A stretch of 42,114 bases of DNA from Heterotrichella gracilis (Eukaryota; Sar; Xanthophyceae; Tribonematales; Xanthonemataceae): the NCBI GenBank assembly GCA_032358255.1, contig JAULBX010026918.1, positions 1-42,114 on the forward strand. The letters are read 5' to 3'. Both the position numbers and the translations under genes were made by a program. Under the pieces are notes generated by a model. That model was given only the letters and a program-made list of their open reading frames with translations. It ran no database searches and was not told the DNA's origin. Below, one piece after another: positions 1 through 42,114 of the stretch. Position 1 is the stretch's first letter, and the number at the start of each line of letters is the position of its first letter.

Positions 1-2103
1 TGTCAGCCCCATATAAAAGGGTTGTCAGCACCACTGCACTAAAAACCCGGCATTTTGTGCGCAGACTAATGCGCCTGCTATGCCACAAAACACCTCTGAG
101 CGACGCAAAGGCGCCACCTGCACGGCTCAGCCAACAAGGTACTGCCAGATAAACCCAACCTGACATGAGTCGATGGGATCCCACACTACAGGGCCTTTAT
201 ATTGTATTGCCCAGGGTCTCCATGCAATTGCATGAAATGCGCTGCATCAACCGCTCATACCTGCAGCACTTCATTTTTCTTCTTTTTTAGCGCGCCCTGA
301 GGCAGAACGGCTGTGGGATAGTCCTGCACAACGTCAAATCGCCTGGTGGTGGATATTGAGCCCGGGCGTTCTAACTGGGATGTGTCTTTGCCGTCCCCAC
401 GGGGCCTGCAAGGATAATGGACCTTTAAACACTGCAAAGATTCAGTCAGATCCAATAATATATTATTGGTTTCAATATATGATATTATGATGATTAACTG
501 TCAGTGACAGGTACCCAGCAGTTATATGGTCCTTCATTGGGATTACCCATGACTACCGATTTGACACAGATCACATGTAAACACAAATCAGTCTGCTTTC
601 CTACTTTGCGGCATGACCCTTACTACTGTACAGCTCAGCTCCACATTCTAACGGGCATGGTCAGGAGGCAACATTGGCACCTTTTGGGACCCTCAGCTGT
701 GCTTAGTTGGGGCTCAGGTTTGCGCTTGTGCTGCTGTGCTGCAAGGGGCGCATGCGTCTCGTGTTCATCCTGGGACATTTGCGGCAATGCCTGGCGGCCC
801 ATTGGGCCACTGTCATCTGCAAGTATGGAAGCTGCAGTCATGCTGCAGCGGCCTTGGGAAAGCAAGTTGCTTCCCAGATTGCAGTGGGGCGTCCCACGCA
901 ACATCCAGCGCAAATCCTAAACCCTAAAGCCTAAACTCTGCATCTAGCGCAACATGCAGGAGCCTGATGCCTGTCCACCGAGGCCGGACTAAACTTACTG
1001 CCGCAACACAAAGTGGAACCCCTATATTTATGAACAGGCATCAAATGCAATACTCCGAGGGATGTACACATGACAGGAATCACACACGACCTGTCCACAC
1101 ATGACACAAACCACTAAGGCTTGCCTGTACCAGCCCCAGGTGTTGGGTTATTCCTCATCCTGCACTGCGCCTTAAAGGTGTCTGCCGCTGGCGCCCAGGG
1201 AAGTTGATCAACCCGTATGGCTTCGGTTGTGTGGCGGGCTGGCAGCATGCCTGCTTGCACCGCCCAATGCACCCTCACACAGCCTCGGCAGCAAAAGAAC
1301 TGCCCGCAGCAGTTTTCTCCGCGTGCTGAAGACCGGCACGCGGTCCGGCACTCAATATATCTCCCCTTGGAACGCCCATAGTACGCGAGTTTGGATCTCA
1401 CACAGCGCACTGCATGGGAAGGACTGGCCAGCTTGCAAGATTGCTGGCGTGCCGTTGCAGATCCTAGTCGACACAAACAACGGGGGCATGTTCAGCTTGA
1501 GCAAACCACCAATAAACATCTGCGGATTGTGTTTTTACTGTAGGCCAAGGGAGGCGAGGCACTTTGAACCCTAGTAGGAAATTTTGACAATTTAGGGTTA
1601 CTCTAAATCCCTGAAACCTTGCCCTAAACTCTAAACTCTAAATAGGGAGCAGGGGGGTGCACTTGGTCTCAAGATAGTACAGGGCCACTGTGGCATTGCT
1701 CCAAAAAACAATTGCAGTTGAATATGCCAAGTGACTGCTACCACACTGCTAGTAGCGTAATGCGCAATCATTGCATTATGCGGAATGCGACAACAACAGC
1801 CTGAGGCACAATGTGTCATGCAATGCTAACAGCAGTGTGGTAGCAGTCACAACAGTATTCACCAGTCTGGAATCCTGCACCAGAGGACTCTTGGTACCCT
1901 GCAGGAGATTCAGCACGGATATGCGCACCTCTTTCAAAGTTTGCACTGCGCATTGTGAGTGACTCCATCCCCATTTCATGTATGCTCACAAGTTGTGGGA
2001 ATGCAAACTCAGGCTGGCCACCTTCTTGTTTTTCCTCGAGGTGCTCCTCGCACCCAGTGTTGCCAGCTTGGGCAGAGGAAGCAGTTGGGAGTTGGGTTGA
2101 GGA
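1..2103. other. No supported gene in left flank
   Basis: I see no exon with convincing family motifs or phased splice sites here. Open frames on both strands are short and overlap one another, as expected in GC-balanced noncoding DNA. A TATA-like string (TATAAAAGGG) lies at about 11-20, and short telomere-like CCTAAACCC pieces lie near 918-935 and 1595-1640. The minus-strand stretch around 1114-1476 and a segment near 690-870 could hold exons of the adjacent PHD-finger locus, but neither can be joined to it with confidence. Confidence 0.5.
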
Positions 2104-2267
2104 GCAACTGGGGCATACCCAGTCTCCACATGGGATACTGTGCAGCTGTGGTTCCAGGCAAAAGGTGTGAAACCCCTTATCACACACATCACACAAGGCA
2201 GGCATTCCTCTGGCTGCTGCTCGTTGCAGAGCTCACAGCGGAGTTCAGATTCTGCAACCCTGCTCAT
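2104..2267 (-). pseudogene. PHD zinc finger exon with internal frameshift
   Basis: On the minus strand one frame reads a CxxC pair (CELC, about 2226-2237). A second frame, shifted by one base, reads the rest of a PHD finger: CDVC, then H-x2-C (HTFC), then GDW-V-CPSC, ending at 2104. Together these give the full C4HC3 zinc-ligand order with the conserved tryptophan two residues before the final CxxC. The frame changes near 2205-2207, where one base appears to be missing inside GAGGAATG. PHD fingers bind histone H3 tails in chromatin regulators, and the spacing resembles the KDM5/plant type. I infer either a decaying gene or an assembly error. No JmjC or other domain is recognisable nearby, so the parent protein is unknown. 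Confidence 0.6.
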
Positions 2268-3321
2268 TTTTTTGCAGTTTTGCCCTTGACAAGTGCAATG
2301 TGGCTTCCGAAGGCTTAGGCTCGCTGCTAAGCATGGCTAGTGCAAGCTAAGTTTCCCTCGTGTTGCCGCAGGCTGCTGCAATAATTGAGGATAGAGTGCT
2401 GCAGTGCACTCGGACTGTCTACCCAGCTGAGCACCCGGGGTGCTGAGTCACAGTGTGTCACACAAGAGGAACGGCATGAAGGGGTTACGGAATGAAGTAC
2501 CTATCGGCCTGGAGTTCTGGGTTAAGGCTCGTTGTATATGCAATGACGTCCGTTGGTGCACCACCCAGGTATACAACTTGTGATAAGCTAAAGCTTCACC
2601 GTGACGGCTGCCAGCCACTGCAAGGGAGCATTGTTATTACCAGGTGAAACTTGGGGGCTGTGGGCTGACTGCACTCTGAGCTCACCAATGATTGATCTGT
2701 CCTCATGCATTGCCCGACAGTCACGGGCTCCCATTGCAGACATTCTCAACGGGCATGTGCGCTGTATGCAACTGCAGCAGGTCCTGACTTCAAGTTGGTG
2801 TTCATCGACAAGGAGAAAACGAACGAGCTGCCTACGCGTCTCCCATAGTCAACTTCTCATAGCGGTATCATACTGCATAATGCGAGTGCTACGAGACAAA
2901 ATTGCCAGCTGCTGTGACTATCATAGTGGCATGATAAGGGTATGCATTCTCATTAAATTACACGAGACGCCTATGAGAGAACCCCGTTTTCGTAGTGATT
3001 GCCAACCATTTACTGCTTAAAGAGATCAAATATGACACGCACACAGTGGACAACACATGGCATGCCAATGGCATTCAGTTCAATGCACTTCATCCAATGT
3101 GGCAACAAATACATCACAAAAAACATCAAAAAAGCTTCAAACATTTAGCTGCAAACCATCCTAGCCGAGTGCTTTAGCGTTCATTAAATAACGTGCCCAT
3201 GCTCCACACCTCAGACGGACTAAAATACATGGGCACGGTAGCACCTCAGGTGATCATCAACCCGTTTGCCCACCCCCTCCTTCCTTGGCTGACCAATGCT
3301 GCTTGGAATATGCTGCAGCAA
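2268..3321. other. No supported gene
   Basis: This interval lies between the PHD-finger fragment and the 3' end of the first membrane-anchored paralog. It should contain the paralog's 3' UTR, since that gene's stop is at 3479 on the minus strand. No exon, RNA gene or repeat of note is visible. Confidence 0.5.
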
Positions 3322-3414
3322 CCTCACGCGATGCCCTGCACTGGGCCACCGCTGCGAATGGGGACACCTCAGGTCGCCAGCGCCAGCACCAGCGCCAGCA
3401 CCAGCGCCAGCGCC
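3322..3414 (-). repeat. Copy of last-exon segment plus GCCAGC minisatellite, downstream of the stop
   Basis: About 55 bases here repeat the interior of the final exon of the 605-aa paralog (compare 3535-3600), placed downstream of its stop codon. The copy runs into an array of alternating GCCAGC/ACCAGC hexamers (3376-3414), which seems to have expanded from the GCCAGCGCC at the equivalent point of the exon. It is one of the exon-segment copies typical of this window. Confidence 0.7.
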
Positions 3415-3478
3415 ATCACATCTACTGGATGCAACCACACTAAGATGTCCAATGGTCATCAGAGATTACCACCCTGCT

Positions 3479-6400
3479 TCACACCCGCTCATTGGCGGCT
3501 GGTACAAACTCCTTGGCATGTGCGGCAGCCGCCTTGAGGGACTCCCTGCACTTTGCCACCGCTGCAAATGGTGACACCTCAGGCAGGCAAGCCAGCGCCC
3601 TACGGGTGGTATCCACCACATCCACAGGGTCCACCACAATGTCGCATGGGAGCAGGGCAATGGCCTTGTGCAGCGCGGCGCACTCGGGGCCATAGTCCCA
3701 CATGTCATCCTGGTGGGACTGCACACAGGAGGGTGGACCATCAGAATCATGGCCCATAATGTAGGGTAGATGGACCATGATTCATGGACACACTCCATGG
3801 TAGATGGACCATGGTTTTATGGCAGATGCACACAATCCAGTCAAGCTGCTCTGTAACTGGCACACAATTGTAAGGGCGATGCCAACCTAACCGTGATGGA
3901 ATGCATGCGACAGGACTAACCAACCAATGGTATGCATACGCACCGTTCCCTTTGCGTAGACTTGCAGCAGTATCATCTTCGCATCCCCGCCCAGCACCAG
4001 TGGGAAAAGAGTGGTTTTGCCAGTCAGCGCCTTCTCTATGGCAGCCACTGAGTCGATGCACACACCTGCAGGGGTCCAAGAGATGGTGTCAAGTAGGGTA
4101 CAGGGTTTAGGCCCTAAACCCTGTAATCTGTAGGGTTAGGGTTCATGCATGCATCCGGCCAAAGGTCAGCAGGATATCACGAGGGACCTTTAACATGCAA
4201 GTGTAAAAAGCGGCAGCGTAGCTTTAGTTTGTGCTTTTTTAATTTTGGCATTTCAGGCTGGAGAGGCTAGCCACCCCAATGGTGCACCAGATTTCCAACA
4301 CCACCATTGCAAAATACATTAATACCAATAGAAAATGATTATTGTATTTATTTCCAACAAGAAATGGCGCCCTACCTAGGAAGCCGTAGCCCCCTATCAT
4401 GAGGTTTGAGGCGGTAGCAGCAACATTTGTGATGCAGCCAGCGGCACCCAGCAGGCGCAGCACCCTCCGCTTGCCCTCATCAGTGCTCAGCACCTCATCG
4501 CTATGCCAGTTCTGCATCAGGGAAGCACAAAAAAAATGAAATACTTGAAAGGACATTTATCATCACAATTACGGATACGATCGTTCATACATCAACGTTT
4601 TCCAATTGCACTTACAGACACAATCCAACACCATAAAAGATACAATTACATGATGCATTACGACAATGATGACCGATTACCCAACCCATTTAAGACCAAG
4701 ATATTCTACACCGCACTGGTCCATCACATGCCCCTTTCCCCATGCCAGCACAGCATCGCACCACGAAGGGAGCCCCCGTGGCCCATGTGCGGTTCAGGAA
4801 GGCATATGAACCCCATCCTGTGAACCCGCTGATACTCAGGCACCGGTGGCACCCCCAGCTGGCAATTGCGACCCCTCCCCATACACCAAAAGAAGAATGC
4901 AAGCCAGACTAAACCCTGCCCACTGCCCATCCAACACAAACACCCCGTCTCGTTTCAATGTTCGTGCCGCCGCCACAACCCACCACGAAGGGAGCCCCCG
5001 TCGCCCATGTGCGGTTCAGGAAGGCATATGATCCCCAGCCTGTGAAGCCGCTGATGCTCAGGCACCACTCAAGGTGGCAATCCAAGAGGGGACCGTCAAC
5101 CTGCAGGAAAAGAAGTTTGGATCAAGCAATGCCAAAAGCCATTCCTCAATGAAGAAGTCCTGAAGGATGGCTGTTGCCTTCTCTAACCCCAGAACCACAA
5201 TCCTTGGACCTTTCAGGTGCAGCTGGACCCAATCCCTAAACCCGAAACTCTTCACCTCCCCGCACCTGTAGCTGCACACTCGCATGCGCCATAAGTGTGG
5301 TTGCTTTCTCAATGTTGTTGGCTGAGGCAGTAGCTATCATGCCTGTATTGAGAGGGTATACCAGGGGGATCTGAACCCAATTGTCCTCATCACTGCACGG
5401 GAAAACAGGAGAATGGTTAGCTAGGAGGAAGTGTACCCGCAGGCTGTGCCGAGGGCAGACGATAGCAGTCGCTCATGAGTGCAAATTGTTATTGCCATCT
5501 CACTGTTGTTGACTAACGCGGTGGTTATCATGCCTATATTGAGATGGTATGCCAGCGGAACCTGCGCCCACTTCCCTTCATCCCTTCTTGCGATCCATTA
5601 AAGGATCTAGAATTTAGGACTTAGGATCTAGGATCAGGGATCTGGGATCTAATCTAGGATGTAAAAATGAAAATCTTTTACATCATAGGATTTATCGAGG
5701 ATTAATATGGAAAAATATTAATCTTTAGTTAGCGGGGCCCCGCCCGCAACGCACCCCTCTCCAGATCCGTCCTCGACGCACAGCCCCGCACCAAAGCTGG
5801 TGAGGTTGCTGCCCAACCTCACCCGCACCCTGTGCCCAGCCTGCGCCAGCGCCTCAATCAGCCCCTCCATGGTGGTGTGCTCCTCGGTATCATCTTCATT
5901 GAGTTTCACCCGGAAGATGTCCAGGCGCCTGCCCTGCAGGAAGTTGTCTGCAGGGAAATGGCAGCAGCAATGGACGTCAAAAACATCATTTGAAGGAATA
6001 GATCAACGGATCAATTAACAGTTATGCTGTATGGAGACATTTGACAACAGCAATAGGGAACATCCTGGTACAGTCAACCATGAGCGCCTGGAACCAATCA
6101 AACAACGTTAAAACTTTATAAATTGTTTATTTTCAAGTCTAAAGCTTTACAAATAAACTCTTTTTTTGCTTTTATAAAAGTACAATCATCCCAACGACAT
6201 ATCTTATTTACATGCGTTCCAGCAGTACAGCCAGATGAGCACTCTACAATCGACATGATGACTTCCAAATCTCCATACCAACCAGATCCTTGTATTCTGC
6301 ACCTCTGCTGTGAATGACAAATCCCCTTTTACAGCTCAGCCCAGCGTCGCACCTGGCAGGCAGTTTGCAATAGGGCGGTCAAGGGTTTGGGTTTTAGGGT

Positions 6401-8598
6401 TTAGGGTTCAGCGCACCTGGCAGGCAGTTTGCAGTGAGGCGGTTGAGCAGCACCGCTGTCAGGCTGGATACAGCTGCCTTGCGTGCAGAAAAGTGGTTGC
6501 GCAGCCCCCCGTTGCCGCTGTGCAGGTCTGGGAAGAAGGGTGACACAGGCTGTGGGGGAGGGCCCTACGTGCAGGCAGCGACAGAGGGAGGGAATCAGTC
6601 GGAATGGAACAATGGGGATTAAAAGCAGAGAAGAAGGGCCCTGCATGCAGTCAGCAACAGGGGAAGGTAATGACTAGGGGATGAAACAACGGGGATTAAA
6701 ACAGAGGAGGAGGCGCTGCATGCAGGCAGCAAGAAGGGAGATACATCAGCAGGATGTAAAACAGGTATGGGACAAATGGTGAAACAAGGTGGGGCTATGG
6801 GCCCTGCATGCTGCAGCGACAGAAAATTACAACAAGACGGACCCCTAAGGACGAATGACGCAAAGCCCTAAACCCTATGACTGCTCACCAATTGTTTCTC
6901 TTGCGATTCAGCGTGCATCCCCCACACCCACCTTATTGATGTCCCGGGCCAGCACAAACCCTAAGGCTGCTTGTAGGCAAACCCCAAACCCTAGACAAGC
7001 TCACCTTTTGTTTCTCCTGTGACTCAGCATGCATCTCCCCCACAACCATATCCATGTCCCGGGCCAACACGAAGGGGTTGGGCAACACCGCAGCCAGGTC
7101 ACCCGCACCGGGATCCTGACCGTTCAGCAGTATATCCAGCGGGGTCAAGGCGGGTTTTGCTCCTGAGGCAGCTGCGCCAACTGGGTCGGCTGTCGCTTTC
7201 GATGCTTTTGTTGCCTTGGAGACATCCTCGCTCACCCGCTGCGCTGTGGCCACTGCCGCGGCTAGGTCCAGTGTCGACATGAGGTGGGACATTACGAAAG
7301 CACCGAAGGGGGTAGCATGGGGCTTCTGGGATTTGCCTGCGGCACCCATGCTTTCTTAGGATTCAGGGGTTTAGGGTTTAGGCATAGCTACATGCGTGCC
7401 CCAAGATGGGATATGGTGCCAGCCCTGTTTGAACCACTGTCTCTAACGCCCCTTGTCAATGGGCCTGACACTGCTGGGTCCCAAACCCTAATCCGTCAAC
7501 CCTAAACTGAAAACCCTAAACCCTGATTGTGCGACTGACCCTGCTGGGTCTGCAGTTGATATGAGGTGGTCCCAAACCTGTCTAGCAGGCACGCAGTGAT
7601 TAAGAATCGAACCTGACTAACACCATACACCCAGCAACTCCACGACTCCCCCGCACCTGATGAGCGCCAGAAGTTTGGCAGGAACATGACCAGGGGCAGC
7701 ACCTGGCGCAGCCCAAAGTGCTCCAAGGCAGTCACTGCGGCCTCCTGGAAGTCCACACTCCCCGAGGGCACCAGCGAGCTGAAGTAGTCCCCCAGGGACA
7801 TCAGCTTGAGGCTCTTGAGCTCAGGCATCTGGCACACCCGTGGGTCTAGCTCCAGCCATTGCAGCAGCTCACCTGAACAGTCAGGGCAACCGTTTGGCCC
7901 CATGCTGTTTTAGGGTTTAGGGTTTAGCTTTTTGGGGTACTTCAGGTCCTGGCACACCCGGGGGTCTAGCTCCAGCCATTGCAGCAGCTTACCTGAACAG
8001 GATGGGCAACCATTTGGTACCAGGCTGTATAAAGGTTTAGGGTTTTAGGTTATCTAGAGTCCTGGCACGGGCCATATGGCAGCAGCTCACCTGACCAAGA
8101 GCGGAGAGAGGCATGAGCACGCCTGTCACTTTCCTCACCCACTGGTGCCTTGCAAGGAGGCTAAGCTACTTTGAATACATGGAAAAGCCGTTTAGGGGAG
8201 GAGTTTCCCCCAGAGCAACCCCTGAGAGCAACCTCTATCTCGTGAGGCTAGTGAGAGGACGTACATGAGGAACTAGTGCGTAACCTCCTTTGGGATGGTG
8301 TGTTACTTCTCAACGTCGTGGGCACAGAGTTTTGAGCTCCAGTGCGTTTCCTCTAGTCTGGTTGCACCTTGTTTGGGCAATGGTACACTGCTTTTCGCTT
8401 TTTGGGCGCACCTTTTTTGAACTTTCCACTGCTGGCTGCATCAGGGTTGCGCAGGACCGTGACCTTGCGCTGGATAGCACGCTGCACTTGCCACCTCCAC
8501 CAAAGGTAGATGGTCGGGATGGCTAGGAGTAAGGCTGTTCCTAGCAGCTGAGGCAGGTACGTGAGGACCCACGTCAACACATGCTGTATGTGCGCCAT
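3479..8598 (-). CDS. Unrecognised membrane-anchored protein, paralog 2 (605 aa, 10 exons)
   Basis: Exons on the minus strand, 5' to 3': 8598-8412, 7872-7657, 7336-7005, 6564-6417, 5947-5755, 5392-5266, 5100-4984, 4511-4376, 4065-3944, 3718-3479. Every junction is GT-AG and in phase, giving 605 aa. The start ATG is followed by a short N terminus and a hydrophobic segment (about residues 8-34) ending in WWRW, so it is probably a signal anchor with a soluble C-terminal bulk. Exon 2 encodes a conserved LLQWLELDP...CQMPEL block. Exon 5 has an acidic EEDTEEHTT block followed by a basic RVRVRLG segment. Exon 9 includes the string ALTGKTTLFPLVLGG, which is not a proper Walker A. I do not recognise the family. 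The paralog at 11925-17240 has identical lengths for exons 2-9, which argues strongly that the model is right and the frame is under selection. Many introns contain copies of the neighbouring exon edges. Confidence 0.85.
4759..4849 (-). repeat. Intronic copy of exon 7
   Basis: This stretch repeats much of exon 7 of the 605-aa paralog (original about 4984-5076) in the intron downstream of it. The coding content (SGFTGWGS-like, then NRTW) is still readable, but the copy lacks the 5' part of the exon and is interrupted. It is a relic exon copy and probably not spliced. Confidence 0.7.
5493..5583 (-). repeat. Intronic copy of the 5' half of exon 6
   Basis: This region repeats the 5' half of exon 6 of the 605-aa paralog (original 5325-5392), upstream of the real acceptor. 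The translated copy resembles YPLNxGMIxTA but has diverged at many positions. Confidence 0.7.
6342..6378 (-). repeat. Intronic copy of the exon 4 donor edge
   Basis: The last roughly 35 bases of exon 4 and its donor (original near 6411-6447) reappear about 70 bases downstream in the intron. TTTAGGG-like heptamers lie between the two copies (6390-6409). Confidence 0.7.
6390..6409 (+). repeat. Interstitial telomere-like TTTAGGG repeat
   Basis: Two and a half tandem copies of the plant/green-algal telomere heptamer lie in intron 4 of the 605-aa paralog, immediately beside a duplicated splice donor. Similar tracts recur in introns across the window. Confidence 0.8.
7908..7927 (+). repeat. Interstitial telomere-like TTTAGGG repeat
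   Basis: This short TTTAGGG array lies in intron 1 of the 605-aa paralog, between exon 2 and the intronic copy of exon 2's 5' edge. Confidence 0.8.
7947..8023 (-). repeat. Intronic copy of the exon 2 acceptor and 5' edge
   Basis: About 75 bases repeat the acceptor region and first codons of exon 2 (original about 7830-7900), roughly 120 bases upstream in transcript order. The copy keeps a CTGTTCAG-type acceptor, so it is a potential alternative acceptor. A third, more degenerate piece lies near 8060-8100. Confidence 0.75.
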
Positions 8599-9561
8599 GT
8601 TTCAAGCTGCTGCGCGACAGTACGACGCTCAAAAGACTTCACCAGCCGATATACAACCTCCAAACCCAGTACGAGCCGTCAATGTCGCTGGTTGAGTGTT
8701 CCGGCCCTGCAGTGAACTTCTGCATGCAATGTGCAACTCATGCATGCATGCATTCAGTTAACACCACGCCTAATAGCGTGGCCACTGCTGCAACGAGTGT
8801 GTGGCATGTCCAGACAGACACAAGAGTGGTTGCCGACATTAGTCTGCTCCAGCCTTCTATATATCGCTGCCGGAGCAAGATATGAGTCATTCTTGAGAAA
8901 CCTCACTGCCTGCTGGAAGATCGGGAGTCCAGGCTGGTATCTGCTGAAAGATGGGGAGTGACTCAACCCTTGGCCAATGGCTCATCAGCCTCACTACCGT
9001 ATGTCTGAGGCAGCCTGCCTCGAAATGCTGAGTCTAAGGCCATGACTGCAAGGGCAATTACAGCTTATTTTGTTTACACCCAACAAAATACCCAGCCGAC
9101 ACATCTGCATGGCTGCCGGAAGCAGTTATGCTGGTCAAGCAGTGGCCACTGTCAAAGTTAGGTAAAGCAGTTTAAAACACCACCACCTACTATACCGTAG
9201 ACAAAAGCTTGCACAGCCGCAGTGCCCAGCAACATACAAAGGGGCTATCATAACACTGATAACCTGCTTTTTGTGAATAGCTACAAAACGAGACACTATT
9301 GGCAAGCGCTCAAACAGCATAGCGCCGAAAGACTTCAGCGTACTGATCCACTGCCTGGTTCCCTTGGAATGAACTGAACTGCAGGATTTTGTAAATAGAC
9401 CAGGATTAACCAGCAGCAGAAAATGGAGACAAATGCATAATGAGTCGACAGGGAAGCACCGGCACTACAACACTGAGTAGCAAGGGAGAACCAGTCCAAA
9501 CCCCAATGTACAATGCCGCAAGGCTTCCCAGTCCCAACCTCATGTACAGCGCCCTAAGCCC
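8599..9561. other. Intergenic region
   Basis: No exon is visible. The part next to 8598 resembles the region upstream of the second paralog (17241-17400): both share a GTCAATGTxGC...GGCCCT block. Upstream control sequence was therefore probably duplicated with the gene. A minus-strand TGTAA, the usual green-algal polyadenylation signal, occurs at about 9057-9061 and could serve the gene that ends at 9562. Confidence 0.5.
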
Positions 9562-10906
9562 TTACCCCTCCTTCAGCACGACACGGAGCTGATCCACCTG
9601 CGTCAACAAGGCGCGGGCGCTCTGGGTCCCCCTGACGTTTGCAAGCGTGGTCACACCCCCGCCAGGTGCCAACACATACTCCACACACTCCACCTTGCGA
9701 CCCTTTGCGAACGGCTGCGCCTGCACCACGTCTGCAACCGACTGGTCCAGTTGCGCTGTGTCGTCTTCAATGTTGGCAGCAAGGAGGTTGATGGTGGCGT
9801 ACAGAAAGCCCACCTCTTCATTCATGTACTGCACGTCCACCTGCAAGTGAACCGTTGGTGCGAGTCTAAGCCCATGCTCAGTCATATAGCTGTGCACGGT
9901 AGACAGCCTATGTCAGCAGAATGGCAGCCGCTGTATTGCAAATCAGAGCAGATAAATGTTTTATTAGGCATTCATAAAAGCAAGTTAAAGCTCAGAATAC
10001 CTGGCCAGACACTTGGCAAAAGACCTACTGGTGGTTCTTGAGTACCCATTGGGGACAGTTGACAAGTTACGATCAACACTTGGTGCAAAACCTCACCCTT
10101 CTGAGGCGCTCGCCAGCTCTAAGAACCTTTGCTGTTGCTGCCGCTGCCTCCCATTCCTTCCTGTCTGTGTAGGTAAAATACCTTGCCAGTGTGACGTTTG
10201 CCAGGAGACCAAGTGTACCCAGAATTCGCAGTGCCACCTGGAAACACCACACCATGATTTTACCCTATTTTTACAAGATAATCACAGACGTCCAGCGATA
10301 CGCTGTTGTAGATCTGCCTCTAGCATAAGCTGTACAATAGCGCGCAGTAAATTGTACAGCCAAGCTTTCAAAGGCATGCGAGGGTTGGGGTTGTAATAGC
10401 CGAGTCACGCACTGTGGGGCTATTGGCAGCCGAGTCAGCAGAATGGCAGGCAAGGCATGAGGGACCAACAGCTGGCTAAAGCTTAGCATACCTGGACAGG
10501 TGGGGAAACGCCTGGAAAGCCCACTACCTGAAGCTTTATCGTCACCAACAAGGTGATGAGCATGCCTTGGAGGTGGATAGGATCTATTAAAAAGGTTTCT
10601 CCACGGCTGTCAAGACAGGCGCCCTCGCCACAGAGCTCCTTGGCAAAGCCTGTTGTAAAGTCAGTGTCAGGTTGAGAACGCACAATAAGTGAAACAAGGT
10701 CTCACTTTGGACTACCAGGCTGTCACCGATGGTATTAGCAAAAGCAACGGCAGACTCACCTCTGCCACCTGCTCTGGCTTCCTGCGCACAGGCTCGGTCC
10801 CAGAGGCCTTGACGACGACGGAAGACCGCCCACGCGGCAGCACAGTGAGCCGAGGTCGCAGCCACACTGAACTGGGCAGGACCCGGCCGAGTGTTTGCCC
10901 CTGCAT
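9562..10906 (-). CDS. Putative plastid-targeted protein of unknown function (about 225 aa, 4 exons)
   Basis: Exons, 5' to 3': 10906-10760, about 10638-10528, 10237-10097, 9840-9562. Exon 1 encodes a 49-aa leader rich in R, S, V and L with few acidic residues (RPRLTVLPRGRSSVVVKASG), typical of a chloroplast transit peptide ending near VKAS. Exons 2-3 carry a hydrophobic stretch (HLQGMLITLLVTIKLQ, then a LGTLGLLANVTLARYF-like run), suggesting membrane association. The rest looks soluble, with a helical C terminus. All junctions are clean except the exon 2 acceptor. A better acceptor at about 10650 breaks the frame, whereas a weaker AAG acceptor at 10639 keeps it, so that boundary is uncertain. 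I do not recognise the family. The gene lies between the two large paralogs, on the same strand. Confidence 0.7.
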
Positions 10907-11924
10907 GGCCAAGCCTTCGCACGACACCAGAGTGCAAGGTTTGTGAAAGTGTATATCTAGGTGGAGCGTAAAAATAGGCGTGTTTGATAGTAGTCAGTGG
11001 GTTCACTTGAACTCCGGTCTCCAGTCGGCGCAGTTTATCTTATTATGCTTTTATGCATGCAAGTGCAGTCAGTGCATGCATGCACTCGGTTTACACCACG
11101 CCCAACCTTGGCCGCGCACTACGGTGCGCCCAGAGTGCTGCTGAGAGCCTAGGATATGAAATGGGGCAGTAGTCTTTCACGCAAAGGCGAGGCAGTTCTA
11201 ATGGCTCTAGCAGAGCGAGGGATAGCTCTACTGACTCAGGTTACCCTTCAGCAGGGTCTACTGCAGCTGTCTCTGTGGACAAAAAAAAAAAAGGTTAAGC
11301 CCTGTAGGGCGTAGACGCGAGACGCGTAAGTTTGGGGACGAACCCGAGGAGGCATCAGCCGCGAAACTGTGCACCCTTTTTTCTGTGGACAAGCAAGGCA
11401 TTCATTTCACTGATTGCAGTGCACTATTTACCAGTAGTTAACTGAGCAATCAATGTGTATAGACACTGTCAGGAAAGACCTACATTTTGCACCTAAAGCG
11501 CAAAGATGACTGCTAATCTGGTTGCATTGCAAACATGATGATACATGCATCGGCAAGTGAAATAATTGAGGTAGTACCTCGCTGCGCCAGATACGCGATC
11601 AAGCGAGGAAAAAAAAGGTAGTTATGCAACATCAGTAAGATGCAACCTGCTTAATTTGCAGCTAAGCACGGTCTTTCCATGGAGTGGAGTTTCTATAAGC
11701 ATTTTAATTATACCAAATGCATCTCGGTCGATCTGCCATCTGGCGCTCATCGCTGCCTGCTTGGGCCAAGCTCACACAGTCGCCATAGTTCAGCAACCCT
11801 TCAACCTTTTACTCTCCTCAATCTGAGAAACTTTAGAAAATTGGCAGAGTATTTTAAGCCCACCAAAAATGTTTCCTGACCCCAATCCCGTTGACTTCCC
11901 GACCATGCCCCGGACAGCGCCCTG
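10907..11924. other. Intergenic region containing a SINE-like insertion
   Basis: No protein gene is supported. The region holds the retroelement at 11272-11392, the promoter side of the plastid-type gene and the 3' flank of the 602-aa paralog. Confidence 0.5.
11272..11392 (-). mobile_element. SINE-like retroposon with 11-bp target-site duplication
   Basis: A roughly 90-bp unit is bounded by direct repeats TCTGTGGACAA at 11272-11282 and 11382-11392. Read on the minus strand it starts after six A residues, contains GGGTTCGTCCCC (a good match to a pol III B box) and ends in a run of twelve T residues. A T-rich tail and an internal B box are features of some plant and algal tRNA-derived SINEs. 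No clear A box is visible, and no second copy was found in the window. The exact target duplication implies one recent insertion. Confidence 0.65.
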
Positions 11925-14900
11925 TTATTGTATGCGTACATACTGCTTAGCGTGCACAGCAGCCGCCTCGAGGGATGCCCTGCACTTTGCCACCGCCACA
12001 AACGGGGACACTTCAGGCAGGCAAGCCAGCGCCCGGCGGGCGGTATCCTCCACATCCGCTGGGTCCACCACAATGTCGCATGGGAGGTCAGCAATGGCCT
12101 TGTGCAGCGCTGCGCACTCAGGGCCGTAGTCCCACATGGCGCCCTGGTAGGACTGCAGGCAGGGGAGTGGGAGCGTTGGATAGCATTTTCTAGGATTGTA
12201 CAGTTGATGCCAGGTGGTATCAAAACCCTTCCTAGGGTTGTTTCCAACAAATCCACTGGTTAACGCATTGAAAAGTCAACAATGGCCTTGTGCAGCGCTG
12301 CGCACTCGGGTCTGTAGTCCCACATGGCGCCCTGGTAGGACTGCAGGCAGGGGAGTGAGAACGCTTGACAGACATTCCTACGGCTGTACAGTTGACGTCG
12401 AGTTATTAAGAAAACCCCTGGCAGGTTTGTACCCTCCAAATCCACGAGGGTCCACCACAATGTTGCATGGGAGCAGGGCAATGGCCTTGTGCAGCGCGGC
12501 ACGTTTGAGGCCGTATATAAATGCAATTATTATAATGGTATGCGTACGCACCGATCCCTTGGAGTAGACTTGCAGCAGTATCATCTTTGCATCCCCACCC
12601 AGCACAAGGGGGAAAAGGGTGGTCTTGCCAGTCAGCGCCTTCTCTATGGCAGCCACCGAGTCGATGCACACACCTGCAAGCAGGCATCCAGCCAGCCGTG
12701 AGGAGCATAGCATTAAACTGTTGCAGCACAGCACAGGAGCTTGCCCTATACCCTAACCCTAAACCCTAAACCCTAAACAGCTCCTGCATGTGCGACCGTG
12801 CTGCACTGCATTTGTGGTTATATGATTACGGTTTGTTCCACAAAAACATGAAATCGAGTTCGTTCTGATGCATCCAATGGGGTGTCAGGAGGGTGTCAGG
12901 GCAATATCCTCCTGTGAACTGCAATAAGCTCCATCGGTGAAGATGCATGTGCGGGTGTCAATGACAGTGCATTGATGCACTCATTTTTAACCCATTTTTA
13001 CAGCCTTCTCTATGGCGGCCGCTATGTCAATGCACATCCCTGCATGCACCCACCCAGTCAGATGATTACATGCATCCCACCATTACAGTCAGCCTTGCAC
13101 CCAACCAGAGATCAGTGTGACACACTGCGAGCAGCGCACAAACTCCCAACCACTACAGCCAGGCCTGCAGTCAGCCTTGCACCCAGCCAGCCACCAGGAG
13201 GACACACTGTGCGCCGCGCACAACCATTTGTCCAGCACCGCCCCATGCAAACACCATGAGACAACATGAATGGTTGCACTTGTAATCAGTCAACATCATG
13301 CCTATGTAATCAGTCATCATCATGTCCAGCACCGCCCCATGCAAACACCATGAGACAACATGAATGGTTGCACTTATAATCAGTCATCATCATGCCTATG
13401 TAATCAGTCATCATCATGTACAGCACCGCCCCATGCAAACACCATGAGACAACATGAATGGTTGCACTTGTAATCAGTCATCATCATGTCCAGCACCGCC
13501 CCATGCTAACACCATGAGACAACATGAATGGTTGCACTTGTAATCAGTCATCATCATGCCTATGTAATCGTGCCCCACCTCGGGCTTTTCTCGATATTTG
13601 TCCTACCTAGGAAGCCGTAGCCACCAATCATGAGGTGTGAGGCGGTAGCGGCAACATTTGTGATGCAGCCGGCAGCACCCAGTAGTCGCAGCACCCTCCG
13701 CCTGCCCTCCGCACTGCCCAGCACCTCGTCGCTATGCCAGTTCTGCACCACACAGTTTACCAATTACCATTTTGGTTCCTTCTACAAATACATGGTCGGT
13801 TTGAAAGTGCAATTGAAATCACATGCAAAGCTATTACGCCCAGCACCTCGTACCCACAGCAGTTCTGCCCATGCTCAAGTCACAAACTCTAAACTCCAAC
13901 CATGTAACCTAACCCAAGGTAGTCCAGATTCGACCCAAAACAGCGTACGACCTGCCAGTGCCCCTGCTGCTGCCCAGGCACCACTCTAGGTGGCAATTCA
14001 AGAGTGGCTCCTACCCATCCACAAATAAGTGAAACCAAGCCACACATACCCTTCCGCAATGCCAATGCCAGCCACAAACCCTGTTTCAATGCCTGTGCCA
14101 CCACCCCCACCCACCACAAATGGAGCTCCCGTGGACCATGTTCGGTCCAGAATGGCGAATGACAGCCATCCAGTGAAGCCGCTCGTGCTCAGGCACCACT
14201 CCAGGTGGCAATCCAAGAGTAGCCCTTCGATCTGCAGGAATGGGGTTACTATGTCACATGTCGTCTATGTCACATAATGACCTATTATAATCTATAGGCA
14301 AGATCAATTGTAACCTGTACGCTTGCCTGAGGCATGAACCCTCGTAGCCTTCCCTGTGTTCAACATCATCAATAACCCACGACCCTAGATTTCAAAATCT
14401 CAGCCGTACTTTCCAAACATTCAACCCCTCCCACCAGCAGCTGTATGCTTGCATGTGCCATGAGGGTGGTTGCCTTCTCTGCGTTGTACGCTGCCAAAAG
14501 CCTAAACCCTAGATCCCAAACCCTAGACCTTCTCACCTCCAGTTGTATGCTTGCGTGCGCCATGAGTGTGGTTGCCTTCTCAATGTTGTTGGGGGAAGCA
14601 GTGGCAATCATGCCTGTGTTGAGAGGGTATGCCAACGGAATTTGAACCCACTTGTCCTCATCACTGCATCCAGGCCAACCCCAAGTTTTTGCCAGAAAGA
14701 TCGCTCCAGCATGCAGGAAACTGGGACAGCATTTGGCAGGCTTGGGGCAGGGCAATCGAATGGATACCAGGAGGGCCAAGAACGCCAGGTAAAATCAGAA
14801 AATGTCATCACAAATGTGGATATAAAACAACAACCCACCCCTCTCCAGACCCGTCCTTGACGCACAGCCCCGCCCCAAAGCTGGTGACGCTGCTGCCCAG

Positions 14901-17240
14901 GCGCACCCGCACCCTGTGCCCAGCCTGCGCCAGCGCCTCAATTAAACCCTCCACAGTAGTATGCTCCTCGGTGTCCTCCTCCGTGAGCTTCACCCTGAAC
15001 ACGTCCAGGCGCTTGCCATCCAAAAAGTTGTCTGCACAGCCAAGAGAAGAGCAATGTTGATTATCGGGCTGCCGGTTCAACCAAAGGAGGAATGAAATGA
15101 TGTATAGATTTCCAAATGATCACACGTAGTGTTTGGATTGTTTTTGCAGTTTGAGCTTGTGCCCCTTGCAATTATCTGTGACCTTGGCAGAGAAAGTCAA
15201 GGTCACAGAGAATGGAACCTGGCCGATTTATAAACGCTAGGGTTTGACAACAGAATTTAGGGTTTAGCGCACCTGGCAGGCAGTTTGCAGTCAGGCGGTT
15301 GAGCAGCACTGCCGCCAGGCCTGAGACCGCCGCCTTGCGTTTGGTAAACTGGTTGCAAAGGCCCCCGCTGCCGCTGTGGAGGTCGGGAAAATAGGGCGAG
15401 ACGGGTTGCGGGGCAGGGCCCTGCATGCAGGCGGCGACAAGGGAGATGATGAAATATCAAAACAGCAAAAATGAGACAGTAAGGAGTGAAGCAAGGGGCA
15501 GAAAACAGAGGAGGAGAAGCCCTGTATGCTGCCGTTTGAGCTCATCATGCCCCTTGGCGCGCCCCACACCATATCGATGCAGGGCAGCACAAAGCCTAAG
15601 GCTGCATGAAAGGGGGGCTTTATCAACCAAAAAAAATACATAGCAACACAGCCTGTCCCTTGCGTGGTGAAGCACAAGGATCTAACAAAAAGGAGAGGGC
15701 TCTTCCCATGCCCCTCTACCACAAAAGCAGGGAAATCCCTAAACCCTAAGCCCTACGCCCTAACACTGCGCACCAGTGCCTTCTCCTCCGATTCAGCATG
15801 CACCTCCCCAACCACCACATCGACGTCCCGGGCCAACACAAAGGGGTTGGGCAGCACCCCAGCAAGATCCCCCGCGCTGGGATCCTTGCCGTTCAGCAGT
15901 ATATCAAGCGGGGTCAAGGCAGGTTTGGCACCCGAGGCAGCTGCTCCCACTGGGTCCGCTGTCGCCTTGGCTGTGTTCGTTGCCTTGGAGACATCCTCGC
16001 TCACCCGCTGCGCTGTGGCCACTGCCGCAGCCAGATCCAGGGTCGACATGAGGTGGGATACTATGAAGATACCCAGGGCTAGGGAGTGGGGATCCTGGGG
16101 CTTGCCTGCGGATTTATATGGGTTTAGGGTTTAGGGTTTAGGCAGTGTTGCATATGTATCCCCATGCAACGAGTGCCGAGCAGGTGTTAGCCACAGGTGA
16201 AAACTGTTTTATATATCGGGGCAGCGGCTAGGGCCAGTATCGACATGAGGTGGATACAATGAAGATATCCAGAGCTAGGGAGTGGGGATCTTGGGGCTTG
16301 CCTGGGCGCACATGCTCTTTTAGGTGTGAGGTTCTAGGCAGTGTCACATGTCCCCAGGCAACCTGTGCAGGGTGGATGATGGCCCCAGGTACAACCTGCC
16401 GCGGGTAGATCTACTGTACCCAATTAAGGACTACTGTGTCCACCGCCCACCTGTTGTACGCCAGGAGTTTGGCAGGAACATGACCAGCGGCAGCACCTGG
16501 CGCAGACGGAAGTGGTCCAAGGCAGTCACAGCAGCGTCCTGGAAGTCCACATTCCCGGAGGGGTCCAGCGTGCCAAAGTAGTCCCCCAAGGACATCAGCT
16601 TGTGGCTCCTGAGTTCGGGCATCTGGCACACGCTTGGATCCAGCTCCAGCCACTGCAGCAGCTCGTCTGAAAAATGGGAGTTACCCAGGCTATTTTTAGG
16701 GATTTAGGATGTAGGGTTTAGGGTTCTTTGGGTCCGCCACACGTGCGAGTTTAGGTCCAGCCATTGCAGCAGCTCGTCGGCATAGAGGCGGCAGATGTAG
16801 GGTTTAGGGTTTAGGGTTTATGCTGATGTAGGGTGCTCGCTGCAGCTTGTTCTAGGGTCCTTAACCCTCAACTCAACACCCTACACCGTAAGGATTTAGG
16901 GCAAACCATGCGCAAGTACCTAGCTTCCCAGTGGGTACATGCGTTGTTCTTTTGGGTCGTATAGTGTTGCACTGAAGCTAGCTACTCCTCAAACGGTGAG
17001 GTGATGAGTCTTACATGCAGTGGGTAGCTTTGCAAAGTGATTGGCCACACCTTGTTTGTATTTGCCCCTGCTTTGAGCGGCATCGGGGTTGCGGAGGACT
17101 TTGACCTTGGCCTGGATGGCGCGCCGCACTTGCAGCCTCCACCACACGTAGGTGGTTGGCACTGCCAGCAGCGTGACTGTCCCCACCACTTGAGGCAATG
17201 CCTTGAGTACCGCTGGCGCGACAAGCTGGAGGTGCGCCAT
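11925..17240 (-). CDS. Unrecognised membrane-anchored protein, paralog 1 (602 aa, 10 exons)
   Basis: Exons, 5' to 3': 17240-17051, 16666-16451, 16105-15774, 15420-15273, 15031-14839, 14663-14537, 14231-14115, 13742-13607, 12673-12552, 12152-11925. All junctions are GT-AG and phased, giving 602 aa. The ATG at 17240 precedes a hydrophobic segment (residues about 8-34) ending in WWR. Exons 2-9 match the 605-aa paralog in length (216, 332, 148, 193, 127, 117, 136 and 122 nt) and closely in sequence; only the first and last exons differ. Conserved blocks include LELDPxVCQMPEL, SHLMSTLDLAAAVATAQR, LAQAGHRVRVRLGS, MIATASPNNIEKATTLMAHA, LLGAAGCITNVAATAS and MWDYGPECAALHKAI. The family was not recognised and no catalytic signature is apparent. 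The last exon is helical and Ala/Val-rich. It is probably the parent or sister of the downstream copy by tandem duplication. Confidence 0.85.
12275..12366 (-). repeat. First intronic copy of the exon 10 acceptor edge
   Basis: About 90 bases repeat the acceptor and first 20-odd codons of exon 10 (original about 12090-12165), including the CTGCAG acceptor. It lies roughly 200 bases upstream in transcript order and could act as an alternative acceptor. Confidence 0.8.
12443..12512 (-). repeat. Second intronic copy of exon 10 coding sequence
   Basis: This further copy of exon 10 material (HKAIALLPC..VVD-like in translation) sits between the first copy and exon 9. Three related segments therefore occur in series within about 450 bases. 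Confidence 0.75.
12750..12778 (-). repeat. Interstitial telomere-like CCCTAAA repeat
   Basis: About four heptamers (CCCTAAC/CCCTAAA) lie in intron 8 just upstream of exon 9. Confidence 0.85.
13000..13047 (-). repeat. Intronic copy of the exon 9 acceptor edge
   Basis: This stretch repeats the start of exon 9 (original 12632-12680), with the string CTTCTCTATGGC retained, about 370 bases upstream in the long intron 8. Confidence 0.65.
13229..13570. repeat. Minisatellite, four copies, about 71-95 bp units
   Basis: Four direct repeats each begin with CCAGCACCGCCCCATGC and contain ATGAGACAACATGAATGG, then one or two ATCAGTCATCATCATG tails. The copies are nearly identical, so the array is recent. 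It fills part of intron 8 of the 602-aa paralog and has no counterpart in the other paralog. Confidence 0.9.
14430..14495 (-). repeat. Intronic copy of the exon 6 donor edge
   Basis: The last about 60 bases of exon 6 (original 14531-14594; KATTLMAHASIQL in translation) are repeated just downstream of the real donor. CCCTAAACCC-like sequence lies between original and copy. Confidence 0.8.
16120..16141 (+). repeat. Interstitial telomere-like TTTAGGG repeat
   Basis: Three heptamers lie directly upstream of exon 3 of the 602-aa paralog, between it and a copy of the exon 3 edge (about 16225-16310). Confidence 0.85.
16225..16310 (-). repeat. Intronic copy of the exon 3 acceptor edge
   Basis: About 85 bases repeat the exon 3 acceptor and first codons (original about 16030-16110), including a CAGGCAAGCCCC-type acceptor. 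Confidence 0.8.
16729..16821 (-). repeat. Copy of the exon 2 edge plus TTTAGGG array
   Basis: 16729-16781 repeats the first codons of exon 2 (LLQWLDL-like in translation; original about 16625-16668). A TTTAGGG array follows at about 16798-16821. The other paralog has the equivalent duplication at 7947-8023. The copy either predates the gene duplication or arose twice at the same boundary. Confidence 0.75.
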
Positions 17241-17601
17241 GTGGTTCAAGGGCGCACAATGTGTTGCTCAGCTGCTGCACGGGTGCGGCGCACCCAAGGG
17301 TACACCAGAACCCTACAGGCAACACCCAAACCCAGCGCGAGCCGCAGTAGCGTCAATGTTGCCAAACGGTGGGTGTTGCGGCCCTCGATGCGCAGCGTAC
17401 TCATGCATGCAAGGCTTTGAGGACCACTGGGGCGATGTGCTGCAGGCGTGTCATGCTTCACTGGCCGGAGGTACCAAGGCGACGCGTTATTCTCGTGGAG
17501 GCTGTGCAAGTTGCAAGTTCTCGTTTGAAGGTCACAGAAGGTTTGCTCTCCTTTGAACCTGACAGGTTGGCTTGAAGAAGGGGGCGCCTGGTGCTCTTAA
17601 G

Positions 17602-18306
17602 ATGCAGCGTCCAAACTTCCCTTTTCCCTTCGGCAAAGTTATTGAATCATCAGAATATACCGTGTGTGAAAGCTAGTGAGTGTGTGGTGACAACTGCGAC
17701 ACTCAATAATGTTGCTGGGTTGGTGGGTGACCCAGCCAGCACAACACACATGCATGCAATTCGAGATGCATGCAGATGCGCTGCCCCACAAGCACAGTTA
17801 ACGGCACTAAGGCAAATGGTGAAACGTCGTTTAGTGCACTCGATGCGGCGCACAACGTCTTCAGTCAGTCACTGCGTACCCTATCGCACAATGGCATGGC
17901 CCGGACCTACAACTCAATGATGAGTGACGGCTACATGACACTCAAGGTCCTGAGGAAGGAATTAAGCCAGGGCCAGCCAGGCCAGGCAGTTGTAGGATCG
18001 GTGCCACAGGTATTGTTTTGTTTGCTGAAGTATCAAGTAGAGCTTGCACACAAGTCACCTTGTACTTCTTGTCAGGCAAACCGTGGCTGCACTTGGTACC
18101 TTGTGACTGGAGAACCTGCCTTGCTGCCGTAGGTGCAGGGGGCTGGAGGAGTATATCCTGTGACGCGAGACCAGATGGTGGAATTGGGCCACGAGGAGTT
18201 GGACGCCTTGGCAGCGTTCTATGAGGAGGATTTTGGTCAAGGCCCCAACCCATTGGGCATCCCGGTTGACACCCTACCTGTCAGGCGCTGCAGCATAGAC
18301 CTGTAG
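17602..18306 (+). CDS. Small protein of unknown function (about 154 aa, 3 exons)
   Basis: Proposed exons are 17602-17675, 17793-18009 and 18133-18306, with phases that add up. The first donor is a perfect GTGAGT. The first acceptor (AAG at 17792) is weak. Exon 2 encodes ETSFSALDAAHNVFSQSL... and DGYMTLKVLRKEL. Exon 3 encodes DQMVELGHEELDALAAFYEEDFG and ends in RRCSIDL before TAG. These segments have the residue composition of real, mostly helical coding sequence, and the last two exons are the better supported. I recognise no family. The gene is divergent from the 602-aa paralog, and only about 360 bp separate the two start codons, so a shared promoter region is likely. Confidence 0.55.
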
Positions 18307-19641
18307 GGCTTTGCAGAGTGAAGTATGTTACCTTGCACATGGTGGGTTCACCGTGCGTTCAAAGTTTGGTCAGCGCCCTTCATCACAATCTGCGACTCTT
18401 AGAAGCAGGCAGCCTTGACAGCGTACGTGTCAAACACAGCAAATTGCACAATAGGCAGGAGCACCAGAGACACAGCCCTGCTCACTGTCCAGCTGTTGCA
18501 ATCCAGTGCTGGTCTTGCTGCCTAAAGTTCAATTTGCTGTGTCTGACACTCGAGGTGTCAAGGCAGATTACTGCTGAGCAATTGTAGGGTACTGGGATTG
18601 GCCTGTGTGTCACCGTGAGTCGCAGGGTGATGCAGGTATCCCTTGTTTGACTTGGACTTCACAAGCAGCTACCGCAGCTGCTTGTAAATTCCAAGTCAAA
18701 GAAGGGACACCTGTATCGCTCTGCGACGTGACACACTGGGAATTATTTTGGTCACCATGTTACGTGCCGCTAAAACTTGCTTGCTAGCTGGCCATAGTCC
18801 TTTGTTTCCAGCTTGAATATACTGACTGGGCTTTGCGAAGCACATGTTGCTATGCGCTTGGCAGTTGCGGCCAGCTGCATAATAATCTGCTACATGTGTG
18901 CGACCCGCAGAACCATTGGGCACCTCTCAATATATTATTCTTATTAAGAAGCTGGCGCCAGGTATCTGGTACCACTGACATGAGAAAATGCTGCCTAAGG
19001 AAATGCTGCATAAGAAAATGCTGCCTAAGAGAAATGCCATGTATGGTGGTTTGGGTCATTGCTGCCTAAGAGGCGTTCCCAGAGCCCACGTTGAAAGGCA
19101 CAAAAAGCAAATAAAGGCTTGTTTTTGTAATTTGCTAGTGTGCAATGGGCTATCCTGTAGCAAAGTAGCCTCACAGGTGTGTGACACCGTGTGTCTATGT
19201 GCACTGTAGTACAATCTGAAAACAAACGTTCACATCAACCAACAACAAAGCAAATGTTTAGAATTGAGCAGTGTCAATCCGCCACGTGTAATCTCCATTG
19301 CCTGCTGCCACCTGGGCGCCCACAAACGGTATGCTCTTTCGAACTCCTCATCGGCCTCATTTTCTGCGAAATCAACCAACCCTTGACCCAGGACGCTCTC
19401 GAAGCGCTCACATCAAGGCAGGGGTTGAGTGTCTACCTCTGCAACTGGAACTAGCAGTACCGCCTGTTATTTCGCCAGTACCAAGCAGTGACACACCTGA
19501 AAGCTGGTTAGCCTGCCCGGACTAGCCACACTTGTGCTGGCTCTGAACTGTGATCAACGAGGTGTTATCCAACGGGAAGCTTTAAGTGACTTGACCTGCC
19601 TACTGGGCTTGTGGTACCCGGGAACCACCTCTGCACCTGCC
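18307..19641. other. Intergenic region with hairpin and short tandem repeat
   Basis: No coding exon is supported. The region contains the long hairpin at 18602-18741 and an about 15-nt tandem repeat (AAATGCTGCCTAAG-like, three units) at 18984-19030. From about 19390 its sequence resembles 27436 onward, which marks the left edge of the duplicated GNAT block. Confidence 0.6.
18602..18741. ncRNA. Long imperfect hairpin, candidate small-RNA precursor or MITE
   Basis: Two arms of about 65-70 nt are inverted repeats around a 5-nt loop (18671-18675). Paired blocks include TGTGTGTCAC with GTGACACACT, GTCGCAG with CTGCGAC, GATGCAGGTATCCC with its near complement, TTTGACTTGG with CCAAGTCAAA, and ACAAGCAGCT with AGCTGCTTGT. 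Green-algal miRNA precursors are often long, near-perfect hairpins like this. A palindromic MITE relic is the alternative, since no target-site duplication was evident. Transcription orientation cannot be decided. Confidence 0.55.
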
Positions 19642-22600
19642 ATGGTGGCTTCCCTGGTTCCATGCTACAGTGGTGCCACAGCCCGCCCAACCACCAAGGT
19701 TCCTTTTCCACGTGCCCTGATGTTTTGGACACCGTGTCCTGCTGCATTCAAAGCCGTGTCCAGTCTCCAGCCCCGGCAACCCAGAATCACCAAAAAGGAC
19801 CAAACGGTGAGCTAAACACAATGGCGCATTGTTTACCCTCTATGTGTTCCCTCTATAGGACTACTTGATGAGAAGCAACCCATTCTTTCCTGGTCACGTT
19901 AAGCTTCATAGCGGTGGTCATACCAGAGCATGAGCCTCCCAGTGCCTGACTAGATGGCATCAACCTTATTGCACACCATCCCACCCTGCACTTGGGGACC
20001 CCTTGGTGAATGTTGAGGGTGTATGACTAGTCCATTCACTCCAGCGGTACCAACAACTTAAAACTCAACCTTGAAGAAGCTTGCACCACACGTCTCTGTT
20101 TGGGCATTGGTTGTACCATGCTGCATGCGTTTCCTCCTCGAGTCTAGTGCGTCGTCCCCGCAGGGTATGTGCAGTGCTTGACCAGGCAGACACTGCAAAG
20201 GCAGGCTTCCACATCACCCGCCTTGCCGCCACTCCCAAGCCCAGCGACCTTCAACCACTCTCAGTGCACGTCGGTACGGCGGGGCTGAACACGGGTTTTA
20301 GGGTTAGGGTTAGGGTTTAGGCATGACGGGTGCTGAAGTGGTGTGGCACACAGGGCCCTTTTCTTTTAACACTCACTATAAGTGACACTCTTTAAATGTG
20401 GGGGGGCGCTATAGCTTGGGGTTGTCAACCCCTGAAGCACCACGATGACCCATTTTTCACCAGCACCACCACCATGATAACATTCAAGGACTCGAAGTGA
20501 ACTTGAGTACCGTATGGATTGTAATAGTTTTGTGTTTACTATATGGTACAAGCACACACCTTGTCCGCTGTAGATTGGCAGAAACTGGCAAGGGTTTGGA
20601 GGCGTGTGCCTGGCTGCTTGCGGTGTGATTCTAAACCCTACACCCTAATCGCAAAATATCAGTCTCGGCATGTGCTGTGGCCGTGCATGAGGTTGCAACT
20701 TGCCCAACCCACCAACCATGCTAAATCAGTGTAACATTGCCATCCCATCCACCCAGGTTGGCACAGACTGACGAGGAGCTGCAGGCGTGTGCCTGGCTGC
20801 GGGCTGTGTCATCTATGTGTACCCAGCCGAGCGGGCATTCGCGGGCAAGCTGCACCAGATGATGGTGGCAGAGCAGGAGTATAAGGAGCTGCGGGTGAGG
20901 CGCCCATGGCATTGCAAGTGAAAAAACCCGCACCCTCAAGTGCCCAACAGGCGTGGCACTTGCATGAACAGCTTGATCAAGCTCATGCTATCTATAGACA
21001 TGACTTGCGGCCTGGCGACGCACATCCCAATGCCACACACAATGTGCATGAAATCTCACTGCACTACACGACCAATCCTATAGCCATGCATGGGACGCAT
21101 TCCATTCTGCACATTACCCCACATTGCTCTCACCCACCCAGGCGTGGCGCATGCATGAGCGGCTGGATGGTGCCAAATCCAACGAGCGGCATTATTGCAT
21201 CATGATGGCGCGCCGCGCATCCCCATGCCACACAAAAGTCGCTGGATAAATTAAAATAAAGCACTGCTAACATGCCCAATCCTGTAGCAATGCGTGGCGC
21301 ACCTGATGCAACACTGCTCTCACCCACGCAGGCGCGGCACATGAACGAGCAGCTGGATGGTCCAAGTTTTAACGAGCGGCATGCTTGCGTCATGGCGGTG
21401 TGCGACGCATCCCAATTCGACCCACAGTCACTTGATGGCAAGCTGGTGCTCAGCGGGCCCCGAGGGGAGCGCCAGGTGGTGGTGGGGACGCTGGATGTGG
21501 ATGGGGTGCGGGCGCTGCCCAGCGAGCTGCTAGTTGGTGGGTGGGTGGCGGGGCTGGTGGGGTGTGGTGGTGGGACGCTGGGTTTGGATGCGGTGCGGGC
21601 GCTTCCCGGCGAGCTGCTGATCGGTGGGTGTAGGGGGGTGGTGGGCGGGTGGGCGATGGGGGCGGGGGGGATGAGGATGCGGTGCAGATGCTGCTTGCTG
21701 AATTGCCGATTGGTGGCGATGGTGGATAGTCATGTACTGGACAGGGGGTGTGGACTTGAAGGATGCTGGGTGCATATCGATGTTGGGTGGGACGCTGGCA
21801 TGCATGTGCATTCCTGGAGAAACACATGTGCCTCATTCACCGCCACTAGCACCACCACTACCCCTGTCGACCTGCAGCGGTGGGAAGATTGCAACGGTGA
21901 GGTGCACAGCAAAATCTTGCAAATTTCCACACACATTTTGTTCCGCTGTGTCAACACCACCTTTCTCATTTCTGCAGGCAACTCCACCAACGCCGCCTAC
22001 CTTACCAACGTGTGCAGCACCCCCCTGCCAGGCGCAGAGGGGTGGGAGCTGCGCTGCTGGCAACCGCACGGCAGGTGGCGGACGGGTGGGGGGTGGATGC
22101 GATCTACGTGCACGCCATGGCGGTGAATCAGGTTGCTAGGCGCTTCTACGACAAGAATGGATTTGTAATGGACAAGGAGGAGAGTGCCAACCAGGCACAT
22201 AACAGGTGGGGGAAAGATATTAAATGGGAATGTAATTGTTATTTTTGCTTGTGGATGTAATGGAGGCCATGGGGGGCAATCTGCTGCATTGGGCATTTGC
22301 ACTCAACATCTTTTTTATTCATTGTATATCCCATGCGTGCATCTTGGGAGCAAGGCTAGATGGCGTGGAATGGGCAGGGCAAACCGTGCTGCTGCAGGAG
22401 ATTGCGGACATTTGGCCCACATTTGGCCACATCTTCCAACATTGTGGGAGGACTTTGAATATATCACGTGATGCATTAGAGGTCTCCTGACATTTGCCTA
22501 TAGTTGGTCCACATTACCGATTTGCCGATACTTTCGTACTTTCGTCCAGGGCCACTGCTTGGATGACGTGGAGGGGGCGGGGCGGACTGTGCTGCTGATG

Positions 22601-23960
22601 AACAACCGGCTGGCAGGCCCTACAGGGGGAGACGCATGCACCTCCTACGATGACAGTGCACCCTCCCCCTTGGACAGCGGAGGTGGTTACAGGTGCGCCA
22701 CGTTCCTTTTTCCCTAACCCCAACCCCAGATGTCAGTGTGCATGATAGGTCCGATTGTCATCGGAGGTGTCAGAACCCCTTATGTCATCATCTGCAGCAT
22801 GAGAGGTGACCACTCGCCAACCATGGTGCCTCCTCTCCAGCACGAAACCCTGAAGCCTAAACCCTTCCAACCTGTCCTCCTAATCCTGAACCTATTAGTT
22901 AAACCTTGAACATCTCTAATCTCCCTCCCAGCGCGAAAACCCCAACCTTAGCCCATTGCAATGCTTGGCTGCACTATCAGCAGCAGCAGCTCGCGCCAAC
23001 CTATTAACCTACCCCCAGACCCTTAACCCTAAACCGCGCTCAAAAAAGCCTGTGCAACAGCAGTCGCTCGTGCCATCCTGAATAATCACATGTGAAACAG
23101 GCTGTCCCAGGCCCAGTTCCAGTTGCCACATGCCTGCCATTGGAGGGATGCATCCAGCGACAGTAGCCACAGCCACGCATTCCTGTCCAGCACAAGCCAC
23201 TGCCAGGTGTAAACCCCTGGCAGTAAGGTGCCAACCCTATATCCTCTTCCCAAACCCTAAATCCTGAACCCGGATCAAAACTCCCTGTGCAGCAGCAGCA
23301 GCGGCAGCAGGAGCAGTAAGTCACCACCCCCCACCACCCACAGCCCCCCCTACCACCGCACAGCCCGCACCCCCCGCACCCCCTGCACGGAGCAGTACAA
23401 CCGGGGCATCAGATTGCTGGGCTTCAGGCAGAGATACAGGGAAAGGTGCCTTCGGCCATGAGACACCCCTTGTGGGTTTCCACCAGCGGCGCATGGGGGC
23501 ATGGGAAGGAGAGGGCCGATTGGCGCCACTGGAGGTGGAAGTAGGGTAAGCATGGCTGTGGTTTGGGGAGTTTGACAAGCACTGCAAATTCATATGGTAA
23601 GACATTGATCAGGGTCTTGGGAAGAGCTTTGGTTTTGTCGTGGGCTTTGGAGTAGAATGTGGTACTCCGTGCCATCTTCCATCGCCTCATTCGCTGGGAT
23701 TTTGTCATTGCAACGCTTTCTAGCTGATTTTATGTACTGGGACCAACATCTAGTATGGTGTGCTGCAGGTTTGCAGAGACTGACGAGGAGGTGATGATGG
23801 CATGCATGTCACCAGGCCGCGTTGGATCATTACATGGTACCCCGTCGCCCGTACAGTCACCCGCCTGCAGGCAACTCCACCACTGCCGCCTACCTTGCCA
23901 ACGCATGCAGCGCCTCCCCGGCCAGGCTTCACGAGGACAGGCAGGCGTGTTGCGAGGGGA
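19642..23960 (+). pseudogene. Decayed copy of the two-domain GNAT acetyltransferase gene
   Basis: Segments matching the intact gene at 27674-33830 are: exon 1 19642-19806, exon 2 20164-20273, exon 3 20757-20894, exon 4 21332-21536, exon 5 21978-22205, exon 6 22550-22692, exon 7 about 23293-23545, then fragments of exon 8 (23769-about 23803) and exon 10 (23871-about 23946). Exons 1, 2, 3, 5 and 6 differ from the intact copy by +10, -1, -1, -1 and -1 nt, each breaking the frame. Exon 7 is out of frame, exon 9 is missing and the second GNAT domain is truncated. The CoA-binding RRRGVGAAL motif is still readable within exon 5, out of frame with its start. The lesions are spread over the whole length, so this is a pseudogene rather than a mis-spliced gene. 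Confidence 0.85.
20296..20320 (+). repeat. Interstitial telomere-like repeat
   Basis: TTTTAGGG/TTAGGG/TTTAGGG units lie just after pseudo-exon 2. An equivalent tract lies at 28297-28314 after exon 2 of the intact gene, so this one predates the block duplication. Confidence 0.85.
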
Positions 23961-25619
23961 TGAACGTAACCAGACTGCTGGTTATATATCTTGTTATATA
24001 TAATCAACAGTAGAACCCTAGCATGGGGTTTAGTACCACTCAGACCCCTTCACTGCGAGGTTCAGTGGCAGACTCTAGAACCTAGGACCCTTCTATATCA
24101 CCAGCAGCTACCTAGTAGGAAGTTGTGCTGCCACCATACGTTTCCCTGGGGAAATGGAAAGCTTGGACAGCAGCGCATGCACTGTAAGCTAAGGGCTACC
24201 TATTATGGGGCCTAATAGGCCAAGGTCTTGAAGGTCACATACAAGCCTTTTTACTCGCTTCTGTTACAGCTGGAGGGTGATGGCAGTGACAAACAGCGGT
24301 GTGCATGCAAAGTTGAACACTGTTGAAGTCTTAGATCTTAGGTTTACTTTGCTGTGCGCCGTCGACACCGGGCTAGGCAGCCTGCTAGGGAGCATGTATG
24401 GAATTGTGTGCATCTCAATATGATTGGCAGACTGACCAGCCGTTGCAGTGTGTTGCTCGTGTTGTTAGAGATGCTTGCAGCCCAAGAAAGGAGTGCGCTG
24501 ACTCGCGAAGGGTTGCGCTGACTGAACAAGGGCTAGGCCGGTACTCTTACAACATCTTGGCATGGCATTATGCCGCATTGGTACCAGGCTGGTACAAACA
24601 GGGAGCACCTTGCCATACATTTTTATACCTGTGTGCTGCACCAGTCTGCCACCCACAGTGTCAGCTGTGCTGCTAAAAGTGGGTTGCAAATGAGGACGTA
24701 CATAGCTATACAGTCTCACTCAGTAACTCAAGAGTGGCGCTAGAAACCAGCACCAGCATCGTTATCAGTGCCTTGGGGGACCAAGTTGCATGCAATGATT
24801 GAAATGACTGGTGTAGAGCACGTTGACATCACCCTGCCCAAAGTGGTTGGGGTTTTTCACAGCACATAGTCTGGAGTGCCCGGTGCTGCCACGACTGCCA
24901 AAGCTGCTGATTTTCGCTGACAGTGTACCAAACAAAGCTGACGTTACAGGGCTACAGTCTTTCAAATGTAAATCAGCAAAAACCGATCTGGTGCATTACC
25001 ACCTGGCGAAGGTCAGCAACGACCGTGCTTCACTCCCAGTGTGTGCAAATAAAGGCCCCACGCATCTACCAGTTACATCTACAGCAAAACACAGGCAAAA
25101 AGCACTTGCCAACAGCACTGCTAGGGCAAGCGGCAAGGAGGTACACATACGCTCCTTTGCAGTGCAGGGCAAGGGAATAGATTTACCCAAGTATGGGGAA
25201 ATATGACATGGGGATATCCCTCAACACCTGAACGTTCAAGAAAATTTACAGCGGCAAATATACCTAGTCCTGTGCACTCCAGTTTCATACACCCACACCT
25301 ATTGTACAGACACCCAGCACAGCCCACGCAAAGCCCCAAATCCTCTATGCAAACCACAAACTAATCTACAGCTAAAAAACCAGGTGACGCCCAAAGTCAC
25401 CCAAAGCACCTGCTGGCAGAAAAGGAAAGACATCCTGCAAATATGCAAACGGCCACATTACTACCACTGCGCTCTCTCTGCCTCACTTGAAAGAAGATGA
25501 ACTATTCGTGCTCACTGTAGCCCCTCGGCAATCCCAGAACGCTCAAACCTATTCAGCAACAGGGTGACTACAGTACCACCCAAAGTTGATGCTGAATGGT
25601 TGACAACAAAAGTGCTATC
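23961..25619. other. No supported gene
   Basis: Open frames here (for example near 24398-24676 and 24823-25206) have no family motif, no matching exon in any duplicated block and no convincing splice sites. The right end should include the 3' UTR of the coiled-coil protein gene, whose stop is at 25620 on the minus strand. Confidence 0.5.
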
Positions 25620-26854
25620 TCACCCTGCAAAAGAAGTTGCCACTGATGATGGTGGCGACGTGGACGAACCTGGGCCCGATGGGGGGGGGGGTGGCACTGG
25701 CGTTGGGGGAGGGGTGGGCACCGTGGGTGGTGGTGGCAACCTACGAGGCAATGAGACTGTCAGAAGTGCACTTCTACAGGTTAGTCCCGGTTGCCAGCAG
25801 TGCTTCAAGAGCTGTTGGGTTGGTGACACAGAAGCACACTACTGACCTGGCCAACAACTCCCCCTTGAAAACGCTCAGGTTTTTCCTCATCTCCTCCTTG
25901 AAAACGCTCAGGTCCTTCCTCATCTCCTCCTTGAAAACGCTCAGGTCCTTCCTCATCTCCTCCTTGAAAACGCTCAGGTCCTTCCTCAGCTCCTCCTTGA
26001 AGTTGCTGAGCTCCTGGCGGAAGGCGCGGACCAGCCCAGCTGTTTGCGCGTTCTGACTGGCCAGCATCTTGAGGCTGAGCTCGGCAATCTCCTCCTTCAT
26101 CTCCGTCTCCGTGGTACTGTTGGCTGCCGCCCAGCGCGCCAACAACATCACCGGCCCCATGCTGGCCATCCCCAAGAGGCCAGTCACCAGGGACAGTACG
26201 CTGAGTACGTCCATCGGGTTGACCAGGCTCTGCACCGTGTTGGTCAGTTAAGAGACGTAAAAACTCAGTGTGAGAGACCCTGCAGGAAGCTACTAAACCC
26301 AGTTCGACAAACCAGAAACACAACCTATTTTAAAAACTCACCCATGCCTGAACCACATATCCACGCGCCAGCACCGCCAGAAACACTGCCATGCAGGCAC
26401 CAATAGTGTTCCGCTGCCAGGCCTTCACAGTGTCGACCATGACCTTCGCCCTGGCCTCCTTCTTCCCCTTCACCTCGCCCTCAAGCATGGCCAGGGCAAG
26501 CTCCTCCTCACTTGCGCCAGCGTTGCCTGTGGTTCCTGCATCGCTGCTGTTGGTGGTGGTGCTGCTGCTGCTGCCACAACCCTCCTTTTCCGTGCCTGCC
26601 ACCCCCTTCACACGGGTTGTGGACAGGAAAGAGGACCTGTGGGCGAATGACGGGCGATGGTCAGTGCCGAGGGCTACATGTAGCAAACAGGAGGGGCGAA
26701 AACTGAGTACTGACCTGCTGCTCTTCGTGGGCCCCCAGGTGCGGTACCCAGCAGGCCTGGCCTGCCAGACTTGCTTCCTGAAGGGTTGCACAGGCAATTG
26801 CCTGGCAGCGCGGGCGGCCATGAGAGGCCTTGCAAGACTGGCCACCGACGACAT
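25620..26854 (-). CDS. Putative mitochondrial coiled-coil membrane protein (312 aa, 4 exons)
   Basis: Exons, 5' to 3': 26854-26715, 26636-26342, 26229-25847, 25740-25620. The donors are GTCAGT, GTGAGT and GTCAGT, all phases agree, and the model gives 312 aa. The N terminus (about residues 1-45) is rich in A, R and Q with no acidic residues, like a mitochondrial presequence; a plastid is possible. A Ser/Thr/Asn-rich linker follows, then hydrophobic segments at about 122-145 and 152-175. A long coiled coil (about 184-272) ends in five 11-residue units of the type LSVFKEEMRKD (219-273). The tail is Pro-rich (PPPPTVPTPPPTPVPPPPP). The layout (presequence, two membrane spans, long coiled coil) suggests an organelle inner-membrane protein, but I cannot assign a family. 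It lacks the DIME motif of the mitochondrial calcium uniporter. It is divergent from the GNAT gene. Confidence 0.8.
25863..26000 (-). repeat. 33-nt coding minisatellite, about four units
   Basis: Four 33-nt units, the inner ones virtually identical, encode the 11-residue steps of the coiled coil. The unit length is a multiple of three, so gain or loss of units changes coiled-coil length without shifting the frame. The high identity implies recent expansion or homogenisation. Confidence 0.9.
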
Positions 26855-27673
26855 GTTTACACTTCACCAGTTCTTTGTGCCACACATTAGACTCTTCACA
26901 ACCAGGCGGTTCGGGCACAAGACAGGAATGGCGGCCGTGTCTGCCTAATGAAGTGGCCTTGAGAGCCTGAATCATATCCCATGTGGAGAAATCGCCCACC
27001 ATGCATCTTCGTCGGTCCCGTCTGTCCTGGCTAACATTTTTCGTTTTTGACGCCCTCGCGGAGGAGCCACACATTAGTTCAACCCCTTGGACGTCAGCAT
27101 TCTTTCTCCACGCGAGGCCTCGGGTTTCGCAACGGTCGTTCCGTGCGTGGACACGTAGCATATGCATGCATTGCGTTGTGTGGATCGACTGCGCAGCCTC
27201 GTCATGCTTTCCTTTGTCAAGGTGCCGGTATTGTGTATGTGTGTGCAGGCACGTTCGTTTAATGGTAGACCCACACCATACTGCCCCGTCGGAAAGAGTG
27301 GACCGGGGTTTATTCTTAACCTGCCACCTGCCTGCTGCAAAGCGGCCAGCCCACTTGTTGTGGGCTGCTGAGGGGGTCTTTCGAGAAAGTCTCATCTGCC
27401 TTACTGGCCTTACTGTCAACGAAAGCGACTAACCTGACCAGAACACTCCTGAAGCGTTAACATCACGGCAGGGGTTGGACGTAGCTACCTCGCAACCGGG
27501 GCCTCGCTTGTACAGTACTCGTACTTGAACAATAAACTGGAAAGCTGGTCAGGACGACAGGCCTTGCCACCACGATTAGTATTGGACAACAAGTTGTTTT
27601 GCACGGGCAAAGTACGCTGACTTGAAGAGGCGACAGTGGCGTGTGGTACCCAGGAGCCACCTCTGCACCTGAA
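26855..27673. other. Divergent promoter region
   Basis: This is the interval between the start codons of the coiled-coil gene (-) and the two-domain GNAT gene (+). Open frames of up to about 250 codons exist on both strands here but overlap and show no family signal, so I treat them as chance. From about 27436 the sequence is related to 19390 onward, the left edge of the duplicated block. Confidence 0.55.
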
Positions 27674-30600
27674 ATGGTGGCTTCCCTGGTTCCCTGCTAC
27701 AATTGTGCCACAGCCCGCCCAACCACCAAGGCTCCTTTCTCACGTGTCCTGAGCTTTTGGGCACTGTGTCCAGCTGCGTTCAAAGCCGTGTCCAGTCTCC
27801 AGCCCCGGCAACCCAGAAGGACGAAACGGTGAGCTAACCACAATGGGGCAAAGTTTACCCTCTAGGACCATATGTGAGAAGCAATACAGTCATTCCTGGT
27901 CATGTTAAGCTCCATAGCGGCCGCTGTTGACCCTCCCAGTGACCTGACTAGATGCCATCAACCTTATTATACACCATCCCACCCTGCACTCGGGGACCCC
28001 TTGGTGAATGTTGAGGGTGCATGGTTAGTTCCATTCGCTCCAGCGGTACCAACAAGTTAAAATTCAACTTGAAAAAGCTTGCACCACATGTCTCTGTTTG
28101 GGCATTGTTTGTACCATGTCTGCATGCAATCCCTCCTCAAGTCTAGTGCACTGTCCCCGCAGGGTATGTGCAGTGCTTGACCAGGCAGACACTGCAAAGG
28201 CAGGCTTCCATATCACCCGCCTTGCCGCCACTCCTAAGCCCAACGACCTCCAACCACTCTCAGTGCACGTCAGGTACGACGGGTGCCGAGATGAGGGTTT
28301 TAGGGTTTAGGGTTTGAGGACGGCTGGTACTGAAGTTGTATGGCACACAGGGGTCTGTTCCTTTAACACTCAACAGGAATGACACTGTTTATATATGTGG
28401 CGGCTAAAGCTTGGTTTTGTCACCCCTCCAACCACCATGATGACCCATTTGTCACCAACACCGCCCCATACCGCCACCATGATGTAACAATTTAATACTC
28501 AAAATGGAAAGCGAATGAAATTCGGGTCGCTTATGCCCTTGTCGCTATAGATTAGTAGAGAGTGGCACGGGGTTGGAGGCGTGTGCCTGGCTGCGGGCGG
28601 TGTTCTTCTGGGTGTAACCCTAAACCCCTAAAGCAGTACAACTGCGGACTGGCATTTGCTGAGGCCACGCATGGAAATGCACTTTGACCAATGCACCACC
28701 CATGCTACATCAGTGTAACACTGCCATCCCACTCATCCAGGTTGGCACAGACTGATGAGGAGCTGGAGGCGTGTGCCTGGCTGCGGGCGGTGTCATTCTA
28801 TGTGTACCCAGCCGAGCGGGCCTTTGCGGGCAAGCTGCACCAGATGATGGTGGCAGAGCAGGAGTATAAGGAGCTGCGGGTGAGGCGCTCATGGCATTGC
28901 AAGTGAAAAAACTGCACCCTTAAGTGCCCAACAGGCGTGGCACTTGCATGAACAGCTTGATCAAGCTCATGCAATCTATAGACATGACTTGCGACATGGC
29001 GACGCACATCCCGATGCCACACACAATGTGCATAAAATCTCACTGCACTACACGACCAATCCTATAGCCATGCATGGGACGCATTCTATTCTGCACATTA
29101 CCCCACATTGCTCTCATCCACCCAGGCGCGGCGCATGCACGAGCGGCTGGATGGCGCCAAATCCAACGAGCGGCATTATCGCATCATGATGGCGCGCAGC
29201 GCATCCCATGCCACATAAAAGTCGCTGGATAAATAAAATAAGGCACTGTTAACATGCCCAATCCTGTAGCAATGCGTGGCGCACCTGATGCAACACTGCT
29301 CTCACCCACGCAGGCGCGGCGCATGAACGAGCGGCTGGATGGTCCAAGTTCCAACGAGCGGCATGCTTGCGTCATGGCGGTGTGCGACGCATCCCAATTC
29401 GACCCACAGTCACTTGATGGCAAGCTGGTGATTAGCGGGCCCCAAGGGGAGCGCCAGGTGGTGGTGGGGACCCTGGATGTGGATGCGGTGCGGGCGCTGC
29501 CCGGCGAACTGCTGATCGGTGGGTTTTGGTGGGGGTGTGGGGGGCTGTGGTGGTGGGGGCGCTGAGTGTGGATGCGGTGCGGGCGCTGCCCGGCGAGCTG
29601 CTTATCGGTGGGTGGTGGTGGGAGATGGGGGCTGGGGCCTGGGGGGTTGTAGTGATGGGGACACTGGATGTAGATGCGGTGCGGTGGCTTCCTGGCGAGC
29701 TGCTTTTTGGTGAGGGGTGAGGGGTGGGGGGCCATGGACGGCACAGGAGGGAGGCAGGTTGGTGAGTGGTGGGAGTGGTGTGTGGCGCTGTGGTGCTGGT
29801 GCTGTCCGGCAAGTGGCTTATAGTTGGGTAGTGGGTGGGTGGGTGGCGCGGGCTGTGGAGGGTGGGGACGTTGGATGTGAATGCAGTGTGGTGGTGTCTG
29901 GTCTTCTGCCAATTGGTGGTGTATGGTTGGGAATTGGATGTACTGGGGTGGGGTGTACAATCGATGATGGCGGGTGCATGGGTGTATAATGGGTGCAGCA
30001 CATGCAAACACACCACCACCACCCCCCCTGTTGGCGCGCAGGTGGTGGTGGTGGGTCAAATGCGCTTATGAGACGTACATCATCTTCTGCGTCTGGATTC
30101 TGATCCGCTGTGTCACTCACCCCTTTCTATGTCCCGCAGGCAACTCCACCAACGCCGCCTACCTTGCCAACGTGTGCAGCGCCCCCCCTGCCAGGCGCAG
30201 AGGGGTGGGGGCTGCGCTGCTGGCAACCGCCCGACAGGTGGCGGACGGGTGGGGGGTGGATGCGATTTACGTGCACACCATGGCGGTGAATCAGGTTGCT
30301 AGGCGCTTTTATGACAAGAATGGGTTTGTGGTGGAGAAGGAGGAGAGTGCCAACCAGGCACATAACAGGTGGGGATAGAAACCAATTGGGAACATGAACA
30401 TTCTTAGCCTGCTGTCAATGGATTGGGGCGCAATCTGTTGCATCACGGCATTTGCCACCATATGTTATTTTTTTCTGTGGTATCCACCAACAGGACCATT
30501 ACTGCACCCGGGGGGCACTGCCAGGACGATGTGGAGGGGTTGGGGGGAAGTGTGCTGCTAAGGGATTGTTTCCAATATTTGCCGACATTAGCCCAACATA

Positions 30601-33600
30601 TGCCAGCAGTTTGCCGAAGGACTACGATGTATTGCATATTTGCCGTCTCTTGACATTTGCCCACATTTGCCCACATTTGCCAGCATTTGCCAACAATTTT
30701 GTGCATGCACCCAGGGGGCACTGCTTGGATGGCGTGGAGGGGGCGGGGCGGACTATACTGCTGAGGGACAACCGGCTGGGAGGCTCTAGGGAGGGAGACA
30801 CGAGCACCTCCTACGATGACTGTGCACCCTCCCCCTTGGACAGCGGAGGTAGCTACAGGTGAGCCATGGTCCTCTTTCCGTAAACTCTAAATCATAACCT
30901 AAATTCTAAACCTAAACCCTAATGGCAGTGCACCCTCGCCCATGGACAACAGAGGTGGCTACAGGTGAACTGTGACCCTCTCCCTTCAACCCTAAACCCC
31001 AAACCGCAACCCCAGGTGAAGTGGCAATGCCACCGTATGCAGCAATGTCCACTCGCACAATTCATGGGGCCTCCCCTCTAAGCTCGAAACCCCGACCTGA
31101 CCTCCCAACCCTGAACCTATACCCTGAACCTTTCTGACCTGTCCTCCCAACCCTAACTTATGCCCTGAACCTGTCTGACCTGCCCTCTCAACCTTGAACC
31201 TAATTGTCGAACCCTAAACCCTTCCAACCTCTCCTGCCAGCCGTAATCCCCGACCAAAACCAAAACCCCTTGTGCAGCGCCAGCAGCAGCAACAGCAGTC
31301 AAGAGCACCCCACCACCACCACCACACACCCCGCGCGCGCCCCCGTGAGAGTACAACCGGGGCACCAGATTGCTGGCCTACAGGCAGGGCTACAGGGGGA
31401 GGCGCCATCAGCCAATGAGACCCCGGTGGGGTTTCACCAGCGGCGCATGGGGGCGGGGGAAGCGGAGGGCCAGCTGGCGCCACTGGAGGTGGAAGTAGGG
31501 TAAGCGCTGGCTAGGGTTTAGGTTTAGGGTACCTACCGGTCGGGGTTTAGGTTGGAATTAGGTAGGGCATTGAAGGCTTTTGGTAGGGTTCCTACTTGGG
31601 TAGATTAACGACGCATGAGGGCCGAGGGCGGTGTCCCTCTACTCGTATGTGTGACCATAAACCTAAGAACCTTGAAATGCCAGCCTCGGCATGTGCACGC
31701 AGATGTGCAATTTTGCAGATGGTGTAATGTCCATGGAATGCAATTTGCCCAATCCACCACCCCACACAACATCTGTGTAATATGTTTTTATCTATCCATG
31801 AATATATGTTGGTATGTGTTGTTTTTAATATACAGTCTAGGGCACCAATATATGAATTGAATGTGCTGTAGGTTTGCAGAGACTGACGAGGAGTTGGAGG
31901 CGTGTGCCTGGCTGCGGGCGGTGTCATTCAGTATGTACCCACCAAGCTTTTATCATTATTTATCTTCTATGATATAAAATCTAGGGCACCAATGTATGAA
32001 TTGTGTGTGTTGTAGGTTTGCAGAGACCAATGAAGAGTTGGAGGCGTGTGCCTGGCTGCGGGCGGTGTCTTTCTATGTGTACCCTCCCGAGCGGGCGTTC
32101 GCGGGCAAGCTGCACCAACAGATGATGGCAGAAGTGGAGCTGCGGGAGCTGAAGGTAGGGTGTATTATTATTTCTATATTTTGTAAAAATGTGCGTGCAT
32201 GTTTTGTGTATGCCCTCATTTTCTTTGCGTCGAGGTCACACTTTGCAGTACCACGTAGTATGCAAACTGATTTTCCTGTTGTGTGTTGGTGAGTTGCGGA
32301 ATCTGTTGAACTGCATATGCTGGCAAAAGCCTAAACCCTCAACCCTAAATGACCCACCCCTTTGTCCCAGGCCCGGCGCATGAAGCAGCGCCTGGATGGC
32401 AACCAGGGGGGGGAGCGACTCGAGTGCCTGGTGGCGGTGTGCCCCCTCAGCCTTTTGGACCCCTCAGATGTGGAGGAGAGGCTGGTGGTAGGGGGGCCAG
32501 GGGGGGAGCGGTACCTGGTGGTGGGGACGCTGGATGTGGATGCAGTGCGGGCGGTGGCAGGGGAGGTGCTCATAGGTGGGTGGCGGGGATGGTATGGGAG
32601 TGGTGGTGTGGGTGGGTGGGAGGGTGCAGTCCATTGTGTATGGTGGGAGGGGGGGGAATCTTGATGGGGATGCGGTGCGGGCGGTGGCAGGGGAGGTGCT
32701 CATAGGTGGGTGACGGCGATGGTGTGGGGGAGTGGGTGGAGGTTGGGGAGGGGAGGGAGCGGCAGGTGGTGGTGGGGACTCTGGATGTGGATGCGGTGCG
32801 GGCTGTGGAGGGGGACGTGCTGATAGGTGGGTGGCGATGGTTGTGGTGGCTAGTGGAGGGGTTGCTGGAGAATGGAAGAGGATGGGTACATGTTGGTAGG
32901 AGGCTGGATGCGGTGGCTGTGCATTCTTGTAGATCTTATCCGTATCTGATGATTACACCTCATCTGCGTTGGATCGTCTATAATCGTGACATTACCCCAA
33001 CCCACTCTTCCCCACCCACGCAGGCAACTCCACCAACGCTGCCTACCTCGCCAACGTGTGCAGTGCCCCCCCTGCCAGGCGCAGAGGGGTGGGGGCTGCG
33101 TTGCTGGACACAGCCCGGCGGGTGGCGGGGGGGTGGGGGGTGGATGCCCTTTATGTGCACACCATGGCGGTCAATGAGGTGGCGCGGAGATTCTATGACA
33201 AAAATGGCTTTGTGGTGGAGAAGGAGGAAGGGGCAAACCAGGCGCACCACAGGTGGGGAGCTAGAGAGATTTAATGAAAGATCCCATGAACTAGGACAAA
33301 ATGAATGTAAGAGAGTGGCGGGTGGCGTGAGGTGCATGCAATAATAGCGCACACCATGACTATAATGTGCTGGCTTGGAGGTTCCCCGACAAGAATGGTT
33401 AACCCGGTGGAGAAAGAAGTGGGGGCAAGCCAGGCGCACCTTATGTGGGCTGTTCTTCCCTTACAGGATCCAGTGATTGATAATCACCGAGGCCTTGTTA
33501 TGAATGCAACCTGGTGCCAACCCTGTAGGAAAGAGGGAAGTAGAAAAGGCAGAAGAAATATTTTCGAGTACTCCCGTGTATCAACTCCCATGATATATAT

Positions 33601-33830
33601 CTGCCACAGACTTGGAAATCACGCCAGCTATGGAACCTATTCCCACCCTACAGGGGCGTGCTTGGATGGCAGAAGAGATGTTCTCCTGATCCAAATTCCT
33701 TGTTGTACATCCGCCACGAGACGTAATTACTGTGTTATTCCCACTCTGCAGGGGCATGTGCTTGGATGGCGTCGAGGGGCGGGGTCGGACAGTGCTGCTG
33801 CGGGACAGTTGGCTGTATGGCGAGGAGTGA
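27674..33830 (+). CDS. Two-domain GNAT-family N-acetyltransferase (618 aa, 11 exons)
   Basis: Exons: 27674-27828, 28163-28273, 28741-28879, 29314-29518, 30140-30368, 30715-30858, 31278-31499, 32016-32154, 32371-32575, 33024-33252, 33752-33830. All phases agree, giving 618 aa. Residues 1-52 resemble a transit peptide (Ala, Ser, Arg, Pro; no acidic residues). Domain 1 (about 90-310) and domain 2 (about 402-618) share exon layout: equivalent exons are 139/139, 205/205 and 229/229 nt. Each has the acetyl-CoA motif R-x2-G-x-G (RRRGVGAAL at 222-230 and 535-543) and the NxxARRFYDKNGF motif with its usual tyrosine (Tyr261, Tyr574). The AWLRAxSFYVYPxERxF block resembles plastid GNATs of land plants, which acetylate protein N termini and lysines; that assignment is from family knowledge. 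Exon 7 is a Ser/Thr/His-rich linker. If its donor is not used, TAA follows at once, giving a 402-aa one-domain form. Confidence 0.85.
28932..29216 (+). repeat. Two upstream copies of the exon 4 acceptor edge
   Basis: Segments at about 28932-29016 and 29123-29216 repeat the acceptor and first 25-30 codons of exon 4 (original 29311 onward) at a spacing of about 190 bases. Each keeps a CAGGCG acceptor. The three copies decline in similarity with distance. The same triplet occurs in the pseudogene (about 20948, 21140 and 21332), so it arose before the block duplication. Confidence 0.85.
29556..29712 (+). repeat. Downstream copies of the exon 4 donor edge
   Basis: The last about 55 bases of exon 4 (original 29466-29520, TLDVDAVRALPGELLIG with donor GTGGGT) recur at about 29556-29613 and about 29660-29712. 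The first copy retains a plausible GTGGGT donor, giving alternative donors in the same intron. Confidence 0.8.
31869..31935 (+). repeat. Upstream copy of the exon 8 acceptor edge
   Basis: About 65 bases repeat the acceptor and start of exon 8 (original 32012-32078) with few changes. Both keep a GTAG acceptor and the codons for FAETxEELEACAWLRAVS. The upstream copy has no downstream donor in frame and diverges after SF. Confidence 0.85.
32655..32832 (+). repeat. Two downstream copies of the exon 9 donor edge
   Basis: The 3' end of exon 9 (DVDAVRAVAGEVLIG plus donor GTGGGT) recurs at about 32655-32712 and 32765-32832, each with a GTGGGT donor. It is the same arrangement as at exon 4 in domain 1. 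Confidence 0.85.
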
Positions 33831-34442
33831 GCCAACGCCTCCTTGGGCCATTGCATGCGGCTGTCAAAATTCAACGTGACATTGTCTCGCGAGGGGCGCC
33901 ACTGGGATGATCAGGTTGAATGAAAATCCGCTGCTATTGATATTGCAACGTCACGTACTACGAAATCGTATGTTCAATGTCATGCACTGATTCGGCAAGG
34001 GCATAAAGCAGCTGTCAGCTCTGAGAGCATCAACAAGTCATAATCCCTGGCATCTTCAGTTGATAGTATATTATGGTAATTTTTGTGCCAAAATTGGATT
34101 GCTTATCCTGCTGGAGGCTCTGCGATCAGCGCTCTGCTCTGAGACTGATCATGCCGTGATGACCAACATGCATGCACACATGACATGCACATTTTGGTCA
34201 TTTGCTTCACTCAAATGGCTGTCCTTGAACCCAGCAGTCTCACATATCAATGATAGCGGCACATCGATGATCATCATGGCATACTATGCTGCAGCTCTCA
34301 GTGAGAGGATTCTGCAGAATCTAATCATCAGGCATAATTATTTCGCCGAATGGCAGGCGCTGCATAGTAATTACGCGCGGACCATGGGGTAAAGATGCGT
34401 CCCGCATGATCCGATAATTGTATATATTACAAAATAGAATGT

Positions 34443-34460
34443 TGTAGTAGTACTACTACA
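34443..34460. repeat. Perfect 18-bp palindrome
   Basis: TGTAGTAGTACTACTACA is a perfect palindrome. A related half (TAGTAGTA) recurs near 34513-34521, and a TATAAAAGG box lies at 34543-34551. This could be the terminus of an unrecognised DNA element. Confidence 0.7.
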
Positions 34461-34657
34461 CGACAGTCCAACAGCGTTTGACTCAATGCACGCGCGTCAC
34501 CGTGAGACTCACTAGTAGTATTTTGTGACGATGGTGCACTACTATAAAAGGCCTGTTGTACAAATCCAGGGCTTGGCACTGTGATCACTGTCAAATTGAA
34601 TGACATGGCACAGTGCCTGTCATATCTGCAACCGTGCCCCTGGGCTGGAGGTATATT

Positions 34658-34723
34658 TATACGCGAAAAACCAAGGGTAATAAGATAATAATAGGACCTA
34701 TTACCCTTGGATTTTCGTGTATA
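34658..34723. repeat. Inverted repeat, 25-nt arms, 16-nt loop
   Basis: The arms 34658-34682 and 34699-34723 pair at 23 of 25 positions, with core CCAAGGGTAATA. The size would suit a short hairpin RNA or a transposon-end palindrome. No T-run or target-site duplication is visible at the edges. Confidence 0.75.
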
Positions 34724-34725
34724 CT

Positions 34726-34923
34726 GAAGGTACTGTCCTGGTAAAAGCACAGCACTATATACCCGTACTAGCATGCTGCAGCATGTGTCCAACTTAATAT
34801 TTATACCTGGTGCATTTGAAAGGTACTGTCCAGACCTGGTAGAAACACAGCATTGTATATACCCGTACAGTACGTAGCAACACAGTAATACCCGTATAGT
34901 AACTAGCATGCTGCAGCATGTGT
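34726..34923. repeat. Direct repeat, two units ending in a palindromic core
   Basis: Units 34726-34788 and 34818-34923 share GGTACTGTCC, an ACACAGCAxT..TATATACCCGTAC block and an identical 3' TAGCATGCTGCAGCATGTGT containing the palindrome CATGCTGCAGCATG. The second unit has an extra internal CCCGTA-containing insert. Confidence 0.75.
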
Positions 34924-35171
34924 TGCACTGAGTATGCCCCTAAGTGACCCCCAAACATTTCCCAAAATAAATGGCCTATTATGCTGCTGTGCATGTCGCG
35001 TGGCTCCGCCTAAACCCTATTCTCTAACCCTAATAAAGATACAAAAACGATACACCTGCAGCGTCCGTCAGCAATATTGTTCAATTGTCGGACAGATATC
35101 ACCTGCGCCCCAGTGGCTCCACCCACCACGGTTCAACTACCCCAAGGGAGGTCCCCACACCCATGGTAGGA

Positions 35172-35459
35172 CTACCCTAAGGGTTGTTCAAACACCAACC
35201 TGCCGCACATAACATTCCCCTGGCATGGGCCGCACCCACCCCACATGCACCCAAATTTGCACATACGCCCTGCGCTTTGCCAGGGTCCCCGCCACCCCGT
35301 TGTTGGACCACAGCCTGTGGGGACTGGTGGCGCGGACCTGGTAGCTCTGGACACTGGTAGATCGTCCCCCAGCTTGTGCCCGGTGGTGGTCATGTTGTCA
35401 GGTGCACCAAAGGCCATTGTCCCCGCCTGTGCCCCGCTGGGGGCTCCACCCATCCCCAC
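35172..35459 (-). other. Open segment related to the end of the RING gene's last exon
   Basis: This minus-strand frame begins with a MGGxPSGxQAG-type segment. The same motif occurs in another frame of the last exon of the RING gene (about 35590-35650), because the DNA is duplicated. It may be an alternative terminal exon, or simply a copy of the exon's 3' edge lying downstream of the stop codon. I cannot choose between them. Confidence 0.35.
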
Positions 35460-35584
35460 ACTGCTGGTACTATGGCTGCCAGGACTGAGTGAGTTGGCTG
35501 TGCTGTGGGGACTGGGTACTCTGGCTGCCGGGATTGGTGGTTGAGCTCTGAGGCTGATAATTTACAACTGCCCCCCAATGCGCG

Positions 35585-36924
35585 TCACGTTGACTGTACC
35601 AGATGCCTCTGCCCCCGCCTGCGTCCCGCTGGGAATTCCACCCATCCCATAGTGAACTCCAGGGACCCAATGGGAGGCCCACATGTCCATTGTGGCGCAG
35701 CCACTGCAGCCTGTGGGGACTGGTGGGTTGGCTGCCGGGACTGGAAGGCGGCCCACTGGGACTGGTGAGTTGGCTGTGGGGATTGTTGAGTTGGCTGCCG
35801 CAATTGGAAAGCTCCCCACGGGGACTGGTGAGTTGGCTGCGGGGACTGTCGAGATGGCTGTGGGGACTGAAAAGCTGCCCACGGGGACTGGTGGTTTGGC
35901 TGCGGAGACTGGTTATCTTGCTGTTGGGGCATGCGAACCGGGTGGGTGACCGTGTGCGATGGCTGTGGGGATTGGTCATTCGGCTGTGGAAACTGGAAAA
36001 AAGGCTGTGGGGAGTGGGGAGGCGCTTGCTGCAGCCAGTGATTTGGCGCATTCTGGGAGGGCGCTGCTGCTGCCAGCGTTGTGGCAAAGCCTGTGGGGAC
36101 TGGCGCACTAGCTGTGGGGGCTGGCGCATTGGCTGTGGGGATTGGTGAGGTTTGCCTGGGGACCGCAGCTGCGAGTGTTGTGGCGTAGCCTCGGGAGGAC
36201 GAGGGGGGATATTGGGGGGGGTGTACCCAACTATTGGCGGGAGCCGGCTGCGCTTGCTGCCTCTGGAGCTGGTGGATGGTGTGAAGCACATTGATGAAAG
36301 GAGGGGCCCCTTCGCCTGCAAAAAGGGAGCGGGTGGGTGGGTCGAGGTGGTTGTGGTTGTTGTGGTTGTTGTGGTTGTTGTGGTTGTTGTGGTTGTGGTT
36401 GTTGAGGGTTCGGGTTGTGGGTTGGGGAGGGGGGGCAGAGCCGCGCAAATTCGCACACACAAACTACTGCACACCCAGGAGGGCCTGGCAAGGGTGTGCA
36501 GCAGTTTGCTACACAACCTATGAATGGCTCTAGTAAGCCTCATACCCTGCACCCTTGCCTCTGGGCCCGTTCCTGATCAACACCCTAAAGTCTAAAACCC
36601 TAAACCCTAAACTCTGAGTCCAGGATACCCCAATGGGCCCTCACTTCTGAGCCTCCTCCGCTACACTCCGAACCTCTACACCCCCTCACCTCTGCGCCCT
36701 GTCTTGCCCCAAACCCTAAACTCTCAAGCCTACACCTCTGACTCCCTGCACCCTCACCTCTGGCACCAGGGTTCCTTTGCTGCTGCTGCAGCAGCTGCCC
36801 TCTGTCGCTCCTGCAGCTGGACCCTGTTCTGCTCCACACCCTAACCTCTGAAACCCTCACCTCTGAGCCTCACCCCCCCAACCTCTAAACCCCTGCACCC
36901 TCTCACCTCTGGCACCAGGGTATG

Positions 36925-36959
<35 letters not shown>

Positions 36960-38835
36960 GCCGCTGCCCTCTGTCGCTCCCGCAGAGCCACCAGCTTGAC
37001 CCTGTCTTGCTCCACCTCCCATTTGCGCTGCGCCAGCCGATCCCCACAGCTGGACTCGATCAGCTGCTGCAGGCGCTTGCACACACCTGGGAAGCGTGGG
37101 AGGGTTGGGGTTTAGGGTTTTGTATTTAGGGTTTAATAGCTACTCGACCAGCTGCTGCACACGCCTGGGAAGCGTGGGAGGCATGAGGTGTAGGGTTTCA
37201 ATAGTATGGTTTGATAGCTACAGCTGGATTCGATCAGCTGCGGCAGGCGCTTGCACACGCCTGCGAAGGGGTTTAGGGTTTCATGATTAGGGTTTTATGG
37301 CTACAGCTAGACTCAATCAGCTGCTTCAGGCTCTTGCACACGCCTGGAAGGGCAGGAGGGATGGGGTTTAGGGTTTAATAATTGAGGTTTCATACTGCAG
37401 GGTTTGGTAGCTACTTAATCAACTGCTGTATGCACTTGCACACGCCTGGGAAGGGCGGGAAGGATAAGGTTTAGGGTTCATACTTTAGGACTTAGTAGTT
37501 ACGGGGTAAGTGCCACGTACTAAGTTCCACGGGCATTGTGAACAGTACGGGGTAAGTGCCACGTCCTGAGTTCCACGGGCATTATGAACAGCTTGGCTAA
37601 AAGTCTGCAATTTTTGCTGCTATCGTAACATGTGTAACCGTGCATTGTGGCGGTGGGGGCATGCACGAATATGGTGCCGGGGCCCAGACACGTACCAGGT
37701 GTCTCCCTGTGGAGGGTTTTTCGGCACACCGGGCAGCTTTGCTTGCCAGCTGCGTTGAGGACCCACTCCTCGTAGCAGTGCTTGCAGAAATCATGACCGC
37801 AGGCGCCTGCAGGTGGGTTACAGGTACAGTGAGTTTAGCGAGTAACCACTAAAAGAGAGGTACACTTTTGTGTCCCACTGCTTGTAGCAGTGCTTGCAAA
37901 AGTCGTGACCGCAGGCGCCTGCAGGTGGGTTCCGGTACAGTGAGTTTAGCGAGCTACACTTCGCAGGTGGCCAACTCAAGAGCAATGAGTGAGTTTATCT
38001 GGTGAGCAATATATTACTTGGTGAGGAGACCCAAGACTAGTGTGCAGCAACAAGTAGGAGCCTGCAGCGCGTTCAGGTGCACTCATATGGCAATTTACCA
38101 GTTCACAAGGAGACAGAAGGTGACTATACAGTGACAATACAGCTCTCTCCCAGGACTTTTCTGGGCTTATTAAACACTGTTAGGGGCTCGAGATCATAGT
38201 TTTGGTTCCACTGTGCGTATAACCACCCCAGTTATGCTCTGAACTGTGATGATTCATGCGCCCAGAACTCGTCATTGTTAGTGACGAGTCAAGACAAGGT
38301 TGGGCGTTAAAAAGTTGCTGCTGTTGGTTTCACCTTCAGACCTAACAGAGGTCCCAAGTGATAGGAGTTCTGGCAAGGCCTAGCAGACTGTTGGGTAGAG
38401 GTGGACGCAGCCCTGGCTTTTGAGTTGTACACTTGCGTTCTGTTGACGTGCGTTGATCACCTTTTGCCCCTTGGATTCTACCTCTCGTTATTGTAAAGCT
38501 TAGGTGTCACCCCTCTGCCCCTACTGCCTAAAAAACTTTTGCATGCATGCAAATGACAACATAGCTTCACACTACCACGTACCCACAACAGGGTCGACCT
38601 CCACGTCCAGACATATGGGGCAGTCAAACTCGGAGCCATCCAGGTGTTTCCGTTTCAAGGGCTTTGCAGGCTCCATTTTCGCCCCAGGAGATACAGCACC
38701 TTGCTGGTTAGGTGTCGAACGGCCCTGAGTATCAGTAGTAGGCAAGCTCCGAGCCTGGAACGCGTCCCGCTGTGCTGTTTGTACAGCTGGCGAGAAGCGG
38801 CTAAGCTGTCGAAAAGCATTCCTGCTGCCATCCAT
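35585..38835 (-). CDS. RING-finger protein with polyQ and Q/P-rich tail (about 424 aa, 4 exons)
   Basis: Exons, 5' to 3': 38835-38583, 37806-37696, 37086-36907, 36315-35585. All junctions are GT-AG and phased. Exons 1 and 2 together make a C3HC4 RING: Cys72, Cys75, Cys87, His89, Cys92, Cys95, Cys109 and Cys112 (CPICLD ... GACGHDFCKHC ... CPVCRK). RING proteins of this kind are usually E3 ubiquitin ligases; that role is inferred. Exon 3 encodes a charged helix (RLAQRKWEVEQDRVKLVALRER) leading into 11 glutamines from an unbroken CAG run. Exon 4 is a long Q/P/S-rich low-complexity region built on NHQSPQPxxQSP-like units, probably disordered. The N-terminal 70 residues contain a basic KPLKRKHLDG stretch that could be a nuclear signal. 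The 3' end of exon 4 is the least certain part. Confidence 0.75.
36346..36405 (+). repeat. Intronic GGTTGTTGT microsatellite
   Basis: A 9-nt GGTTGTTGT-type repeat (minus strand CAACAACCA) lies upstream of the acceptor of the last exon of the RING gene. Translated, it mimics a poly-Thr or Asn-His run, but phasing places it in the intron. Confidence 0.85.
36925..36957 (-). repeat. (CAG)11 trinucleotide run encoding polyQ
   Basis: Eleven uninterrupted CAG codons lie in exon 3 of the RING gene. Pure runs like this are length-unstable. A shorter CTG/CAG-rich stretch in the intron near 36777-36796 seems to be a decayed copy of the same exon region. Confidence 0.9.
37141..37450 (-). repeat. Four upstream copies of the RING gene exon 3 acceptor edge
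   Basis: Segments near 37141-37170, 37210-37262, 37305-37352 and 37410-37450 repeat the exon 3 acceptor and its first codons (original about 37050-37095). Each has the form CCxGG(A)xxCGTGTGCAAG..CTGxxGCAGCTGAT, and TTTAGGG-like sequence lies between copies. All copies keep a usable AG, making a ladder of five possible acceptors. Confidence 0.8.
37880..37930 (-). repeat. Copy of the first half of RING exon 2
   Basis: This repeats the acceptor and first 16 or so codons of exon 2 (GACGHDFCKHCYKQW), just upstream of the real exon. It then diverges before the CPVC pair. If spliced in, it would give a RING lacking its last zinc ligands. Confidence 0.8.
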
Positions 38836-40193
38836 CTGGTTGCACAGAACAGCCCTGGCAGCTCAAGGTGTCCCTGTTGAGGCGTCACTGCCACATACCA
38901 TGGTACAGCTCTGAAAGCGCAGGCTCCAACGATGTCAGGCCACAACACGCAGTGGGGGCACTGGGCTATGGTCAGTAGCAAGCAGTGTCTCGCTACTCGA
39001 AACACAAAGCTTTGGCTCTGTTTGTTTTGAACAATAAACTCTTTTCGGCAACTTGGGCCAACTTTCTGAAAACCCTTTCCTGTCACCCTTGGTCCCCACA
39101 TTGTGGTGCACTTTGCATGGCCCAGTGAAAAACTGATAGCAGCACACTGCAATGCCACTGTGCCAGACAGCTGGCTGATTACAGCTTACTGTTTTGCAGG
39201 CGATCTGTACAAGCCGTGGAGACGCACCACGATGCCATTACACCGCTATTCACTACCATAGCCACGCTCCCAGCGTGCAGTCCATGGTTATTCTGAGCCG
39301 CGACGGGTACATTACTGTTCTGTTTCTATTTCTAGCCACGCTCAGTATCTGACTCAGTGAAACCCCAAATTCTACCCCTTAGGGTACTCAAGGGCCTGGG
39401 CGTGTGAGTATTCTCTGCCAGATCACTGACCAGGGCCTGCGAATCTTCTTCCTCAGCAGTAGCTTACAGAAGTGTAAATTTAAAACAGTCCGCGCTCGGT
39501 GCCACATCTCAGCTGGCAGCTCCTCAAATTGCCCGCTATAAAATACCCCAAAAAGGCCCCGCTAGTGGGCTGCTGTCGACCGTTCTCACATGCGTACCCA
39601 AGTAAGGGCCCCAGATGGTGCTTGAAGGTGCCTAAACACACCCCCAGCCGCCCTGCATCCACACCCAAATCCTCCTCGTGCGCCACTTGCAACCCTCCCC
39701 CCTCCAGCCACTGGAGAAACCCTTAGCAAAACCCTACAATAACTCGACCAGGCAGTGTCCAGAACCACCCTATATCAGTCTGTCTTCAGGCAATGCCATT
39801 CTATTCAGAGACCACAAAACTGACACCTGGACGCAGATCCACAACCACCCCCTTGCAACCAGCAAGTCCCTGCACGCCCCACACCGCCCAAATGGCATGC
39901 CCCTTATGGCCGCACGATTCCGATCGAAATTCCTCAACGCAACTACTAACCATGCATGCAAACCATATAGCAACCACACCAACACCCAGACACAACTATG
40001 GTGGCGTGAACCATCCAAAAAACGCGCTCCTGCTGCTACAGCAGACAGGTCTGCTTGTGATGTTACCCCACAAGCCTGCTGCCCCACAGCACGCATTCAC
40101 CAAAATGTTGGAGGTGCGCCGCTTTTGGTCCACACTCCCCGCGCCCCCACACCCCTACCCCCCACTCCGCTGCAACCCTGTGTGCACATCTAC
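38836..40193. other. No supported gene
   Basis: This is the upstream region of the RING gene and the downstream flank of the IF-2 gene, both on the minus strand. Open frames overlap on both strands and show no family signal. Confidence 0.55.
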
Positions 40194-40290
40194 ACCGTGA
40201 CGCTGGTGGCGGACGCCTCCTCCAGCGTGCGCTGCTTCTGCCTCATCCCAAAGGCCTCAATGGTGTCGCCTTTACCCCACTCCCGCCAGC
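40194..40290 (-). repeat. Copy of the IF-2 last exon's 3' end, including the stop codon
   Basis: About 95 bases repeat the end of the final IF-2 exon (original 40364-40465), including [12 protein letters not shown], a final TV and TAG. It lies about 170 bases downstream of the real stop. Confidence 0.85.
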
Positions 40291-40363
40291 GCCCCCACTT
40301 CCCACCGCGGCCCCACACCCCTACGCCAGAATCCCTACACTCCCAGCAGCATCCCCAGGACGC

Positions 40364-41958
40364 CTACACCGTGATGCTGGTGGCGGACGCCTCCTCCAGG
40401 GTGCGCTGCTTCTGCTTGACCTCAAATGCCTCGATGATGTCCCCCTCGCGCCACTCGCTAAAGCTCTCGCACCCCGCGCCGCACTCCAGCCCGGTGGCTA
40501 CCTCCTTCACGTCATCCTTGATGCGGCGCAGGGAGGCCAGGGGCCCGTCGTACACCAGGCGCTTGCCGCGCCTCACCTGCAGGGGGAATTGGGAGGAAGG
40601 GGCTTAGTCTTTGTGGGAGTATGGTGTGTGGAAAGCGTTAAGGGTTATTGGGTGTAGGTGTTTGAGCTTGTGGTTTGTGGATCGCGGTGGGAGGCCCCGT
40701 CAGTCACCATGCGCCTCGCAACGCTGCAGGGACCACACACCCAAACACTGCCCCAACATCCGCAGCACTCTGCTCACAAACCCTAATACAATCCCAACCC
40801 GAATCCAATTCCAATCCCCAACCACAAACTCACCGTGACCACGAAGCCCTTGCGCAGGACCCCCTCGGTCACCATGCACCCTGCCACGCTCCTAGATCCA
40901 GATCCAAACACACCACCCACACCTCCGCAGGCCCTAGCTCACAATCACCACTGCCACTGTCACTACCCCTGCAATCCCCAATACAATTACAATCCCCAAT
41001 CACAACCACAAACTTACCGTGACCACACAGCCCTTGCGCAGGACCCCCTCTGTCACCATGCAACCCGCCACGCTCCGGGACCCAGACCCAAACACCGCCC
41101 GGACCTCGGCAGTCCCCAGGGGGATGCGCTCCTCCACTGAGCGCAGGCGGCCCTCCATGCGTGAGCGCACCTCGTCCAGCAGGTCGTAGATGACCTTGAA
41201 CACGCGCATCTCGACACCTGGAATTGGGGTGAGCATGTCAGGCTTGCAAGCCCATGATCGAGAATGGAATAAATCATTCCAAATGATGTATGCCCTTGGG
41301 ATCCTGTTGAAGTGTTTTTTGCCGTAGCAAAATCCTGCAGACCTGCCACACCACCCTCAACACCCCACACCCGCACCCACACCCGCCAACACATTTGCGC
41401 ATTGACCTGCTCCAATGGCCAGATATTATCCCCCAATCACCCTACACACGCCAGCACCACTGCGCGTGCATACACTGCCCTCTGCCACACTACTTGCCCA
41501 CCCACTTGCCCACCCACCACCCCCTCCACCCCAACCACGCACCCTTGCTCTTTGCCGAAGCCATGACCTGCTCCGATGGCTGGATGTTGAACCCTGAACC
41601 CTAAACCCTACACAGCAGCACCTGGCTCTAAGGCTGAATATTGAACCCAAGCCCCAGCCCACCAGCTGCCCTCCCAATCAACCACACCTCACACGCACCC
41701 TTGCTCAATCCCACACATGCCCACCCCACCCCCTCCACAACCCCACCCACACGCACCCTTGCTCTTTGCCGAGGCCATGACCTGCTCCGATGGCTGGATG
41801 TTGAAACCCAGCACCAGCCCGCCACTGGCAAACGCCAGGTCGATATCAGAGCTGGTGATGTCACCGGGCGCCGCATGCAGGTAGCGCAGCATGACGCTGT
41901 CTTGGGGTAGGGCTGAGAGGGCCGACTTGACCGCCTCAATGGTACCAGATGCATCGCC
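40364..41958 (-). CDS. infB: Plastid translation initiation factor IF-2, C-terminal exons (partial)
   Basis: The last three exons, 5' to 3', are 41958-41757, 41018-41217 (read 41217-41018) and 40576-40364, all in phase and ending in TAG. They encode about 204 residues; the 5' part, including the GTPase domain, is beyond the right edge. The first exon begins [20 protein letters not shown] and ends in NIQPSEQV, matching IF-2 domain III. The second begins [17 protein letters not shown] and contains the [13 protein letters not shown] segment of the C-terminal beta barrel. The third has [19 protein letters not shown] and ends [16 protein letters not shown], the hallmark of the fMet-tRNA-binding C2 domain. 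The EEAS ending is typical of plant plastid IF-2 (Arabidopsis FUG1), so I infer a nucleus-encoded chloroplast factor that places initiator tRNA on the 70S ribosome. All three exons have 3'-edge copies downstream. Confidence 0.92.
40693..40892 (-). repeat. Two intronic copies of the IF-2 middle exon's donor edge
   Basis: 40829-40892 repeats the last about 60 bases of the middle exon plus its donor ([18 protein letters not shown] in translation, with GTGAGT). 40693-40731 is a shorter, more decayed copy. The original is at 41012-41078. Confidence 0.85.
41536..41594 (-). repeat. Intronic copy of the IF-2 upstream exon's donor edge
   Basis: This repeats the last about 55 bases of the 41757-41958 exon with its GTGCGT donor ([16 protein letters not shown] in translation). 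CCCTAAACCC-type sequence follows directly at about 41590-41613. Confidence 0.85.
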
Positions 41959-42035
41959 CTGGGGGGTTGGGGAGGGAGCAGGTGGGTAACTGGGACATGA
42001 AAATGCTGCGATTGGAGGTACTCTGCATTTGTCTT

Positions 42036-42063
42036 TGTTAGTTAGTTAGTTAGTTAGTTAGTT
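42036..42063 (+). repeat. (GTTA)n microsatellite
   Basis: Seven GTTA units lie in the intron upstream of the first visible IF-2 exon. 41959-42114 otherwise contains no coding sequence. Confidence 0.9.
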
Positions 42064-42114
42064 ACATGCATTCCAGCAAAATAGCCAGATTAGCAGTCAG
42101 TCTTGCACATGCGG

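Follow-up and report, generated by a model that had tools for sequence, protein, structure and literature searches.

Short direct duplications at exon edges in a green algal genome and a possible origin in break repair

Introduction

Why should the edges of exons, splice sites included, recur in the introns and flanks beside them? The growth of introns and the source of their sequence are rarely visible, because intron sequence decays; an exon is a slowly changing reference, so that each duplication of its edge can be dated and its fate read. In the stretch of DNA analysed here (the window, 42,114 nucleotides), an initial annotation had described such copies in five gene loci and read them as frequent short tandem duplications that decay with distance, keep their AG or GT signals and could, where AGGT is included, create new introns. 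Telomere-like tracts between the copies, two size classes and near-neutral copy decay are observations beyond that annotation.

Results

Local direct duplications in and beyond the window

The exon-edge copies of the window are real: 14 copy:original pairs, aligned with 60-bp padding, score far above 200 shuffles (Table 1). The rows at 37141, 14430 and 7947 were re-aligned with non-overlapping windows. The pair 14429-14487:14531-14589 reaches an alignment score of 34.0 against a maximum of 12.0 in 300 shuffles, the four copies within 37142-37459 score 24.5-31.5 against 37050-37100 (null at most 11.0), and 7949-8025:7829-7905 scores 54.5 against a null of 10.0. Both copies at 32655-32832 hold (48.5 and 43.5, null 16.5); of the two placed at 28932-29216, that at 29105-29208 is strong (57.0 versus 12.5) and that at 28932-29001 weak (15.5 versus 11.5). 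Homology supports the originals as exon edges for IF-2, GNAT and the RING gene. This is less certain at the two putatively membrane-anchored, unnamed paralogs, because these have no significant Pfam match (Pfam and Rfam together gave no name) and their coding stretches are marked only by a codon-usage model. The model, trained on 1,559 codons of the same genome, supplies the exons outside homology-mapped genes, and splice sites are read from sequence alone.

Self-comparison of the window by blastn yields 49 local direct pairs (at least 40 bp long, 40-600 bp apart) and none in one block-wise dinucleotide shuffle. Frequent local duplication extends outside the window: 15 of the 17 alga-like 10-kb samples contain pairs, and shuffles contain none. 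Orientation is always direct, no inverted pair being found within 600 bp, and comparison within each 10-kb stretch gives only 0-1 pairs more than 600 bp apart per alga-like sample; an introner or other transposed element would be expected to leave related copies at unlinked loci.

The host of the studied DNA is a trebouxiophyte-like green alga. The assembly is mixed: some contigs have a GC of 0.35 and dense long ORFs, and two of the 10-kb samples look bacterial and contain no local direct pairs. The samples are not random, since 14 of 19 come from contigs with a TTAGGG triple (four contain the triple itself), L013 was chosen for its NOS gene because it is richest in pairs, and the window genes were picked by the initial annotation for their copies. 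L026, which has no pairs, was at first excluded with both bacterial-looking samples and later re-included, with conclusions unchanged. L001-L008, fetched via the telomere motif and in several cases overlapping other samples, are kept in the pair histogram and excluded from later counts.

Table 1 Exon edges and their copies in the window
Feature	Position	Strand	Remarks
IF-2 last exon	40364..40576	-	Source of a copy (3' part, with stop codon); IF-2 by PDB phmmer, E 3e-16
Copy of IF-2 last-exon end, in 3' flank	40141..40306	-	Period ~174; alignment versus shuffles
IF-2 internal exon	41018..41216	-	3' end and donor are the original; reading frame
Copy of 41018..41216 exon end and donor, downstream intron	40793..40937	-	Period 182-184; alignment
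IF-2 exon, 3' end copied downstream	41755..41960	-	Reading frame
Copy of 41755..41960 exon end and donor	41493..41600	-	TTTAGGG-like tract just upstream, in intron
GNAT3 exon, start copied upstream	32014..32154	+	tblastn with relatives P0001/P0034
Copy of acceptor and start of GNAT3 exon 32014..32154	31813..31943	+	Period 144; alignment
GNAT3 exon, end copied downstream	32373..32575	+	tblastn with relatives P0001/P0034
Two copies of end and donor of GNAT3 exon 32373..32575	32630..32848	+	Alignment
GNAT2 exon copied at both edges	29311..29518	+	tblastn with relatives P0001/P0034
Copy of start of GNAT2 exon 29311..29518	29093..29218	+	Period 188; alignment
Two copies of end of GNAT2 exon 29311..29518	29532..29731	+	Family D1
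Copy of start of GNAT2 exon 28739-28888	28549..28619	+	Family D7; tblastn
Copy of start of GNAT2 last exon 30710-30787	30513..30566	+	tblastn
Copy of GNAT1 exon start	21109..21234	+	Layout as GNAT2; family D5
Copy of GNAT1 exon end	21548..21645	+	Family D1
RING-gene exon edge and intron start with telomere-like tract	37054..37143	-	Coding model 36926-37084; family D8
Four further copies of RING-gene 37054..37143	37132..37502	-	Telomere-like sequence between copies; alignment
RING exon edge and copy	37762..37953	-	Period 112, 91% identical
Presumed exon edge in one unnamed paralog, original near 12061-12207, with two copies	12061..12515	-	Families D15, D16; alignment
Pair beyond the initial annotation	4743..5066	- (by analogy with paralog)	88% over 102 bp, spacing 222; family D19
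Pair 5293-5394 and 5484-5585	5293..5585	-	Alignment
Pair with telomere-like tract between copies	7829..8045	-	Period 120; family D20; alignment
Pair 14429-14487 and 14531-14589	14429..14589	-	Alignment
Pair 16024-16170 and 16221-16362 with telomere-like tract	16024..16362	-	Alignment

Spacing and tandem character of the copies

The copies are spaced ~65-240 bp apart, and a two-component fit places the means at 100 and 183 bp. Under a unimodal null, a second mode appeared in 0 of 500 bootstraps, and for the clusters touching an exon, where the fit is clear, in 0 of 1000. The two size classes call for caution, because p is 0.054 when the window is left out and 0.36 for clusters touching no exon, which have no clear second class.

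The edge-row set comprises 47 usable rows of 54 (seven self-alignment rows dropped), each row being a unit with one edge. The copies adjoin one another (-12 to +20 bp) in 19 of the 47, their homology spanning the full period; five are overlapping arrays, and in 23 the recognisable copies lie 21-322 bp apart. Tandem origin is therefore not proven for every case, since only some of the separated rows are non-neighbours within an array. That young copies are spaced exon-only blocks ending exactly at splice sites, as an exon-specific copier would leave them, was considered and set aside: 19 of the 47 units do include their intron half, in a more diverged state. This half was missed at first because blastn cut off the diverged part, and permissive extension recovered it. 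The exon-only-block reading may still apply to rows with separated copies. In the pair L012 3438-3624 (98.8% identical), 21 bp of telomere-like filler remain after extension. The proposed decay with distance is not seen in the five-copy RING array (D8), where identity to the first copy runs 64, 60, 66 and 76% outward.

Bias towards exon edges

Exon-touching clusters number 32 in 14 homology-mapped genes, and intron-only clusters two (P = 1.6e-7; 43:8 when counted as pairs), against an expected ratio of edge to intron-only cases of ~1.1:1 from geometry and detectability together. The NOS and DEAD-box genes contribute 20 edge and two intron-only clusters, the DEAD-box gene alone seven and one (P = 0.048). 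When modelled exons are used, 83 of 116 clusters touch one, compared with 55 +/- 5 under a rotated exon map; the 10-kb samples without L013 (the window also being left out) give 40 of 52 versus 25.9 +/- 3.2. When only pairs at least 88% identical are counted, exon-touching clusters make up 22 out of 30, versus 15.3 +/- 2.4 under rotation, the largest of 300 rotations being 23. A 60-mer scan gives a milder edge contrast than the cluster count: of the 68 edges, 447 intron windows and 20 exon interiors scanned, 28, 118 and 5, respectively, exceed the 99% null, and 23, 52 and 0 have strong matches; only 3 of 18 DEAD-box edges exceed the null. Donor and acceptor sides are alike, with copies at 47 of 251 donor and 44 of 257 acceptor sites, all predicted, a parity that fits a DNA-level process.

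Random tandem duplication everywhere might leave a similar picture if exon-interior cases are purged, intron-only cases fade sooner and edge cases stay visible. Pairs wholly within one exon are seldom found, as the initial annotation had expected, intron columns diverge faster (see below), edge cases are already common on geometric grounds (E:N 0.71), and the excess in the 60-mer scan is mild. Against this stand the 32:2 clusters and 43:8 pairs, far from the ratio predicted after both corrections, a simulated detection advantage of edge units of only 1.2-1.3x, and the persistence of the excess in the 10-kb samples without L013. Random duplication is, on balance, rather unlikely. Geometry, tolerance and detectability do not account for the excess at splice boundaries in this sample: duplications reaching across from exon to intron are commoner than predicted, by a margin whose size is uncertain in a small, non-random sample.

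Near-neutral decay of the copies

Exon:copy mismatches (n = 655) fall on codon positions 1, 2 and 3 in the numbers 184/168/303, so that 46% are at position 3, and 276 (42%) are synonymous; calculation gives 46% and 43% for a copy that evolves neutrally while its source exon stays constrained. This count leaves out blocks on modelled exons scoring below 12, and copies that share an exon are not independent of each other. Exon columns of the 19 tandem units have diverged by 13.4% and their intron columns by 22.1%, a ratio of 1.65 versus 1.56 expected; for gaps the difference between the two kinds of column is 4.7-fold, where a factor of 2 is expected. Judged by their sequence, the copies are probably mostly neutral debris, with mismatches as in a dead copy of a constrained exon, and with exceptions. 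Coding selection on copies, a candidate raised by the pair L013 6683 (three synonymous mismatches, all at position 3), was dropped after the pooled count.

The exceptions bear on a functional role, in which the copies would serve as decoy or alternative splice sites or as selected alternative exon parts. Most copies do keep their signals (GT in 42 of 53, AG in 32 of 41), as the initial annotation had noted, at what is nevertheless the neutral rate of ~77% expected by calculation. Between GNAT1 and GNAT2, two of the four copies outside a conversion-like tract are 0.83 and 0.89 alike, compared with ~0.6 for the surrounding intron, a likeness that pure neutrality does not predict, and the third codon position receives 39 of the 68 mismatches in the youngest class, somewhat above expectation. 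Overall codon positions, synonymous fractions and splice-dinucleotide loss nonetheless match the neutral expectation, one NOS copy carries several amino-acid changes and another an in-frame stop, all of which makes function improbable.

Duplication of an exonic AGGT segment, with the copies as relics of intron birth, follows a known mechanism (PMC3443670), and several exons here start with GT after AG. This origin is very improbable in the present genes, as a pair joining the end of the upstream exon to the start of the downstream exon, with the intron as its period, occurs in 0 of 34 homology-mapped introns (189-955 bp). An assembly artefact, which the mixed contigs might suggest, is scarcely credible, since it would give near-identical copies, whereas these differ by ~1-30%, leave exon frames intact and diverge according to codon position.

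Telomere-like tracts between the copies

The telomere repeat of the alga, as found at contig starts, is TTTAGGG, and words of this repeat are the most over-represented 8-mers (20-40x, among 8-mers seen at least 60 times). A TTTAGGG-like heptamer lies in 63 of 139 spacers between copies, compared with 26 and 24 of 139 equal flanks (40 of 81 versus 14 and 18 without the window and L013), and more than half of the spacers have no such tract. Telomere-like sequence covers 6.2% between copies and 1.85% of outer flanks, coding and duplicated bases excluded. At the young junctions that were read the tracts are imperfect, and may therefore have preceded the duplication. The genome encodes a telomerase RNA-binding domain; model searches for Ku_C and Ten1 gave no match and are uninformative.

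Intron edges are also rich in G or C runs. Such runs alone were rejected as the mark of copied edges: donor edges with copies have more of them than those without (3.53 versus 2.51 runs per 60 nt, p = 0.0006), and acceptor edges with copies do not (p = 0.48).

Discussion

The reading we favour, with a probability of roughly one half, is that breaks associated with telomere-like or G-rich intron edges are repaired with a duplication, and that this feeds intron growth. The nuclear genome gathers short local direct duplications, spaced ~65-240 bp and many of them plainly tandem, at a high rate. Staggered breaks may form at G-rich or telomere-like intron edges, and their overhangs would be filled in and joined, leaving a duplication and sometimes telomere-like filler. 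Where the duplication straddles an edge it is tolerated, because one intact exon and splice site stays beside the rest of the exon; the second copy is left in the intron or flank, lengthening it and decaying near-neutrally, with the exceptions given above. Repair of staggered breaks is the most likely mechanism; the involvement of a polymerase or telomerase is inferred, as is the cause of the edge targeting. Of the initial interpretation, frequent duplication and the edge excess stand; special retention of splice signals, AGGT introns and, in the one array compared, distance decay are not supported.

Several known systems resemble the algal case in part. In rice and Arabidopsis, small tandem duplications arise by patch-mediated break repair and from paired nicks. 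PMC8355091 documents how 3' overhangs at breaks, once filled in, can give such duplications, by CST-guided Pol alpha-primase with end joining in mouse and human cells. Like these duplications, the algal ones are direct, short, often adjacent and without inverted copies, whereas their units are larger (~100 and ~180 bp), their standing density is high, and they are concentrated at exon edges with telomere-like tracts between them. Interstitial telomeric sequences of mammals, inserted at double-strand breaks with target-site duplication at 6/130 rodent and 4/25 primate loci according to PMC2246262, likewise place telomere-type repeats at internal sites. The algal tracts, by contrast, are short and in many cases imperfect; they are also very common, and they go with duplications spaced 65-240 bp. 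Tandem exon duplication, in which a whole exon with both its splice sites is duplicated and used, gives alternative exons and similarly carries exon sequence into the adjacent intron; in the alga the units compared are exon edges rather than whole exons, and decay is close to neutral. Intron gain by tandem genomic duplication (PMC3443670, PMC4974935) shares a within-gene tandem duplication made harmless by splicing. In the alga, however, existing introns are lengthened, and none of the 34 mapped introns is bounded by two copies. Among the matches listed, no title or abstract opening mentions copies of exon edges accompanied by telomere-like tracts, a weak negative.

A stronger version, in which a telomere-linked process targets exon-intron borders, is tentative and somewhat unlikely. 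Telomere-like or G-rich tracts at intron edges would break, telomerase or CST with Pol alpha would heal the overhangs, and a block of ~100 or ~180 bp spanning the splice site would be duplicated. Since each duplication would also copy the tract, intron growth would be self-feeding, and introns would consist in large part of old, decayed copies of the exon edges beside them. If edge targeting and the telomere link hold genome-wide, the break-repair route of natural small tandem duplications would become directly testable in this alga, as would the source of spare splice sites and the question of whether mutation bias or selection sets intron length.

Local duplication within and beyond the window

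Local duplication is frequent. The window, the entire 42,114-bp contig C440 of an assembly of 68.5 Mb in 903 contigs, holds 49 local direct pairs (an original and a copy in the same orientation) vs none in its dinucleotide shuffle. The copy pairs listed in the initial annotation are real and score above shuffles, with a single weak case (see table). Homology backs IF-2, GNAT and RING as real genes, and most named relatives of the GNAT protein belong to the trebouxiophyte green algae, among them Micractinium, Nannochloris, Chlorella, Botryococcus, Trebouxia and Myrmecia. The highly similar stretch shared by GNAT1 and GNAT2 can be read as a gene-conversion-like tract or a recent partial duplication.

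Nineteen 10-kb stretches of other contigs were examined, a non-random sample in which 14 come from contigs with a TTAGGG triple found previously, the triple itself being present in four of these 14. Two stretches, from contigs C1 and C100, combine a GC content of ~0.35 with long open frames that fill 79-86% of the sequence, and they hold no pairs; they look bacterial, and the assembly seems to be mixed with a bacterium. Of the remaining 17, L019 and L026 lack pairs, and the other 15 have between 1 and 26 each. The richest sample, L013, carries an apparent nitric oxide synthase (NOS) gene, with unnamed sequences and a Bryopsis protein among its best matches. Nine further short stretches around exons of DEAD-box helicases were selected by homology, not by repeats, and a cluster of pairs touches a mapped exon in seven of them. 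No inverted pairs were found within 600 bp.

With permissive extension, the copies meet in 19 of 47 usable rows, which identifies them as tandem duplications whose intron half is more diverged. Overlapping arrays make up 5 of the 47, and in 23 the recognisable copies lie 21-322 bp apart, some being non-neighbours in arrays. Measured as the smallest distance within each of 116 clusters, spacing forms two classes, around 100 and 183 bp, with one cluster above 260 bp. These two classes are clear for exon-touching clusters, weaker when the window is left out (p 0.054) and not seen in the 33 clusters touching no exon.

Coordinates of individual features
Location	Strand	Feature
Window 28932-29001		Single weak case among the initially annotated copy pairs
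Window 28710-29510 and 20730-21530		GNAT2 and GNAT1, ~95% alike including introns; other introns near 60%
Window 25855-26019	minus	In-frame 33-bp repeat within a coding stretch, among few exon-interior repeats
Window 13229-13569		Minisatellite, 94/70-bp, copies match 97%; no modelled exon touched
L012 (sampled stretch) 3438-3624		21 bp of telomere-like sequence between two 98.8% identical blocks
G000:C32:100001-110000 (L013)		Apparent nitric oxide synthase gene, oxygenase and reductase parts
G000:C626:23723-24513		Exons of telomerase RNA-binding domain

Copies favour exon edges

The excess at exon edges is borne out in this sample. Across 14 genes whose exons were mapped by homology, 32 clusters make contact with an exon and 2 do not (43 vs 8 by pairs). 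If units are placed at random but never wholly within an exon, the predicted ratio is 0.71:1, rising to 1.11:1 when a 1.56-fold advantage in detection is allowed for; P is 1.6e-7 for the cluster count and 2e-6 for the pair count. Simulated under the settings actually used for detection, this advantage comes to 1.2-1.3. The NOS and DEAD-box genes together yield 20 vs 2, NOS having been picked because L013 is the richest sample, and the DEAD-box genes alone 7 vs 1 (P 0.048). With codon-model exons, an outward copy is present at 56 of 300 exon edges vs 6.1% with a rotated exon map, and in the 10-kb samples without L013 at 25 of 208 edges vs 4.2%. The contrast is milder in a 60-mer scan, where matches above 99% of the null occur at 28/68 edges (NOS 14/28, DEAD-box 3/18, window 11/22), 118/447 intron windows and 5/20 exon interiors, and strong matches at 23/68, 52/447 and 0/20, respectively. 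The edge bias is real within this sample, with an uncertain magnitude.

Copies decay for the most part neutrally

Pooled exon:copy mismatches number 184, 168 and 303 at codon positions 1, 2 and 3, of which 276 are synonymous and 379 nonsynonymous. The position-3 share (46%) and the synonymous share (42%) compare with 46% and 43% predicted if the copy of a constrained exon evolves neutrally, by the author's arithmetic from a random synonymous fraction of 27.7%. Splice dinucleotides are kept in 42 of 53 donor copies and 32 of 41 acceptor copies, close to the 77% expected under neutrality, also by the author's arithmetic. Contrary to neutrality, two of four GNAT copies lying outside the conversion-like tract resemble each other across the paralogs more closely than nearby intron does, position 3 takes 39 of 68 mismatches in the youngest class, and the gap contrast exceeds the substitution contrast. 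Mostly neutral decay is what the copies display.

Telomere-like sequence lies between copies

Arrays of TTTAGGG at several contig starts mark it as the telomere repeat. Among 8-mers occurring 60 times or more in the sample, the words of this repeat show the strongest over-representation (20-40 times); they make up 2.1% of non-coding vs 0.17% of coding sequence. Telomere-like coverage reaches 6.2% between copies vs 1.85% in outer flanks, coding and duplicated bases excluded, and a heptamer lies between copies in 63 of 139 pairs, compared with 26 and 24 for outer flanks of matching length, where coding sequence may be present. L012 (see table) gives the clearest example of filler at a junction. 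Tract density peaks within 50 bp of donors (7-9% vs 0.8-4% deeper in); ahead of acceptors it rises slightly (5.9% at 25-50 bp vs 5.0% at 300-500 bp). A tract within 60 nt accompanies 14/32 copied vs 34/137 uncopied donors (p 0.049) and 14/29 copied vs 23/144 uncopied acceptors (p 0.0003). The tract may be the seed of a break, an addition at the junction or a passenger copied with the unit.

Across the whole sample, sense-strand runs of G peak just after predicted donors and runs of C just before predicted acceptors, both fading over ~200 bp. Telomere-like tracts less than 50 nt upstream of acceptors occur almost exclusively in the CCCTAAA orientation, possibly as branch-site sequence.

Proposed mechanism

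That the copies are left over from introns born through duplication of AGGT is rejected, as none of 34 mapped introns fits. The initial annotation is confirmed in its observation and partly supported in its interpretation. Small tandem duplication as such is known: PMC8355091 describes it in mouse and human cells, by overhang fill-in via CST and Pol alpha-primase. The preference for exon edges is unexplained, and the telomere link is unexpected. Here, breaks with overhangs would most likely arise at G-rich or telomere-like intron edges, and the overhangs would be filled in and then joined, giving the duplication. CST works at telomeres (PMC8355091), an action that would join duplications and telomere-like tracts; in mammals, breaks are reported to receive telomere repeats, sometimes with a target-site duplication (PMC2246262). 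On this most likely reading, exon-internal duplications are lost, and those spanning an edge are harmless because the original mRNA can still be made, so that introns grow by decayed exon edges.
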